DNA of 64,000 nucleotides from the NCBI GenBank assembly GCA_947490345.1, contig CANLGL010000002.1, forward strand, positions 1 through 64,000, written 5' to 3'. Position 1 is the stretch's first letter. Every line of letters starts with the position of its first letter. This document shows, in pieces, positions 1 to 64,000 of the stretch. The stretch is from Deltaproteobacteria bacterium (GTDB taxonomy: Bacteria; Myxococcota_A; UBA796; SXON01). The notes below the pieces were generated by a model, which saw nothing but the letters and a program-made list of their open reading frames with translations, ran no database searches and was not told the DNA's origin. The position numbers were made by a program, and so were the translations under genes.

Positions 1-78
1 CAGCTCGGCGCGGCCACCGACCAGATCACGGACGGCCAGCTCCAAGGTGTGGGCGTCGTCGTTCCAGCGGAGCACCAC
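1..78 (-). CDS. 5' end of an unidentified gene, cut by the window edge
   Basis: A minus-strand frame opens at a GTG at 78 (a second GTG follows directly) and stays open to base 1, giving 26 residues that begin VVLRWNDDAHTLELAVRDLV. AGGA lies about seven bases upstream of the first GTG, a plausible ribosome binding site. The residue mix is that of a real protein, but too little is visible to name a family. The next gene on this strand begins at 1684, so this one probably has its own promoter in the repeat-bearing gap to its right. Confidence 0.45.
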   Translation of the reverse strand, partial: MVLRWNDDAHTLELAVRDLVGGRAEL

Positions 79-300
79 GGGGTCTATCCTGGTCCGGGAA
101 ACCGACGCCCCGGGGTCTGGAGTGCAGGGGCTTGACCAGAACGCCTCTGGAAGGGGCGCCGTCAGTCGCGCGACCGGAAACCCCCGATCCGTCACCAGCA
201 CATCTCGTCAATCGGGCCGCGCGGGCGCCTCCCCCGGGGTGCGGCAGTCGCCAGCCGCCTCCGCGGGCACGCTGCGACCTTCATTTCAGATCGCCGCAGC

Positions 301-502
301 CATGCCCCCCAAATTGCGACACCCTCTGGGGCCATGCCCCCCAATTTGCGACATGGAAGCCCTTTCCAGCCGCTGGGCGCGCCTCCCAGCGACAATTCGC
401 GGCGTTGGTCCGTAGCGTGTCCGGAGGCAGCGGCCAACGGCAGGCCTTGCTGTCGCAATTTACCCCCCATGGCTGCCCAACTGTCGCAAATCGGGGGGCA
501 TG
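301..502. repeat. Cluster of four related 21-bp repeats in a 460-bp intergenic region
   Basis: The gap 79-538 has no convincing gene. It contains CATGCCCCCCAAATTGCGAC(A) at 301-321, a near-identical copy at 333-353, a copy in the opposite orientation at 482-502, and a hybrid at 451-471 that keeps the TGTCGCAATTT half but has C's where G's are expected. The copies differ by one or two bases. They could be operators for the genes on either side or a dispersed short repeat; a similar sequence recurs at 40698-40904. Confidence 0.6.
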
Positions 503-538
503 GCTCGACCCATCGAACCGTGACCGGCTCGGCGCTGG

Positions 539-1684
539 TCAGTAAATCGGCATCCCCGTGTCGATCTCCTTCGCCCAGCCAACGATGCCCCCTTCGAGGT
601 TCACCACGTCGAAGCCCGCGTCGGCCAGCACCTGGGCCGCCTGGGCTGAGCGCCCGCCCAGCTTGCAATGGACGAGGATCTCGCGATTGCGTGGGATCTC
701 CGCCAAACGAGCCGCGACCTCAGTGTGGGGAATCAGCATCTCGGCCCAGTCGAACTTGACGATGGCCGCCTCCGCCGCGCCGCGCACGTCCAGCACGAAG
801 GGCCGCCAGCCGCCGGCCCGCTTGTCCGCGACCTCGCGCACGTTCATGCGCCGGAAGGGCCCTGACGCGCCAGGATGTTCTTCGCGGGAGCCCGACCGCT
901 TGGGCACACCGCAGAACTGGTCGTAGTCGATGAGCTTGTCGATGACCGGTGCATTCGGGTCGCGTCGCAACTTCAGCTCGCGGAAGCTCATCGCCAACGC
1001 GTCGAAAAGCAACAGCCTTCCCGACAGCGTCGTGCCCATCCCGAGCAGGATCTTGAGCGTCTCGGTGGCCTGGATCGTGCCGATGATCCCCGGGAGTACC
1101 CCGAGCACGCCGCCCTCGGCGCAGGAGGGGACCAGGCCCGGGGGCGGGGGCTGAGCGTAGAGGTCGCGGTAGTTGGGTCCGCCCTGGTAGTTGAACACTG
1201 ACGCTTGCCCCTCGAACTTGAAGATCGAGCCGTACACGTTGGGTTTCCCCAGGATCACGCACGCGTCGTTCACCAGGTACCGGGTGGGGAAGTTGTCGGT
1301 CCCGTCCACGACCACATCGTACGAGGCGGCGATCCGCAGGGCATTGTCGGAGGTGAACGGCTCCTCGTACAACTCCACCTTCACCTCGGGATTCAGGTCG
1401 GCGATCCGATCCCGCGCCGAAAGCACCTTGGGCCGGCCGACGGCGGCGGTGCCGTGGATGATCTGGCGTTGTAGGTTCGAGGCATCAACCACGTCGAAGT
1501 CGACGATGCCGATGCGGCCAACACCAGCGGCCGCCAGGTACAGCAGCAGCGGCGAGCCGAGTCCGCCCGTCCCCACGCACAAGACCGAGCTGTTCTTGAG
1601 CCGCGTCTGCCCCAGGATGCCGACTTCCCCAAGGATGAGATGGCGGGAGTAGCGGGCGATCTCGTCGTTGGTCAGCGGGGTCAT
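539..1684 (-). CDS. moeZ: MoeZ/MoeB-type sulfur-carrier adenylyltransferase with C-terminal rhodanese domain
   Basis: This 381-aa protein should adenylate the C-terminal glycine of the adjacent CysO-like carrier and transfer sulfur to make its thiocarboxylate. Residues about 1-250 are a ThiF/E1 fold with the nucleotide loop GTGGLGSP near residue 38, DFDVVDASNLQRQ, and a cysteine in VPSCAEGG. Residues about 275-381 are a rhodanese domain with active loop CKLGGRS, whose Cys would carry the persulfide. The paired zinc CxxC motifs of E. coli MoeB are absent, as in MoeZ-type proteins. Its ATG overlaps the stop of the carrier gene (ATGA), so the two are translationally coupled and it is last in a four-gene operon. 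A role in molybdopterin or thiamine sulfur transfer cannot be excluded. Confidence 0.9.
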   Translation of the reverse strand: MTPLTNDEIARYSRHLILGEVGILGQTRLKNSSVLCVGTGGLGSPLLLYLAAAGVGRIGIVDFDVVDASNLQRQIIHGTAAVGRPKVLSARDRIADLNPEVKVELYEEPFTSDNALRIAASYDVVVDGTDNFPTRYLVNDACVILGKPNVYGSIFKFEGQASVFNYQGGPNYRDLYAQPPPPGLVPSCAEGGVLGVLPGIIGTIQATETLKILLGMGTTLSGRLLLFDALAMSFRELKLRRDPNAPVIDKLIDYDQFCGVPKRSGSREEHPGASGPFRRMNVREVADKRAGGWRPFVLDVRGAAEAAIVKFDWAEMLIPHTEVAARLAEIPRNREILVHCKLGGRSAQAAQVLADAGFDVVNLEGGIVGWAKEIDTGMPIY

Positions 1685-1959
1685 GTCAGACCGCCCGCGA
1701 TGGAGGGCACGATGATCAGTGTGTCCCCTGCTGCCAGCGGTGTCGCATCGCGACCGAGAAACCGGATGTCCTCGTCGTTTTTGTAGACGTTGACGAAGCT
1801 GCGGAGCTGCCCGTCGTCGCTGTAGAGGTGTTTGCGAAGGCTGGGATAGGCGACCGCGAGGGCGCTGAGGGCCTCCCCTGCCGTCACGGCCTCGACGTCC
1901 ACGCGGGCCTGATTGTCGGTGAAGCTACGCAGAGCAGAGGGAATCTGGATCACGGGCAT
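1681..1959 (-). CDS. cysO: CysO/MoaD/ThiS-like ubiquitin-fold sulfur carrier
   Basis: A 92-aa beta-grasp protein of the MoaD/ThiS class. The C-terminus is SIAGGLT: the diglycine that must be thiocarboxylated is masked by Leu-Thr. In known CysO systems the JAMM protease releases cysteine from the CysO-cysteine adduct; here the neighbouring JAMM protease (1950-2378) may also trim this tail first, which is an inference. Its start overlaps the protease stop by 10 bp and its stop overlaps the moeZ start. The set cysM-like, protease, carrier, moeZ matches the carrier-dependent cysteine pathway described in Mycobacterium tuberculosis. Confidence 0.88.
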   Translation of the reverse strand: MPVIQIPSALRSFTDNQARVDVEAVTAGEALSALAVAYPSLRKHLYSDDGQLRSFVNVYKNDEDIRFLGRDATPLAAGDTLIIVPSIAGGLT

Positions 1960-2378
1960 GGGGCTTCCAAGACAAGGGGTTCTTCATCCATGGCTGAGCG
2001 GTCCTCGCGCAGCCTCCAGGATTGCGTGGTGGCGACGCGCGCTGATACAACTGATACAATCACGTAACTTCTGTTGGGAAGGGCGTGATCCCGGTCGTAG
2101 TCGCTGTAGGTGGACGGGTGATCAGGGTGGGAGTGGTAGTAGCCGAGGATGTCCAGGCCTGCCGCCTCCAACGAGGACTCCCCGCGCATGACCGCCAATC
2201 CGCTCACCTGGTAGCGATTGGCGGGGCTGTCGGCTCGCTCATTGTGGAGGGCCATCACCCGACTGACGCGGCCCTCGGCGGCGGAGCCGGCGAGAATCCC
2301 CACGACCTCGTGTGGATACCCCGCCTCGGCGTGCCGACATATTTCCGCGTTGGCTGATGTGTCAATCCTCAGGCCCAC
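1950..2378 (-). CDS. mec: JAMM/MPN-family metalloprotease, Mec+-like
   Basis: A 142-aa zinc protease with the full JAMM signature: a Glu in PHEVVGILAG (near residue 24) and HSHPDHPSTYSDYD, which fits H-x-H-x7-S-x2-D. In the CysO pathway this enzyme hydrolyses the CysO-Cys adduct and releases free cysteine. Translation starts at a GTG (2378) that overlaps the stop of the cysM-like gene. The downstream carrier has residues after its Gly-Gly, so a second activity as a carrier-processing protease is possible. Confidence 0.88.
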   Translation of the reverse strand: MGLRIDTSANAEICRHAEAGYPHEVVGILAGSAAEGRVSRVMALHNERADSPANRYQVSGLAVMRGESSLEAAGLDILGYYHSHPDHPSTYSDYDRDHALPNRSYVIVSVVSARVATTQSWRLREDRSAMDEEPLVLEAPCP

Positions 2379-3256
2379 AGGTGCTCCTCCGACAGGTAGC
2401 GCTCGCCAGAGTCGGGAAGAACGGTGACCACGACGCCGGTGCTAAGCCCCTTGGCGACTTCCAGCGCGGCCCAGACCGCCGCACCGCCGCTGGGGCCCGT
2501 CAACAGGCCCTCCTCCCGCGCCAGCCGCTGCATCATCGTGATGCTGGCTTCAGTCGGTGCGGGCACGTTGTCGTCGGCTACCGACGCATCCCAGATACCC
2601 GGGACAATCGCTGACTCCAGGTGCTTGAGCCCCTCGAGCCCGTGGAACGGACCCTCAGGCTGCACACTGATACATTTCATCGAAGTATCAAAGGCCCTGA
2701 GGCCACGGCTGGTGCCGACGAAGGTGCCGGTGGTGCCGAGCCCCGCCACCCAATGAGTGATACTTCCGGATGTATCGGCCCAGATTTCGGCGGCGGTGCC
2801 GCGCACGTGGGCCTTCCAGTTCTCGGGGTTGCTGTACTGGTCCAGGTACAGGTACTGCGGGTCGGCCGCGAGTGCCTGCGCCGCACGAATCGCCCCGTCG
2901 GAGCCCTCAAGGGGGTCGGTCTCGACGATGTGGACCCCCAACGCCCGGAGCAGCTTCTTCCGCTCGACATTGGCGTTCTTCGGCAGGCACAAGGTGAGGC
3001 GATGGCCCCGGGCCGCCGCGATCATGCCGTACGCAATGCCCGTGTTCCCGGAGGACGAGTCGAGGAGCGTCCGCGCCCCGATGCGTCCAGCTCGCTCGGC
3101 CTCGCTGATGATGCCCCAAGCGGCGCGGTCCTTGACGGAGCCACTCGGGTTGAAGGACTCCAGCTTGGCCCAGACCTCCACGGCGTCCGGCACCACGCCG
3201 TGCACCACGCGGCACAAGCGCACCATGGGAGTCTTCCCGATCCGATCAACCAACAA
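2369..3256 (-). CDS. cysM: CysM-type cysteine synthase (PLP-dependent)
   Basis: A 295-aa fold-type II PLP enzyme of the O-acetylserine/O-phosphoserine sulfhydrylase family. The PLP lysine is in NPSGSVKDR (about residue 43), the phosphate-binding loop is GLGTTGT, and SSGNTG is the substrate loop. Operon partners indicate that the sulfur donor is the thiocarboxylated carrier, not sulfide. The start is a TTG at 3256: an in-frame TAG lies nine bases upstream and AGGA sits at ribosome-binding distance, so no longer form is possible. First gene of the operon. Confidence 0.92.
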   Translation of the reverse strand: MLVDRIGKTPMVRLCRVVHGVVPDAVEVWAKLESFNPSGSVKDRAAWGIISEAERAGRIGARTLLDSSSGNTGIAYGMIAAARGHRLTLCLPKNANVERKKLLRALGVHIVETDPLEGSDGAIRAAQALAADPQYLYLDQYSNPENWKAHVRGTAAEIWADTSGSITHWVAGLGTTGTFVGTSRGLRAFDTSMKCISVQPEGPFHGLEGLKHLESAIVPGIWDASVADDNVPAPTEASITMMQRLAREEGLLTGPSGGAAVWAALEVAKGLSTGVVVTVLPDSGERYLSEEHLWA

Positions 3257-3355
3257 CCGCTCGTCCTACGCAGACGCGGACAGTAGGGCCGGGCCGCGCA
3301 TCCGGCAATGGCCATCGCAGGCCGGATGCGCGCCTCGTGGTCGATCTCACCAACC

Positions 3356-4189
3356 CTAGAGGCTGTCTTCGTAGTCCCGAATCGCGTTCTTGATGTCGAT
3401 CGCGCCGGAGGGGTTGTACTGCCCGGGGTGGTCGACGCCCGACCAGATGACGGTCATGTCGGGCGCGAGCAGCGTGCCGGCCGGGATGCCGCCGTCAGGA
3501 ATCAGCCACATCGTGACGTCGTCGGTGGTGTTGTCCGCGGGGCCGACCACGGGGATTCCGGCGAGGTCGTAGTTCTTTGTCCACTTCTTGAGCACTGAGG
3601 TTGCGGGCTCCTCGCCAGCATTGTCCTGAGTCATGAACTCGAACATGGTGAAGTTGGGGACCCGCTTGCGCACGGTCTCCTGCTCCTCCGCCAGGGTCGC
3701 GGCGAGGGCCTGGCACGGGGGGCACCACTCTGCGGACATGGTGATCAGCACGTAGTTGCCGCAGAAGCCGTAGAGCGTGGTTTCCTGGCCGTACATGTCG
3801 GTGCCGCCGATGGCGAGGTTCGCCACGATGTCGCCTTCCTGGTAGGCGTCCTCACCGTAGGAGCCCGTGCCGGTCGGACCGGCGTTGTCCTCGTCGGGGA
3901 TGACCGGGCAGTTTCCAACGATGTAGTCGCCCTCTTCGAAGCTGTGGGACCACTCGAAGTTGGGGTTGGTACCCGCCTCGACCTCGATGCCGTCGTCGAA
4001 GCCGTCCCCGTCGGAGTCGGCCTCGTCGTACGCGGTGCCCAAGTCGCCTTCGTCCCCATTGGAGAGGCCGTCGCCGTCCTCGTCGCCCGCCGGGTCGATG
4101 GACGCATCGTCGTCGTCCGGGGTCATGCCCGCGTTGGTGGGGGCAAGGCAGCCGATGAGGAGAACGGGAAGAAAGGCGAGCAGGCGCAT
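3356..4189 (-). CDS. Thioredoxin-fold lipoprotein with calcium-binding (TSP3-type) repeats
   Basis: A 277-aa secreted lipoprotein. The signal MRLLAFLPVLLIGC ends in a lipobox (LIGC). Residues about 23-70 hold Asp-rich thrombospondin type 3 motifs (DEDGDGLSNGDE, DSDGDGFDDG) that bind calcium in this family. The C-terminal half is thioredoxin-like with active site WCPPC (AEWCPPCQAL), as in periplasmic thiol oxidoreductases. The ATG at 4189 was chosen over longer in-frame starts because GGAG lies six bases upstream and it gives a clean lipoprotein signal. Divergent from the DUF4139 gene; the exact substrate is unknown. Confidence 0.8.
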   Translation of the reverse strand: MRLLAFLPVLLIGCLAPTNAGMTPDDDDASIDPAGDEDGDGLSNGDEGDLGTAYDEADSDGDGFDDGIEVEAGTNPNFEWSHSFEEGDYIVGNCPVIPDEDNAGPTGTGSYGEDAYQEGDIVANLAIGGTDMYGQETTLYGFCGNYVLITMSAEWCPPCQALAATLAEEQETVRKRVPNFTMFEFMTQDNAGEEPATSVLKKWTKNYDLAGIPVVGPADNTTDDVTMWLIPDGGIPAGTLLAPDMTVIWSGVDHPGQYNPSGAIDIKNAIRDYEDSL

Positions 4190-4283
4190 GAGGGCTCCGG
4201 TGGGGGTTGCGGCCAACGATAGCACCCTTCGCCGCTCGCCGACTGTAAACCGCGTGCAAATGCACGCCGACTGGTGACGATCG

Positions 4284-5963
4284 ATGACGAACTCCCGGGG
4301 CAACGCGCGGTCATGCGGACTTCCCTTCGGAGTCCCCGTGTTGATCCTCGCTTCCTTTGCCTTCGCCACCGACTACGCCGCCGAAGCCAAAGCCCGCATG
4401 CGGCTGAGCTTCGACCTGGACTCCGTGGAGGAGGCGCTCGCCGCGCCGCCCTCGCCCTCGGCGGTGGCGCCCAAGACGGTCGCGCGCCCCCCGACCCTGC
4501 CGCTGGAGCCGAACTCGACGCTCCGGGAAGTGGTCGTCCTCCGGGATCGGGCCATCGTAACGCGATCGCGCATGGTGGAGCTGTCGACGGGCAGCCAGCG
4601 TGTCCGCTTCGAGGGCCTCCCGTTGGGCATCGACACCGCCACCCTCGCGTCGGAGCTTCGCGTGGGCAAGGCCCGCGTGGTCGGCGTGGAGCTGGTCTCC
4701 GGCACCGGCGACGTCGAGGAGACCGAGCGCATCACCATCGTGCGCACCGATGCCGCCGAGCTGACCGGCCGCCTGGGCGGGGTCCGTGATCGCATCGAGG
4801 CGCTCCTGATGCAGCGCGCCTACCTCGACCGTGCGCTGCTCAGCGCGTCCAGCGAGGCCCGCCCCGCGCCGACCCTTGACGTGGTCAAGACCACCTACTC
4901 CTGGCTGGGCGACACCGAGCGTGACCTCGCTTCGAAGCTCCGCGAGCAGGAGACCCTCGCCCAGGAGCTGGGCGAGAAGCTGGAGCCGCTCCTGGTGAAG
5001 CTCCAGGACCCGCGGGCCACCGGGCTCACCGTCCGGGTGGACCTCGATGTCCAGGCCGCCGGTCCGGTCACCTTGGCGCTGCGCTACGGCGTGCACGGCG
5101 CGTCCTGGACCCCGGCGTACAGCGCGCGCATGGACGAGGACAGCCGCGTGGTGCGGCTGGAAACGCACGCGTTGGTCCGGCAGTACACCGGCGAAGCGTG
5201 GACCGACGCCGAGCTCCAGCTCAGCACGGCGTCGCCGGTCGTGGGCGGGGCGGCGCCCACGGTCAACGCCTGGGTCCTGGACGAACACGGCTCCGGCGTC
5301 GGTGGCCTCGTGGTGGCCAACGGGCAGAGCGGCGGAGCCGGCGCCCGGGTTTTTCCGGTCGAGGGACGCCGGAGCATCGCCGGGGACGGGTCGGAGGTGC
5401 GCATTCCGCTGACCGCGCAGGAGGCGCCGGCCAGCTTCTCGTTGGCGACGGTGCCGCGCGTGACCCCGGAGGTCTTCCGCAGCGCCCAGGTGGCGTGGTC
5501 CGGCGATGCGCCGCTCCTGCCGGGAGCCGTCGCGAGTTTTGTGGGCGGGGACTACGTCGGGAGCGCGCTCATCGGGGCGGTGGCGCCCGGCGAGCCGCTG
5601 ATGCTGGGTTTTGGCGTGGAGGACCGCGTGCAGGTGAGCCGGCAGCTCCTGTCGCGACGTGTGGAGCACCTTGTCGGTGGGCGGGTGCGGACGACGGTGC
5701 GCTTCCGGACCACCGTGCACAACTTCGGACGCACCGCGCAGACCGTTTCTCTGACCGACCAGGTTCCGGTGTCCCAGGTCGACAAGATTACCGTCAACCT
5801 GATCGAGAGCTCGCTGCCGTCGGCGCCAAGGCCGGATGGCGCGCCGGGCGTCCTCTGTTGGGATCTGCCGCTGGCGGCGGGCGCCGAGCAGGCCATCGAA
5901 CTCAGCTTCTCGGTGACCGCCCCGCGGGAGCTCCAGGCTCAAATGCTCGACATGTTGCTGTAG
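4284..5963 (+). CDS. Exported DUF4139 / DUF4140-type protein
   Basis: A 559-aa protein with an N-terminal signal (hydrophobic VPVLILASFAFA). Residues about 75-230 resemble the DUF4140 N-terminal region with helical linkers; the rest resembles DUF4139, with the typical YGVHGASWTPAYSAR and YTGEAWTDAELQLST segments. The family is sometimes named mucoidy-inhibitor-like; no reaction is established. The ATG at 4284 gives a normal signal peptide but lacks a Shine-Dalgarno; a GTG at 4338 has GGAG five bases upstream and is the main alternative start. Confidence 0.7.
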   Translation: MTNSRGNARSCGLPFGVPVLILASFAFATDYAAEAKARMRLSFDLDSVEEALAAPPSPSAVAPKTVARPPTLPLEPNSTLREVVVLRDRAIVTRSRMVELSTGSQRVRFEGLPLGIDTATLASELRVGKARVVGVELVSGTGDVEETERITIVRTDAAELTGRLGGVRDRIEALLMQRAYLDRALLSASSEARPAPTLDVVKTTYSWLGDTERDLASKLREQETLAQELGEKLEPLLVKLQDPRATGLTVRVDLDVQAAGPVTLALRYGVHGASWTPAYSARMDEDSRVVRLETHALVRQYTGEAWTDAELQLSTASPVVGGAAPTVNAWVLDEHGSGVGGLVVANGQSGGAGARVFPVEGRRSIAGDGSEVRIPLTAQEAPASFSLATVPRVTPEVFRSAQVAWSGDAPLLPGAVASFVGGDYVGSALIGAVAPGEPLMLGFGVEDRVQVSRQLLSRRVEHLVGGRVRTTVRFRTTVHNFGRTAQTVSLTDQVPVSQVDKITVNLIESSLPSAPRPDGAPGVLCWDLPLAAGAEQAIELSFSVTAPRELQAQMLDMLL

Positions 5964-5993
5964 CGCGGGGAGCGTCGGATACACTCCCGCATC

Positions 5994-7139
5994 GTGGCCG
6001 ACCCGACGCTTCCCCCCCCGCCGAAGCTGCTCGTCGTGGGCGGGGAGGGCCTGTGTCGGCTGTTCGCGGCGCTGCGCCCCGGCTCGGTAGGCGCGGCGGA
6101 TGCGTTGGCTTTCGCGGAGGCTTTCAGCGGCGGCGGGTTCACCGCCGCCGTGGTGGCAATCCAGACGCCCTGGGTCGATGGGAGCGCACTTTTGGGCACC
6201 TTGCGGCGCCGCTTTCCCGAGCTCCCGCTCTATGTGCTCGGGGATGTGGCGGTTCCGGGCGTGTTGCGCGCGGTGCTCGACGCTCGGGTAGCCGACGTGT
6301 TCGCCGACACCCTGGAGGGCTGTGCGGCCCTCATCGAGCGCCTTCCCGCCGGAGCCCTGCCGCTGGGGGAGGACGCGGTGCTCCGGGAGCGGGTGCGGGT
6401 CCTCGAAGCCGAGATCGAGTCGCTGGGCCGCGCCGGCTCGGATTCCTCGCGCGCATGGGCCGAGGTCGCGCACGACCTGCGCGAGCCCCTGCGCACCAGC
6501 CGGCTGTTGCTCGAGCGGGTCGATGCCTGCCTAGCGCAGGCGGATGGAGACGGCGCCGCGGCGCTGATCGCGCGGCTCTACGATGCGACGGCGCGACTCG
6601 AAGAGCAGGTCGACAGTGCGCTGGCAGCGGTGGCCGGGCGCGCGGAGCTGCCCGGGGTCTCCAGCGCGGATCGGGTGCTGGACGAGGTCTTGGAGCAGCT
6701 CCAGGCGCTGGTGGAAGAGTCGGGGGCCACCATCGAGCGCAGCCCCCTCCCCGAAGTGAGCATCCATCCGCACCAGCTGCGGCAGGTCTTCCAGAACCTC
6801 ATCGCCAACGCGCTCCGGTACGGGGGTGATCCGCCGCGTGTCCAGGTGTCGGCGACGCTCGACGACCGGGCGTGGGTGCTGGCCGTTCGGGATCACGGGC
6901 CGGGAATCCCGGTTCAGGAGCGCGAAGCCATCTTTCGTGCCCTCACGCGGCTGGGCGGTGCTGACGCGCCGGCGGGGCACGGCCTGGGCCTGGCCATCTG
7001 CCGAAAGGTCGTCGAGCGGGTCGGTGGCAGCATCCGCGTCGAGGACGCCGATGGTGGCGGGAGTGTGTTCCTGGCGCGGCTGCCAGCGTCGGCGGCGGAC
7101 GAGCCCACCGAGCGCGTTACAATTCTTTCTAAGGCTTGA
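5994..7139 (+). CDS. Sensor histidine kinase with degenerate receiver-like N-terminus
   Basis: A 381-aa soluble kinase starting at GTG 5994. Residues about 1-115 resemble a receiver fold but lack an obvious phospho-Asp pocket. A short coiled segment follows, then the phosphoacceptor H box (EVAHDLREPLRTS, about residue 162) and the HATPase_c domain with N box (NLIANALRYG), G1 (DHGPGIP) and G2 (GHGLGLAI). It lies 48 bp upstream of the REC-PAS-GGDEF-EAL gene on the same strand, so the two may form a phosphorelay controlling c-di-GMP. Confidence 0.85.
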   Translation: MADPTLPPPPKLLVVGGEGLCRLFAALRPGSVGAADALAFAEAFSGGGFTAAVVAIQTPWVDGSALLGTLRRRFPELPLYVLGDVAVPGVLRAVLDARVADVFADTLEGCAALIERLPAGALPLGEDAVLRERVRVLEAEIESLGRAGSDSSRAWAEVAHDLREPLRTSRLLLERVDACLAQADGDGAAALIARLYDATARLEEQVDSALAAVAGRAELPGVSSADRVLDEVLEQLQALVEESGATIERSPLPEVSIHPHQLRQVFQNLIANALRYGGDPPRVQVSATLDDRAWVLAVRDHGPGIPVQEREAIFRALTRLGGADAPAGHGLGLAICRKVVERVGGSIRVEDADGGGSVFLARLPASAADEPTERVTILSKA

Positions 7140-7187
7140 CATGTAAAGAGTAGTGGCCGAAGATGACAGGCACTTCCTGGGTTGGTC

Positions 7188-9359
7188 GTGACTGCTCTCC
7201 CCGTTGCCATCCGCCCCCGGCTGCTGTTGCTCGAAGACTCCTTGACGGAGGCCGAGCAGCTCCAGGCGTGGTTGGGGTCGTCGTTCGACATCACGCATGT
7301 GACCTCCGTCGCAGCGGCGGTGGCGCTCTTGAAAGCGCCGGGCATCGATGTGGCGCTCATCGACCTCTGCGTGGACGACAGCCGCGAGTTGGCGACATTT
7401 TTGAGCTGTCACGCGGCCGCGCCCCACATCCCGTTCGTCGTGCAAAGCAACATCGACGGGGATGAGATCGCCCTTTCGGCGGTCTCGGCGGGCGCCCAGG
7501 ACTACCTCGTCAAGCGCAGCTTCACCCCCGAGCTCGTGCGGCGGGCGCTCCGCTATGCCATCGAGCGCGCCCGCACCGAAGGGGAGCTCCGGGAGACCCG
7601 TGAGCGGTACCGGCTGGCGCTCGCAGGTGCCAATGACGGCGTCTGGGATTGGGACATCTTCCGGGGGCGTTTCGTGGTGTCGGAGCGGTGGCACACGATG
7701 CTCGGGTACACGCTCTCCGAGGTCGGCAACGAGGTCGAGGGGTGGCTGGCGCTTTTGCACCCCGGGGATCGGGACGAGGTGTGGGAGACCTTGCAGGCCC
7801 ACCTGGGCGGCGGCAGTCCCCACTTCGAAGCCGAACACAGGATCCTTCACGCTGACGGCGGTTGGCGCTGGGTGCGGACGCGGGGCCTCGCGGTCCGGAG
7901 CGCCGATGGCCTTGCCACGCGCATCGCGGGCTCGCAGGGCGACATCACCGAGAGGCGGAGCGTCGAGGCGCGGTTGGTGCGGGAGGCGACCACCGACGGA
8001 CTGACCGGGCTGGCAAACCGGTCGAGCTTCGTCGAACGCCTGCGTGGGGCGATGGCCCGATCGGCCGAGCCGGGGGACCGAGGGTGCGCTGTGCTGTTTC
8101 TGGACCTCGACCGCTTCAAGGTCGTCAACGACGGACTCGGCCACCAGGTCGGCGACCGGCTTCTCGTCGCGGTGGCCCAGCGGCTGCGGATGAGTGTCCG
8201 CCCCTCCGACATCGTCGCGCGCTTCGGGGGCGACGAATTCGCCCTGCTCCTCGAGCGCATGGACTCGCGCGCCCAGGTCGAGGAACTCGCGGCGCGGATC
8301 CATCGCTCGCTCTCGCGTCCGTTCACGCTCGGCTCCAACCAACTCCACGCGTCGGCGAGCGTGGGCATCGTGTTCCACGCCGGTGAAGCCGTCACCTCCG
8401 ACGAGGTGCTGCGAAACGCGGACATCGCGATGTACCGGTCCAAGCGCCTCGGGCGCGGTTGCACCGAGGTGTTCAACGAGGCTGACCATGCCCAGGTAGC
8501 GGAGCGGTTGGACCTCGAAAACGGGTTGCGCCGGGCGATCCGCGACGGCGAGCTGCTCGTGCACTACCAGCCCATCGTGCGTCTTCCCGAGGGCTCGCTG
8601 GTCGGCTTCGAGTCGCTGGTACGCTGGCGCACGCCGGGCGGCCGCGTGCTGCCGCCGGCCGAGTTCATCCCGGTGGCCGAGGAGACGGGGCTCATCAACG
8701 AGCTCGGCTCTTGGGTGCTCCGCACCGCGTGTCACCGGATGGCCGAGCTCGCCCGCTCCCAACCGGAGACGGCCGAACTGACGGTCAGCGTGAACGTGTC
8801 GCCGCGCCAGTTCGCCCAGGACGGCTTCCTCGAGGAGGTCGAGCGCGTGCTGGCGGCGACGGGGCTGGCCCCGAGGCGACTCGGCCTGGAGATCACCGAG
8901 ACGGTGCTGATGGAGAGCCCCGCCGCCGCAGCGCAGACCCTCCACCGGCTCCGTGCGCTCGGGGTGCGCGTGCTGCTCGACGACTTCGGCGTCGGCTACT
9001 CGTCACTCAGCTATCTGCGCCGCTTCCCGATCGATTGCCTCAAGATCGACCGCACCTTCACCCAGTCGGTGCCCGGTCACGTCGAGGACGAGGCGATCAT
9101 CCAGGCGATTCTCACCCTCGCGGAAGCGTTGGGGCTCGAGGTGGTGGCCGAGGGGGTGGAAAGCGAAGAACAGCGCCAGCATCTTTCTGGTCTGCACTGC
9201 GGCTACGCCCAGGGCTTCTACTTCTCCCACCCGTTGGAAGCGCTCGAGGTGGACGCGGTCATGGCCACGGCAACGCTCCGCCCGTTCGGCTCGCGCCCGC
9301 GACCTGGGGCGCCGATCCCTGCGCCGCGCCGCCTCGCGGAGGTCCGGCACCGCGGCTAG
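7188..9359 (+). CDS. Response regulator with REC-PAS-GGDEF-EAL architecture (c-di-GMP turnover)
   Basis: A protein of about 723 aa. Residues about 10-125 are a receiver (LLLLEDS acidic pocket, VALIDLCVDD with the likely phospho-Asp, LVKRS with the conserved Lys). A PAS domain occupies about 135-265. The GGDEF domain has an intact RFGGDEFALL motif. The C-terminal EAL domain has ESL in place of EAL, which keeps the catalytic Glu, plus DDFGVGYSS and the EGVE motif, so both cyclase and phosphodiesterase activity look possible. GTG 7188 is preferred; a TTG two codons earlier is possible. The preceding kinase is the likely partner. Confidence 0.88.
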   Translation: MTALPVAIRPRLLLLEDSLTEAEQLQAWLGSSFDITHVTSVAAAVALLKAPGIDVALIDLCVDDSRELATFLSCHAAAPHIPFVVQSNIDGDEIALSAVSAGAQDYLVKRSFTPELVRRALRYAIERARTEGELRETRERYRLALAGANDGVWDWDIFRGRFVVSERWHTMLGYTLSEVGNEVEGWLALLHPGDRDEVWETLQAHLGGGSPHFEAEHRILHADGGWRWVRTRGLAVRSADGLATRIAGSQGDITERRSVEARLVREATTDGLTGLANRSSFVERLRGAMARSAEPGDRGCAVLFLDLDRFKVVNDGLGHQVGDRLLVAVAQRLRMSVRPSDIVARFGGDEFALLLERMDSRAQVEELAARIHRSLSRPFTLGSNQLHASASVGIVFHAGEAVTSDEVLRNADIAMYRSKRLGRGCTEVFNEADHAQVAERLDLENGLRRAIRDGELLVHYQPIVRLPEGSLVGFESLVRWRTPGGRVLPPAEFIPVAEETGLINELGSWVLRTACHRMAELARSQPETAELTVSVNVSPRQFAQDGFLEEVERVLAATGLAPRRLGLEITETVLMESPAAAAQTLHRLRALGVRVLLDDFGVGYSSLSYLRRFPIDCLKIDRTFTQSVPGHVEDEAIIQAILTLAEALGLEVVAEGVESEEQRQHLSGLHCGYAQGFYFSHPLEALEVDAVMATATLRPFGSRPRPGAPIPAPRRLAEVRHRG

Positions 9360-9362
9360 GCG

Positions 9363-11627
9363 ATGACGCTCGCTCTGCCGATCGACGACGTGCTGCCCGA
9401 GGTGATCACTCTGCTCCGCGAGCACGGCGCCGTCGTGCTCGAAGCGCCCCCCGGCTCGGGGAAGACCACGCGCGTTCCCGTCGCGCTGAGTCGCGATGTG
9501 GAAGGGCAGGTATGGGTGCTGGAGCCGCGGCGGGTGGCGGCCCGGGCGGCGGCGCAGCGGGTCGCATTCGAGCTGGGCGAGGGGGTGGGCGAGTCCGTCG
9601 GCTACGCCATGCGCTTGGATCGCCGGGAGAGCCCGCGCACCCGGGTGCTCTACGTGACCGAGGCCCTCTTGACGCGGCGCCTCGACGACTTCGAGGGCAT
9701 CGGCGCCGTGGTGCTCGACGAGTTCCATGAGCGGAGCATCCACACCGACGTGGCGCTGGCGTGGTGTCGGATGCTGCGGCGGACGCGGCCGTCCTTGCGG
9801 ATCGTCGTGATGTCGGCGACGCTGGACGGGGAAGCCATCGCCCGCTTTCTGGGCTGCCCGCGCGTCCGGGCCGAAGGCACGCTCCACCCCGTGGAGGTGC
9901 GCTACCTTGATCGCAAGGACGAACGCCCGTTGGAGCAGCGCGTCGCCGCGGCTGTGCGCTCCCTGTCCGGCGATGTGCTCGCCTTCCTCCCGGGCATCGG
10001 CGAGATCGAGCGCACCGCCGCGCTGTTGACCGACTTCGAGGTGCTCCCGCTGCACGGTGAGCTCGACGGTGCCGCGCAGGACCGGGCGCTGCGAGCAGGT
10101 CCTCGCGTCGACGGCGGACCCCGCCGGGTGGTCCTCGCCACCAACGTCGCCGAGACCAGCGTCACGGTGGAGGGCATCAGCGCCGTGGTGGACTGTGGCC
10201 TCGTTCGTCGGCCGGCCTACGACGCCTGGTCGGGGCTGCCGACGCTCGATCTGGTGCCCATCGCGCGGGACTCGGCCATCCAGCGCGCCGGGCGCGCCGG
10301 GCGGCTGGGTCCGGGCACCTGCCTGCGGATGTACAGCCGCGCCGACTTCGACTTGCGGCCGGCGCAGACCCCCGCCGAGGTCAAGCGTATCGACCTCGCG
10401 GCCACCGTTCTGGCCCTGGGTGGGCGTGAGCTGGAGTGGTTTGAAGCCCCGCCACCCGGCCCCTGGAAGGCGGCGATTGGGCTGTTGGAGCGAGTGGGCG
10501 CGCTGTCGGAGGGTCGTCGCACCCCCGTTGGCGACACCATGGCGGCCTTGCCGCTGCCGCCGCGTCTGGCGCGGGTGCTCATCGAGGCGGCGGCGCTCGG
10601 TGTGGGGCGTGAGGGGGCGCGGCTGGTGACCCTCTTCGGGCGGAAGCTGGGCGGGGACCTGGTGGGGCGTGCGCTCGACGGGGAGGGTGACGCGCGGGAG
10701 TCGCGGCGGCTGGAGGGCATGGTCGGCGGTGGCGGGCGGGCGCGCGATCCGGAGGCAGCGCTGCGACGGGCGTGTCTGGCCGGCTTCCCGGATCGGGTCG
10801 CGCGGCGCGAGGGGGGACGGGTACGCTTTGCCGACGGCGGCGCCGCCGAGGTCGAGGTGGGGCGTGAGGCGTACGTCGTCGTCACCGAGGTGGACCGCGT
10901 GGGTACGCGCGTCCGTGCGCGGACACTCACGCCGGTGGACGACGACTGGCTCGTCGACCGCGCGGTGGTGCGCGCGACCTTGCGGTGGGCGGGGGAGCGG
11001 GTGGAAGCGCGGGAGGAGCTGGTTTTCGGAGACCTCGTGCTCGACGCGTCGATGGGGGCGGGCGATGCAGAGGCGGTTGCGACGATGCTGTTCGAGCACG
11101 CGCGGCCGACCATGCACAAGCTGGTGCCCGACTGGGAGCGGGGGCTGGCGCTTTTGCAGCGGGTCGGGTTCTTGCGGAGGCGCGGGGTGGCGCTGCCGGA
11201 GCTGGAGTTGGAGGATGCGGCACGGGAGCTGTGCGAGGGGCGGCGGTCCTTCGATGACCTCGGTGGCGCCTCGCTCGTAGGCGGAGTGCTCCGCGCCTTG
11301 CCGGACGCTTCCATCGTGGACCGTCTCGCGCCGGAGACCGTGCGGCTGCCGGGGCGTCCGAAAGCGCTGGTGAGCTACGACGCCGACGAGCCCTACGTGG
11401 AATCACGGATGCAGGACTTCTTCGGGCTTGCCGATGGGCCGCGGATCGCCGACGGGTACGCGCTCGTCCTGCATCTACTCGCGCCGAACCACCGGCCGGT
11501 GCAGGTCACCCGCGACCTGGCCGGCTTCTGGCAGCGCCAGTACCCGGCGATCCGAAAGGAGTTGATGCGGCGGTATCCGCGGCATGCGTGGCCGGAGGAT
11601 CCTTGGGTCGCTACGCCGCGGGGGTAG
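9363..11627 (+). CDS. hrpB: ATP-dependent helicase HrpB (DEAH/DExH type)
   Basis: A 754-aa superfamily 2 helicase, slightly shorter than E. coli HrpB. Walker A is APPGSGKTTR (about residue 29), followed by the LEPRRVAARAAAQR motif, the DEFHERS box and SATLDG. The helicase C domain has NVAETSVTVEG and QRAGRAGRLGPG, and the HrpB-specific C-terminal region includes WPEDP. It starts three bases after the upstream stop, so it is probably cotranscribed with the c-di-GMP gene. The cellular role of HrpB is poorly defined in most bacteria. Confidence 0.95.
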   Translation: MTLALPIDDVLPEVITLLREHGAVVLEAPPGSGKTTRVPVALSRDVEGQVWVLEPRRVAARAAAQRVAFELGEGVGESVGYAMRLDRRESPRTRVLYVTEALLTRRLDDFEGIGAVVLDEFHERSIHTDVALAWCRMLRRTRPSLRIVVMSATLDGEAIARFLGCPRVRAEGTLHPVEVRYLDRKDERPLEQRVAAAVRSLSGDVLAFLPGIGEIERTAALLTDFEVLPLHGELDGAAQDRALRAGPRVDGGPRRVVLATNVAETSVTVEGISAVVDCGLVRRPAYDAWSGLPTLDLVPIARDSAIQRAGRAGRLGPGTCLRMYSRADFDLRPAQTPAEVKRIDLAATVLALGGRELEWFEAPPPGPWKAAIGLLERVGALSEGRRTPVGDTMAALPLPPRLARVLIEAAALGVGREGARLVTLFGRKLGGDLVGRALDGEGDARESRRLEGMVGGGGRARDPEAALRRACLAGFPDRVARREGGRVRFADGGAAEVEVGREAYVVVTEVDRVGTRVRARTLTPVDDDWLVDRAVVRATLRWAGERVEAREELVFGDLVLDASMGAGDAEAVATMLFEHARPTMHKLVPDWERGLALLQRVGFLRRRGVALPELELEDAARELCEGRRSFDDLGGASLVGGVLRALPDASIVDRLAPETVRLPGRPKALVSYDADEPYVESRMQDFFGLADGPRIADGYALVLHLLAPNHRPVQVTRDLAGFWQRQYPAIRKELMRRYPRHAWPEDPWVATPRG

Positions 11628-11654
11628 GCCTGGTCGCCATCACCGCCTCGTGGA

Positions 11655-11771
11655 TCATGCGAGCCACGCAGCGGCCGGGCGCGAGAGAAACGCCTCCACC
11701 GAGATCGCGCCAGATCCTGCACCGACCAGCAGCGTCCGCGCGCGCGGAAATTGCCTCTTGAAGGCTCCGAG
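11655..11771 (-). pseudogene. C-terminal remnant of an AAA_14/DUF4143-type ATPase
   Basis: About 38 codons on the minus strand read LGAFKRQFPRARTLLVG followed by an ISVEAFLSRPAAAWLA end and a stop at 11655. This resembles the conserved C-terminus of the ATP-binding DUF4143 family. No matching N-terminal part is seen upstream; that space belongs to the permease gene. I read it as the tail of a deleted gene, but the match is short and from memory. Confidence 0.35.
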
Positions 11772-11788
11772 CCCTCGCGATGCTGGGC

Positions 11789-13102
11789 TCACGGCATCGC
11801 CAGCCCCCGCACGGCCTCGGGCACCCCCTCGATCGAGGCCAGCCACGCGCTCCAGGCGCCCGCCGAGTCCGGTCCCGCGAGCGGATCCCACGACGGCGAC
11901 GCCTCGCCCGCGAGCACTCTGAGCCGATCATCGGCCTCCATTCGAACGAACGGCGTGTCGGATCGGGTGAGCGCGACCAGCGCCTCGACGCCGCGCCGAT
12001 CTCCGAGGCGAGCGAGCGCCACCGCCATCGTGAGCCGAACGGACTCGTCCGTCTCCCGAGAAAGCGCGGACGCCAGTGCCGCGGCGTCGGTCGCGGTGCG
12101 CGCGGCGGCGTCCCGCGCACCCGCGTCCGTCGCGCCGAGCGAACCTCCTGCCGCAGTCGGGGGCGGATCGAACTCCTCGTTCCCGTGATGGTGGCCGTCC
12201 TCGGCGGGCACCTTCCCGAAGGCCCACAGCACCGCCGCGATCGACGCCACGGTTGCGACGGCCTGACCGAGCGCCAGCCCGGGACGCTTCGCGCGCGTGA
12301 CCGCGTACCAGGCGAGAGTCGCCACGAGGACGAGCCCGAACAGCGCGACGATCGCCGGACCGGTGGGGTGGCGGTAGGTGAGCGCGACACCGAGAACGCT
12401 CACGACAAGGCCGACCCCGAAGCCAACGACGAGCCGCCGAGCCACCCCTTCCACGAGCAGGCGCGCGATCACGGCCGGGATGACGAGGTAGCTGAAGACG
12501 AGCAGCACCCCCGACACCGAGACGATCGCCGTGAGGGCGAACCCGAACGACAGGTAGAACAGCAAGTCCCAGAGCGCGATCCTGCGCCCCTCCTTCTCGG
12601 CCTCCGCAGGTCGGTAGCTGATCTGGAGGAAGCGTTCGCGGTAGACGATGTGGACCAGCCCCACGACCCCGCAGACGCCGGCCAACAGGGCGAGATCCCT
12701 CGGCTGGACCCACACGATGTTGCCGACGAGCAGGTGCTCCAGCTTCTCGCCGCCGTGCGGATCGTCGGCGAAGTGGATCATGAGGATGCCGGCCGCGGCG
12801 CTGACCGCGTAGGCGATCCCGATGATCGCCTCCTGGGGCACTCGGGCTTCGAAGAGCCGCGCCGCCGAGAACGCTGCCGCGCCGATGAACGTGAACGTGA
12901 GCGAGAGCGCGAACGCCATCCCGCTCTCGGGCTCGTGCCCGAGGAACACGGCGTACGTCATGCCGAGCGCGGCCACCTGGGCGAGGGCGAGGTCGACGAA
13001 GATGACGCCCCGCTCCAGCACATGCAGCCCGAACCACCCAAGGGTGAGCACGACCACCACGCACGCCGCGATGGGAAGCACCATCCATGCGATGTCGGTC
13101 AC
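11789..13102 (-). CDS. Zn/Mn-type ABC transporter permease (ABC-3 family) with C-terminal HEAT-like extension
   Basis: A 437-aa protein. Residues about 1-285 are a multi-spanning ABC-3 (ZnuB/MntB-type) permease with several Gly/Ala/Val-rich helices. A His-rich linker (EDGHHHGNEEF) follows, then about 130 soluble residues with HEAT/PBS-like repeats (VRLTMAVALARLGDRRG). The extension is not part of the usual permease. The start overlaps the stop of the binding-protein gene (ATGA). It moves zinc or manganese across the inner membrane; no ATPase subunit is encoded in this operon. Confidence 0.82.
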   Translation of the reverse strand: MTDIAWMVLPIAACVVVVLTLGWFGLHVLERGVIFVDLALAQVAALGMTYAVFLGHEPESGMAFALSLTFTFIGAAAFSAARLFEARVPQEAIIGIAYAVSAAAGILMIHFADDPHGGEKLEHLLVGNIVWVQPRDLALLAGVCGVVGLVHIVYRERFLQISYRPAEAEKEGRRIALWDLLFYLSFGFALTAIVSVSGVLLVFSYLVIPAVIARLLVEGVARRLVVGFGVGLVVSVLGVALTYRHPTGPAIVALFGLVLVATLAWYAVTRAKRPGLALGQAVATVASIAAVLWAFGKVPAEDGHHHGNEEFDPPPTAAGGSLGATDAGARDAAARTATDAAALASALSRETDESVRLTMAVALARLGDRRGVEALVALTRSDTPFVRMEADDRLRVLAGEASPSWDPLAGPDSAGAWSAWLASIEGVPEAVRGLAMP

Positions 13103-14070
13103 TTCGAGAACGCCTGTACGATGGAGTCGATCAGCGCGAAATAGTCGGTGGCCTCTGGCGTGCCGCCCACGTCCCCCGCCACCTTCGCGACACGCGCCCC
13201 GGTGGCCTCCGCGAGCAGCTTGGGGATGCGGTCGTCGTAGTAGGTCGTCACCTCCACCACCTGCACCACGTTCACCTTCATCAGGCCGAGCAGCTCGTCA
13301 CGGTGGGCCGCCGTCGGCGCGATGCCCGGACGGTCCTCGATGAAGCCGACCTCCCGGATACCGAAGCGCTTGATGAAGTACGGCCAGGACTTGTGGTAGA
13401 AGACCATCGGTTTCCCCTTGAGGGAAGCGCCTTTCTGAAGCCAGCCCCCGAGCCTGCCGGCAAGGTTCTTCGACGCGAGGAACCCGTCGAGCTTGTCCGC
13501 CTGGGCGAGGCGGGTGAGCAGGTCTCCCCCCATGAAGGCCACGAGGTCGGCACCGAAGGTGGCCTCCTGGATCTTCACGCGGAACGCCTTGGCATTGGCC
13601 GCGTAGGTGCTCGCGTTCGCAGGGTCCACGCGGGCGAGGGCGGCGGCGATGTTGTCGGCGGCCACCGGGGTGTTCAGCGGGTCGAGCCAGACGTGGGGGT
13701 TCCCTTCCGGGTGGAGGTCGCCTTTTGCCTTGCTCAGGTCGGTCGGGACCTCCAGGCGGTTCATCCCGTTGGTCGCCTTGACGTAGCCGGACTGGCCGGG
13801 CCGGATGCGCGGGTTCCCGGCGCTGTCGAGGAGCTTCTCGGACCAGAGCTCCAGCCCCATCCCGTTCTCGACGTACACGTCGGCGTTCGACACCCGAGCC
13901 ATGAGCGCGGGCGTCGGTGACAGGAAGTGTGGATCGTCCGTCCCGCGCGCGAGCGTCGTCACCCGCGCGTTGGGCGCTACCCGGTGCGCGACGTCCCCCA
14001 GCCACGGGAGCGTGCAGACGATTTCGAGCGCGAAAGCCTTGGAACAAAGCAGGAAGAGGAGCGCGATCAT
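13099..14070 (-). CDS. Metal ABC transporter substrate-binding protein (ZnuA/TroA family)
   Basis: A 323-aa periplasmic binding protein with a short signal (MIALLFLLCSKAFA). Family landmarks are DDPHFLSPTP and GNPHVWLDP, which carry the metal-binding histidines, and FYHKSWPYF. The acidic His-rich loop of ZnuA is missing. The ATG at 14070 was chosen because it overlaps the stop of the preceding membrane-protein gene (ATGA) and gives a normal signal peptide. It delivers Zn or Mn to the permease encoded next. Confidence 0.88.
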   Translation of the reverse strand: MIALLFLLCSKAFALEIVCTLPWLGDVAHRVAPNARVTTLARGTDDPHFLSPTPALMARVSNADVYVENGMGLELWSEKLLDSAGNPRIRPGQSGYVKATNGMNRLEVPTDLSKAKGDLHPEGNPHVWLDPLNTPVAADNIAAALARVDPANASTYAANAKAFRVKIQEATFGADLVAFMGGDLLTRLAQADKLDGFLASKNLAGRLGGWLQKGASLKGKPMVFYHKSWPYFIKRFGIREVGFIEDRPGIAPTAAHRDELLGLMKVNVVQVVEVTTYYDDRIPKLLAEATGARVAKVAGDVGGTPEATDYFALIDSIVQAFSK

Positions 14071-15236
14071 TTGTTCACCCACCAGGGCTCGACAGGATGC
14101 GAGCCCCACACGAAGGTCAGTTGGGCGAGCGCGTCCACCGTCTGCGTCGCGGGGGCGTACCCACCGCCGATCCGCACCCGGAGGAACTCGCTCGTGTAGT
14201 AGGAAACGAAGAGGTTGTGCTGGAGGTCGCCGTCGAGCAGGTCCTCGCGGAGGCCGACGTAGACCGAGCGGCCCGGCTGGATCTGGAGCGCTGCGTAGCC
14301 CCCGAGGGTGCCGTCCATCGCTCGGATCGCCTCGGCGAGCACGACGACGCTCTGGCGGGTGGACGCCCGATACCGGAAGCTGAAGTCGGCGCCGAGCGCC
14401 TGTTCTTCGACCCCGAAGTGCCGCACCGCACTGGCCCCGAGGCCGACGTCGACCGAGCCGAAGCCTCCGAACACCTCGACGCGGCCCAGCCCCGCGATCG
14501 CCGCGTCGGGCACGCCGGCCTCGAAGGGGTCTCCGCTGAGCGCGCCTCCGGTGACGGTGATGCCGAGTGGGCCGGCGGGCACGATCCAGGAGAGCGTCGC
14601 CCCCGTGTCGTTGTACCCCTCCTCCGCGAGCAGTTCGAGCGCGGCGGGAACGTCGATCCAGGGCAGGTCGTGCGGGTGCGTCCGGTTCATCAGGCCGAAC
14701 GGCTGCTTGAACTTGCCCACCTTGGCGCTAAGCCGCCACGGCAGCGCCACGAGGTCGACGTACGCCTCCTCGGGGACCACTTCAAACTCCCCGGCCGCTG
14801 CGGAGCCGTCGAGCGGAGGTGCCTCCTGCTCGAAGGCGATGATCGCCGCGGCCTTGGCGAAGGGATCGACCGCGGCCCGGATGTCCAGCTCCAGGGAGCG
14901 GAGGTACATCGTCGAGCCGGGCATCACCCCGTCGTCATCGACCCCGAGTTGGCCGATCACGTCTCCGAAGGCGGTGAGGCTCGGGTTGAGTGGGAAGAGC
15001 GCGGGGGCACCGCCGGTATTCTGCGGTGGTGGATTCGACGCGGCGAGGGCCTCGGCCTCACGTTGGAAATCGGCCTCGTCCCGGGCCTTCAGCTCCGCTT
15101 CGAGGGCGGCGACGCGGGCTTCGAGCGAGTTGGGGTCTACGGGGTCGGCGGCCGGGGCGGCGGGAGGCGGGGGAGGCGGCACGAGGGGATCGGTCGCGTG
15201 CGCGCGCCCCGCCAACATGGCGAGTGCAAAAAACAT
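14067..15236 (-). CDS. Putative outer-membrane beta-barrel of the metal-uptake operon
   Basis: A 389-aa exported protein: signal MFFALAMLAGRAHA, a Pro-rich stretch, a short coiled coil (LEARVAALEAELKARDEAD), then about 330 residues of alternating hydrophobic/polar strands ending in a porin-like barrel. FGLMNRTHPHDLPWID carries two His residues. Position ahead of a binding protein and a permease suggests an outer-membrane route for the same metal. No family name is certain. Confidence 0.65.
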   Translation of the reverse strand: MFFALAMLAGRAHATDPLVPPPPPPAAPAADPVDPNSLEARVAALEAELKARDEADFQREAEALAASNPPPQNTGGAPALFPLNPSLTAFGDVIGQLGVDDDGVMPGSTMYLRSLELDIRAAVDPFAKAAAIIAFEQEAPPLDGSAAAGEFEVVPEEAYVDLVALPWRLSAKVGKFKQPFGLMNRTHPHDLPWIDVPAALELLAEEGYNDTGATLSWIVPAGPLGITVTGGALSGDPFEAGVPDAAIAGLGRVEVFGGFGSVDVGLGASAVRHFGVEEQALGADFSFRYRASTRQSVVVLAEAIRAMDGTLGGYAALQIQPGRSVYVGLREDLLDGDLQHNLFVSYYTSEFLRVRIGGGYAPATQTVDALAQLTFVWGSHPVEPWWVNK

Positions 15237-15287
15237 GGGGTCTCCAGGCTTCGGAGGGGTTGATCGAGCGGTACGGAAGGACCGGGA

Positions 15288-15647
15288 TCAAGCCTGCGGA
15301 GGAGACGTCTTCGGGGCGAATTCGAGGCGGGTGCGCTGGAATGGGACGCCTGCGCCCGAACGCGGGGGGGCCGCATCCGCGACCCACTCAACCACCTCTT
15401 CGATGCTCGGAGGGGCGGCGAGAAGCTGATCGGTGCGCGTGTTGGCGAACAACGCCAGGAGACAGCCCTCGCCGTGCTCCTGCGGGGTGAGTTCACGAAG
15501 CTCGGACTCGCGGCGGGCGGCGGCGGGGCGCTCGACCGCGTCGGCGTGGAGCTGCTCTCCGTGCTCGGGGCACACGACGTGGGTATGCATCGCGTCGGCG
15601 CGAGACGCCACGTCCTGCGTCAGGCCGAGCAGGAACGTGACCAGCAT
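15288..15647 (-). CDS. Small exported His/Cys-containing protein, probably metal-related
   Basis: A 119-aa protein starting at ATG 15647 (an upstream TTG is possible). The N-terminal hydrophobic segment MLVTFLLGL looks like a signal or anchor. It is followed by the potential metal ligands DAMHTHVVCPEHGE, then an Arg/Glu-rich helical stretch. It lies 51 bp upstream of the barrel gene on the same strand and probably belongs to the metal operon. I do not recognise the family. Confidence 0.55.
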   Translation of the reverse strand: MLVTFLLGLTQDVASRADAMHTHVVCPEHGEQLHADAVERPAAARRESELRELTPQEHGEGCLLALFANTRTDQLLAAPPSIEEVVEWVADAAPPRSGAGVPFQRTRLEFAPKTSPPQA

Positions 15648-15686
15648 GAGCAACGCCGTGAGCGGTCGCCTGAGCGAGAGCTGCCG

Positions 15687-16136
15687 ATGGCGTTGATGCG
15701 TGCGCAGCGTCAGCGGAGAATCCTTTTGGTCCGATACACGATCGAAGGGCTGCGCGTCAACCAGGAACGCCCATGTTCGGAGACGGCGGGCGCGATAGGT
15801 GCCACGAATGCTGCTTCTCCTCTCGTTCGCGCCATCGACCTGGCAGACTCAGTCGACCTCTACCAGGCGGCGGCGGGCGAATTCGCCATCGTGAAGATCA
15901 CTTACACCGGGAGCCGCGGGGCGGACTTCACGGCGGCGTGGAAGGAGTCGCGGATTTCGGGGGCGCAAAGGGCCCTGCTGAAAAAGGATTACACCTGGCA
16001 CCACGTCGGTGATTACAACGCAGGAACGAACTCCGGTTCGCTGCAATTGGTCAAGAGCGATGGTACGCACAAGACAACGGGTCATTGTGGCGGTGGTTGG
16101 CAGTATCAACAGGCAACCGGGAAGAAATGCCAATGA
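15687..16136 (+). CDS. Orphan polymorphic-toxin C-terminus, HNH/EndoVII 'WHH'-type nuclease
   Basis: The last 90 codons look like a secreted-toxin tip: KKDYTWHHVGDYNAG, LQLVKSDGTHKTTGHCGGG, then the end of the protein. This fits the WHH branch of HNH/EndoVII nucleases, where the paired His after Trp is catalytic. No long N-terminal delivery domain is present; the frame runs back to an ATG at 15687, though the true start is uncertain and the first 45 residues look non-homologous. The immunity gene overlaps its stop (ATGA). It is probably a displaced toxin cassette. Confidence 0.6.
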   Translation: MALMRAQRQRRILLVRYTIEGLRVNQERPCSETAGAIGATNAASPLVRAIDLADSVDLYQAAAGEFAIVKITYTGSRGADFTAAWKESRISGAQRALLKKDYTWHHVGDYNAGTNSGSLQLVKSDGTHKTTGHCGGGWQYQQATGKKCQ

Positions 16137-16591
16137 CGGATGAGCCTTGGGATTTTGGAGGGAAGCGCGATCCCGGAGCCGATGACGCAGAGCTGTTGCT
16201 GGTAGAGCGGGCCATCGGCTTCGCCTTGCCGACCACGCTCAGCGCGATGTATCGGTACTCAAATGGCGGGTGGCCGGCTTGCGAACTCGTGGACATCCCG
16301 GACATGGAGTTGTCGATCAACAAGATTTTCGCGCCGACCGGCGAAAACTCGGTCCTACTAACGAACGACCGGGTGTGGCACGACAACTACCCAGATATCC
16401 CAAGGTGGTTGGTACCGTTCGGAGAGGACGACGGTGCGGACCCCAACCTCGTTGACCTGCGATCGGCAGACGGGGACGTGTACCTCTTCCGTCACGACTC
16501 GGACATGCTGGTACCGGAGCAATTGGGTGTGAACCTTCGCGAGTTCTTCCGATGGTTTCGCATGCGACCGGAGGAGGAGTACGACGACTGA
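16133..16591 (+). CDS. SUKH (SMI1/KNR4) family immunity protein
   Basis: A 152-aa acidic protein. MTDEPWDFGGKR leads into a SUKH fold with ERAIGFALPTTLSAMYRYSNGG, the characteristic 'LP.....Y...NGG' element, and a conserved LREFFRWFR end. SUKH proteins neutralise nuclease toxins of polymorphic systems. The ATG at 16133 overlaps the toxin stop and has GGAAG eight bases upstream; an ATG six bases earlier is too close to that site. Pairing with the WHH nuclease makes this a toxin-immunity module. Confidence 0.8.
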   Translation: MTDEPWDFGGKRDPGADDAELLLVERAIGFALPTTLSAMYRYSNGGWPACELVDIPDMELSINKIFAPTGENSVLLTNDRVWHDNYPDIPRWLVPFGEDDGADPNLVDLRSADGDVYLFRHDSDMLVPEQLGVNLREFFRWFRMRPEEEYDD

Positions 16592-16930
16592 ATGGTGGTC
16601 GGAACGCACTGTTGCCGTCCGGCATGCGCCTTTGCGGCACGCCGCGCCGCGCCCCAACCCCGCCTCTGACGAGACGCCCTGGCCCGGCGCGTCGCCCAAA
16701 CAAATTCGCCGGGCCGACATCCGCGCGGGGAGAGAGGTCGTGCGTGCGCGTCGGGGCTGCGCGCGAACGGATTCCGGAGCTGCGGCGGAGAGGCCGTCGG
16801 CCTCCCTGCGTCCTCCGGCCTGGGCGCTATGACCGGGCGCGACTCTGGTGCCTGCGCTCCGGTTTTCCCCACGCCGAGGGCGCCGCTGGCGGGGTAGGCA
16901 GGGGCTCGGGGAGCGTTGCCGCCTGCCGGA

Positions 16931-17121
16931 GGGCCACTGCGACGTAGGTGAGCCGCCACCTCTTGACTTGTGGCCCTCGTTGTCAAGATCGGCGTGGGCC
17001 CACCACGGGAGAAGGCCGCTTTTCCGAAGGGTCGGCCCGGCGGTTCACGTCGCCTCGAGCGGCTGCCTGGGAGTGGAAGGGCCACTGCGAGCTAGGTGAG
17101 GTGCCACCTGTTGAGTTATGG
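16931..17121. repeat. Two direct 43-bp repeats with an internal AGGTG...CACCT dyad
   Basis: The gap 16592-16982 has no gene I trust. Copies at 16931-16973 and 17079-17121 share GGGCCACTGCGA, then AGGTGAG, GCCACCT and a TTGA-rich end; 36 of 43 bases match. Several differences keep the hairpin arms intact. The second copy marks the point where the beta-helix reading frame stops resembling its family, so the repeat may sit at a rearrangement junction. Confidence 0.5.
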
Positions 17122-17612
17122 TGTCCCGTCCCATCGAATTCAACCTGTGGCGTGCCGTCGCATCCCTCGACGTAGACGTTACCGCCATCGTCGAAGGTCT
17201 CGCCCTTCCGTAGGGTGAGCGCCGAGATGCGGCTCGCACGGGTGAGGTTGCCGGTGACGGTCAGCGCCCGCCCGAGGTTGTCCGCATCGACGATCGTCCG
17301 ATCCACGCCCGCGCCCTGCAAGGAGACATCCTTGTCGGCCAGGACGAGCTGCTCGGTATACGTACCCGCGCAGATGGTGATCCGGTCGCCCGCCGCCGCG
17401 GCGTCGATGGCGGCCTGAATGCTCGTGAAGGGGGCGCTGCCGTCGGTGCACACTGTGAACGTTTCGCTTCCGGTGTCCGCCGTGTCGCCTCCCGTGTCGG
17501 CGGTGTCCCTCCCGCTGTCTTCCGTGTCGCTTCCCGTGTCCGCGGTATCGGAGGAGCATCCTCCTGTATATCCCAGGTTCGCGTCGCAGTCGCCGCCCCA
17601 TTGCCGGGCGGG
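16983..17612 (-). pseudogene. Remnant of a secreted parallel beta-helix protein
   Basis: The open frame encodes a Thr/Asp-rich linker (DTADTGSDTEDSGRDT) and then pectate-lyase-like beta-helix coils (FTSIQAAIDAAAAGD, ITICAGTYTEQLVL, VSLQGAGVDRTIVDADN). It has no signal peptide and no usable start: an in-frame TAG at 17613-17615 lies just upstream. The other end leaves the family after CDGTPQVEFDG, at the second 43-bp repeat. Both ends appear lost. The intact relatives are surface lipoproteins common in Myxococcota. Confidence 0.6.
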
Positions 17613-17625
17613 CTACGTCACGACG

Positions 17626-18645
17626 ATGACCCCCGAAGAGGCCGTCGCCGCCGCGCTCGCCGCGCGCTTCCCGGATGGCAGGCGCCGCGCCACGCTCTTG
17701 GTGGGTGCCGGTCTTCACCAACACTTGCGCGACCACTCCGGCGGTGTCCGTCGCGAGAGCTGGCGGCGCTTCTGCGACTGGGATGGCCTCCTGGCCTCGG
17801 CGGCAGGGCCGCTGGGCATCGAGCAGATCCGCCAATCGGACCCCACCGCGACCTGGGAGAGCCTGATCGTGCGTGCGGCGCCCGTCGAGCGCCGGGGCGT
17901 TGCCCAATGTGAGGACGGCGCCCTGCGGCATGTGGCGAACACGCTCGCTCATCCGCCCGCCTCGCCGGGGCTCCTCCGCGCCTTCGGGTCGGCGCTCGAC
18001 GCGGCCCGCTTCGCCGACGTCGTCTGCCTGAACTTCGATCCGACCCTGGACCTGGCGCGGCGTGCGGCTCCTCCGTCGCGACCCGATGGTGGACGCCACG
18101 GCCGCCGGCTGACCCTGCACTCGCCGGGGGCTACCCGGGTCTGGTATCCCCACGGGCACACCACCGATCCGGAGTCGCTGCAGCTGGGGCTGCACGCCTA
18201 CGCGATGGGCCTGGGTCCGCTGGAGCCGGCGCGAAAGCGTGCCAAGGTGGCGGAGAAACTCTGGGATGGCGCGCGGATCGCGGTGCCGCGGAGCGGGCCT
18301 TGGTCCGAGGACCGCCACCTTGCGTGGGAGGGGGCCCGCCGGATGCAGGGCGCGGGGACCGAAAGCTTCGCGCTGACCTGGCTCGACCAGCTGCTGTGGT
18401 CGCCGCTGGTGGTGATCGGCGCCGGCCTCGACCGCGGCGAGCTCGACCTGTGGTGGGCGCTCCACACCCGCGCGCGCAACCTCGCGCGTGTGCCCGACGA
18501 GCTCCGCCCCCCGGCGGTGCTGCTCACGACGGCCTCGGCGCTGGGTCGGGCTCCCCACCTGGCGCGTGCCCCAGCGCGACTCCAACCAGTGATCTTCCCG
18601 ACGTGGGATGCCGCCTGGGAGGCGGTGCTCGGGCGGTGGTGGTAG
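17626..18645 (+). CDS. SIR2-like domain protein, possible NADase
   Basis: A 339-aa protein starting at ATG 17626. LLVGAGLHQHL resembles the NAD-binding GAG loop of SIR2-like proteins; CLNFDPTLD matches the N-x-D element and VWYPHGHTTDP the catalytic His region. The C-terminal half has SPLVVIGAGLDRGELDLWWAL, a second Rossmann-like strand with Gly-Ala-Gly. No zinc-finger cysteines are present, so it is not a classical deacetylase. Proteins of this type often act as NAD-depleting effectors in phage defence, but no partner is encoded next to it. Confidence 0.6.
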   Translation: MTPEEAVAAALAARFPDGRRRATLLVGAGLHQHLRDHSGGVRRESWRRFCDWDGLLASAAGPLGIEQIRQSDPTATWESLIVRAAPVERRGVAQCEDGALRHVANTLAHPPASPGLLRAFGSALDAARFADVVCLNFDPTLDLARRAAPPSRPDGGRHGRRLTLHSPGATRVWYPHGHTTDPESLQLGLHAYAMGLGPLEPARKRAKVAEKLWDGARIAVPRSGPWSEDRHLAWEGARRMQGAGTESFALTWLDQLLWSPLVVIGAGLDRGELDLWWALHTRARNLARVPDELRPPAVLLTTASALGRAPHLARAPARLQPVIFPTWDAAWEAVLGRWW

Positions 18646-18648
18646 CCC

Positions 18649-19200
18649 TTATCGGGGTGCGACGAAGTCCAGCAGGATGGTGTCGGTCTCGACCCGGACC
18701 ACGCCGAAGCCTTTTGCAAACCACCATTTCCCGGACGGTGCGGCGGTCCCGTCACACGTGGACAAAAGCGCGTGGTCGAAGATGCCGTAGCTGGTCTGGA
18801 GCACGTCCACCGCCTCCGCAACGCAGGCGCCTTCGAGGTTGGAGACGATGTCGCCGGTGAGAGCGCCGTCGCGCGCGAAGATGGTGGTGTCTCCGTTGTC
18901 CGCCTCGCCCCACTCCCAGCTTTCGAGCACCAGGTCGGTAGCGGTCAAGCCCCATTGCAACTCGCCGACCGGCTCGCCGTCCGCGAAGCGAGGCCCGCGG
19001 CGCACCTTCAGGGTGCCGTCGTCGTCCATCTCCCCGCGCAGGACGTCCGCGTCAACGACGTCGCCGGTGTCGCCGTCGTCGCGCCACGTCCACACCTCGG
19101 CGCCCTCGAAGTAGTCGGCAACGACGAAGGCGCCCCCGCCCTCGGCCGTGGCTGCATCGTCGCAAGCTACCAGGAGCACGAGGCCAGCGGCGAGCCTCAC
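18649..19200 (-). CDS. Predicted surface lipoprotein, unknown function
   Basis: A 183-aa lipoprotein starting at GTG 19200, which overlaps the stop of the upstream gene (GTGA). The signal RLAAGLVLLVAC ends in a lipobox and is followed by an acidic, beta-rich domain. A Cys pair (EGACVAEA, LSTCDG) may form a disulfide. I do not recognise a family. It is translationally coupled to the propeller lipoprotein and probably works with it. Confidence 0.65.
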   Translation of the reverse strand: MRLAAGLVLLVACDDAATAEGGGAFVVADYFEGAEVWTWRDDGDTGDVVDADVLRGEMDDDGTLKVRRGPRFADGEPVGELQWGLTATDLVLESWEWGEADNGDTTIFARDGALTGDIVSNLEGACVAEAVDVLQTSYGIFDHALLSTCDGTAAPSGKWWFAKGFGVVRVETDTILLDFVAPR

Positions 19201-20900
19201 TGCGACCACCACACGGGCAGGTGGTTGTCGGAGTTGTCGTTCTGTCCCGGCAGCCAATAGGGGGCGCTGGACGCGTCCTGACCGCTGGCCGCGAGGTCGG
19301 GCTGGATGGCCGTGATCCAGATCTGTGACCACCGGGCGGGGTGCGAGCCACGGTCACGTTTGGAGCTGAAGGCCAGCCACAGCACGTCGTCGTCGGGCAG
19401 CGGGGCCCAGCGCGCGAGGCTGTTGCGCAACCGGCCCTCGCCGTTGGCCGCATCCAGCCGAATCGGGTCGCCGCCGCTGCTGGAGATCAGCCACACCTCG
19501 GCGTCGTCGTCCGCGTAGGTGTCGCCGGTGGACTTGTTGTAGACGATCCAGTCTCCGTCCGGAGAAAAGGACGGGTAGTAGTAGCAGTTACCGGGGGTGG
19601 CGGGGATGAGCGTCTCTTTGTCGAGGAGCTTGGACCCGTCGAAGTACATCGTGACCACCTCTGAGCCGTTCACCGACATGTCGCTGAGCACCGAGCCGGT
19701 GGCGCGTGTCGCGACGACATGCTGTCCGTCCGGCGACCAGCCGGGGTGGGTGTAGTAGCCGCTGTCAGGGGTGACGGTCGAGACGAAGCGGTTGGTGGCG
19801 AGGTCGTAGAGCACCAGCGCACCGTTGAGTACGCCCAGCATCCACTTGCCGTCGGGGGAGAGCGCGTGGAAGGTCATCCGCTGCCGGTCATCGGTGTCGT
19901 AGCGCACGGCGGGCGCCGTGGGGTCGGCGACGTCGATCACCTGGTAGGTGCCGCCCACGCCGTCGCGGGTCACCACCATCCACTGCTCGCCCTCCGCGAT
20001 CTCGTGGCACCCGTAGCACTGGTCGGTAGGCGTCTTGGGGTAGAAGCGCGCGGCGGTGCCCCCACCCGCGGTGATGCGCACGATCGCTCGATCGGACGCA
20101 GACCAGTACAACACGCTGCCGGCCGTGTCGAAGCGGTTCACGGTCACGTCGATCGGCTCGCTGGACTTCACGGCGCCCAGCTCGCTGCCGTCCCACGCCG
20201 CGGCGAAAACCTGAACCGACAGGCTACCGCGGCGGTTGGTCGCGCTGACCGCCTCCCACACCTCGACCGGCACCTCCCAGGCCTTGCTGCCAGTGGTGTA
20301 GACGTCGACGCTCTCCAGTGCGGAGGCGAACCGGATGCGGACGACGTCCGTCGTTTCGCTGCCCGTCCACTCGATCTCCAGGCCCTCGAGGTTCCTGGGT
20401 ACGGTGGTGTCGTCGAAGGGGTAGGTGATGGTGAGTCCGCCCTCGCCCTCGGAGACCTCTGCCAGCGCGGCGGCAGCGGCGGCATCGACGCCCTCTTCGA
20501 CGTACTCGGCGCTGTGCACCAGGCTGATGGTCGCCTCGGCGGTGTGCTCCAGGAAACTGGCCGTCACCGTCGCCTCGCCGCCGTTGCTGTCGACCGACTT
20601 GAAGTTCCCGCGCGAGTCGATGGTCCCCGCGCTGGCGTTGCTGAGCTCCCAGCTGACCAGGGGCAGTTCGTCCTCGCTGTCGTCACTGAAGGTCGCGATG
20701 GCGGTGAAGGTCTGCGCCGCCGGCTCGCCCGTTCGGCTGTCGAGCTCAACCTCGGAGGGCTCCACCCGCAACGACGCGACGTCGCCCCCAAGGAGCGTGC
20801 CGTTGCCGAGGCCCGGAGTGCACCCCAAGAGGCACACCGCTCCGACGTGGTATCCTAGGATTCCGATGCGCAAGCTCTTCCCCCTCGTTGCCGGCGCCAT
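19197..20900 (-). CDS. Lipoprotein with Ig-like domain, CxxCH motif and TolB-like beta-propeller
   Basis: A 567-aa protein with a lipobox (LLGC). Residues about 35-130 resemble a bacterial Ig-like (Big_2) domain. The C-terminal half carries PD40/TolB-type blades (FHALSPDGKWMLG, HPGWSPDGQHVVA, YPSFSPDGDWIVY). Between them QCYGCHEI is a CxxCH motif that could bind haem c. The ATG at 20900 lies inside the divergent vWA gene (5' ends overlap 35 bp); a TTG at 20873 is the shorter option. Its stop overlaps the next lipoprotein start. Confidence 0.7.
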   Translation of the reverse strand: MAPATRGKSLRIGILGYHVGAVCLLGCTPGLGNGTLLGGDVASLRVEPSEVELDSRTGEPAAQTFTAIATFSDDSEDELPLVSWELSNASAGTIDSRGNFKSVDSNGGEATVTASFLEHTAEATISLVHSAEYVEEGVDAAAAAALAEVSEGEGGLTITYPFDDTTVPRNLEGLEIEWTGSETTDVVRIRFASALESVDVYTTGSKAWEVPVEVWEAVSATNRRGSLSVQVFAAAWDGSELGAVKSSEPIDVTVNRFDTAGSVLYWSASDRAIVRITAGGGTAARFYPKTPTDQCYGCHEIAEGEQWMVVTRDGVGGTYQVIDVADPTAPAVRYDTDDRQRMTFHALSPDGKWMLGVLNGALVLYDLATNRFVSTVTPDSGYYTHPGWSPDGQHVVATRATGSVLSDMSVNGSEVVTMYFDGSKLLDKETLIPATPGNCYYYPSFSPDGDWIVYNKSTGDTYADDDAEVWLISSSGGDPIRLDAANGEGRLRNSLARWAPLPDDDVLWLAFSSKRDRGSHPARWSQIWITAIQPDLAASGQDASSAPYWLPGQNDNSDNHLPVWWSQ

Positions 20901-21798
20901 GGTCGCATGCGTGGACTACGGTGTCACGCGCTCTTCGCAACTCGATGTGTGGACGCAGCCCGATCGGGACGCCGACGTCGACATCCTATGGGTACTGGAC
21001 AACTCGGGGAGCATGAGCGAGGAGCACGACTCTCTCGCCGATCACGCCGAGGCGTTCACCGGCACGCTCGCGGGCGCCGACCTGGAGTTCCGGTTGGCGT
21101 TGGTGAGCACCGACGTCGCAGACGCGGGCAAGTTGCTCGGCCCCATCCTCGACGAGGGATCGGAGCGCCTGACGGAAACCTTCATGGAGACGGTGCAATC
21201 GGCGGGGATCCGCGGCGCCCGCGATGAGGAGGGCTTCGCGGCCGCCATCGCCGGTGCGGATCCAGACACGACAGAGTTTGGGCGGGGCAAAGCCGACCTG
21301 CAGGTCGTGATCTACAGCGACGAGGACGACCGCGGCTCGATGGAGGTCGACGAATTCCTGGATGAGTTGGAGGGTACGCACTCCGGCTACAACGTCGTGG
21401 TCAACGTCGTGGTGGGCGACGCGCCCGCAGGTTGCGCCAGCGCCGTCGCTGCCGCCGATGCGGGTTTGCGGTACCAGGAGGCGCGCGAGCTGTCGGGCGG
21501 CGTACGGGAGAGCATCTGCACGGTGGAGATGGACGCGGTTTTGCAACGCCTCGCCAACTATGTGATCGGGCTCAACGCGAAGTTCCCGCTCAGCGAGCTG
21601 CCGCTTTTGAACACCCTTGAAGTGCAGGTGGACGACGTGGTGATCCCGCGGCGCGACGTGGATGGCTGGCGCTACTACGGCGTCGACAACTCGATCGTCT
21701 TTGACGGCTGGGCCATCCCGCGGCCGGGCGCCAAGATCCAGGCCGCTTACTTCGACTGGACCGGCGGCGCGCTGCCCGACACGGGGGTTACGCAGTAA
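20866..21798 (+). CDS. von Willebrand factor A domain lipoprotein
   Basis: A 310-aa protein starting at ATG 20866 with AGGA seven bases upstream. A lipoprotein signal (MRKLFPLVAGAMVAC) precedes a vWA domain with a complete MIDAS core (WVLDNSGSMS, near residue 47). VVIYSDEDD supplies a later MIDAS acid. A small beta domain follows (LNTLEVQVDDVVIPRRDV). Such proteins mediate metal-dependent adhesion or assembly at the cell surface. Divergent from the propeller lipoprotein. Confidence 0.78.
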   Translation: MRKLFPLVAGAMVACVDYGVTRSSQLDVWTQPDRDADVDILWVLDNSGSMSEEHDSLADHAEAFTGTLAGADLEFRLALVSTDVADAGKLLGPILDEGSERLTETFMETVQSAGIRGARDEEGFAAAIAGADPDTTEFGRGKADLQVVIYSDEDDRGSMEVDEFLDELEGTHSGYNVVVNVVVGDAPAGCASAVAAADAGLRYQEARELSGGVRESICTVEMDAVLQRLANYVIGLNAKFPLSELPLLNTLEVQVDDVVIPRRDVDGWRYYGVDNSIVFDGWAIPRPGAKIQAAYFDWTGGALPDTGVTQ

Positions 21799-21800
21799 GC

Positions 21801-22799
21801 ATGCGCCAAGTATGGTTTCCGAAGACGGGTCCTCCCGAAGTGATGGAAGTACGCGAGTGTCAAGACCCGGCCCCGGCGGCGGGCGAGGTGCGGGTGCAGG
21901 TGCAAGCCGCGGGTGTAAACTTCGCGGATGTCGCGACATGACTCGGCAACTACCCCGACGCGCCACCCTTCCCTTGTGTCGTAGGGTACGAGGTCGCAGG
22001 GGTGATCGACGCCGTGGGCGAGGGGGTTGATTCCAGCCGCATCGGGCAGGACGTACTCGCGATGACGCGCTTCGGCGGCTACTCGTCCGCGGTGTGCGCC
22101 CCGGCCGGGGCGGTGGTGCCGCGACCGGCGGGGATGTCGGCCCAGATCGGGGCGGCCATCCCGGTCAACTACCTTACGGCATGGATGATGTTGCGGGTGA
22201 TGGGTCGGGTGGAGGCGGGCGACCGCGTCATGATCCACAGCGCGGCGGGCGGGGTGGGCCTCGCCTCCATCGACCTCTGCCGTGCGGCCGGCGCCGAGAT
22301 GTGGGGCTCGGCCAGCCCGGGCAAACACGCGTTCATCCAGGAGCGCGGGGTCCAGCACCCGCTCGACTCGCGGGCCGACCAGTGGCCGGACCAGAAGGTG
22401 GACCTCATCCTCGACGCGATCGGCGGCGCCAGTTGGGGCCGCGGCCTCGATCAGTTGCGCGCGGGTGGCCGGCTGGTCTGTTTCGGCCTCAGTTCGGGTT
22501 CCTCCGGTGACCGACCCTCGAAGTGGGCGCAGCTTCAGGCGGCGATGGCGATTCCGTGGTTGCGGACCACGCCGGTCGCGCTCATCAACAACAACCAGGG
22601 CGTGCTGGGCGTGAACATGGGTCACCTCTGGGACGAGGGCGACCGCGTCACCGCTTGGCTGGCGACGCTTCTGACGTGGTGGGAGGACGGTCGCATCAAG
22701 CCGCACGTCCATGCGGCCGTGCCCTTCGCCGAGGCCGCGGAAGCACACCGCATTCTCCATCGGCGCGAGAACATCGGCAAGGTGGTTTTGGTGCCGTAG
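21801..22799 (+). pseudogene. MDR/quinone-oxidoreductase-type dehydrogenase interrupted by a nonsense codon
   Basis: Start ATG 21801; the frame encodes a typical medium-chain dehydrogenase N-terminus (VNFADVAT), then a TGA at 21939-21941 where relatives have Arg or a similar residue before LGNYPDAP. The same frame then continues unbroken for 286 codons through the NAD(P)H-binding region (IHSAAGGVGLASI) to the normal C-terminus (HRRENIGKVVLVP). A single CGA-to-TGA change explains it. A GTG at 22002 could restart a truncated protein. No insertion or frameshift is present, so the event looks recent or may be a sequencing error. Confidence 0.8.
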
Positions 22800-22884
22800 G
22801 AGGGGGGCGGTCGTGCGCCACCATCTCGGCCGCGACGGGCGGCCCGCGTCGGCTCGGCGTCGATCGTGCAGATTGAGAATTGGA

Positions 22885-22912
22885 TTGACATATGCTTCGA
22901 GAGGAGTAGTAT
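22885..22912 (+). promoter_or_regulatory. Sigma-70-like promoter
   Basis: TTGACA at 22885-22890, a 16-bp spacer and TAGTAT at 22907-22912, in an AT-richer stretch unlike its surroundings. GAGGAG overlaps the end of the spacer and precedes an ATG at 22915 (9 codons) and one at 22919, which opens a 36-codon frame ending at 23029 that runs through the 40-bp repeat. The gap 22800-23127 holds no other gene I can support. Confidence 0.45.
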
Positions 22913-22978
22913 CAATGGATGGTCGAGCGTTTTGCCGCAGATAGCTTCCGGAGATTGCTGGGCTATTACCCTGTGGCA

Positions 22979-23018
22979 GTTCCGGAAGCTGGCGCCCCAC
23001 GCGAAAACGGCCATCGTC
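22979..23018 (+). repeat. 40-bp repeat, copy 1 (left of the toxin-antitoxin module)
   Basis: Begins GTTCCGGAAGCTGGCGCC and continues through CGAAAACGGCCATCG. It matches copy 2 at 23938-23977 at 38 of 40 bases, in the same orientation. The two copies bracket the VapBC-type pair. Confidence 0.75.
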
Positions 23019-23127
23019 TACGGAGGTGATCGCGCTGAGCCCCGGACCGCCACGCCCGTCTGTTCCTGGCGGGACCTTGGCGAGTTGATGAGCGCGGCAG
23101 CGGCAGGGTAGGCGCGCTTAGAGCCGC

Positions 23128-23547
23128 TTAGAGCAGCGGCAGCGTCCTCAGCGCCACAAACCGGCGAAATCCGGAGTCACCGGTGAGCAGTACGTGATCG
23201 CCGTCCATGCACATCGCGGCGATCTGCGCGTCGAACGCGCGATTGCCCACGGCGAGTCGCCCTTGCACCAGGCCGAGGTAGGTCGCGGCGAACCGGGGTC
23301 CGGGCGCCAGCACTTGGGCGCGGGGGAGTGTCAGCAGGCGTGCGAGCGCGTCTGCTGCTACCGTCGGGTCCAGGTTGTAGACGCGGGGGTGGGTCAGGAC
23401 GCGGGTGAACTCGGCGAACGCGGGCGTGGGCAGTGCCCAATCGGCGTCGCCGCCCACGAGTCGGCGCAGCCACGCCGAGGCTGCGCTGTGGTGCTCGTGG
23501 CCCGCGATGCACGCCGCGACCAACACGTTGGTGTCGACGACGATCAC
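23128..23547 (-). CDS. VapC-type PIN-domain ribonuclease toxin
   Basis: A 139-aa PIN-domain protein. Acidic active-site residues are visible: Asp in VVDTNVLVAA, Glu in PAFAEFTRVL, Asp in NRAFDAQIAA and Asp in LLTGDSGFRR. VapC toxins cleave tRNA or rRNA. Its start overlaps the antitoxin stop (ATGA), the usual antitoxin-first arrangement. It is embedded in a low-gene-density patch between two 40-bp repeats, consistent with horizontal acquisition. Confidence 0.88.
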   Translation of the reverse strand: MIVVDTNVLVAACIAGHEHHSAASAWLRRLVGGDADWALPTPAFAEFTRVLTHPRVYNLDPTVAADALARLLTLPRAQVLAPGPRFAATYLGLVQGRLAVGNRAFDAQIAAMCMDGDHVLLTGDSGFRRFVALRTLPLL

Positions 23548-23801
23548 TGCGCCGGGCCGGCTTCGCCCAGACTCTCAAGGTAGCCTTCAAGGGCCTCCCG
23601 CGAGCGAAGTGCCGCGGGGGGGCAGCCCGGCTCGGCGACGATGCAGGGGAGCGCGACGTAGGCGGGTGGGTAGGCCAACGCCGGCGCCAGGTGCGCCCGC
23701 ACCGCGTCAGAAACCAGCTGCTTCACAGAAATATTGCGGTCGAAGGCTGCGAGTTTCATCTGCCGATAGAGTTGGTCGTCGAGGTCGAAGGTGGTACGCA
23801 A
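23544..23801 (-). CDS. Ribbon-helix-helix antitoxin of the PIN toxin
   Basis: An 85-aa protein. Residues 1-40 are a ribbon-helix-helix DNA-binding unit (MRTTFDLDDQLYRQMKLAA) and the Pro/Ala-rich C-terminal half probably wraps the PIN toxin. It should repress its own promoter; a palindrome lies just upstream of its start. Cotranslated with the toxin. Confidence 0.82.
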   Translation of the reverse strand: MRTTFDLDDQLYRQMKLAAFDRNISVKQLVSDAVRAHLAPALAYPPAYVALPCIVAEPGCPPAALRSREALEGYLESLGEAGPAQ

Positions 23802-23809
23802 GCATCAAA

Positions 23810-23853
23810 CCATGATTATGGCTTAGCATAAACGTACATGTGGACGGCGTCAA
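23810..23853 (-). promoter_or_regulatory. Promoter and palindromic operator of the toxin-antitoxin pair
   Basis: On the minus strand TTGACG (23853-23848), a 17-bp spacer and TATGCT (23830-23825) form a promoter. CCATAATCATGG at 23821-23810, a near-perfect palindrome between the -10 box and the antitoxin start, is a likely antitoxin operator. The stretch is noticeably AT-rich compared with its neighbours. Confidence 0.5.
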
Positions 23854-23937
23854 GCTCGGCGGCGAGCTGGCATGCTCCTTGCGGTGCGTCACGAAGACGG
23901 GGCCCTCGATGTCATCTCCACGCTCTGCGCTGGCGTC

Positions 23938-23977
23938 GTTCCGGAAGTTGGCGCCCCACGCGAAAACGGCCATTGTC
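23938..23977 (+). repeat. 40-bp repeat, copy 2 (right of the toxin-antitoxin module)
   Basis: Same sequence as 22979-23018 apart from two C/T differences. Translated in one plus frame both copies read VPE(A/V)GAPRENGH, and on the minus strand both read MAVFAWGA(S/N)FRN, so it could be a fragment of a repeated coding element. The rest of 23854-24071 shows nothing I can name. Confidence 0.75.
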
Positions 23978-24071
23978 ACCCCGTCAAGCCGCTCGGGCGC
24001 GTCCGAGCGCCTGCACCGGCCTTGCACCACGGCGCCACGTCGACGCCCCCTCTCGCGGCTACTCTGGAGCC

Positions 24072-24551
24072 ATGCTGCTCGCCGTCGCCACTGCATTCGC
24101 GATCCCTGGTTGGTCCTCCAGCCTCGACACCCTCGATCACCCGCTCCGCAGCAAGCTGACGGCGGTGCTCGCCGCGCTGCGCGAGGAGGGCTTCACCCCC
24201 ACGCTCTCGAACACGTGGCGGAGTCCGGCGATCCAGGATGTGCTGGCGCGGGTCGGCAGCGCGACCGAGGCCTCGGGCGGGCAGAGCTGCCACAACCACC
24301 TCGACAGCGATGGCCAGCCCGCCTCGCGCGCGGCGGACATCTGGAACCGACCCCTGGACTTGCGCCTGATGCTTGGGGTGGAGAGTCGCCTGCTGCAGGA
24401 GCTCGCTTTCCTCCGGGCGCTCGGTCGCCACGCCCACGCGGAGGGTTTGCGCTGGGGCGGGGACTGGCATGGACACGCGTCGGCGTGGACCCCCCACGGG
24501 CTGGGGTGGGACCCCGCCCATGTGGAGCTGGGTCGATGCGCCGCCGGGTAG
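24072..24551 (+). CDS. M15-family peptidoglycan peptidase
   Basis: A 159-aa exported protein starting at ATG 24072 with GGAG just upstream. A short signal (MLLAVATAFA) is followed by a D-Ala-D-Ala carboxypeptidase / L-Ala-D-Glu endopeptidase-type domain: SNTWRSPAIQDVL, the zinc site SCHNHLDSDGQPASRAADI, LRWGGDWHG, and the closing HGLGWDPAHVEL with the last zinc His. It trims peptidoglycan in the periplasm. Convergent with the lectin-repeat gene. Confidence 0.78.
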   Translation: MLLAVATAFAIPGWSSSLDTLDHPLRSKLTAVLAALREEGFTPTLSNTWRSPAIQDVLARVGSATEASGGQSCHNHLDSDGQPASRAADIWNRPLDLRLMLGVESRLLQELAFLRALGRHAHAEGLRWGGDWHGHASAWTPHGLGWDPAHVELGRCAAG

Positions 24552-24555
24552 TCCC

Positions 24556-27378
<2,823 letters not shown>

Positions 27379-27402
27379 CCGCTTTCCTTGATTGAACCTC
27401 AG

Positions 27403-29970
27403 CTACCAGACGCCGTTGGTGACCTGGATGGTGTACTCCTGGCAGGAGTAGGCCGTCGTCGTCCGGAAGACGTGGATGTAGTAGGCCGAGGAGAGGTCCT
27501 CGCAGTCGTTGTAGACGTCGCCCGTGGTGCAGGTGCGGGTGTCCGAGGGGATGGAGTGTGAGCCATCTCCTTGATCTTCCTGGAAGATTTCGTACTCGGT
27601 GTAGCCCGCGCCCTCGGGATCGGTGGACGAGCCACTGCCGCACTCGAGGTAGGTGTCGGTGCAGCCGCCGTCGTAGACCACGAAGGCGTACTCGCTGGAG
27701 CCGGCGCTGAGCTCGACATGGAAACGGTACGGGTTGTACGCCGTGGTGTAGGTGTTGGAGCTCTCGACGTAGTACCAATCGTCGTCGCTTGAATCGAGGA
27801 TGTTCCCGTTGAACTCGATGGTCGTGGTCGCGTCGGAGGCGATCGCCGACCAATCGATGACCGGGTCCGCGCAACTGTCGCCGTAGGCCGTGGTGTCCTC
27901 GTAGTCGTCGGGAGGGTCGCAGACCTCGGTGCCGACGACGTTGCTGACGCTGGAGGTGTTCCCTGAGGCGTCGGTCGCGGTGGCGTAGAAGGTGTAGGCG
28001 TACCCGGCGACAAGCGCCTCGCTGAAGCTGAAGGTGCCGGCGCCGTTGGCGGTCGTGCTGTCGGTGGTCACGCCGGTCGAGCTGGAGATGTACAGCGTGA
28101 CCGTCGCGAACGCTTCGGTGCTGCCAGTGACGGTGGCCGAGGCGTCGTTGCGATACGGGTCCACCGCGTCCAGAATCGGTGCGTCCGGGGCCGTGTAGTC
28201 CCCGACCAGCACGGAGTCGCTGCCCGCGGTACTGCTCGCCGAGCCGTCCGAGGCCGTGACCGAGCAGAGCCACGTCTCCCCGTCGCTGGTGTACGAGGAG
28301 GCGACGTTGCTGCTGGTGATCGCGCTGGCGACGCCGTTGACCGTCCAGGCATAGGTGTACGTGAGGCTGTCACCGTCGGCGTCGGTGCTGGCGATGACTA
28401 CGCTGCAGGTGAGCTCGTCGTCGTCTTCCGGATAGTTCGGGGTGACATCGACCGAGGGTGCGGTCGGATCCGAGTTCTGAATGGCTCGGGTGCCGGAGGT
28501 GACGGTGACGCCGCGATCGAATGAGTCGTAGGGCGTCGCCTCTACCGTGACGTTGTCGCCGCGCACGAAGTAGGTGCCCGCCAACGTGGGGTCGGTCGCG
28601 CCGACGATCGCGGTGCCGTTGAGGTACCACTGGAACTCGTCAATCTCCGCGTCGCCGTCGGGGTCGGACCAGCCCACCGGATTGGCGGTGAGGGTGTCGT
28701 TGGTGTAGGCGGTGGCTGGCGTGATGGTGACGCTGGTGAACGAGGGCGGACCGTTGCCGATGGTGGCGCTGTCGGTGCCGGCCGGACCGTCTGCCGCGCC
28801 GTCGTTCGGCACGACGTAGACGATCCAGATGTCGCCGCGCGTGGTCGCCGCGGCGGGGAGCGGGTTGCTCGTGAGGCCGGAGTTTACCCCGTTGAGGTAC
28901 CAGAAGTAGCTGTAGGTCACCGTGTCGCCGTCGGAGTCGTAGCTGGCGGCGTCCATGACCACGGTCAGGGCATCGCCCGAGCCCGCCGGATCCGGCTCGA
29001 TGTGCACCGTGGGCGCTTCGGGGCCCTCGTTCACGTAGAGCGTGGCGCTGTCACGGGAGGTGATGGCGTCGGTATCGGTGGCGTACACGGTAATGGTGTG
29101 CACCCCGTGGCTGAGCCCGTCGTAGGTGAAGCTGGCGGTGCCGTCGCTGCCGGCGCCCTGCGTCGAGAAAGCGCCGTCCAGGTCCGATTCCCAGCTGAAG
29201 GTGAGCTGGTCCGGGGTGTCTTCGACGTCTTCGACCGTGGCCTCGAAGTAGACCGTGTCTCCGATGTTGACGCGGTCCCCGGAAATCGGGGCGACGAGGG
29301 TGAGGGTGGGGCGTGCGCCGGCCGCGACGACGATGGTGGTGAAGTCGGAGCCGGTGCGGCCGGTGGTGTCGGTGACCGTGAGCACGATCTCGTGTTCGCC
29401 CACGCTGAGGTACTCGGTTCCGGTGGTCTTTCCATCGCTTCCCGGCGTGGTGGACAGGGCGATCACCCCGTCGAGGGACGACTTCCACTCGACCGTCATC
29501 GTCTCGGGAAGGTCTTCGCCGTCCGCCACGAGCCCCTCAAAAAGGGTGAGGGAGTTCGCGTAGTATTCTTCGCCAAACACCGGCGCGACGATCTCGGCCG
29601 AGGGGGCGTCGTTTTTGTTGACCGTGATGTCGGAGGTCGCGACGGCGGATTCGCCGTCGGGGTTGATCGCGGTGATGCTGATCTGCGCGGAGCCCCGCGC
29701 AAACACGGTGGTGCACTCCGAGAGGCCGTTGATGTCGAAGACCGCGCCCTCGCACACGCTGGCGCCGTTGACCGCCCACGAGGCGCTGATGCTGGAGAGC
29801 GACGTCTCATAGATCTCGTCCACCACGCGGGAGCGCATGTTGACCGTGACGCCCTCGTTCACCGAGGTGCCCGAGCTCGGCGTTTCGATGGTGACAAGAG
29901 GTGGCTTGGTGAACTTGGTGACCCCGTTGTCGCCGTCGCAACCAACGAGGAACAAGGCGGCCGCGAGCAA
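27403..29970 (-). CDS. Large lipoprotein with tandem Ig/PKD-like domains
   Basis: An 855-aa (or slightly longer) lipoprotein with lipobox LVGC. About seven tandem Ig/PKD-like units run from residue 25 to 650 (repeated 'DGD..TY.Y.W..NG', 'T.TV.ATD'), followed by a C-terminal beta domain with cysteines in TDTYLECGSGSS and YNDCEDLSS. The conventional start is a TTG at 29970, which leaves only ten residues before the lipobox Cys and no positive charge. A perfect GGAGG at 29999-29995 instead sits six bases before an in-frame ATC at 29988, which would give a normal Arg-containing signal. Role: surface or adhesive, not known. Confidence 0.78.
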   Translation of the reverse strand: MLAAALFLVGCDGDNGVTKFTKPPLVTIETPSSGTSVNEGVTVNMRSRVVDEIYETSLSSISASWAVNGASVCEGAVFDINGLSECTTVFARGSAQISITAINPDGESAVATSDITVNKNDAPSAEIVAPVFGEEYYANSLTLFEGLVADGEDLPETMTVEWKSSLDGVIALSTTPGSDGKTTGTEYLSVGEHEIVLTVTDTTGRTGSDFTTIVVAAGARPTLTLVAPISGDRVNIGDTVYFEATVEDVEDTPDQLTFSWESDLDGAFSTQGAGSDGTASFTYDGLSHGVHTITVYATDTDAITSRDSATLYVNEGPEAPTVHIEPDPAGSGDALTVVMDAASYDSDGDTVTYSYFWYLNGVNSGLTSNPLPAAATTRGDIWIVYVVPNDGAADGPAGTDSATIGNGPPSFTSVTITPATAYTNDTLTANPVGWSDPDGDAEIDEFQWYLNGTAIVGATDPTLAGTYFVRGDNVTVEATPYDSFDRGVTVTSGTRAIQNSDPTAPSVDVTPNYPEDDDELTCSVVIASTDADGDSLTYTYAWTVNGVASAITSSNVASSYTSDGETWLCSVTASDGSASSTAGSDSVLVGDYTAPDAPILDAVDPYRNDASATVTGSTEAFATVTLYISSSTGVTTDSTTANGAGTFSFSEALVAGYAYTFYATATDASGNTSSVSNVVGTEVCDPPDDYEDTTAYGDSCADPVIDWSAIASDATTTIEFNGNILDSSDDDWYYVESSNTYTTAYNPYRFHVELSAGSSEYAFVVYDGGCTDTYLECGSGSSTDPEGAGYTEYEIFQEDQGDGSHSIPSDTRTCTTGDVYNDCEDLSSAYYIHVFRTTTAYSCQEYTIQVTNGVW

Positions 29971-30059
29971 AAGGTGGGCGTGTCGGATGAGACACCTCCG
30001 AGCGGAGCAGTATAGGTCGTCTTTGGCCGAGCCTCAAGCGCGGCGGTGAGGTCTCGGCG

Positions 30060-31802
30060 ATGTGGTGGGTTCTTGCGCTCGGCTATGCCCTCGCGACCGA
30101 GCCCGCGGAGGTGACTGCGGGCACCCTCGGGGCGGTCGGGGATCGGCTCTCCAGCGGCCAGATCACCCGCGTTGTCATGCACCCCGAGTTCGAGCGCTAC
30201 TGGCTTGTGGGCGACAGCGGCGAGATGGTGGCGGAGCTGACGCGCGACGACGGCGTACACCAGGGCTTGTGCTCGGTGGCGGGGCGGACGCTCTTTCCGA
30301 GGCCGGAGCTGGTCGAGGGGAAGGTCGGGCGCATCGCGCTGGAGCCGCTCTGTGGGCGGATGACGGCGGGGGTGGTCGGCGCGCCGGCGGCGGCGCAGGC
30401 GCCCGAGGCGGCGGGGCAGGCGCCCGAGGCGGTGGGGGTCGTCGCGCCGGGGGGCACGGTCTTTCCGGGCCGCGGGGGGCTGGCCGGCCTCGCTGTCGTG
30501 GCGCTTCTGCTCGCCACCCACCTGTCGCGGACTCGACGCATTCTACTCGCCGGCAGCTTCGTCGCGGGGCTGGTCGTGCGGATTACGTTGACGACGCCGA
30601 CGTTGTTCAACGGGGGGGATGCCGGCTACGAGAAGCTGCGGGTGGCGCTGCGCCTCACACGCAACGAAGGATGGGGGCCGGCCTACGGGTTGTGGATGCG
30701 GCCCGCGGTGGAGTTCTTTGGCCCGCGTCCGGAGGCGGTCTTCTGGACCAACCTGCTTTTCGCGTGTGCGTGGCCGGCGCTTGTGGCCTGGTGCGTCGAT
30801 CGTCTGGTGGGGCGCCGGGAGGCGTGGGCGGCGGCGATGGTCGGCGCGGCGCTCCCGGTGCACGTCGCGATCTCTTGGAGCGAAGCGATGCACGTCAGCG
30901 CGGTCACCTGGGCGACGTTGGCCCTGGTCGGCGCGGTGGAGCTGCGCCGCGGTGAGCGAGCCGGCGCCTTGCTGATGGCGACGGCTGGCATTTGTGCCAT
31001 TGCGACGCGTGCGGACCTGGGGGGGCTGGCGCTGGTGCTGCCCTTCTGGCTGTGGGGACTGCCGCGGGGCGAACGCTGGCTGGGTGGGGCGGCCCTCGGG
31101 GCGATTGTGGCGGTGACCGTGGGGGTGGCCGGCGACGGCCGGGCGCTGGTGCAGGACGTCGATCTGGGGGCGCTCTCGGCGCTTTTGGTGCCGCGCTTCG
31201 GGGTGCCGGCCGGCGCCTCGGGCTTCTTCGTCTGGGCGCACGCGGGCTTCACGCCGTGGTTGTGGTGGGCGCTCGCCGCGCTCGGCTTGTCCGTGGCGGG
31301 ACTTCGTCGGGAGGCGATAACGTTGGTAGTGCTCGCAGCCGCCCCCTTGGTCTTCAAGGTCAGCCCCCTCCCTGACGCGATGCGGCTGCAGCTTTTGGCC
31401 CAGGGCGGGCTGGTGATGCTGGTGGCGGTCGGCCTGGTGCGCGCGGGGCGTTGGGGCTGGTTGGTGTTGGGGTGTGGCGTCTTGCTGGGGCCGCCGCTGT
31501 CCGGGCCGGCGTGGCGACACCGCGAAGAGTGGAAGTTTCTGGCGGGGGTGGTGCCCACGCTCCCCGCGGACGCGGTTGTGGGCGTCTCGGCGCGCGGGGA
31601 GGCGTTCCGCGACGTCATGCAGGCCCTGGGACCGGCACGTTGGACGGGCGGGGACGGTGCGACCCATGTGTACCGGGCCCCGGGCGACCCGCGGGTGGAC
31701 GGAGCGGTGGTGGCGGAGGAGGAGCTCGGCGGGACCGACGTGGATGGGCGTGGCAGCGCCGGGCGCACCGCGGTGGCGGGGATCTACGTGATTGGGCGGT
31801 GA
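30060..31802 (+). CDS. Polytopic membrane protein, possibly a GT-C-type glycosyltransferase
   Basis: A 580-aa protein with a signal-like N-terminus, a soluble N-terminal region of about 140 residues containing an Ala/Pro repeat (APEAAGQAPEAVG), and then roughly ten hydrophobic helices. FNGGDAGYEKLR at the first periplasmic loop and FFGPRPEAVFW later are reminiscent of membrane mannosyltransferase-like (GT39/GT-C) proteins, with an acidic residue in the first loop. I cannot assign it. Convergent with the ferredoxin gene. Confidence 0.55.
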   Translation: MWWVLALGYALATEPAEVTAGTLGAVGDRLSSGQITRVVMHPEFERYWLVGDSGEMVAELTRDDGVHQGLCSVAGRTLFPRPELVEGKVGRIALEPLCGRMTAGVVGAPAAAQAPEAAGQAPEAVGVVAPGGTVFPGRGGLAGLAVVALLLATHLSRTRRILLAGSFVAGLVVRITLTTPTLFNGGDAGYEKLRVALRLTRNEGWGPAYGLWMRPAVEFFGPRPEAVFWTNLLFACAWPALVAWCVDRLVGRREAWAAAMVGAALPVHVAISWSEAMHVSAVTWATLALVGAVELRRGERAGALLMATAGICAIATRADLGGLALVLPFWLWGLPRGERWLGGAALGAIVAVTVGVAGDGRALVQDVDLGALSALLVPRFGVPAGASGFFVWAHAGFTPWLWWALAALGLSVAGLRREAITLVVLAAAPLVFKVSPLPDAMRLQLLAQGGLVMLVAVGLVRAGRWGWLVLGCGVLLGPPLSGPAWRHREEWKFLAGVVPTLPADAVVGVSARGEAFRDVMQALGPARWTGGDGATHVYRAPGDPRVDGAVVAEEELGGTDVDGRGSAGRTAVAGIYVIGR

Positions 31803-31814
31803 GCCGCCCCCCGC

Positions 31815-32033
31815 CTACTCCCCCCCCACCGCCTCCACCGGGCAGCTTTCCACCGCGAAGACGAACAACGACGCCTCCTCGGGGCGATGCTCCTTCACGT
31901 ACGCTTTGCGCTCAGCGTCGCGGCCGAAGATTTCCGGGGAGATGTCGGTGCAGGTGTCGCAACTGATGCAGTTGAGGTCCACGTACCAGGGGCCGGGCGC
32001 GTTCTGGGGATGCTTCTTGGCTGGATCGGGCAT
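31815..32033 (-). CDS. Single-cluster [4Fe-4S] ferredoxin
   Basis: A 72-aa ferredoxin: CISCDTCTDISPEIF supplies three cysteines and VESCPVEA the fourth. The ATG at 32033 (MPDPAKKHP) fits the family; the longer open frame is Ala/Pro-rich and unlike a ferredoxin. It lies 13 bp after the stop of a radical SAM gene on the same strand, so it probably supplies electrons to the radical SAM clusters of this locus. Confidence 0.82.
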   Translation of the reverse strand: MPDPAKKHPQNAPGPWYVDLNCISCDTCTDISPEIFGRDAERKAYVKEHRPEEASLFVFAVESCPVEAVGGE

Positions 32034-32046
32034 CGGGACTCCGGGG

Positions 32047-33141
32047 CTAACGGGCGCCGCGCACGATGCGCGCGCTCTCGGCGTGGGCCCGCTCGTCGTG
32101 GGCACCTGAAACACTGGCGCCGCCTGGGCTGCGGAGGCCATGGTCGTCGGGTTGCTCGTCGCTGCGGAGACCCCGCCGGGCGAGGATGCGCTCGATGAGC
32201 TCGGGCTCGGGCTCGCGACGCAGCACGGCGCGCATGACGGCCACCGGGTCGCCGGGCACGGGGAAAAGCTCCGCGGGGTCGTAGTGGTAGTTCATGCTGT
32301 ACAAGCCGGCGCAGACCGGGTCGAGGGCGCAGGCGTCACAGGCCGGACTCTTGCCGTGCAAGAACTGCTTCTGGAGAACAAAACCCTTCTTGTCGAGGAA
32401 GCGGATGCAGCGCTCCTCTTCCTTGACGATCTTGCGCGTCTCCGTGGAGCAATGGGCGAACTCGGGCATGTAGCAGAGCGGCACCCGCTCAGCGCGAAAA
32501 CTCCGCCCGGTCCTGGCGATGTGGCGCATGGCGCGGCGCAGGCTCAGCTCGAACTCGCCAAGACGAGGAATCACGTCAGGGTTGCGCTCGGCGCGGTTCA
32601 TATTGGGGTCCATGTTGTTCCACACGAAGTGGCGCACATGGGGATGACGCTCGATGATCCACGCCACCGTCTCGTCGAGGTGGTCGCTGTTGTAGGCGTT
32701 GATGACCGTGTTGATGTCGGCCGTGATGCCGAGGTCGGCGACGTGGAACAAGGCGCGGTCGATGTTTTCGTGGCTGCCCGCGGTCTGGGTGACAAAGTCG
32801 TGCACGATCGGCCGGCTTGAGTGCAGGCTCAGGTGGAGGTGGGTGAGCCCGGCCTCGACCAACGCGGCGAGAAAGGGCCGGTCGCACACCCGCTGGCCGT
32901 TGGTGATCATCCGGATGAACAGGCCGTGGGCGTGGGCGTAGTGCACCGCCGGCAGCAGGAGCGGCGCGATCGTGGGCTCGCCGCCGGTGAGGATGATGCC
33001 ATCGTAGCCGCGGGCCACGAGGTCATCGATCGACTCGCGCATCTCGACGTCGCTGAGCTCGACGCCGCTGGGCGGGTTGGAACAGAAGCGGCAGGCCTGT
33101 TTGCACTCGCGAGTGAGCTGGAGGTAACCGAGGTTGGCCAT
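32047..33141 (-). CDS. Radical SAM protein with C-terminal three-Cys motif
   Basis: A 364-aa radical SAM enzyme. C13-KQA-C17-RF-C20 binds the SAM [4Fe-4S] cluster and TGGEPT (about residue 51) binds SAM. A C-terminal CDACALDPVCAGLYSMNY, an x2/x5-spaced three-Cys motif, probably holds an auxiliary cluster and recurs in other radical SAM proteins of this locus. The last 50 residues are charged and variable. Its ATG overlaps the stop of the preceding radical SAM gene (TGATG). CSNPPSG after the cluster is somewhat like HxsC, but the rest does not match well enough to name it. Confidence 0.85.
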   Translation of the reverse strand: MANLGYLQLTRECKQACRFCSNPPSGVELSDVEMRESIDDLVARGYDGIILTGGEPTIAPLLLPAVHYAHAHGLFIRMITNGQRVCDRPFLAALVEAGLTHLHLSLHSSRPIVHDFVTQTAGSHENIDRALFHVADLGITADINTVINAYNSDHLDETVAWIIERHPHVRHFVWNNMDPNMNRAERNPDVIPRLGEFELSLRRAMRHIARTGRSFRAERVPLCYMPEFAHCSTETRKIVKEEERCIRFLDKKGFVLQKQFLHGKSPACDACALDPVCAGLYSMNYHYDPAELFPVPGDPVAVMRAVLRREPEPELIERILARRGLRSDEQPDDHGLRSPGGASVSGAHDERAHAESARIVRGAR

Positions 33142-34880
33142 CAGCTACGGCGCCCGGCTTCAGTGTCGACGAAGGGCACCGGCGGGTGCCCGGAAACCGG
33201 GAATCGCGGCGCCGGCGAAAGGGGCGGTGCACCGTCCGCCAGCCTGGGCGCGGGGCCGCCGGCGGGCCACGCGGCAAGCTGTTCCGCGGCGTCGATCGCC
33301 CACTCCCCGGCAAGGGGCTGGAGTTGCGCGAAGCCGTGGGCGCGGATGCTCTGGAGGTGTTGCCCGCCGCATCGATCGCTGACGGGGCAGGCGCGACAGC
33401 GAAGGGACTTGGCCCGGTAGTGCGTGGAGATGTACTCGTCGACGAAGGCGTTGACACCCCACCGGCCATCGTCGTGGAAAAGCTCGGTGTGCAGGACGCG
33501 TGGTGTGGGAAGCAGCACCGTCCCCGGAGCCAGGCAGGCGGGGAGGTTCTCGACCTGCACCCGTTGGTTCAGCGCGAGGAAGAAGGCGCGCCAACCGGGA
33601 TCTCGCTCTTTGGACTCGCGCGCGGTGGGGCGGGTAGGCGCGTGGAAAACGTCGTCCGGGTGAAGGTGCTCGGGGTGCTCCAGGAGCCAGGCGCAGAGGG
33701 CCTGATCGAGGCGCAGCTCGACGGCGGTGCCCGCGCTGAGGGCGGCGCTGCGGCGGGCGTCGGCGAGCTGCTCCCAGCGCTCGACCACGATGCGCGAGCC
33801 GGCGGGGAGGGGGCGCGCATCCAGGGCGGCGGCGGGGACGCGGAGCGGGCGGTTCAAGAGCGCGGGGAGCGTGGTGACGCCCAGCCAGCGGGTGCCAGCG
33901 GGTGCCAGGGTCGCGACGTCATGACGCTCGCCAACCTCGAAGACATCGAAGGCCCCTCGCTGAGCGCGAGCGACGTGCCGATCGAGCGCCGAACAGAAGG
34001 GCTCGATGAAGCAGTGCGGGCAGCGGGCGGCGTCACGACAGTCGATGGCCACGCCCTCGTCGAGGTAACGTCGGAATTGCACGCGGCGGCCGCCGACCTC
34101 GTCGAGCATCTTGTGCGGGTCCTGGATCAGCTCCTCCAGGCCCTCGAGGTGCTGGACCGGGAAGCGGTTGGTCCAGATGTGGAAGCCGGGCACGCGGGCG
34201 AGGCGGAAGACCTTGCGGAGGTCGTCGGCGTGGGCGTCGACATCGTAGAACAGCTCGTCACGGTTGTCGAAGGCGACGCCTTGCGGGATCACATGGAGCA
34301 GGTCGAACTCCCTGACGCCGACGCGCGAACAGAGGGCGACGATGGCCTCAAGATGGCGCACGTTCTGCTTGTTGATGCACACGTCGACGTTGACGATGAC
34401 GCGGCCATCGCGAACGGCGCGGATCATCGCACGCATCAGGTTGTCGAAGCCGTTCTTGGTCTTGGTGAGCCGATCGTGGAGCTCTGCAGTGTGGCCGTGA
34501 AGCGAGAAGGTGATCTCGTCGAGCCCGGCGTCCACCGCGGCGAGGAAGAAGTCGCGATCGGCGAGGCGTTGGCCGTTGGTGACGGTCTGCACCCAGCGGT
34601 AGCCCTGGGTCTTGGCGAAGCGTACGGCGTCGTGGAAACGCGGGTGGATCGTGGCTTCGCCGCCACTGACGACGAGGCGGCTGGCGGCCTTTTCGTCGCG
34701 ACCGCGCCGCACCTCGACGCAGATGTCTTCAAAGCTCATGAACCGGCCGTCCTGCGCCTCGGCGTCGAGGCAGAAGATGCACTTGCTGTTGCACGCCGCG
34801 GTCAGACGCACCCAGTGCTTGGATTCGTTGGCGACCGACTCGTGGTCCAGGGTGACGTCGAGCGCCGCGTCCATGGCCAC
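33141..34880 (-). CDS. Large radical SAM protein with two auxiliary Cys regions
   Basis: A 579-aa enzyme. C30-NSK-C34-IF-C37 binds the SAM cluster; SGGEATIHPR (Ala for the usual Pro) is the SAM-binding motif. A mid-protein CRDAARCPHCFIEPFC and a C-terminal CRACPVSDRCGGQHL give two further clusters or metal sites. At least 200 residues longer than its neighbours, because a domain of unknown role lies between the two Cys regions. The start is GTG 34880 or ATG 34874. It heads the radical SAM / ferredoxin operon and is divergent from the HExxH hydroxylase gene. Confidence 0.85.
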   Translation of the reverse strand: MAMDAALDVTLDHESVANESKHWVRLTAACNSKCIFCLDAEAQDGRFMSFEDICVEVRRGRDEKAASRLVVSGGEATIHPRFHDAVRFAKTQGYRWVQTVTNGQRLADRDFFLAAVDAGLDEITFSLHGHTAELHDRLTKTKNGFDNLMRAMIRAVRDGRVIVNVDVCINKQNVRHLEAIVALCSRVGVREFDLLHVIPQGVAFDNRDELFYDVDAHADDLRKVFRLARVPGFHIWTNRFPVQHLEGLEELIQDPHKMLDEVGGRRVQFRRYLDEGVAIDCRDAARCPHCFIEPFCSALDRHVARAQRGAFDVFEVGERHDVATLAPAGTRWLGVTTLPALLNRPLRVPAAALDARPLPAGSRIVVERWEQLADARRSAALSAGTAVELRLDQALCAWLLEHPEHLHPDDVFHAPTRPTARESKERDPGWRAFFLALNQRVQVENLPACLAPGTVLLPTPRVLHTELFHDDGRWGVNAFVDEYISTHYRAKSLRCRACPVSDRCGGQHLQSIRAHGFAQLQPLAGEWAIDAAEQLAAWPAGGPAPRLADGAPPLSPAPRFPVSGHPPVPFVDTEAGRRS

Positions 34881-34983
34881 GAAGGTAGCACGCTATTTCC
34901 AAATGGGGGGAGAGTCCGCAGCGGCCTCTCCCCCTACCGGGGCGTCCCCTCCGGCCGCCAACCTGCGGTTTCCGGCCTGCGGT

Positions 34984-35010
34984 GCGCGGCGCGCTGGCAG
35001 CGCGCCGCGC
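34984..35010. promoter_or_regulatory. Perfect 12-bp hairpin between the divergent radical SAM and hydroxylase genes
   Basis: GCGCGGCGCGCT (34984-34995), a GGC loop and the exact complement at 34999-35010. There is no T-tract on either strand, so an intrinsic terminator is unlikely. The divergent intergenic region 34881-35103 has no other clear signal; this may be an operator or an mRNA structure ahead of one of the genes. Confidence 0.4.
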
Positions 35011-35103
35011 GCGCCCCTCTCCCCCTCACCGCAGCCCCCATGGCCGGCAGCATGGGTGGGTATTTAGCGGCGATTCCCGCGCGCGCCCGACTTAGCTTGC
35101 AAC

Positions 35104-36243
35104 GTGGCCTACCCCTCTGCGCCCTACACCTGGCCCTGCCCGCCCATCGACGCGCTGGGACCGTGGCGAAACCGGCAGCTTCGGCAGTTGGCGCGGCGGC
35201 TGCTCGACTGGCCGCATCCGCTGGCCCCCTGGGCGCTTCACGCGTGGCAGCAGGTGCGCGAGCCGCTGGCGCGGGTGCTGAAAGAAGCGCCAGCCGTCTT
35301 TTTGGGGAGCCTCGCCCTGCCTACGATCGCGGCGCCGCTGGCCGGAGGGGACCTCATAGGCGCCGTACCGCACCTGCTCCTGGAGCTGGCGCGGCGTGGG
35401 GTGCTCGGCGAGCACGGAGTCTTCTGGGGAGCTCCCGTCTACCGGTTGGTAAGTCCGGCGCTTGGCGCCGACCGTGTTTTCTCGCCGCCGCTGGTGGGAA
35501 TGCTGTTTCAGAACGGAATCGTGGCGTTGCGGCCCACCGATGAGTGGGTGCTGGCGCCCGAGCCGGACGCCCGCGCCTGGCCCCTGGCCCACGGCGGCTG
35601 GCTCTTGGGCGCCGACACCAACCCGCTCGCGATGGTTGAACTGCATCCCGACAAGGACGGCAACGCGCTCTCGTTCGGCGAGGCGCCGGCGGAGCAGTGG
35701 GTGACCGCGATCGATGAGGCGCGCGCGCGGATCGCCACCTTCGCGCCGGAGCTCGCCGCGGAGCATGCCCAGGTCCTGGCCGGGGTGGTCCCGGTGGGGA
35801 CCCACGGCGAAAAGAGCCTGTCCGCGTCGTACCAGGAGGCGATCGGCCTGGTGTACCTGTCGTTGCATCCCAGCTCGGTGACGATGACCGAGGCGCTGAT
35901 CCACGAGGTGCAGCACAGCAAGCTCAATCTGCTGTCGTGGAGCGACCTGATCGTCGAGAACCACACCCAGCTCTACGCCAGTCCGGTTCGGCCAGATCCA
36001 CGGCCCCTCTGGGGGGTGCTTCTTGCGGCACACGCGTTTCTTCCGGTGGCGCGACTCCATCGAGCCATGCTCGAGGCGGGGTCGCCGGACGCCGACCACG
36101 AGCGCTATCTCGCGGTATGCGAGCTGAATCACGAAGCCATGGAGGTGCTCAGGGAAGCGGCGAAGGCTACCGATGCCGGCGCCCCGGTGTTGCGAGGCAT
36201 GGACGAGCTGGAGCGCGCCATGTGGAGCGAGCGCGCGTCCTGA
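35104..36243 (+). CDS. HExxH-type peptide beta-hydroxylase (mod_HExxH family)
   Basis: A 379-aa protein starting at GTG 35104. Near residue 262, EALIHEVQHSKLNLL holds HEVQH (His267, His271), followed by ENHTQLYASPVRPDPRPLWG and AHAFLPVARLHR. This HE-x-QH-x-KL...RPDPRP pattern is that of the HEXXH peptide-modification family, whose members were shown to be iron/alpha-ketoglutarate peptide beta-hydroxylases and which accompany radical SAM enzymes in peptide gene clusters. It is not a protease despite the motif. The likely substrate is the repeat peptide of this locus, by position only. Divergent from the two radical SAM genes. Confidence 0.82.
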   Translation: MAYPSAPYTWPCPPIDALGPWRNRQLRQLARRLLDWPHPLAPWALHAWQQVREPLARVLKEAPAVFLGSLALPTIAAPLAGGDLIGAVPHLLLELARRGVLGEHGVFWGAPVYRLVSPALGADRVFSPPLVGMLFQNGIVALRPTDEWVLAPEPDARAWPLAHGGWLLGADTNPLAMVELHPDKDGNALSFGEAPAEQWVTAIDEARARIATFAPELAAEHAQVLAGVVPVGTHGEKSLSASYQEAIGLVYLSLHPSSVTMTEALIHEVQHSKLNLLSWSDLIVENHTQLYASPVRPDPRPLWGVLLAAHAFLPVARLHRAMLEAGSPDADHERYLAVCELNHEAMEVLREAAKATDAGAPVLRGMDELERAMWSERAS

Positions 36244-36272
36244 CGGCGCCGAAAAAACGCAAAAAACGTTAT

Positions 36273-36353
36273 GTGGCGAAATGCCGCATCGGACCGGACG
36301 CCGCGCTGATCGTGGCGACACAACGGTGACCCGCGGGAGTGACATTTTGCCAC
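36273..36353. promoter_or_regulatory. Inverted repeat upstream of the EAL-protein gene
   Basis: GTGGCGAAATGCC (36273-36285) and GACATTTTGCCAC (36341-36353) are inverted copies with two mismatches. They lie in the 142-bp gap before the ATG at 36386 and could be an operator. A weak call; the gap is otherwise unremarkable. Confidence 0.3.
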
Positions 36354-36385
36354 AGGTTCGGTAAAACAGGCCGACCCAGAGAAAC

Positions 36386-38962
36386 ATGCCTCGGCTCGTC
36401 GCTTCGCTCTGCCTCCTCGCCGGTCTGGCCTGGGTCGCTATCTCCGGCCGGCTCGCATGGATGGAATTCGCCTATCTCGTCATCGCCGCCGCGACGTTGT
36501 ACGCGGGGCTCCGGCGGTGGGAGCGTCAGCAACTACGGGCGGCCGCCAGGGAGGCCCAGCAAGCAGCGGAGTGGCACTCGATCTTCGAGTCGGCCCCCGT
36601 TCCGATGTGGCTCGCCTGCGCCAGCGGTCGAATCGTCGCCGCGAACACCGCGCTTGCCGATGCCCTGGGATTTCATTCGAGAGAGCTGATTGGGCGCCCA
36701 GCGACGGACCTGCTCGACCCAGCGGACGTCAGCCGGGCCTACGCCGCGGCAACCCTCGGAGAGCGGGCGCCCGTCGGCATCTTCCGGTACCGGACCGCGG
36801 CCGGCGGCCACATCGTCGCCAGCACGCACACCTCGGCGCTGGTGCGAGAGGGATCGCTCTGCAACCTCGTGGCCTTGGAGAACGTGACCGAGCTTCGGGC
36901 CGCGGAGCGTCTGTTGGCCGAGCGGGAAGCGACCTTCCACGAGCTGCTCGGCGCGATGACCGAGACGGTGTGGATTGGTGATGTTGCCGACTACCGTACT
37001 CTGTATTGCAGTCCGGCCGTCGAACGCATCACCGGTTGGACCGCTGCAGAGCTCCTGGACGGGCGGGTGAGCTGGGCCCAGATGGTGCACCCCGAGGACC
37101 TGGCCGGAGTGATTCCCCGTCTCGACGCGCTCGTGGTGGACACGCCGGCGAGCAGCGAGGTGCGAGTCGTCCGGAAGGACGGCCGGGTGATCTGGATCGA
37201 GAGCTCGTCGGTCCGCGTTTCGGGCACGGGGGGAGCGTCGGACCGTATCGTCAGCCTCGTGAGCGACGTGACGGTGCGCCGCGGCGCCAACGAAGACGCG
37301 CGCCTCGCACAAGTTGTTTTTCAGCGCGCCCGGGAGGGTATCGTCGTCACCGATGGCGACCTGCGAATCCTGCGCGCGAACGCGGCGTTTGTGGCGCTGA
37401 CGGGCGAGGTGCCGGTCACAGCGCCAGACGGAGAGCCGAGGTTCTTGTGCGCCAAGCTCGCGGATCCCGACATCATGGCTCAGCTCCGGAGCTCCTTGGC
37501 GGCCACCGGCGCTTGGCGTGGCGATATCTGGTGCCGGACAGTTGGGGGGGACCCCTTTTTGGCGAGCCTCTCGATCACCTCCGCACCCGGCGAGTCAGGG
37601 GCTCCCAGTAGATTCGTAGGCGTGATGAGCGACGTCACCGCGTCGCGTCGCGACGCCCTGCGAATCGAGAGGCTCTCGCGCTTCGATGCGGTCACCGGGT
37701 TGCCCAACCGGCAGGCCTTCGAGCAGCGGGTCACCGAGGCCTGCACCGGCGCGGACAACGGCGGCGCAGTCATCGCCGTCGGTCTCGACCGCTTCAAGGC
37801 GATCAACGACACCCTTGGCCACCAGGCCGGAGATGCCTTCCTCGCGGAGATCGCCGAGCGGATTCGGACTGTACTCTCCGCGGGGGAGACGGTTGCGCGC
37901 CTACAGAGCGACATTTTCGCGGTCTGGGTGCCGCTGGCGGCCTCCCCCGCGGGCGCGGCGGAGCGGATACTCGCGGCGGTCGCGGTTCCCTTTGAAGTAG
38001 GGTCCGCCTCGATTCACCTGACCGCGAGCGCGGGGCTGGCGGTCTACCCCGAGGATGGCGTGAGCGCCGCGGACCTGGCCCGCCACGCCGAAACCGCGAT
38101 GTTCCACGCCAAGAGCCTGGGCCGGGACCGCGCCGTGCGCTTCACCCCCCAGTTGGAGCAGGCGGTGAGCGAACGGCTCTCGCTTGAGTCCCGCCTACGC
38201 CGTGCGCTCCAGCGCGGCGAGTTCGTCCTGCACTACCAGCCGCAGGTGTCCCTCCGTTCTGGGGCCTTGACCGGCGTGGAGGCCCTCGTACGCTGGGAAG
38301 ACCCCGAACTTGGTCTGCTCCCGCCGGCGAACTTCATTCCCGCCCTGGAGGAGGCCGGACTCATTCTGCTGCTCGGCGGATGGGTTTTGCGAGAGGCGTG
38401 TGCGACGGCGTCTGCCTGGCATCAGGCGGGGGAGCCGGTCCTCGTGGCGGTCAACATCTCGGCGCTTCAGTTCCGTCAGCCCGACTTCGTCGAGGGCGTC
38501 GCCGCCGCGCTGGTGGAATGCGGCCTGCCACCGCACCTGCTGGAGTTGGAGGTGACCGAGGGCGTGGTCATGGATGGCGCCAGCGGGGTGCGAGCGACGC
38601 TGGTGCGGTTGCGTACGCTCGGCGTGCGCCTCTCGATCGACGACTTCGGCACCGGCTACTCGTCCTTGGCTTACCTGCGGCGCTTTCCCATCGACAAGCT
38701 CAAGATCGACCAGAGCTTTGTGCGAGACATGCTCTGCGACGCGGACGCGGCCGTCATCGTCGGCGCGATCGTGCAGCTGGGGAAGGCTCTCCGCCTGGAG
38801 GTCATCGCCGAGGGCGTGGAGGACGAGGCGCAGGCGGCGCTCCTGGCGAAGATCGGCTGTGACGAAGCCCAGGGTTGGCTTTACGCCAAGGCGATGCCCG
38901 CGACTGAGTTCGAGGCGTGGCGCCACCTTTACGCTGCCCGCGTCGGGGTGCAGGCGGGGTAG
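36386..38962 (+). CDS. Membrane PAS-GGDEF-EAL protein, degenerate cyclase domain
   Basis: An 858-aa protein. Two N-terminal helices (about residues 1-50), PAS domains at about 65-170, 180-300 and 310-415, a GGDEF domain at about 430-590 and an EAL domain at about 600-850. The GGDEF signature is replaced by QSDIF (RLQSDIFAVW), so cyclase activity is probably lost. The EAL domain is complete (VEALVRW, EVTEGVVMD, DDFGTGYSSLAYL, EGVED), so it should be a c-di-GMP phosphodiesterase. No obvious partner within the peptide locus. Confidence 0.88.
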   Translation: MPRLVASLCLLAGLAWVAISGRLAWMEFAYLVIAAATLYAGLRRWERQQLRAAAREAQQAAEWHSIFESAPVPMWLACASGRIVAANTALADALGFHSRELIGRPATDLLDPADVSRAYAAATLGERAPVGIFRYRTAAGGHIVASTHTSALVREGSLCNLVALENVTELRAAERLLAEREATFHELLGAMTETVWIGDVADYRTLYCSPAVERITGWTAAELLDGRVSWAQMVHPEDLAGVIPRLDALVVDTPASSEVRVVRKDGRVIWIESSSVRVSGTGGASDRIVSLVSDVTVRRGANEDARLAQVVFQRAREGIVVTDGDLRILRANAAFVALTGEVPVTAPDGEPRFLCAKLADPDIMAQLRSSLAATGAWRGDIWCRTVGGDPFLASLSITSAPGESGAPSRFVGVMSDVTASRRDALRIERLSRFDAVTGLPNRQAFEQRVTEACTGADNGGAVIAVGLDRFKAINDTLGHQAGDAFLAEIAERIRTVLSAGETVARLQSDIFAVWVPLAASPAGAAERILAAVAVPFEVGSASIHLTASAGLAVYPEDGVSAADLARHAETAMFHAKSLGRDRAVRFTPQLEQAVSERLSLESRLRRALQRGEFVLHYQPQVSLRSGALTGVEALVRWEDPELGLLPPANFIPALEEAGLILLLGGWVLREACATASAWHQAGEPVLVAVNISALQFRQPDFVEGVAAALVECGLPPHLLELEVTEGVVMDGASGVRATLVRLRTLGVRLSIDDFGTGYSSLAYLRRFPIDKLKIDQSFVRDMLCDADAAVIVGAIVQLGKALRLEVIAEGVEDEAQAALLAKIGCDEAQGWLYAKAMPATEFEAWRHLYAARVGVQAG

Positions 38963-38970
38963 ACGGTGGC

Positions 38971-39603
38971 GTGATCGTTGCCATCCACGGCCTGCCTACC
39001 TCGCCCGCGTTGTGGTCCAGGTTGGGGCTGCCCATCGACGCGCCCAACCTCCCCGGCGTGGATGACGACCAGCCCTTCTCGATCGCGGGGCTGGCGGCCA
39101 CCCTCGCGGAGCGCGTCGACGAGAACACGGTGATCGTGGGCCACGACCTGGGCGGGCCGGTGGCCGCCCTGATCGCCTCGTCGCGACCAGTGAAGGCGTT
39201 GGTACTCTCCGGAAGCGCGCTGGGACCGTACTGGTGGATGGTGCGGTCGACGGCGCTGCCCCTGGTCCAGCGCTACTTCTACGAGCGGCACGCGGGTCGA
39301 AAGTTCCTGAGGGGGAGTGTGTCAGCGGCGTTGGGCGACGAGGCGGTCGCCGCCTTTCCACCCGTGCCGCCGGCCCGGATGCGGGCGATCGCGCAGGGGA
39401 TGCGCCCGCCGCCGCTGGCCATCCGCTGCCCGGTTCACCTGATCTGGGGCCGTCGCGACCGGTGGTATCCGCCGTGGGTGGCGCAGGCGCTCGGGCGGCG
39501 ATTCGGTGTGGCCGTGCGTTGGGTCGAGGGCGGGCACCTTTGCATGTGGGAGCACCCCAGCGGCTTCGCCGCGGCGCTCAGCTCGGCGCTCGAATTACCG
39601 TGA
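38971..39603 (+). CDS. Alpha/beta hydrolase with Asp-type nucleophile elbow
   Basis: A 210-aa hydrolase starting at GTG 38971, 8 bp after the upstream stop. The nucleophile elbow is GHDLGG, an Asp instead of Ser, as in epoxide hydrolases and haloalkane dehalogenases. An acid (WGRRDRWYP) and a His (EGGHLCMWEHP) complete the triad. The oxyanion-hole HGLPTS is intact. The cap domain is small. Its 3' end overlaps the end of the convergent radical SAM gene by 26 bp. Substrate unknown. Confidence 0.7.
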   Translation: MIVAIHGLPTSPALWSRLGLPIDAPNLPGVDDDQPFSIAGLAATLAERVDENTVIVGHDLGGPVAALIASSRPVKALVLSGSALGPYWWMVRSTALPLVQRYFYERHAGRKFLRGSVSAALGDEAVAAFPPVPPARMRAIAQGMRPPPLAIRCPVHLIWGRRDRWYPPWVAQALGRRFGVAVRWVEGGHLCMWEHPSGFAAALSSALELP

Positions 39604-40633
39604 GCCCCAAACGTTCGGCGTCGCGGATGAGCCCGGCGACGTCGGGAAGCGGCTCGACGAGGCGCGCGACGCGGGCGCCCCTCGCCTGGGCCTGCACCAT
39701 CTGCTGCCGCAGCGTCCGACTGGTGGCCCCGGCCGCCGTCGACAAGACGATCTCGACGCCCTCCGCGTGGACGGCTCCGACCGGCCGAAGCTCGCCGTGG
39801 CCCCAGCGGCGAAGGTATGCGGCTTCCACGCCCGGGCAGGACGCGCGTAGGGAGCAGCCGTCACAGGGCGCCGGGTACGCCCGCGCTTCCCGAGTGACCG
39901 CCCCTGCGACATAGACACGATCGGCCTCGCGGACCGTGGGTCCATCAGCCAGCAGCGGCCGCAGCTCCCCCGCCAGACAGGGAGGCAGCCCCGCCAACTC
40001 GAGGTCCAGGCCATGGTGGCGGGCGCGCTCCGCGGCGGGGACGAGCGCCTCGGCCGCCGCCGACCAACGCGGCGCGAGCATGCGCGCCTCGGTGAGTGCG
40101 GCCCCCTCCTCGCGGCAGAGCACCATCCGCATCGAGCCGGCGCCCACCGCGTGGGCGAGGTCCACCATCCCGGCCAGTTGCGCGCTGTTCGCGCGGGTCA
40201 CGACCACGCCGACCCGCACCGCAAGCCCCGCCGCGATGGCCTGCTTCGCGGCGGCGACCACCCGGCGAAAGCTCCCGGGCGTCGCGGTGTGCCAGTCGTG
40301 GACGGCGGCGGTCGTCCCGTGAAGCGCGAGGGCGACGGCGTCGAGCCCCGCCTCGGAGAGCGCCCTGGCCGCTCCTGGCGCCGCGAGGATCTGACCGTTG
40401 GTCTGGAGCGCCAGCTTGCGGAAACCTAGCTGACGTGCGGCTCGCAGGAGCATCGGCAGCCCCGGGCGCAGGGTGATCTCACCCCCCGCCAAGACCAGCC
40501 CCTCGCGATGCGGGAGCGCCTGCATCGCGGCGATCACCGCGTCGTGGTCAGCGTCCCCGGCGAGGCCTACCTGGTCACAGAAGCGGCAGGCCTGGTTGCA
40601 GGCGGTGCCGACGCGGAGGTCGGTCCAGCGCAC
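39578..40633 (-). CDS. Radical SAM protein with C-terminal three-Cys motif
   Basis: A 351-aa enzyme starting at GTG 40633 (longer in-frame starts exist but lack family residues). C12-NQA-C16-RF-C19 binds the SAM cluster; LAGGEITLRPG has Ile-Thr in place of Pro-Thr. The C-terminal CDGCSLRASCPGVEAAYLRR matches the x2/x5 motif of the other enzymes. It lies 365 bp downstream of the Hxs run, behind an inverted-repeat region, so it may be transcribed separately. Its tail of about 60 residues is unlike the others. Confidence 0.82.
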   Translation of the reverse strand: MRWTDLRVGTACNQACRFCDQVGLAGDADHDAVIAAMQALPHREGLVLAGGEITLRPGLPMLLRAARQLGFRKLALQTNGQILAAPGAARALSEAGLDAVALALHGTTAAVHDWHTATPGSFRRVVAAAKQAIAAGLAVRVGVVVTRANSAQLAGMVDLAHAVGAGSMRMVLCREEGAALTEARMLAPRWSAAAEALVPAAERARHHGLDLELAGLPPCLAGELRPLLADGPTVREADRVYVAGAVTREARAYPAPCDGCSLRASCPGVEAAYLRRWGHGELRPVGAVHAEGVEIVLSTAAGATSRTLRQQMVQAQARGARVARLVEPLPDVAGLIRDAERLGLTVIRAPS

Positions 40634-40697
40634 TAGATGTCCGAGGGGGGAGGGTCCGCGGATCCGGACTTCCCGGCGGCCCCTCCCGTTTCCCACC

Positions 40698-40904
40698 GAC
40701 TATGCCCCCGAAAATGCGCGTCGCTGGCGACTATCCCCATCAGGATGCGCGCCCGGCGCTTGGTCGCCTCGGCGCCGAGGGGGTGCCCGGCGCAAAAGCC
40801 AGGTTCGCTCGTTCCCCACGACGAGGCGCGCCGCCGGGCCGGGCGCGTGACGCGCATTTCAGGCTGCTTACTCCCCGGGCTCGCGCATTTCGGGGGGCAT
40901 AGTC
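40698..40904. repeat. Nested inverted repeats in the gap between radical SAM genes
   Basis: The gap 40634-40998 contains GACTATGCCCCCGAAA... at 40698-40719, a degenerate copy at 40729-40752, and the opposite orientation at 40849-40876 and 40883-40904. The outer pair matches at 20 of 22 bases. The arrangement could form a large cruciform or a long-range hairpin terminating the Hxs transcript. The motif resembles the 21-bp repeats at 301-502. No gene is visible in the gap. Confidence 0.55.
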
Positions 40905-40998
40905 GGTACGCCGGCCACGGGGCGCGCATCGCACGCGGGTCTCCCACGCCGCGCCGTCCTTTCATGATCCTGGGAGCTCCAGTACGCGGCACGGGGAA

Positions 40999-42048
40999 CT
41001 ACTTGATCGCACGAAGTTCGCTGTCGCCGTGGATGGGGAGGTAGTTCTTCCAGACGCCCTCGCACACGTTGCCGTAGCGGCAGCCGGTGCAGCGCGCCTC
41101 GGGCTGGGCCTTCAGATCGTAGCGCTTCCGGTCCTGCCAGTTGAAGCGGGCCCGGCCGTCCTCGATGGTGGCGATCCCGTCGGGAAAACCGTCGCTGGTC
41201 AGGGTCTTGATCGAACAATCGGTGTCGAGATCGCGGAACTCACCGACGTAGCGCCGCGCGAGACCCTTGCTGCCAATGAGCTCCGGGGGGAGCACACACA
41301 GCGGAAAGCTACCGAGCGTCAGGTTTTTCTTGAAGTGGTACTCGTTGAGGAGTACTGCCTTCATGACGTAGGGCACGACGTCGCTGAGCTTGGGGATGAG
41401 CGAGGTGTCCGTCTCGGCGTAGCCCTCGGAACGCACGAAGTTCAGGCGAACGTCGTCGAGCCCGAGATCGAAGAAGAAGCGAACGATCTGAGGCAGATAT
41501 TTGTAATTCCAGGCGTTGACCACGCAGTTGACCGACACGTTGTCGGCCAAGAAGCCCTCGGCCTTCTTCTTGAGCAGATACTGGAGTCCCGACTTCTTCT
41601 TCTCGAAGTTGCCCGGCACGCGGGTGAGCGCGTCTTCCAACTTGGGGTTGTGTCCGTGCATCGACATCGTGACCCGAGTGAGTCCAGCGTCGAGGATGCG
41701 GTCCACGAATTCGTGTCGGAAAAACTTTGTGCCGTTGGTGGCGACGGCGATGCGGGTGTAGCCGAGCTCGCGGGCGAAGCGGATCGCGTCGAGGATCCAC
41801 GGGTAGGTTGTGGGTTCGCCGCCGAGGAAGCCCACGGAGCGGGTTCCGCTTTCGTACCAACGCTGAATCTCAGCCTGCATTTCCGGGTAGGGCATGTACC
41901 GGCGCATGTCGGTGGCCGGGAGCCCATCCAGGCAGAACACACACTTGTTGTTGCAGATCTTCCCGACGTTGATCTCGACGTTCTTGCGGGTGTCGCGCCA
42001 GATGTCGCCACCCTGGACCGGCTCGGTCTGTAAGGCGGGGATGTTCAC
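40999..42048 (-). CDS. Radical SAM protein with C-terminal three-Cys motif
   Basis: A 349-aa enzyme starting at GTG 42048, which overlaps the preceding stop (GTGA). C32-NNK-C36-VF-C39 and LGGEPTTYP are the radical SAM core; MSMHGHNPKLEDAL is a typical beta-strand/loop element. The C-terminal CTGCRYGNVCEGVWKNYL followed by a glycine-containing end carries the shared auxiliary-cluster motif. Last gene of the eight-gene run. Confidence 0.86.
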   Translation of the reverse strand: MNIPALQTEPVQGGDIWRDTRKNVEINVGKICNNKCVFCLDGLPATDMRRYMPYPEMQAEIQRWYESGTRSVGFLGGEPTTYPWILDAIRFARELGYTRIAVATNGTKFFRHEFVDRILDAGLTRVTMSMHGHNPKLEDALTRVPGNFEKKKSGLQYLLKKKAEGFLADNVSVNCVVNAWNYKYLPQIVRFFFDLGLDDVRLNFVRSEGYAETDTSLIPKLSDVVPYVMKAVLLNEYHFKKNLTLGSFPLCVLPPELIGSKGLARRYVGEFRDLDTDCSIKTLTSDGFPDGIATIEDGRARFNWQDRKRYDLKAQPEARCTGCRYGNVCEGVWKNYLPIHGDSELRAIK

Positions 42049-43001
42049 GCAGACACCATGGGAACGAGCTCCTCGCTGCCGTACAGTTCGACATAGCGCG
42101 CGAACACGCCGTGACACAAGCGGTTCCAACTACACGATCCGCAGACAGCGGGCTGGGCGCGCTTTCGGTCGGGCGTCCAGGAGTAGATCCCCTCCAGCGA
42201 GACGCGATCGGGGTGGCGCGTCCATTCGAAGGTGACGCGCGGATTCCAGTGCAGGTCGTTCGCAAAGACGCTGTCCGCACCGAGCGCGCAGACGGGGAGT
42301 CCGAAGAAACGCACGATCATCGGGCCGGCTTCGGCGATGATCTGCCGTACGAGCGGGCGAACCTCGTCCAAACGCAGAGTCAGGTCTGCGTAGGCGTTTT
42401 CGCCTGCACCTTCGGGGGTGACGTTGCTGACGACCAGGAGCTCGGCGCCGCGGGCGCGCGCGAGCGCGGCCGTTTCCACGATGCGAGCGGCGTTCTGGCG
42501 CACGAGCACGGTGTTCACGAACAGGCGGAACCCCGGGTGGGCGTGGGCGTTGGCCATGGCACGCTCCAGACGGTCGAAGCTGCCGGGCCGACGGGTCTGC
42601 GCGTCATGGGTCGCGACGTCGGGTCCGTGGAGGGAAAACAGCCCCTCGTCAAGGTAGGGCAGCGCGCGGGCGGCGAACTCCGGGTCAGCGAGGCGGGTGC
42701 CGATGGTGCCGATGCTGGTCCGCATGCCCAGCTTCTTGGCGAGCTGGAGGATTTCCACGAACTGCGGGTGGATCGTCGGCTCGCCCCCGGTGAAGTGCAC
42801 CGCTTCGACGCCGCGCTCGGCCTGCTCGCGAAGCACCCGCGCCACCCGGCCGAAGGTGACCGGAAACGACGAGTAGTCCGCCATCCTCGTCTCTTCGGAG
42901 CAGAAGGTGCACCGCTCGGGGCAGTGGTAGGTGATGTGGAACTCGAGACGCCGCATCGCCTGCCCGGTGACCGGGTGCAGCCAGGGTGCGCCGGCGGTCA
43001 C
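42045..43001 (-). CDS. Radical SAM protein with C-terminal three-Cys motif
   Basis: A 318-aa enzyme. C27-PER-C31-TF-C34 and TGGEPTIHP define the core; FSLHGPDVATHDAQT is the conserved mid-barrel segment. CGSCSWNRLCHGVFARYVEL is the C-terminal motif shared with its neighbours. Start and stop both overlap adjacent genes (ATGA and GTGA), so it is translationally coupled within the Hxs run. Confidence 0.87.
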   Translation of the reverse strand: MTAGAPWLHPVTGQAMRRLEFHITYHCPERCTFCSEETRMADYSSFPVTFGRVARVLREQAERGVEAVHFTGGEPTIHPQFVEILQLAKKLGMRTSIGTIGTRLADPEFAARALPYLDEGLFSLHGPDVATHDAQTRRPGSFDRLERAMANAHAHPGFRLFVNTVLVRQNAARIVETAALARARGAELLVVSNVTPEGAGENAYADLTLRLDEVRPLVRQIIAEAGPMIVRFFGLPVCALGADSVFANDLHWNPRVTFEWTRHPDRVSLEGIYSWTPDRKRAQPAVCGSCSWNRLCHGVFARYVELYGSEELVPMVSA

Positions 43002-44026
43002 TTGGTGATCACCTTTCGGCCACGATGCTCGAAGTACGCCGGGTAAAGCCGGTTGCAGAGCCGGGTCAGGCAGGCGTCGGCCTGGGCGGTGGCCTCCATG
43101 ATCGCCGGGCCGAGGGTGTCGGCGAGGATCTGTCCGGCACGGGCGCCGCCTTCGGCAAGCTCGGCCTCGGACGGGGGATTGTCCAGGGTTCCGGTGGCGG
43201 TCGCGGCCCGGACGTGGTCGAGATTGCCGGCGAGGACCAGGTTGTTCCCGTAGATGCGCCGGTCGCAGTCCACCACGAAACCGGTGTTGTAGAACGCGAC
43301 GGGCGCCCGCACGAAGAGGTTGCGCAGGTAGAGCTGTTCTCCTTTGGCCCAGGCGCCCTCGATGTCATCGGCGATCTGGTTGAAATTGTCCTCCAGGGCC
43401 GCCAGCTGTTCGGGTTTCCATGGCAGATAGTAGCCGGGGAGCAGGTTGAAGCGCTTCACGCCGAGGCTGCGGAGGTAGCGGAAGTTCTCGGCCGCGCGCA
43501 CCGCGGTGGACGGCGCGATCGTCTGGGTGACGACGAAGCGAGGCAAACGCAGAAGGGCCGGTAGCTTGGCCACCAGCGCATCGTGGGAGGGGGCACCCCG
43601 CCGCAGGCCGTCGTGGTCACGCGCCTTGCCGTCGAGGCTGAGGGTCAGCGTGACCTGGGGGCGCATGTAGAGCCACCGCAGCCACCCCTCATCCAGGTGG
43701 GTGCCGTTGGTCGAGAGGTAGACCGACACGCTGGGCGGGGCGGCGTTGACCACGGCACGGACGACGTCGGGCACCAGGAGCGGCTCGCCACCGAAGAGCT
43801 TGCAGTCGCCGCCACCGTGGCGCTCGACGAAGAGCGTGAGCGCCCGCTTGGCGTCCTCGATGCTCAGGTCGGGTTCGCCGTCCTTGACCGTGGGGCAGTA
43901 CGCGCAGCGAAGATCACAGCGGCGCGTGACGACGAGGATAAGGGCATTCTGCCAGCGATTAGCGTGCCAGCGGTCGGCGCGCGCCGCCCCGGCGCTACCA
44001 CTGCCCGTGAGAGCCGTGGCTGCCAT
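42998..44026 (-). CDS. Radical SAM maturase candidate immediately downstream of the repeat substrate
   Basis: A 342-aa enzyme. C37-DLR-C41-AY-C44 and LFGGEPLLVPD form the radical SAM core. The C-terminus has only CLTRLCNRLYPAYF and not the x2/x5 motif of the other enzymes, so its auxiliary-cluster content differs. The ATG at 44026 lies inside the end of the HxsA-like gene (32-bp overlap); longer forms run into the repeat and are unlikely. It occupies an HxsC-like position but lacks the HxsC-like CSQPP sequence, so I do not call it HxsC. Confidence 0.8.
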   Translation of the reverse strand: MAATALTGSGSAGAARADRWHANRWQNALILVVTRRCDLRCAYCPTVKDGEPDLSIEDAKRALTLFVERHGGGDCKLFGGEPLLVPDVVRAVVNAAPPSVSVYLSTNGTHLDEGWLRWLYMRPQVTLTLSLDGKARDHDGLRRGAPSHDALVAKLPALLRLPRFVVTQTIAPSTAVRAAENFRYLRSLGVKRFNLLPGYYLPWKPEQLAALEDNFNQIADDIEGAWAKGEQLYLRNLFVRAPVAFYNTGFVVDCDRRIYGNNLVLAGNLDHVRAATATGTLDNPPSEAELAEGGARAGQILADTLGPAIMEATAQADACLTRLCNRLYPAYFEHRGRKVITK

Positions 44027-44462
44027 GTGATCCGTGCGAGCCGTGCGACCCGTGGGAGCCGTGGGAGCCGTGGGAGCCGTGGCTGCCGTGGGAGCCGTGG
44101 GAACCATGGGAACCGTGTGAGCCGTGTGAGCCGTGGGAGCCGTGGGAGCCGTGGGAGCCGTGGCTGCCGTGCGACCCGTGGCTGCAATGTTGGGCCAGAA
44201 GGACCGCGCTGCTGTCGGGGGCGTTGCCCTTCCGATCGAGGAACGCCGGGTCGAGTTCGAGCTCGCCCGCGGTGGCCTGAAGGAGCAGGAGGGACTGGGC
44301 GACCACGTCGCCTTTCTGGTTGGCGGCCTGAAGCTCGCCGGCCTGGAGCAGGTGGCTGGCCTGGCGCTTTAGCACCGGGAACTCGGCCTCGGCGGCCTGG
44401 TCGTCCCAGTCAGCTCCCGACTTTTTGCCGGGGAAAGGGGTGCGGATGTCGTCTTTGCTCAT
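43995..44462 (-). CDS. hxsA: HxsA-like substrate with twenty Ser-His-Gly repeats
   Basis: A 155-aa protein: a helical, charged leader of 93 residues, then S94-H-G repeated twenty times and a terminal Gln-Trp. His-Gly-Ser is a His-Xaa-Ser unit, the hallmark of HxsA, the proposed substrate of the HxsB/HxsC radical SAM maturases. There is no signal peptide. The ATG at 44462 overlaps the hxsB stop (ATGA). Ser is written with both TCN and AGC codons and Gly and His with varied third bases, so the peptide sequence is conserved while the DNA drifts. Modification and function are unknown. Confidence 0.85.
   Translation of the reverse strand: MSKDDIRTPFPGKKSGADWDDQAAEAEFPVLKRQASHLLQAGELQAANQKGDVVAQSLLLLQATAGELELDPAFLDRKGNAPDSSAVLLAQHCSHGSHGSHGSHGSHGSHGSHGSHGSHGSHGSHGSHGSHGSHGSHGSHGSHGSHGSHGSHGQW
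44004..44183 (-). repeat. Twenty-copy 9-bp coding repeat (Ser-His-Gly)
   Basis: In-frame tandem of a 9-bp unit within the substrate gene, ending two codons before the stop. Units differ at synonymous sites (CAC/CAT, GGC/GGG/GGA/GGT, TCC/TCA/TCG/AGC). All copies encode the same three residues. Confidence 0.9.
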
Positions 44463-45982
44463 GAGGTCACCTCGCTGGCAGGCACGTACGGGGTCGTGCC
44501 CGGTCGCGAACGTTGGATGGTCCACCGGCGGAAGATCCGTTGAAGGCTCCCGTCGGTGTCGGTGGAGAGTAGCTGGTAAAGGTACTGTTGCACACCGTAG
44601 AACTCCTGGCATTTGCGCGAAAGCGGCCGCTGCCCGAAGATGTCTCCGTCGAACATGTAGTTGTGGAGCGGTTGGACGCCGCAGGTGGCCTTGTGCACGC
44701 AGCTGTGACAGGCCGGCAGGGCGTCTTGAATCGAGGCGACCGCCAGCGCCTTGACCGTGGGGTGCTTCAGCACCTCGTCCATGCTGGATGTGTCGACGTG
44801 ACCGAGCTTGAAGAAGTCGTTCCCCATGTGCGCGGCCATGCGCCCTTCGTCGTCGGTGTACACGCTGCCATCGAAGTTGTAGGCGAGCTGGGCGCTTCCC
44901 GAACCGCAGGGTGAGCGGCAGTCACTGTAGTTGGGGTCGTCGGGCGTGAGCATCTTGGTGAGGAAGATCGACGCGAGTCGTTCCTGCACGAAGGTGCCCT
45001 GGCGGTTGAGCTCGATGATGTAGTCCAGCGTGCTCTTGTAGAACGCCAGGAACTCGTCCATCGAGTAGCCGATCTGCTTCCAGGTGTTGACCGCGAAGCC
45101 GAAGGGGTTCAGTGGCCGCAGATGAATGCTGCGAATGCCGCGATTGACGTACTCATCGACGATTTCCGGGCCGCGACTGAGCGAATGGCGCGTGGTGGTC
45201 ATCAGCGCATCGACGTGGAACAGGTCGGGGTCAAAACCGCGCCGCACCCATTCGGCGTTGAACTTGTCCATCCAAGCGGTGACCGCGGCGTGGGAGCTGT
45301 GCTTTTCCATCCAGCCACGGTTCTTGTCGTGCAGATCGGCCGGGCCATCCAGCGAGGTGCAGACCATCACGCCCTTATCGAGGAGGTAGTTCATCTTCTC
45401 GTCAGTCATCAGGGTCAGGTTGCTGACGAGCGAGAGGAGGAGTTCCTTGTTTTCGTACCGGTTCTTCTCCAGGGCGTAGTCGCAGACGAAGCGGATGACC
45501 TCGAAGTTGGCGGTCGGCTCGCCGCCTTGAAACTCGAAGCCGAGCACCGGCGTGGGCGAGGTGAACGCGAAGTCGACGACTTTGCGTGCCGTCTCCAACG
45601 ACATGTCGGTGTCAACGCGGTCCATGTCGGCGCGGCTGGCGTGGCAGTACCGGCAGGAGTGGTTGCAGCGCAGCGTGGTGACGATGGCGTGCAGGTGCGG
45701 TCCGTTCAGGAGGAAGGCCTTCTTCCGGCGCAGCTTGTCGGCGAGACCGTCCAGATCGAGCTCGTGCTTGAAGAAGTAACGACGCCGGAGTTGGTCGTAG
45801 AGCGGCTCGCCCCGGTCGATTTGTCCAGCGAGGAAGCGGTGGAAGTCGGCCGGGTCCAGAAACAGGTGCTCGCCGACGTCGTTGGTCATCAGCACCTGAC
45901 CGTTGACGACGCCATAACGGAAATATCCGACGGTCTTGCGGTCGAAGGCGCGCGGGTCGACGGTGAGTTCGGTGTTCATCAT
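44459..45982 (-). CDS. hxsB: HxsB-type radical SAM/SPASM maturase
   Basis: A 507-aa radical SAM enzyme with a SPASM domain. The N-terminal TVGYFRYGVVNGQVLMTND segment is typical of HxsB. C106-NHS-C110-RY-C113 binds the SAM cluster; FQGGEPTANF is the SAM-binding motif. SPASM cysteines lie in SDCRSPCGSGS and CHSCVHKATCGVQPL, plus a late RKCQEFYG. HxsB enzymes are thought to modify the His-Xaa-Ser repeat of HxsA. ATG 45982 overlaps the stop of the small HxsD-like gene, and its stop overlaps hxsA. Confidence 0.88.
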   Translation of the reverse strand: MMNTELTVDPRAFDRKTVGYFRYGVVNGQVLMTNDVGEHLFLDPADFHRFLAGQIDRGEPLYDQLRRRYFFKHELDLDGLADKLRRKKAFLLNGPHLHAIVTTLRCNHSCRYCHASRADMDRVDTDMSLETARKVVDFAFTSPTPVLGFEFQGGEPTANFEVIRFVCDYALEKNRYENKELLLSLVSNLTLMTDEKMNYLLDKGVMVCTSLDGPADLHDKNRGWMEKHSSHAAVTAWMDKFNAEWVRRGFDPDLFHVDALMTTTRHSLSRGPEIVDEYVNRGIRSIHLRPLNPFGFAVNTWKQIGYSMDEFLAFYKSTLDYIIELNRQGTFVQERLASIFLTKMLTPDDPNYSDCRSPCGSGSAQLAYNFDGSVYTDDEGRMAAHMGNDFFKLGHVDTSSMDEVLKHPTVKALAVASIQDALPACHSCVHKATCGVQPLHNYMFDGDIFGQRPLSRKCQEFYGVQQYLYQLLSTDTDGSLQRIFRRWTIQRSRPGTTPYVPASEVTS

Positions 45983-46212
45983 GTGGAGATGCCCTTGCGG
46001 GCGAGGATGGTTTCGAAGAGGGCGTGGTTGGAGAGCTCGTCGCCGAGGCGGGCGCGGACGCTCTCCCGAAGGGGGACCGCGCTGACGAGCCAGTCCGCAT
46101 CGGACTCGCCGAGGGTGATCGCGCCCAGGGCGGCGAAGCGCTCAGCGGCACGCCGGACGGCGTCGCCCAGGTAGAGCGACTTGTGAAAGCGGAGCGCGAG
46201 CGGTTCAGCCAC
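45979..46212 (-). CDS. Second, short HxsD-like protein
   Basis: A 77-aa protein starting at GTG 46212. AVRRAAERFAALGAITLG and LGDELSNHALFETILARKG resemble the two conserved helices of HxsD, spaced by an ADWLVSAVPL strand. It overlaps the HxsD gene by 8 bp and hxsB by ATGA, which supports expression. An HxsD duplicate would be unusual; it may be a recognition subunit for another maturase. It is too short for strong family assignment. Confidence 0.6.
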   Translation of the reverse strand: MAEPLALRFHKSLYLGDAVRRAAERFAALGAITLGESDADWLVSAVPLRESVRARLGDELSNHALFETILARKGIST

Positions 46213-46642
46213 CGGGGGTCTTTTCCCACGGCACGGGAATGTCCAGGTCGTCGCTGGCCATCTCTTCCGCATCCAGCTCGGCGAGCAGTCGGTCGATGGT
46301 GGAGGGCCCCTCGGCCGAGAAAAGCGCGCGGGCCATGATGAACTCGCGAAGCCGCGCGTTGCTTTCGCCAATCTGTTTGCGGAGAGCCTGGTTGAGGAGC
46401 TCGTTGGCGAAGTGGCCGGCGAGCGCGTGAAGCTCGTCCTCGGAGGCCGCGGCGCGGGTGCGGAGCACCACCTGCACTCGCCGATCGGCCTCGCGATCCA
46501 GGTAGACGTAGCAGCGGTCGATGAACAGGTAGGCGGCGCCCATCACCACGTCGAGATCGTAGATGGATTCATCCACGGAGAAGCGCACGCGCCGCTCTCC
46601 CAGCTCGGTGGTGACGCCATTGTCGGGGGTTTCGTCGCTCAT
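46205..46642 (-). CDS. hxsD: HxsD-type recognition protein
   Basis: A 145-aa protein. RFSVDESIYDLDVVMGAAY, LFIDRCYVYLDREADRRV and a C-terminal NELLNQALRKQIGESNARLR helix fit the HxsD family, small partners of HxsA/B/C. It probably binds the substrate leader, as RRE-like partners do in other radical SAM peptide systems; that role is inference. Start overlaps the upstream Tat-protein stop (ATGA). Confidence 0.8.
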   Translation of the reverse strand: MSDETPDNGVTTELGERRVRFSVDESIYDLDVVMGAAYLFIDRCYVYLDREADRRVQVVLRTRAAASEDELHALAGHFANELLNQALRKQIGESNARLREFIMARALFSAEGPSTIDRLLAELDAEEMASDDLDIPVPWEKTPGG

Positions 46643-47130
46643 ACGGAGGGGGCCCCCGGCGCCATGCGCAGACTCGCCGCGGCCATCGAGTCAGGGTGCG
46701 CCCAGACCCGCTGGGTGTGGGGGACGAGGTCCACGATCCGATCGAGGTCCATGCTTTCGTTGTCAGCCGCCACGGCGGCCAACCGACGCGTGACCCGACC
46801 CAGCGATTCGTCCATCGGCGCGGTGCCGTCGCCGCCGTCCATGACGATGAAGTCGAGCAGCGGCGTGCTGGCGGGACCGCGGGCGGCGCCATTGCGCAGA
46901 CAGACGTCCACGCGCGCAACGCGGCCGTCCGTGTGCAGCAGATTCAGGGTGATCGCCCCTTCGTGTGGCGGGAAGATCCGCTGCAAGCTCCAGCCCAGGC
47001 CCAGGTCGGCGCCCGGCCCCAGCGGATGGAACAAGAACGCCGGCGGGAGGGCCGCCAGGGCTGAGCCGGGCACGGCGACCACGGCGATGCCGAAGAGCGC
47101 CTGACGGAGGAAATTTCTGCGACTGTTCAT
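46639..47130 (-). CDS. Small Tat-exported protein heading the Hxs operon
   Basis: A 163-aa protein starting at ATG 47130. MNSRRNFLRQALFGIAVVAV followed by an AxA site (SALA) is a twin-arginine signal, so the protein folds in the cytoplasm before export. The rest has IFPPHEGAITLNLLH, RVDVCLRNGAA and LLDFIVMDGGDGTAP. It does not resemble a known enzyme in my memory. Its stop overlaps hxsD. A cofactor-bound or modified exported partner of the locus is plausible. Confidence 0.7.
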   Translation of the reverse strand: MNSRRNFLRQALFGIAVVAVPGSALAALPPAFLFHPLGPGADLGLGWSLQRIFPPHEGAITLNLLHTDGRVARVDVCLRNGAARGPASTPLLDFIVMDGGDGTAPMDESLGRVTRRLAAVAADNESMDLDRIVDLVPHTQRVWAHPDSMAAASLRMAPGAPSV

Positions 47131-47205
47131 GGCGGACTCCGAGAACTCGGAGGATATCGCACTCTGGCGGTGTCCACTGGGTGCTCGGGTTACCCGGCCC
47201 CGCCA

Positions 47206-48801
47206 ATGGCCGACTTCCTCGTCATCGGCACCGGCGTTGCCGGGCTGTTCTTCGCGCTGCGAGCGGCGCGCCACGGCACCGTGCGCATCCTCGCCAAGGT
47301 GGGCAAGGGGGAGTCGAACACGGCGTACGCGCAGGGCGGCATCGCCGCGGTGTGGGCGCCCGACGACAGCGCCGAAGCGCACATCCAGGACACGCTGGTC
47401 GCCGGGGCAGGGCTCTGTCGCCCCGACGCCGTCGAGCAGACCGTGCGGGAGGCGCCCGAGCGCATCCGCGAGCTGATCGAGCTGGGGGTGAACTTCTCCG
47501 AGGAAGAGGCCGGCGGCTACAGTCTTCACCGGGAGGGCGGGCACAGCGCCCGGCGCATCCTGCATGCCGACGACCTGACCGGTGCTGAGCTCGTTCGGGC
47601 CCTGCTGGCGGCGGTGGCGGCCGAGCCGAACGTGGAGTTGGTGGAGAACCAGATCGCGGTGGACCTCATCACGGAGAACAGCATCGCCCGGCGGGCGGGT
47701 CGAGCCCCGGTAGACCCGGATCGGGTGCTGGGCGCGTACGTGCTTGACCGAAAGAAGGGAAAAGTCAGGGTCGAGTCGGCGAAGATCGTGGCGCTCTGCA
47801 CCGGTGGTGCAGGGAAGGTGTACCTCTACACCTCGAATCCGGACATCGCGTCGGGGGATGGCGTGGCGATGGCATGGCGTGCGGGGGCGCGCATCGCGAA
47901 CATGGAGTTCGTACAGTTTCACCCGACGATCCTGTTCCATCCCCACGCGAGGAGCTTCCTCATCAGTGAAGCGCTCCGGGGAGAAGGCGGAATCCTCCGC
48001 CGCAAGGATGGCGACGCGTTCATGCAACGCTACGACCCACGCGCCGAGCTGGCCCCGCGCGACATCGTCGCCCGCGCCATCGACGCCGAGCTCAAGCGCA
48101 GCGGCGACGAATGCGCCTTCTTGGACATGACGCACCTGGACCGCGACACACTGATCGCCAAGTTCCCAAATATCTACCGGCGCTGTCACGACCTGGGCAT
48201 CGACATGGCCGCGCAGCCCATCCCGGTGGTTCCGGCCGCCCACTACTTCTGCGGGGGCGTCCAGACCGACCTCGAAGGAGAGTCGAGCGTGCAAAACCTG
48301 TTTGCGATTGGCGAATGCGCGAGCACCGGTCTGCACGGCGCCAACCGCCTCGCCTCCAACTCACTGCTCGAGGCCGTGGTCTACGCCGACCACGCCGTGA
48401 GGGTCGCCGCTGCCCGCTTGGCCGATACGCTGCCGCCGCCGCCCATCCCCGAGTGGGACCCGGGCCGCGCCATCGACAGCGACGAGGCCGTCGTGATCAC
48501 CCAGACCTGGGACGAGATCCGCCGGTTCATGTGGAATTACGTCGGGATCGTGCGCACAACCAAACGCTTGCTGCGCGCCCGCGCCCGCATCGCCTTGGTC
48601 CAGGACGAAATCCACGACTACTACTGGGACTTTCGCCTCACCGCGCCGCTGGTCGAGCTGCGGAACATCGCGACCGTCGCTGAGCTGGTGGTGGAGAGCG
48701 CGCTGCGCCGCAAGGAGAGCCGCGGGCTCCACTACTCGCTGGACTATCCGCGCCAGGACCAGCGAGAGGTGCGGGACACCGTCCTGTGGCGCCGGCGGTA
48801 G
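47206..48801 (+). CDS. nadB: L-aspartate oxidase
   Basis: A 531-aa flavoprotein of NAD biosynthesis; it oxidises aspartate to iminoaspartate for NadA. The FAD loop is VIGTGVAGLFFALRAA, followed by SNTAYAQGGIAAV, HSARRILHADD, FVQFHPTIL and EGGILRRKDGDAF. The C-terminal helical domain ends with ESRGLHYSLDYP, characteristic of NadB. ATG 47206 was chosen for the FAD motif position; the 75 bp to the divergent Tat-protein gene must hold both promoters. Confidence 0.95.
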   Translation: MADFLVIGTGVAGLFFALRAARHGTVRILAKVGKGESNTAYAQGGIAAVWAPDDSAEAHIQDTLVAGAGLCRPDAVEQTVREAPERIRELIELGVNFSEEEAGGYSLHREGGHSARRILHADDLTGAELVRALLAAVAAEPNVELVENQIAVDLITENSIARRAGRAPVDPDRVLGAYVLDRKKGKVRVESAKIVALCTGGAGKVYLYTSNPDIASGDGVAMAWRAGARIANMEFVQFHPTILFHPHARSFLISEALRGEGGILRRKDGDAFMQRYDPRAELAPRDIVARAIDAELKRSGDECAFLDMTHLDRDTLIAKFPNIYRRCHDLGIDMAAQPIPVVPAAHYFCGGVQTDLEGESSVQNLFAIGECASTGLHGANRLASNSLLEAVVYADHAVRVAAARLADTLPPPPIPEWDPGRAIDSDEAVVITQTWDEIRRFMWNYVGIVRTTKRLLRARARIALVQDEIHDYYWDFRLTAPLVELRNIATVAELVVESALRRKESRGLHYSLDYPRQDQREVRDTVLWRRR

Positions 48802-48811
48802 GGTCGCACCC

Positions 48812-49303
48812 TCACCGCACCCCTGGCAGCGTCGCCAGCCGCGCGGTCTCGCGCGCGGAAGCTTGGTATTCCGCGTAGTCGCCATCGCCGTCGGCGTCGA
48901 TCACGCCATACACGGTGAAGTCGGCCGTCGCCGCGTCCACCTCGATCCAATAGGCGCCGAGTAGCCGTTCGGTCGGACTCCAGCCCAGCATCGAGCTCAG
49001 ACACGCGGCGGCGGGGTCCTTGGCCGGGTCGCGGGCTTCGGCGGTGAGCGAGCGAACTGCATCGCCGCGGCTGCCGCACGGGATGAAGCTTCCGTAGTGT
49101 GCGTCGCGCGCGAGCTGCAGCTTGCGCAGGCCATCGACTTCGGCGGGCACCTCGGCCAACAACTCCTCGGTACGTGCGCTGAGCACCGTGGGTACGGCAA
49201 TCGCCACTGCGGCGACGCCCACGCTCCCGACGGAACCGCAGACGAAGACCAGCACTCCGGCGGCCAGGAGGCCGCGCGTCAGCGGCGTCGTTCCCTCGAG
49301 CAC
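48812..49303 (-). CDS. Pilin-like or single-anchor membrane protein
   Basis: A 163-aa protein starting at GTG 49303, one base after the TolC-family stop. A hydrophobic segment (LLAAGVLVFVCGSVGSVGVA) is followed by a pilin-like helix (AVPTVLSARTEELL) and a globular part with CGSRGDAV...AACLSSMLG, probably one disulfide, and a DADGDGDYAEYQA end like those of pseudopilins in this phylum. No prepilin peptidase site is certain. Confidence 0.55.
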   Translation of the reverse strand: MLEGTTPLTRGLLAAGVLVFVCGSVGSVGVAAVAIAVPTVLSARTEELLAEVPAEVDGLRKLQLARDAHYGSFIPCGSRGDAVRSLTAEARDPAKDPAAACLSSMLGWSPTERLLGAYWIEVDAATADFTVYGVIDADGDGDYAEYQASARETARLATLPGVR

Positions 49304-49304
49304 C

Positions 49305-50444
49305 CTACCAGCCTTCGCCGGCGAGGCGACGCGCATCGAGGATGGCCAGCAGCTCGGCGAGCTCGGCCACGACCCTGGCGGTGCGCGCGCTGCTGAGCTG
49401 ATCCTGGAGGCGCAGCACCTCCAGCGTCGAGACCAGACCGGCGTCCAGGAGCGCGCGCCCCTCCGCGAGGGCGGCGTCTGCTGTCTCCTGGCGGGCCCGG
49501 TGCGCGTCAAGCACCAGTCCGGCGGCGGTCGCACGCACCTTGGCCGAGGCCACCTCGGCGTCGTAGTCGCGCTGCAGCGCGGTGTACTGGACGTCGGCAA
49601 TGCGGACGGCGAGCGCGGATTGGCGTTCGAGCAAGAACGGTCCGACGACGCCGTCAAGTGACCACGTCGCCGACAGCGTGATGGCCAACCCCGGAACGTT
49701 GAGCGGCGTGTTGGCGTTGAGCGAGCCGCTGGGCAACCAGCCCGCGATGTCGCGCCCGTGGCGCCACTTTGCAGATTGAATCGATTCTTTGGCGGCATCG
49801 AGCCAAGGAGAGGCGCGGCCGTCGCCCGGCAGCGCCAGGGTGGGCGGCGCTGCCAGTTCGCCGAGGTCGTCCAACTCGAGCGCGCGCGCCAGGCGCAACC
49901 GCGCCGTGGCGAGCTCGGCCTCGGCGGCGATTCGCTCGGCAACGGCGAGAAGTCGGCCCGCCTCGGCGGAGCGGCCGAGAAGGGGGCTGTCCACCCCGGC
50001 CGCGACCCGCGCCGTGATCGCGGTGGCGAGGGTCTCCGCGGCGCCCTCGGTGTCCCGGGCAGCGGCGACCGCCCGCCTCGCCTCCCACGCGCCGACGAAC
50101 AGAGCGGCCGCCGCGTACTGCGCGTCCAAGCTGGTGCCGGCCGCGGCGTAGCGGCTGGCGGTCGCTTGACTGGAGCGTTGGAGGGCGCGGAACCAGGACA
50201 CGGGTTCGAGCGCGCCCAGCGACACATTGAAGCTGCCGGAGTCAATCTCCAGGTTGTTCCGCCAGGTACGCCCGACGGACAAGGACGGCGAAGGTCCGAG
50301 GTGGGCCCAACTCTGCGCGGCCGCGAGCTCCGCCTGCTGAGCGGTCAGCGCGGCGATCATCGCGCCGGGATTCACCTCGGCGGCGCGACGGACCGTTTCG
50401 TCAAGGGTGAGAGCACGGGCGCTGAGCACGAGGGCGAGGATCAT
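49305..50444 (-). CDS. TolC-family outer-membrane efflux protein
   Basis: A 379-aa protein with a signal (MILALVLSARA) and two long Ala/Glu/Leu-rich coiled hairpins (LTAQQAELAAAQSW, AAEAELATARLRLARALEL, DAGLVSTLEVLRLQDQLS) as in OMF channels, which form the outer-membrane exit of type I or RND pumps. Slightly shorter than typical TolC. Start overlaps the peptidase stop (ATGA). No pump genes lie adjacent. Confidence 0.75.
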   Translation of the reverse strand: MILALVLSARALTLDETVRRAAEVNPGAMIAALTAQQAELAAAQSWAHLGPSPSLSVGRTWRNNLEIDSGSFNVSLGALEPVSWFRALQRSSQATASRYAAAGTSLDAQYAAAALFVGAWEARRAVAAARDTEGAAETLATAITARVAAGVDSPLLGRSAEAGRLLAVAERIAAEAELATARLRLARALELDDLGELAAPPTLALPGDGRASPWLDAAKESIQSAKWRHGRDIAGWLPSGSLNANTPLNVPGLAITLSATWSLDGVVGPFLLERQSALAVRIADVQYTALQRDYDAEVASAKVRATAAGLVLDAHRARQETADAALAEGRALLDAGLVSTLEVLRLQDQLSSARTARVVAELAELLAILDARRLAGEGW

Positions 50445-51850
50445 GCGGTGAGCCGTTCCGAGGCGCTCGGGCCCCGACCGATGAGCGCCTCAAGCGCGGG
50501 GATGGACTTGGGAATTGCGGAGCTGAGCACCTCGGGTGCCCCGGCTGCCTCGGCTGCGGGGCGGATCCGGACGTCATCCTCGATGCGGATGCCGCCGAAG
50601 CCGATCCACGCCTCGGCGGCGGCGAAGTTGACCTGGGCCGCGAAACGCGCCCGAAGCTCGTCGTCTCGGAGAATCGCCGGCACCACGTAAAAGCCGGGCT
50701 CGACAGTGACCACCATGTTCGCCTCCAGGTCCAGGTCCATACGCAGGTACCGTGCGCCGAACTGGTCGGGCCGCTTTCTTCCCGGGGCGTAGGCCGGGCG
50801 ATCGCCGAAGTTCTCCAGGTCGTGGACGTCGAGCCCGATGAGGTGGCCGACCCCGTGGGGAAAAAAGACGCCGGTGGCGCCGCTTTCCACCAAGGCATCC
50901 ACGGCGCCGCGCAAGAGCCCCATCTCCACCAAGCCCTCGGCAAGGACCCTCGTGGCCTCCCAGTGGATGTCCCGGTACCGGGTGCCGACCCGGCAGCGGG
51001 CGATGCCCACTTCCTGCGCGGCCAGCACGAGCTCGTAGGCGGCGCGCTGTCTTCCGGTGAACGTGCCGTCGACCGGCCAGGTGCGAGTCACGTCGCTGGC
51101 GTAGCCCGATGGCACCTCCGCCCCGCCGTCCAGGAGCAACAGGTCGCCTACGGCCAGCACCTGGTCGTATTCGGGCTTGTGGAGCACCTCACCGCGCACG
51201 GTGACGATCGAGTGGTACGCCGTGGTTCCCCCGCGCGCGGCGATCACGGCGTCGAAGAGCGCCGCCAACTCTCGCTCGTGCACGCCAGGGCGTGTCGCGA
51301 CCATCGCGGCGTGGTGTGCGCTCGCCGTCATCATCGCTGCGAGCCGCATCTGGTCGAGTTCCCAGGGGTCGCGCGTGCGGCGCTGACGGATCACCGCGTC
51401 GACCAGTCCCTCGGGGCCCGGCGACCCTGGATAGGCAAGACCGCGGCCGATGATCACCGCGAGACGGGCGGTCACCGCCGCGTCTGGGACCGCTAGGGAG
51501 ACGAGGCGGCCGAGGTGCGCGGCCGTGGCTGCGTCCAACTCGAAAACCGGACGGACGGCGTCAGCGCCCAGAGCTTGACGGCGCTGTTCCATCGTCGGCA
51601 TCGGCCCGTGCCACAGCTCGTCCCCCGGCTCAGTGGGGTGGAGGAACAGGGTGCAGTGACCATCGACCAGGAGCGCGAAAGCGCCCGGCTCCGTGCATCC
51701 GGTGTAGTACAGGAAGGTGCTGTCGGCCCGAAACGGCAGGGTGTTGAGCGGCAGGTTCCGCACCCGCACGCCGTTGTTGGCCAGGAGCACCGGTGCGCCG
51801 AGTAGCGCGCACAGCGCCCGCCGCCGTCCGGCGTGGTCCGCGGCGATCAT
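50441..51850 (-). CDS. Xaa-Pro aminopeptidase (M24B, PepP-like)
   Basis: A 469-aa peptidase removing N-terminal residues before proline. Two Mn ligands are Asp in LLLDGGAEVPSGYASDVTRT; the His ligand is in FPHGVGHLIGLDVHD, Glu in VTVEPGFYV and the last Glu in GIRIEDDVRI. The N-terminal domain contains the AMP_N pattern (STFLYYTGCTEPG). Length fits the family. Confidence 0.9.
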   Translation of the reverse strand: MIAADHAGRRRALCALLGAPVLLANNGVRVRNLPLNTLPFRADSTFLYYTGCTEPGAFALLVDGHCTLFLHPTEPGDELWHGPMPTMEQRRQALGADAVRPVFELDAATAAHLGRLVSLAVPDAAVTARLAVIIGRGLAYPGSPGPEGLVDAVIRQRRTRDPWELDQMRLAAMMTASAHHAAMVATRPGVHERELAALFDAVIAARGGTTAYHSIVTVRGEVLHKPEYDQVLAVGDLLLLDGGAEVPSGYASDVTRTWPVDGTFTGRQRAAYELVLAAQEVGIARCRVGTRYRDIHWEATRVLAEGLVEMGLLRGAVDALVESGATGVFFPHGVGHLIGLDVHDLENFGDRPAYAPGRKRPDQFGARYLRMDLDLEANMVVTVEPGFYVVPAILRDDELRARFAAQVNFAAAEAWIGFGGIRIEDDVRIRPAAEAAGAPEVLSSAIPKSIPALEALIGRGPSASERLTA

Positions 51851-51917
51851 GTGCCCAAGCCCCCCGTGCCGCGGCCCGCGTCATGCCGCTGACAGCCGCG
51901 GCACGCGGCGTGGGCGA

Positions 51918-52451
51918 CTAGCGCGCCCAGCTAAGCCTCCCCGTGCCGCGCCTTCCGTGGACGGACAGCCCGTCCGGCGTCTTGCTGCCACAGGCGTCCG
52001 CAGCCCAGTGAAGGACGTAGACCCGGTCCCACTCGGTGAGGTGAGGGTAAAGGGTTCGGTGGGTTGGAGTTGGCTTCTTGATGAGCCGGACCTCTGACGG
52101 CGCGGCGCAGGCCTTGTCGCCCGCGCGCAGGGTGAGCGTCCACGGAGTCGTCCCATCGGCCGCGAAGCTCAGCTCCTTGGGAAACTGGCTGCTGGCGGCC
52201 AGGAGCACTTCGATGCCATCGGGTGCGGGCGCGGCGTGCAAAGCGCCGTCGGTGAGCAGCGCCATCCGCGCGGTCTGGGCCGCCACCAGCGCCGAGGTCT
52301 GTAGCGTTCCGCGCAGCTGCAGCGCGGTGTACCAGCCGTCGTAGAGCTTCAGTTCGGCGGTCGCCGCGGCCACCTCCCGTTCGTACGCCCGCCTGTCCGC
52401 CAGTTCACCGGCGTGAGCGGTCATCAGGGCAAGGGAGAAAAGGCCGATCAA
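51918..52451 (-). CDS. Small secreted protein of unknown function
   Basis: A 177-aa protein starting at TTG 52451 with GGAG six bases upstream; the start overlaps the pyrE stop (TTGA). Signal peptide MIGLFSLALMTAHA, an amphipathic helix (YEREVAAATAELKLYD), then a beta-rich domain with two cysteines (KACAAPS, DACGSKT) that could pair. No family recognised. Cotranscribed with pyrE. Confidence 0.65.
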   Translation of the reverse strand: MIGLFSLALMTAHAGELADRRAYEREVAAATAELKLYDGWYTALQLRGTLQTSALVAAQTARMALLTDGALHAAPAPDGIEVLLAASSQFPKELSFAADGTTPWTLTLRAGDKACAAPSEVRLIKKPTPTHRTLYPHLTEWDRVYVLHWAADACGSKTPDGLSVHGRRGTGRLSWAR

Positions 52452-52987
52452 GCGGACTCCAACTCAGCACGGCGCACCAGCACGTTGAGCGTGAACCCGC
52501 GCGCTGCGAGCGCGTCGGCAGCGCCCTCGTCGCGATCCACTACGGTGAAGCACTGCACCACGCGAAGCCCGTCCGCCTCGGCCCGGTCGACGGCCTTGAG
52601 CAAGGAGCCGCCGGTGGTGCAGGTGTCCTCGACGATGGCGACGGCGGAGCCCCTGGGAAGGTTGGCGAGCCCCTCCACCCAGGTCTGCGTGCCGTGCCCC
52701 TTGGGCTCTTTTCGCACGATGAACGCGTGCACCGGCCGGCCACGCGCCCACGACACGGTCGCGACTGCACTCGCAATCGGGTCGGCGCCCATCGTCAATC
52801 CGCCGATGCCAACCACGCTCGAATCGAGCGCCTCATGGATGAGCGTGCCGATGATGTGGCTGCCCTCCGCGTGGAGCGTCGTCTGCCGGGCGTCCACGTA
52901 GAAGTCGGACTCGCGGCCGGAGGCCAGCACGACGCGCATGCGGCGGTAGGACTTCTCGCGGAGCAGTTCGATCAGGCGGCGACGCAT
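52448..52987 (-). CDS. pyrE: Orotate phosphoribosyltransferase
   Basis: A 179-aa enzyme joining orotate and PRPP in pyrimidine synthesis. Landmarks: the flexible-loop Lys-rich segment FIVRKEPKGHGTQTWVEG, the PRPP loop AIVEDTCTTGGSLLKA, and the N-terminal DFYVDARQTTLHAEG. Length typical for the short PyrE type. Starts with ATG 52987. Confidence 0.92.
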   Translation of the reverse strand: MRRRLIELLREKSYRRMRVVLASGRESDFYVDARQTTLHAEGSHIIGTLIHEALDSSVVGIGGLTMGADPIASAVATVSWARGRPVHAFIVRKEPKGHGTQTWVEGLANLPRGSAVAIVEDTCTTGGSLLKAVDRAEADGLRVVQCFTVVDRDEGAADALAARGFTLNVLVRRAELESA

Positions 52988-53014
52988 CGGCCGGAGCCTA
53001 TCGCGAGCGACGAC

Positions 53015-53797
53015 TCAGTCGAGGAGCCAACCGCCCAGGTCGGCGATGAGGGCGTCTTTGCCGAGCTCGTTCACGAGCTCGTGGAGCATGCCCGGCTGCT
53101 CGCGTACCGTGCCCCCGATCCGCGCCGACACCCGCCGGCTCTGCGCGGCGTCGGTGATCGGATCGGTCTCCGACAGGAAGAAGCACACCGGCATTGGCGC
53201 GGCGCCCATGGATGCCACCCGGGCCTGCGCCGCGGTCATCTCGGTGAACCAGCGCGCCGTGACCTTCTTGTAGACGTCGGGATCGGTGGCATAGGCCTGC
53301 CCGATCGTGACGTCGCGGCTGAGGTGGGCAGGGTCCAATTCGTTGGTCAGCGCCAGCGAGGGCCACAGCCGAGACAGTCCTCGCCCGGCCGCCGACTTCC
53401 ACCCCGGCACCTTCATCTTCACACCCAAGAGCGGGTTTGACAACGCGATGCGAGCCGGTCGGAGGCCGTGGCCGACTGCGTCCAGCGCCACGAGGCCGCC
53501 CATGCTGTGCGCGAACAGGCTCCAGCCGGGCCGCAGCGTGGCGGCGACGGCGGCGAGGTCGTCCCGATACTCACTCCAATTCAGGACGTGGCTACGGCGG
53601 CCGCCGGAGTTCCCGTGGCCGCGCAGCTCCATCCGGTGAACGCGGGCGCCCTTGGTGATGAATGCGGCGGCGACGTGATCGTAGCGACCCGCGTGCTCGG
53701 CGAGGCCGCCGACGATGAGCACGTCTTTTTCGCCGTCACCGGTGGTGACGACGTGAATCCGGGTGCCATCCGGCGAGTCGACGAAGCGGGACGACAT
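53015..53797 (-). CDS. Monoacylglycerol-lipase-like alpha/beta hydrolase
   Basis: A 260-aa hydrolase. Nucleophile elbow AHSMGG, oxyanion-loop VGGLAEHAGRY, an RGHGNSGG segment typical of Hydrolase_4/lysophospholipase L2, acid in SETDPITD and His in MLHELVNE. It probably cleaves acylglycerols or lysophospholipids. No close partner. Confidence 0.82.
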   Translation of the reverse strand: MSSRFVDSPDGTRIHVVTTGDGEKDVLIVGGLAEHAGRYDHVAAAFITKGARVHRMELRGHGNSGGRRSHVLNWSEYRDDLAAVAATLRPGWSLFAHSMGGLVALDAVGHGLRPARIALSNPLLGVKMKVPGWKSAAGRGLSRLWPSLALTNELDPAHLSRDVTIGQAYATDPDVYKKVTARWFTEMTAAQARVASMGAAPMPVCFFLSETDPITDAAQSRRVSARIGGTVREQPGMLHELVNELGKDALIADLGGWLLD

Positions 53798-53803
53798 CGC
53801 GGC

Positions 53804-54667
53804 TCAGTTCGCGAACAGGTCGCCCTGGGCGGCCAAGAGTGCGGCGGCCTGACGCTGGGAAGCCTCCATCTCGGGGCGAACGTCCGGAAGGCGGTCGACC
53901 GGGGCCTGAAGGACCCAGTTGAGCTCCTTCTCGAAGGTGGCCTTGTCCTGCTTCTTCACCGCCCACTCGCCCGCGAGCAGCACGTGGGTGCCCAGGAAGT
54001 CCGGGTAGGTGGCGATGGCCTTGTCGAAGTGGTCCTTCGACTTGCCCAGGTCCTGGCCGGCGAAGCTGGGAATCGCGGCGTAGTACGCGCCCCAATAACG
54101 ATCGGGACCGGAGTAGTAGTAGGTCGGCTCCAATTCGCCCACGCGGGTCATGTAGGCCTTGACCGTGGGGAGGTACTTCAGCGTGGTCCCGATGCCGGAG
54201 AGCTTCGCCCACTTGCCCAGCGAGGAGCTGGTCCAGTACAAGCACGGCACGTCGCTCTGACCGAAGGCGCGGGCGGAGGTCGCCTCGGTCTCGTCGCCCT
54301 TGCCCAAGAGCGCGGTGAATTCGGTGTTGATCGCGAGGCACTTCTTGCCCCACTCGATGGCGGTGGACCAGGCGGCCAGCTTGGCGTCTTTCTCGGTCTC
54401 GTGCCCGTCACCCAGGAAGTACCAGCCCCGCAGCAGGTGCATGGCCACGTCGCGGTCGTTGGGGTTGGTGGCGTAGAGCCCCTCGTACTTCTGGAGCGCA
54501 ACTTGGAGCTGCGCCTTGTCGCCGCGGTTGGACCAGGCGGCCTCCGCTTCGGCTTTGAGGGTCCCGACTGTCTCGGACGCCACTGGTGCGATGGGCGCCT
54601 GGGCGACGGTGTAGGTGCCGACCGGCTTGGCGCATGCGAGGAACAAGACGGTGAGAATGCTGACCAT
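53804..54667 (-). CDS. TatT-family TPR lipoprotein (TRAP-transporter associated)
   Basis: A 287-aa lipoprotein (lipobox LFLAC). TPR-like repeats are seen in YATNPNDRDVAMHLLRGWYFLGD, RYWGAYYAAIPSFAG and LGTHVLLAGEWAVKKQD. The family, described as TatT, is thought to present ligands to tripartite transporters in spirochaetes and others. No transporter genes are adjacent. Start ATG 54667. Confidence 0.7.
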   Translation of the reverse strand: MVSILTVLFLACAKPVGTYTVAQAPIAPVASETVGTLKAEAEAAWSNRGDKAQLQVALQKYEGLYATNPNDRDVAMHLLRGWYFLGDGHETEKDAKLAAWSTAIEWGKKCLAINTEFTALLGKGDETEATSARAFGQSDVPCLYWTSSSLGKWAKLSGIGTTLKYLPTVKAYMTRVGELEPTYYYSGPDRYWGAYYAAIPSFAGQDLGKSKDHFDKAIATYPDFLGTHVLLAGEWAVKKQDKATFEKELNWVLQAPVDRLPDVRPEMEASQRQAAALLAAQGDLFAN

Positions 54668-54830
54668 GGGGGCTCCGAGTTTGGGCGCCGGTTCTACGCG
54701 GGATCACGGAGAATGTCAACTCCCTGTCGGGACGGCGGAAAAGACTGTGACCATCTACCACAGGTGGCGTGACGCCCGCACTCAAGTCGCTCGTCTGCGA
54801 TCCGTTTTGGAGGGGCGACCAGGAGGGTCC

Positions 54831-56360
54831 ATGCAAGAAGCCGGTGCACAACTCAGTCTCAACCCAGCGGACTTCCCATCGCCACCGGCGGCGATCGCCC
54901 GCGTGGTACGGCTTGCATCCGACCCCGACGTCACCTCCGACAAGCTGGGCGCCGTGGTCGCGTCAGACCCGGCGTTTACCGCGGAGCTTCTTCGTACGGT
55001 GAACTCGCCGTTCTACGGGCTGAAGCAGCCCGTGACTGCGGCCGCACGGGCGGTCACCGTCCTCGGAATTCGCGCGCTGCGCAATCTCGCGATCTGTTTC
55101 GCGGTGCGGGACTCGTTGCGCAACTCGGGTCTCCGCGGCCCCGACCTCGAGGTTTTCTGGGAAGACTGTCTGCGCCGCGCGGTCGCGGCTCGCGCCATCG
55201 CCCGTGCGACGGGGAAGGTGTCCCCGGAGGAGGCGTTCACCATCGGCCTGCTCCAGGACTTTGGAGTCTTGGCGCTCCTGCGCGCCAACCGGAATCACAC
55301 GGCGCAATGGGCGGAGTGGCGGTTGCAGCTGCCGGAGCCGCGTCGCGAGATCGAAGTGACCCAGTTCGGCATCAGCCACGACGGCGTCGCGAAGCTCCTC
55401 GGCGAACGGTGGAGCCTGCCGCAGCAGCTCACGGACGCGCTGGCGACCCATCACACGCCTGAGAAGTGCCCGCCGCCGTCACGTGAACTGGCCTTCGTCG
55501 CCTTTCACGCGGACAACATCGGCGCCCTTCTGGCCGGAAAGACCAGCGCTGCCTTGCCTGCCGTCCGCATCGGCCTCAAGGAGACCTACAAGCTCGAAGA
55601 CAAGGCCACCGACAAGCTGCTCGATGGCCTTCCCGGTGAAGTGGAGGCGGCGGCGGCTGGCCTGGGGATGCGCGTCGCCAAGCAGGCCCCGTTCGCGAAC
55701 ATCCTGGCCGAGGCCAACCGCACCCTGGTGCAGATGAACATGAGCTACGAGGAGATCACCAGCCGATTGGAGGCCGCCCTCGCCGAAAAAGAGATGCTCA
55801 TGCAACAGCTCGCCGGCGCCAATGCCGAGCTTGCTCGCCTGGCCTTCTTCGATCCGCTCACCGGACTGTGCAATCGCCGCCACTATGACAAGGTCTTCCG
55901 CGAGCTGCTCACCCGCGCCGCCTCCACCGGAAAACCGCTGTCGCTGGTGATGGTGGACCTGGACAAGTTCAAGTCGGTCAACGACAACTACGGGCACCCG
56001 ACGGGCGATGCCGTGCTCCGGTCCACTGCGGCCGCGATCCTCGCGAACTCCCACGACGCCGATCTCAAAGCGCGCCTTGGCGGGGAAGAGCTCGCCGTCG
56101 TGCTCCCCGACACCGATGCCCATCAGGCCCTGGCGGCAGCTGAGCGCCTCCGCGAGGCGATTGCCCGCGCCTCGGTGACGACGGCCAAGGGCCCGCTTCG
56201 CGTCACGGCTTCGTTCGGGGTGGCTACGTTCATGGGCTCCGGTCAGCCCGTAGACGTGGAGCGGCTCGTCACCATGCTCACCGAGGTCTCGGACAAGGCG
56301 CTCTACGAAAGCAAGGAGAACGGCCGAAACCGCGTCACCGTGGGCGGTCTGATTCGCTGA
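54831..56360 (+). CDS. HDOD-GGDEF signalling protein
   Basis: A 509-aa protein starting at ATG 54831 with GGAGG just upstream; longer in-frame ATGs exist. Residues about 10-205 are an HDOD domain (PPAAIARVVRLASDPD, LLRTVNSPFYG, GLLQDFGVLAL). A coiled coil (LEAALAEKEMLMQQLAGANAELARLAF) leads into a GGDEF domain with DPLTGLCNRR and RLGGEELAVV. The Glu for Asp change is tolerated in active cyclases. Probably makes c-di-GMP under control of the HDOD part. Confidence 0.85.
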   Translation: MQEAGAQLSLNPADFPSPPAAIARVVRLASDPDVTSDKLGAVVASDPAFTAELLRTVNSPFYGLKQPVTAAARAVTVLGIRALRNLAICFAVRDSLRNSGLRGPDLEVFWEDCLRRAVAARAIARATGKVSPEEAFTIGLLQDFGVLALLRANRNHTAQWAEWRLQLPEPRREIEVTQFGISHDGVAKLLGERWSLPQQLTDALATHHTPEKCPPPSRELAFVAFHADNIGALLAGKTSAALPAVRIGLKETYKLEDKATDKLLDGLPGEVEAAAAGLGMRVAKQAPFANILAEANRTLVQMNMSYEEITSRLEAALAEKEMLMQQLAGANAELARLAFFDPLTGLCNRRHYDKVFRELLTRAASTGKPLSLVMVDLDKFKSVNDNYGHPTGDAVLRSTAAAILANSHDADLKARLGGEELAVVLPDTDAHQALAAAERLREAIARASVTTAKGPLRVTASFGVATFMGSGQPVDVERLVTMLTEVSDKALYESKENGRNRVTVGGLIR

Positions 56361-56395
56361 TCGGCGGGACGGGATCGTCGCCTTTGGGCGCGATA

Positions 56396-56424
56396 GGGGG
56401 ACAGGCCGCTGCGGCCTTTCCCCC
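56396..56424. terminator. Bidirectional terminator hairpin between convergent genes
   Basis: GGGGGACAGGCCGC (56396-56409) pairs with GCGGCCTTTCCCCC (56411-56424) with one mismatch. It sits between the converging HDOD-GGDEF and PilZ genes. The T-tract is short (CTTTC), so efficiency is uncertain. Confidence 0.5.
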
Positions 56425-56488
56425 GCTTTCGTCATAGTGTCGCCGCAACTGGCCGGTCCCGCCGGGTGCTCCCGCACCCGCGAAACGC

Positions 56489-57469
56489 TCAGCGCCTCAG
56501 AAGGTCGAGCAACCGCTCACGGGCATCGCCCGCGAGATCAGTGAAGGCCATGGTCGCAACCGACGTTCCGTTCACCACGTCGATGCGCTCGATGCGGCCT
56601 GACGAGCGGAGGAGGTGCTCGCCGGCGACGCGGAGTTCAAGCTGAGGGTGCGTCGCCCCGGGGATCATGCTGGGTTCGTCTTCGAAGACCACGACGCGTA
56701 CGGAGCGCGGCGATAGCCCAGCGCCGGTGCGCAGCCGGACGAGGTTTGCGTCCTCATGGAAGAGCACCATCACGTCGGCCACGAAACGGGTGGTCGAGAG
56801 GCTGCGCGCGCGAAGATCCGCGCGCTCCTGTTCCGTCACCCATGCGATGAGCTGGTAGCGCTCACGGGCTGGTAGCCCGACGAACTCGATGCCCATCACC
56901 ATCTCCCGACCCCACGCGCCGTCCCGGCGGCTGGCGCGGCGCACGACGCCTTGGCCCACGAAGCGACGCTCCTCGCCGAGCGGGAAATGGACTTTCGCAA
57001 CCGCCATGCCGTCTGCCAGATACTCGTCGCCGCCCTGTGCGACGAAGGCGCAGCCACCGCCGCTGATGTCCAGCAACTCGCGGACGCGGACTCCGTCGGC
57101 CAACTCGACGCGGGCGGTGGTACCGGCCGGGGCGCGCATACGGAAGTAGCGGCGCCGTTGGATGCGTTCGAGCTCGTCGGGCAGGGCCACCAGGACGCCC
57201 TCGCCGGTGACGGCGCAGACCCGTGTCGTTGCGCCGTGGGGCATCCCGGAAACCATCAGCTCAATCCGCACCGACCCCATGAGGCGCTCGAGGACAACGT
57301 TGCCGTGGGCGGGGCGCACCGGCGCCAGCAGCAGGCGGCCGTCGTCCACTCCGAGTACGGCGGAGGAAAACCCTTGGCCGTCCTCGCCGAGGAACAGGCG
57401 CACCGGCGTGCCGGCTTCGGTCGCGGCACGGAGGAGCGGATCCAGGTTGCGGCTGGGAGGGCGCGGCAC
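56489..57469 (-). CDS. PilZ-domain protein, YcgR-like
   Basis: A 326-aa protein. A YcgR-N-like beta domain occupies about 15-105, followed by a PilZ domain with the c-di-GMP-binding RRRYFRMR and the LLDISGGG motif. The C-terminal 100 residues (VVVFEDEPSMIPG..., MAFTDLAGDARERLL) are not a standard part. Paired with another PilZ-type gene upstream; both may be effectors of the cyclases in this window. Confidence 0.8.
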   Translation of the reverse strand: MPRPPSRNLDPLLRAATEAGTPVRLFLGEDGQGFSSAVLGVDDGRLLLAPVRPAHGNVVLERLMGSVRIELMVSGMPHGATTRVCAVTGEGVLVALPDELERIQRRRYFRMRAPAGTTARVELADGVRVRELLDISGGGCAFVAQGGDEYLADGMAVAKVHFPLGEERRFVGQGVVRRASRRDGAWGREMVMGIEFVGLPARERYQLIAWVTEQERADLRARSLSTTRFVADVMVLFHEDANLVRLRTGAGLSPRSVRVVVFEDEPSMIPGATHPQLELRVAGEHLLRSSGRIERIDVVNGTSVATMAFTDLAGDARERLLDLLRR

Positions 57470-57508
57470 CCTCCTTGTCTCGGCAGGGCTGGCCCTATCT
57501 GTAGGGAA

Positions 57509-60058
<2,550 letters not shown>

Positions 60059-60066
60059 GCTGACTC

Positions 60067-60762
60067 ATGAACAAGGTCTACGCCTCCGCTGCCGCAGCGC
60101 TCGCGGACGTACCCGACGGTGCCACGCTCATGGCCGGTGGCTTCGGCCTGTGCGGGATTCCGGAGAACCTGATCCTTGCCCTCCGCGATCGCGGCTGCAA
60201 GGGTCTGACGGTGATCTCCAACAACTGCGGCGTCGACGATTGGGGACTCGGACCGCTGTTGCAGACCCGCCAGATCCGCAAGATGATCTCGAGCTATGTC
60301 GGCGAGAACAAGGAGTTCGAGCGTCAATATCTGTCTGGTGAGCTGGAGGTCGAGCTCTGCCCGCAGGGCACGCTTGCCGAGCGCATCCGCGCCGGTGGCG
60401 CGGGCATCCCCGCCTTCTTCACCGCCACCGGCGTGGGCACGGTGGTCGCCGACGGCAAGGAGACGCGGAGCTTCGAAGGGCGGAGCTACGTGATGGAACG
60501 CTCGTTGTTCGCGGACTATGCGCTGGTGAAGGCCTGGCGCGGGGACACCCAGGGCAATCTGATCTACAACAAGACCGCGCGCAACTTCAACCCGATGATG
60601 GCGAGCGCGGCGCGCATCACCATCGCCGAGGTCGAGGAGTTGGTCGAGCCAGGCGAGCTCGACCCGGACCAGGTGCACACGCCGGGCATCTTCGTGCAGC
60701 GGATCATCCAAGGTCCATCCTACCAGAAGCGCATCGAGCGCCGTACCGTTCGGGAGTCCTGA
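60067..60762 (+). CDS. scoA: 3-oxoacid CoA-transferase subunit A
   Basis: A 231-aa subunit. [17 protein letters not shown] is the CoA-binding glycine loop; [11 protein letters not shown] and FFTATGVGT are family landmarks. Forms a heterotetramer with subunit B and transfers CoA from succinyl-CoA to acetoacetate. Starts 8 bp after the guaB stop. Confidence 0.93.
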
Positions 60763-60765
60763 ACC

Positions 60766-61419
60766 ATGCCGCTCACCCGCGATGGCATCGTAAAGCGCGC
60801 CGCTGAAGAGCTCCGCGACGGCTACTACGTCAACCTGGGCATCGGCATCCCGACCCTGGTCGCCAACTTCATCCCCGCTGGCATGGACATCGTCCTCCAC
60901 AGTGAGAACGGCCTCTGCGGGATGGGTCCGTTCCCGCTGGAAGCGGATGTCGATCCCGATCTCATCAACGCCGGAAAGCAGACGGTGACGGCCCTTCCGG
61001 GGGCAAGCTACTTTTCGTCCGCTGACAGCTTCGCGATGATTCGGGGCGGTCACATCGATCTGACCATCCTGGGCGCCATGCAGGTCAGCGCGGGCGGTGA
61101 TCTCGCCAATTGGATGATCCCGGGCAAGATGATCAAGGGCATGGGCGGTGCCATGGACCTCGTCTCCGGCGCACGCCGCGTGGTCGTCACCATGGAACAC
61201 ACCGCCCGCGGCGAGTCCAAGCTGCTGGAGCGGTGTACGTTGCCACTCACGGGCGTCGCCTGCGTGCATCTGCTGATCACCGACTACGGCGTTTTCAGCT
61301 TCGACGGCGGGCTGAGCCTGCTTGAGATCGCCGACGACCTCAGCGTCGAGGAGGTCCGGGCGGCGACCGGCGCGAGCTTCCGCGTCGCGCCGGCGCTGCG
61401 CCGACTGGCGCTGTCCTAA
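60766..61419 (+). CDS. scoB: 3-oxoacid CoA-transferase subunit B
   Basis: A 217-aa subunit starting 3 bp after scoA. The catalytic Glu is in [39 protein letters not shown] and [11 protein letters not shown]-type segments match the family. Its 3' end overlaps the convergent rplC by 4 bp. Confidence 0.93.
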
Positions 61420-62069
61420 GCCTTGATGGCCGAACGCAGCGCGATGACCGCGCCGTCTGCGCCAGGAATGCCGCCGCGCACGTAGATCAGGTTCCGCTCG
61501 GCGTCGACCTTCTCGACGAAGCAGTTTTGCACCGTCATGTTGGCATCGCCCATGCGGCCCGGCATCTTCATGCCCTTCATGGTGAAGCCAGGGGTCAGTC
61601 GAGTGCCGATCGAGCCACCGTGACGGTAATATTCGTGCACGCCGTGGCTGGCCTTGAAGCCGGAGAAGTTGTGCCGCTTCATGACGCCCGCGGTGCCCTT
61701 GCCCTTGCTGACGCCCGAGACGTCGACCCGTTGGCCGGCCGTGAACATGTCGGCGAGCTTCAGCTGGGCACCCGGCTGGAGGCTGGCGGCCGTGGCCGCA
61801 TCCACGCGGAACTCGCGCACGACGCGAGCGATACCGGCGCCCGCCTTGGCGAAGTGGCCAAGCTCGGCCTTGGTGACGCGGGATTCCTTCCGTTCGCCCC
61901 ACGCGACCTGGACAGCATTGTAGCCATCCTTGGTCTCGGTGGTCTTCACCTGAAGCACGGTGTTCGGCGTGACCTCAAGAACCGTGACGCCGCGAACGTT
62001 GCCCGCCGCGTCGAACAGTTGAGTCATGCCAAGTTTACGGCCGATCAGGCCGAGCTTTTCGTTTGCCAT
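61416..62069 (-). CDS. rplC: Ribosomal protein L3 (orphan location)
   Basis: A 217-aa large-subunit protein. [11 protein letters not shown] at the N-terminus, [21 protein letters not shown] and [16 protein letters not shown] are L3 hallmarks; the last includes the glutamine/basic loop that reaches the peptidyl-transferase centre. In most bacteria rplC lies in the S10 operon between rpsJ and rplD. Here its neighbours are a CoA-transferase and a lipoprotein, with no other ribosomal gene in the window. Confidence 0.95.
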
Positions 62070-62184
62070 TGAGAGCCTCGCATTGGACGACCCGGGGCCG
62101 TCTTACGGTGAAACCGACGCATTTGCGGCGGCGGCCCGCGGATAGCCCGGTCGGAGATGGATCGCAAGCGCCTACGCTGCTCCC

Positions 62185-63285
62185 TCAGAATCCGATGCCG
62201 CCGACCTCGATGACGTAGTCGGGCTCGGCGGGGTCGTTACTCGTGATGTGCACGACGTTGGCGTCCAGGGACTTCTGTGGGATGTCGAGGCAGGTATCGG
62301 TCGTCTTGTAGGAGATGGTGAACGAGGTGGTGCGGCCTGGCGCCACCGAAGTGGCTCGTCCGCCGCCGACGGAGAAGGTCCCACATGGTTGCAGGAAGTC
62401 GTTGTTCACGTCGACCAGGGAGATGTCGAGGTCCTGGTCGCCGTCGTTCCCGATGGTGACCGTGCGCGTGTCCGTGCCGAAAAGAGTGTTGAAATCGGTG
62501 ATGGCGTAGTCGGAGCTGCCGCCAGTATCGACGGTGATCAGCGGTCCGCACACATCGCACTCGTTGGTGCCTTTCCCGGTCATCGCGATTTCGGTGCGGG
62601 GCGCGTCCGGGTCGTCGGAGGTCAACACCAGCTCGGCGGCGTAGGTCTTCTCGCTGGTCGGAGTGAACGTCACCTCGACCACCCGGGACTCTCCGGGGTC
62701 CAGCGTGCGGGGAGGCGTGAGGTTGCCCCCCAGGGCAAAAGCGCTGTCAGTGGACGTGGCTGAGTTCACCGTCAAGGGCGCATCGCCGGTGTTGGACACG
62801 CTGACCGCCATCATCGACGACGCGTAGAGGTCCAGATTGCCGAAGGACAACGACGGCTGGTCGGTCGTGATCTCCCCACCCGGGCCGCCGGTGTCCCCGC
62901 CGGTGTCCTCCACGTCAGTGCTCCCCACCCCGACCAGAGGCACCGAAATCGGCTCGTCGCCGATGGTCAGCAGCAGCTCGCCGTCAAAGTCGCCCGCCGC
63001 ATCGGGAGCAAACTCCAACGTGAGCACCTCTTCGCCGGCCTTGACCAGGCTGAATTCCGTCCGGTCGACGCTGAACCCCTCGCCAGTGATCTCGGCAAGG
63101 ATGTGACTCGGCCTGGTGCCGCCATTGCTCAGCGTGAGCGCCTGCACCCCCTGACCGCCGACGGCGACAGCACCGAAATCGACTGCGGCCTGGCTCAACG
63201 ACACGTCGCCCACCGTCGCCCCGGTGGTGCCGGTACCGTCAGGCACGGCCTGAAGGCCGATACACGCGAGCGAGAGGACGATCAT
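62185..63285 (-). CDS. Choice-of-anchor D / ASPM-SPD-2-Hydin-like lipoprotein
   Basis: A 366-aa lipoprotein (lipobox LSLAC). Two or three Ig-like modules with the pattern DFG.V.VG......L.N.G (VDFGAVAVGGQGVQALTLSN, LSFGNLDLYASSMMAVSVSN) separated by a DTGGDTGG linker. A C-terminal module has cysteines in NECDVCG, QPCGTF and TDTCLD. Surface-exposed; role unknown. Confidence 0.78.
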   Translation of the reverse strand: MIVLSLACIGLQAVPDGTGTTGATVGDVSLSQAAVDFGAVAVGGQGVQALTLSNGGTRPSHILAEITGEGFSVDRTEFSLVKAGEEVLTLEFAPDAAGDFDGELLLTIGDEPISVPLVGVGSTDVEDTGGDTGGPGGEITTDQPSLSFGNLDLYASSMMAVSVSNTGDAPLTVNSATSTDSAFALGGNLTPPRTLDPGESRVVEVTFTPTSEKTYAAELVLTSDDPDAPRTEIAMTGKGTNECDVCGPLITVDTGGSSDYAITDFNTLFGTDTRTVTIGNDGDQDLDISLVDVNNDFLQPCGTFSVGGGRATSVAPGRTTSFTISYKTTDTCLDIPQKSLDANVVHITSNDPAEPDYVIEVGGIGF

Positions 63286-63336
63286 CGTCGGAGTATACCG
63301 GCACAGACCGAATCGGTCACCCCCGGCGGGCGACGA

Positions 63337-64000
63337 TCAGAAGGTGTATTTGAGCGCGGCCGAGCCATTGAGACCCAGGTCCCAGCCGACCGCGTAAAAT
63401 ACGTCCACGTCCACGCCGACCGAAAAGTGGGACAGCTTGGTGTAGTACTCGAAGGTCGGCCCGGCGAACCCGTAGGGGTGGATGCTGCCGTGCATGCCCG
63501 TTTCGGCACCGAAGGCCGGGAGTACATCCTCGTTGTAGCCCACGGTTTCGAGCAAAAGTGGGCTGTAGAGCGCGCCCGCCCCGGCTCGGAAGCCGATGCC
63601 GAAGCGGCGTGCGGGGTAGGCGCTGAATTCGTACGCCGCCTGCAGCGAGTACGTGCGCAAGTCTCCCTCGGTGCAGGGATAGCCGCCGCCGGCGCCGCCC
63701 ACGAAGTCGCACAGGCCTGCTTGAGCGCTCCAGTCGAGCCCGTTGTGCACGCCCTGGTTGAGCCCGATCTCCCAGGCCATCGACTGCTTTTCGCTGTCGA
63801 CGAAGTCCTGCCCGAACGAGAGCCCGACATAGGTGCCGGTGCCGACCGCGTTGCCGAAACCTTTGTCGCCGAAGTTGAGCAGGTAGGTCGACGCACCGAT
63901 GTTCGCTCGGGCGTAGAAGCCGCGAACGATCTCACGAATGCGACGCTCTTCGGACCCTGCGGCTGCGGCCTTCTTGGCCTTCTTCTTCTTTGAGCTCTCG
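63337..64000 (-). CDS. CglE-like outer-membrane beta-barrel, 5' end beyond the window
   Basis: The visible 221 residues begin with a Lys/Ala-rich segment (SSKKKKAKKAAAAG), then RGFYARANIGASTYLLNFGD and alternating strands (GLSFGQDFVDSEKQSMAWEI) to a terminal LKYTF typical of outer-membrane barrels. It resembles the protein annotated as adventurous-gliding CglE in myxobacteria. The start is to the right of base 64000. Confidence 0.65.
   Translation of the reverse strand, partial: ESSKKKKAKKAAAAGSEERRIREIVRGFYARANIGASTYLLNFGDKGFGNAVGTGTYVGLSFGQDFVDSEKQSMAWEIGLNQGVHNGLDWSAQAGLCDFVGGAGGGYPCTEGDLRTYSLQAAYEFSAYPARRFGIGFRAGAGALYSPLLLETVGYNEDVLPAFGAETGMHGSIHPYGFAGPTFEYYTKLSHFSVGVDVDVFYAVGWDLGLNGSAALKYTF

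Follow-up and report, generated by a model that had tools for sequence, protein, structure and literature searches.

The locus at positions 31815 to 47130 of the window, the 64,000-nucleotide stretch of a Deltaproteobacteria bacterium contig analysed here, is best read (we put the probability at about 0.7) as a system devoted to the maturation of a single His-Xaa-Ser repeat protein of the HxsA4 type, in which the radical SAM set would have been expanded from the two basic Hxs enzyme lineages. Seven radical SAM enzymes and their helpers probably modify a small protein that has twenty Ser-His-Gly repeats at its end. Besides the (Ser-His-Gly)20 substrate, the locus encodes HxsB, HxsD, a second HxsD-like protein (D2), six further radical SAM enzymes (R2 to R7), a ferredoxin, an alphaKG-HExxH hydroxylase and a twin-arginine protein. 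Profile matches bore out this inventory, already given in a preliminary description of the DNA, with the twin-arginine signal falling just under its cut-off (TIGR01409, 14.9 against 16.7 bits).

The genes lie on the minus strand unless stated otherwise. The run starts with the twin-arginine (Tat-type) protein (46639 to 47130), which has no Pfam or NCBIfam match outside the signal. It is followed by HxsD (46205 to 46642; TIGR03976, 65.5 bits, cut-off 50), D2 (45979 to 46212, with an assumed GTG start at 46212; HxsD-like model NF038315, 53.1 bits, cut-off 41), the radical SAM/SPASM maturase HxsB (44459 to 45982; TIGR03978, 494.9 bits, cut-off 370) and the substrate, a leader followed by C(SHG)20QW (43995 to 44462; HxsA4 model NF038313, 117.6 bits, cut-off 55). 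All four Hxs proteins exceed the curated cut-offs, confirming the expanded Hxs locus proposed earlier. Downstream lie R2 (42998 to 44026), which overlaps the substrate gene if its start is the ATG at 44026, as assumed, R3 (42045 to 43001) and R4 (40999 to 42048, from an assumed GTG at 42048). End-to-start overlaps join the genes throughout the run from the twin-arginine protein to R4. R5 (39578 to 40696) follows after a gap of 302 bases, and R6 (33141 to 34880), a long HxsC-related enzyme, after another 4.7 kb that contains other genes; R6, R7 (32047 to 33141) and the small 4Fe-4S ferredoxin are again tightly packed. The ferredoxin (31815 to 32033; Fer4_13 in Pfam, 48.1 bits) was given an ATG start at 32033, in an open frame that extends to 32141. 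In the Pfam profile search, PF04055 matched seven proteins, HxsB and R2 to R7.

The gap between R5 and R6 holds three plus-strand genes. One encodes the alphaKG-HExxH-type peptide beta-hydroxylase (35104 to 36243), which scored 87.9 bits on TIGR04267 (cut-off 40), carries an HEVQH motif in its translation and has ChlH (8s5f, E 1.1e-4) as its sole solved match. The other two, identified with Pfam, are an alpha/beta hydrolase (38917 to 39603) and a PAS-GGDEF-EAL protein (36386 to 38962); they seem to be mere neighbours, since of the loci L029 to L064 (36 loci, several of them cut by contig ends) L029 alone gave matches to them besides the window. None of the genes searched with Pfam and NCBIfam profiles bears the name of a leader peptidase or a peptide transporter.

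Relationships of the radical SAM enzymes

The preliminary description had seen no HxsC in the locus. By curated cut-off this stands: no protein reached the 267.9 bits of the HxsC model TIGR03977, on which R7 scored best with 83.9 and two annotated HxsC proteins, taken as reference, scored 381.5 and 401.7. The HxsC4 model NF038332 was likewise not reached (cut-off 500 bits), the best score being that of R4, 158.8, in an alignment that covers model positions 11 to 333 of 335. The trees, however, suggest more than a simple absence. R7 was the sister of canonical HxsC, with support of 0.79 to 0.97, in seven of eight outgroup trees, built with at most 16 outgroups and by resampling the same sequences; the exception was one repeat tree (seed 3) lacking the union of R7 and HxsC.

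Nor, going by the trees, are the other extra enzymes an unconnected set. R3 to R7 and HxsC formed one outgroup-free group in six of the eight trees, while in the remaining two 3 of the 16 outgroups entered the HxsC-side group; R3, R4 and R5 were each not always monophyletic. R2 was placed nearer HxsB and other SPASM-type enzymes. It was joined to HxsB at 0.999 in one tree, E. coli AslB grouped with the pair in 3/3 trees of one set, and another outgroup did so in 3/4 trees of another set. The C-terminal three-Cys motif reported for five of the extra enzymes is CX2CX5C; it occurs in R3 to R7 and in 7/7 canonical-type HxsC, is doubled in R6 (two copies in 37 of the 38 R6-group sequences) and was not found by the motif scan in 36 of 38 R2-group sequences. 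Taken together, the gene set seems to have arisen by expansion of the HxsB, HxsC and HxsD families. The assignment of R2 as a PapB ranthipeptide maturase was also considered and rejected (NF047865, 83.7 bits against a cut-off of 340).

Alternatively, the extra enzymes could be SPASM/twitch radical SAM proteins that were recruited independently and are alike through their common core, rather than paralogues of HxsC. None of them reaches the cut-off of HxsC or HxsC4, R2 to R7 are also matched by many radical SAM models of unrelated families, and the deep nodes of the trees have modest support and shift from run to run. Yet, among the NCBIfam models, HxsC or HxsC4 gives the highest score with each of R3 to R7 (for example, HxsC4 with 92.9 of 500 bits for R3, and HxsC4 with 83.5 and HxsC with 70.2 bits for R5), the CX2CX5C tail is common to R3 to R7 and HxsC, and the sisterhood of R7 and HxsC recurs from tree to tree, so that we consider independent recruitment unlikely, if still worth bearing in mind.

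Conservation of the locus

The whole gene order from the twin-arginine protein to the ferredoxin recurs in all seven relatives of the same genus or family with a stretch spanning the locus (L029, L031, L035, L036, L039, L040 and L042); outside the genus, HxsB was found in only 5 of 11 genomes of the family. In a sample of 282 genomes from the phylum, HxsA4 was present in 89, HxsB in 97 and R6 in 93. HxsA4 and HxsB occurred together in 86 genomes, and R6 and HxsB in 88, with R6 present in 5 of the 185 genomes that lack HxsB; the Fisher P values for these associations are uncorrected for kinship. Among the 97 HxsB genomes, 11 had no HxsA4 over the cut-off and 9 had no R6. The substrate gene is distant from the enzyme genes in several families. 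Because gene order is kept within the genus and family, and HxsA4, HxsB and R6 nearly coincide in the 282 genomes, the locus is not a chance neighbourhood. That possibility had been raised for the event that the HxsB and HxsD profiles failed to match or that the extra radical SAM genes did not accompany the repeat gene elsewhere; both profiles match over their cut-offs, and the extra enzymes do co-occur with the repeat gene.

The twin-arginine protein follows the same pattern. The RR pair is present in 36 of 36 aligned homologues, rows that were chosen partly by this motif, and some search matches were listed without it. The family was found in 73 of the 282 genomes, all 73 of which also hold HxsB or R6. 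Pfam and NCBIfam give the family no match outside the signal, and within these genomes it was found solely with the Hxs system.

The layout of the locus could also be taken to mean that two or more separate pathways adjoin, the genes from the twin-arginine protein through HxsD, D2, HxsB, HxsA4, R2 and R3 to R4 being the Hxs unit, and R5, the HExxH enzyme and the R6-R7-ferredoxin group acting on another target. The gap between R4 and R5 and the 4.7 kb with other genes before R6 favour this division, as does the varying position of R6: together with R7 it lies on the opposite side of HxsD in further families of the same order, and in some genomes it is on a different contig from HxsB. It is nevertheless improbable in view of the near-restriction of R6 to HxsB genomes (88/97 against 5/185), the placement of R7 beside HxsC in 7/8 trees, and locus L265, where the genes for the substrate, an R4-like enzyme, R6, the HExxH enzyme and an R5-like enzyme stand in succession.

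The substrate repeat and its two tails

The twenty SHG units of the substrate tail are written in 11 different DNA units, and because these 11 units give one peptide unit, the repeat is kept at the protein level, by selection. Across the homologues the repeat number ranges from 4 to 49, a Cys precedes the repeat in 69 of 79 substrates, and a terminal Trp was found in 75 of the 75 substrates with a complete tail. The suggestion that (Ser-His-Gly)n is mainly a metal-binding or collagen-like rod, which the radical SAM enzymes merely trim or cap, or beside which they serve another protein, could draw on the Gly at every third residue (Pfam collagen, 39.3 bits with a cut-off of 27.2, and low-complexity collagen matches in the PDB), on a His spacing that would suit metal binding and on the varying repeat number, but the collagen matches arise from Gly spacing alone in a repeat without Pro, the H-G-S order, terminal Trp and preceding Cys point to enzyme recognition, and seven radical SAM enzymes would be odd for a cap, making this suggestion very doubtful.

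The complete substrates found end in either QW, as in the window, or SW. R2 was found in 33 of 34 QW loci and in 0 of 16 SW loci, an association for which a single clade of HxsB mostly accounts, with L134 as one outlier. L090 is a QW locus without R2, R2 is in pieces in L083, and L108 has a divergent R2-like gene in a genome that bears an SW substrate at another site. The two tail types are one residue and, mostly, one enzyme apart.

Known systems and a proposed maturation

In the papers searched, we found no described product of any Hxs system. The core of the locus is already catalogued: the substrate family is the named NCBIfam type HxsA4, beside the HxsC4 and HxsD-like families, so its curators had noticed the type. 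The window substrate exceeds the HxsA4 cut-off; the HxsC4 relative in the window, R4, is far under that of HxsC4. HxsC4 itself is over the cut-off in 16 of the 282 genomes, for example in G196, where it adjoins HxsA4 and R6 and where the substrate ends in SW instead of QW. The canonical His-Xaa-Ser system (hxsA or hxsA2, hxsD, hxsB and hxsC), as in Paraburkholderia pSYMBR3459 (L145) and Nostoc p057_G (L147), shares with the window a repeat substrate, HxsD and HxsB, and most trees place its HxsC as sister to R7. It has, however, two radical SAM genes rather than seven, with no relative of D2, R2 to R6, the HExxH enzyme or the twin-arginine protein annotated or matched within about 6 kb.

Two further systems are comparable. 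The core of ChlB, a radical SAM cyclophane synthase, is one of five PDB matches of HxsB, and ChlB/ChlH resembles the window in directing a radical SAM enzyme and an HExxH hydroxylase at one peptide. According to PMC12636437, beta-hydroxylation of Asp and His on a cyclophane peptide is carried out by an HExxH enzyme. That text describes the radical SAM and HExxH activities as fused domains, whereas the window has them as separate genes, with (SHG)n as the substrate and six additional radical SAM enzymes. The TVG system, which yields a poly-cyclopropylglycine peptide, is similar in the action of a radical SAM system on a repeating peptide core. Its repeat differs from that of the window, and PMC9062424 assigns HxsB and HxsC to clusters (2 and 33) distinct from that of TVG (40).

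The analysis shows which genes are present, the families to which they belong, their conserved neighbourhood and co-occurrence, their places in the trees and the link of R2 with the QW tail; the chemistry, the step order, any binding of the leader, the export and the function of the system are inferred. The HxsB side would comprise HxsB and R2, which lacks the C-terminal CX2CX5C, and the HxsC side R7, nearest to canonical HxsC, and then R3 to R6, with the accessory protein doubled as HxsD and D2. An RRE-type leader-binding domain, which has a winged-helix fold, was considered for HxsD. HxsD and D2 may hold the leader in such a way that the (SHG)n core is presented, and on each H-G-S unit of this core HxsB and R7 would install the basic modification, for which a radical bond with the participation of His and Ser is the most plausible candidate. 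R3 to R6 could add further oxidations, the HExxH enzyme might beta-hydroxylate His or a neighbouring residue, and R2 may act on the C-terminal Gln-Trp or its vicinity. Electrons would come from the ferredoxin, and the twin-arginine protein could be the exported partner of the product.

We tentatively extend this proposal to a division of labour, which is possible rather than probable: seven radical SAM enzymes, duplicated within the HxsB and HxsC lineages, would together turn the long (His-Gly-Ser)n tail into a rod that is modified densely and in several ways, with R2 dedicated to the C-terminal Gln-Trp, QW and SW marking two product types, and the finished protein travelling with its own twin-arginine partner. 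If this is true, the product would belong to the myxobacterial envelope, as a structural or a metal/redox element, and would not be a small diffusible peptide. With its repeat of one unit type, its natural set of seven related enzymes, its relatives differing by single enzymes and its two types of tail, the locus is a good test bed for the roles of HxsB and HxsC and for the sharing of one substrate among radical SAM enzymes.

Gene layout and family assignment

The locus (31815-47130) lies in a window of 68.7% G+C. The minus strand encodes, one after the other between 47130 and 40999, a twin-arginine protein (46639-47130), HxsD, a second HxsD-like protein (D2), HxsB, the substrate (a repeat protein) and the radical SAM enzymes R2, R3 and R4, and each of these genes overlaps the next by 4 to 32 bases. 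R5 begins 302 bases after R4 on the same strand. Next come, on the plus strand, the genes for an alpha/beta hydrolase, a PAS-GGDEF-EAL protein and a HExxH-type peptide beta-hydroxylase, and beyond these R6, R7 and a ferredoxin gene lie on the minus strand. For D2, R2, R4 and the ferredoxin, the start codon was picked among candidates and is assumed. Radical SAM domains were matched 54 times in the genome, seven times within the locus.

HxsB, HxsD, the HExxH protein, the substrate (HxsA4 model) and D2 (HxsD-like model) scored above the curated NCBIfam cut-offs. None of R2 to R7 reached a cut-off among the NCBIfam models listed (for each protein, the best 25 out of 34 to 73 matching models), the top model being HxsC4 or HxsC for R3-R7 and PapB for R2. 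As a control, two annotated HxsC proteins scored 381.5 and 401.7 bits with the HxsC model. We have not filed R2-R7 as members of HxsC or HxsC4. The HxsC4 model was exceeded in 16 of 282 genomes of the phylum, all 16 of them HxsB-positive, and in one sampled genome, G196 (locus L265), the gene order is substrate, R4-type HxsC4, R6, HExxH and R5-type; HxsC4 therefore belongs to the same kind of system as that of the window, whose R4 is a distant relative of HxsC4.

Occurrence and conservation of the gene set

We sampled 282 genomes of the phylum and 14 control genomes for co-occurrence. HxsA4 was above its cut-off in 89/282 (any match at E 0.001 in 152), HxsB was matched in 97 (E 1e-60; 96 above cut-off), R6 in 93 (E 1e-60) and R2 in 35 (E 1e-25). 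The twin-arginine family was matched in 73 (E 1e-8), and all 73 carried HxsB or R6. Among the 14 controls, HxsA4 was matched in one, with none above cut-off, and neither HxsB nor HxsC4 was found. HxsA4 and HxsB shared 86 genomes, R6 and HxsB 88, HxsA4 and R6 81, and R2 and HxsB 33; the overlaps have Fisher P values near 1e-55 assuming independent genomes, though the genomes are not independent. The genomes listed for HxsA4 in these overlaps agree in number with its tally of 89. HxsA4 occurred without HxsB in G053, G172 and G252, and R6 without HxsB in the same three and in G026 and G270; conversely, 11 HxsB genomes had no HxsA4 above cut-off and nine had no R6. Genome G112 is a natural contrast: it carries HxsD, HxsB and an HxsC that is of canonical type by tree (locus L152), but no R6 and no HxsA4 above cut-off.

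Counting the genome of the window, HxsB was found in 32 genomes out of 58 (11/11 in the genus, 5/11 in the family outside the genus, the remainder from the order). The complete order from the twin-arginine gene to the ferredoxin was kept in all seven genus and family relatives whose fetched stretch spans the cluster (L029, L031, L035, L036, L039, L040 and L042). The GGDEF/EAL and hydrolase genes of the window had a match at only one of the 36 loci L029-L064, several of which are cut by contig ends; this locus is L029. Other families of the order often have R6 and R7 on the opposite side of the HxsD gene. Locus L134, on a contig titled Schekmanbacteria, combines HxsD and HxsB with an SHG...QW substrate and a further seven radical SAM genes.

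This locus type also turns up in three metagenome bins under the title 'Klebsiella pneumoniae' (L073, L104 and L126; HxsB identity 75%, 85% and 45%), and these titles are most likely mislabels; the titles 'Rhodobacterales' (L088) and 'Oligoflexia' (L095) may be mislabels too. In a plasmid collection, 339 records carried an hxsB relative; Klebsiella accounted for 315, and 270 of all 339 were typed conjugative.

Ancestry of the radical SAM enzymes

In a tree built from 415 radical SAM sequences, R3-R7 and HxsC were set apart from HxsB and R2, and R7 adjoined six canonical HxsC with weak support (0.43). A set of 183 sequences, the window among them, had yielded 135 distinct HxsB sequences, six of which come from canonical plasmid loci. 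We built eight outgroup trees (a single tree, a set of four and a set of three), each containing 6 or 16 outgroups; most of these came from one genome, and E. coli MoaA and AslB were added in the two sets. R7 was sister to HxsC in seven of these eight trees, which resample one sequence set and are not independent (0.966 in the single tree; 0.942, 0.903, 0.922 and 0.79 in the four; 0.936 and 0.881 in the three), and was not in one repeat of the three-tree set. R3-R7 and HxsC formed a group free of outgroups in six of the eight, with 3 of 16 outgroups intruding in the other two; R3, R4 and R5 were not cleanly separated. R2 grouped with HxsB (0.999 in the single tree), joined by one outgroup in three of the four trees and in all three of the last set, where it was E. 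coli AslB.

The motif CX2CX5C was present in 33/35 R3, 27/28 R4, 69/81 R5, 37/38 R6 (twice) and 45/45 R7 sequences, in 7/7 HxsC and 134/135 HxsB, and in 2/38 R2. The three-Cys motif that the preliminary description had seen in five of the extra enzymes is thus real, and it is also the motif of HxsC.

Substrate, helper proteins and possible product

The substrate has 155 residues, a leader followed by C(SHG)20QW. Its 20 units have 11 different DNA sequences, using both serine codon families, and encode a single peptide unit, so the amino-acid repeat is under selection. Across 79 distinct substrates from the window and loci L029-L230, a Cys precedes the first unit in 69, and X of SHX is G 1197 times, A 26 and S 3. 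The tails are SW in 40 and QW in 35; four stop in GS, SH or HG, and we take these to be contig edges. Some SW substrates (L222, L223, L227-L229, L263) have a signal-like hydrophobic leader stretch, unlike the substrate of the window. Locus L080 has two substrate genes, of 19 and 42 SHG units, flanking a second twin-arginine gene; in L082 the second such gene lies beyond the substrate.

Where the sequence runs on for 2 kb or more past HxsB (34/39 QW and 16/18 SW loci), R2 was initially counted at 32/34 QW and 0/16 SW loci, a link to be read with kinship in mind, 38 of the 39 QW loci falling in one HxsB clade and the remaining one being L134. One QW miss, L081, has a single open frame in which R3 scores first and R2 also reaches 326.5 bits, so that R2 is in 33/34; at L090 no R2 was found, and at L083 its match is in pieces. 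In 20 chosen stretches with SW substrates distant from HxsB, neither R2 nor another cluster gene was found within about 8 kb. Genomes G152, G180 and G212 carry both tail types, with R2 at the QW locus only. Divergent R2-like genes occur at three loci with no visible substrate (L108, L170 and L183); L108 belongs to a genome that encodes an SW substrate at another site.

The twin-arginine protein had no Pfam match, no NCBIfam match beyond the signal and no convincing solved relative of its predicted structure. Because second copies lie near substrate genes in L080 and L082, the data suggest that it and the substrate are direct partners. The HxsD model is beta-beta-alpha-beta-beta-alpha and weakly resembles chain K of RNA polymerases. 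Most aligned HxsD proteins are extended at the C terminus by a stretch containing a DDPLGIAVPWEEK-like motif, which is missing from the canonical-locus rows (L145, L147, L148 and L152).

The only solved match of the HExxH protein was ChlH. PMC12636437 describes a HExxH enzyme of the ChlH kind that hydroxylates Asp and His and needs a preinstalled cyclophane, and PflC/PosC, which hydroxylate Gln runs and cut the backbone. Given the ChlH match and that enzyme's action on Asp and His, it is a reasonable guess, and only that, that the hydroxylase would act on His of the repeat.

The relevant papers were PMC8446631, on a Pseudomonas genome, in which hxs genes are listed, and PMC9062424. No product of an Hxs system was described in the literature searched (His-Xaa-Ser, HxsA-D, HxsA4/HxsC4), a search mostly outside subscription journals. 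On our reading, the locus is an HxsA4-type Hxs system whose two radical SAM lineages have multiplied, as has its HxsD lineage; HxsB and R7 would work like HxsB and HxsC, and the HExxH protein like ChlH. By analogy with three-residue cyclophanes, our preferred guess for the chemistry is a His-Ser radical cross-link within each H-G-S unit.
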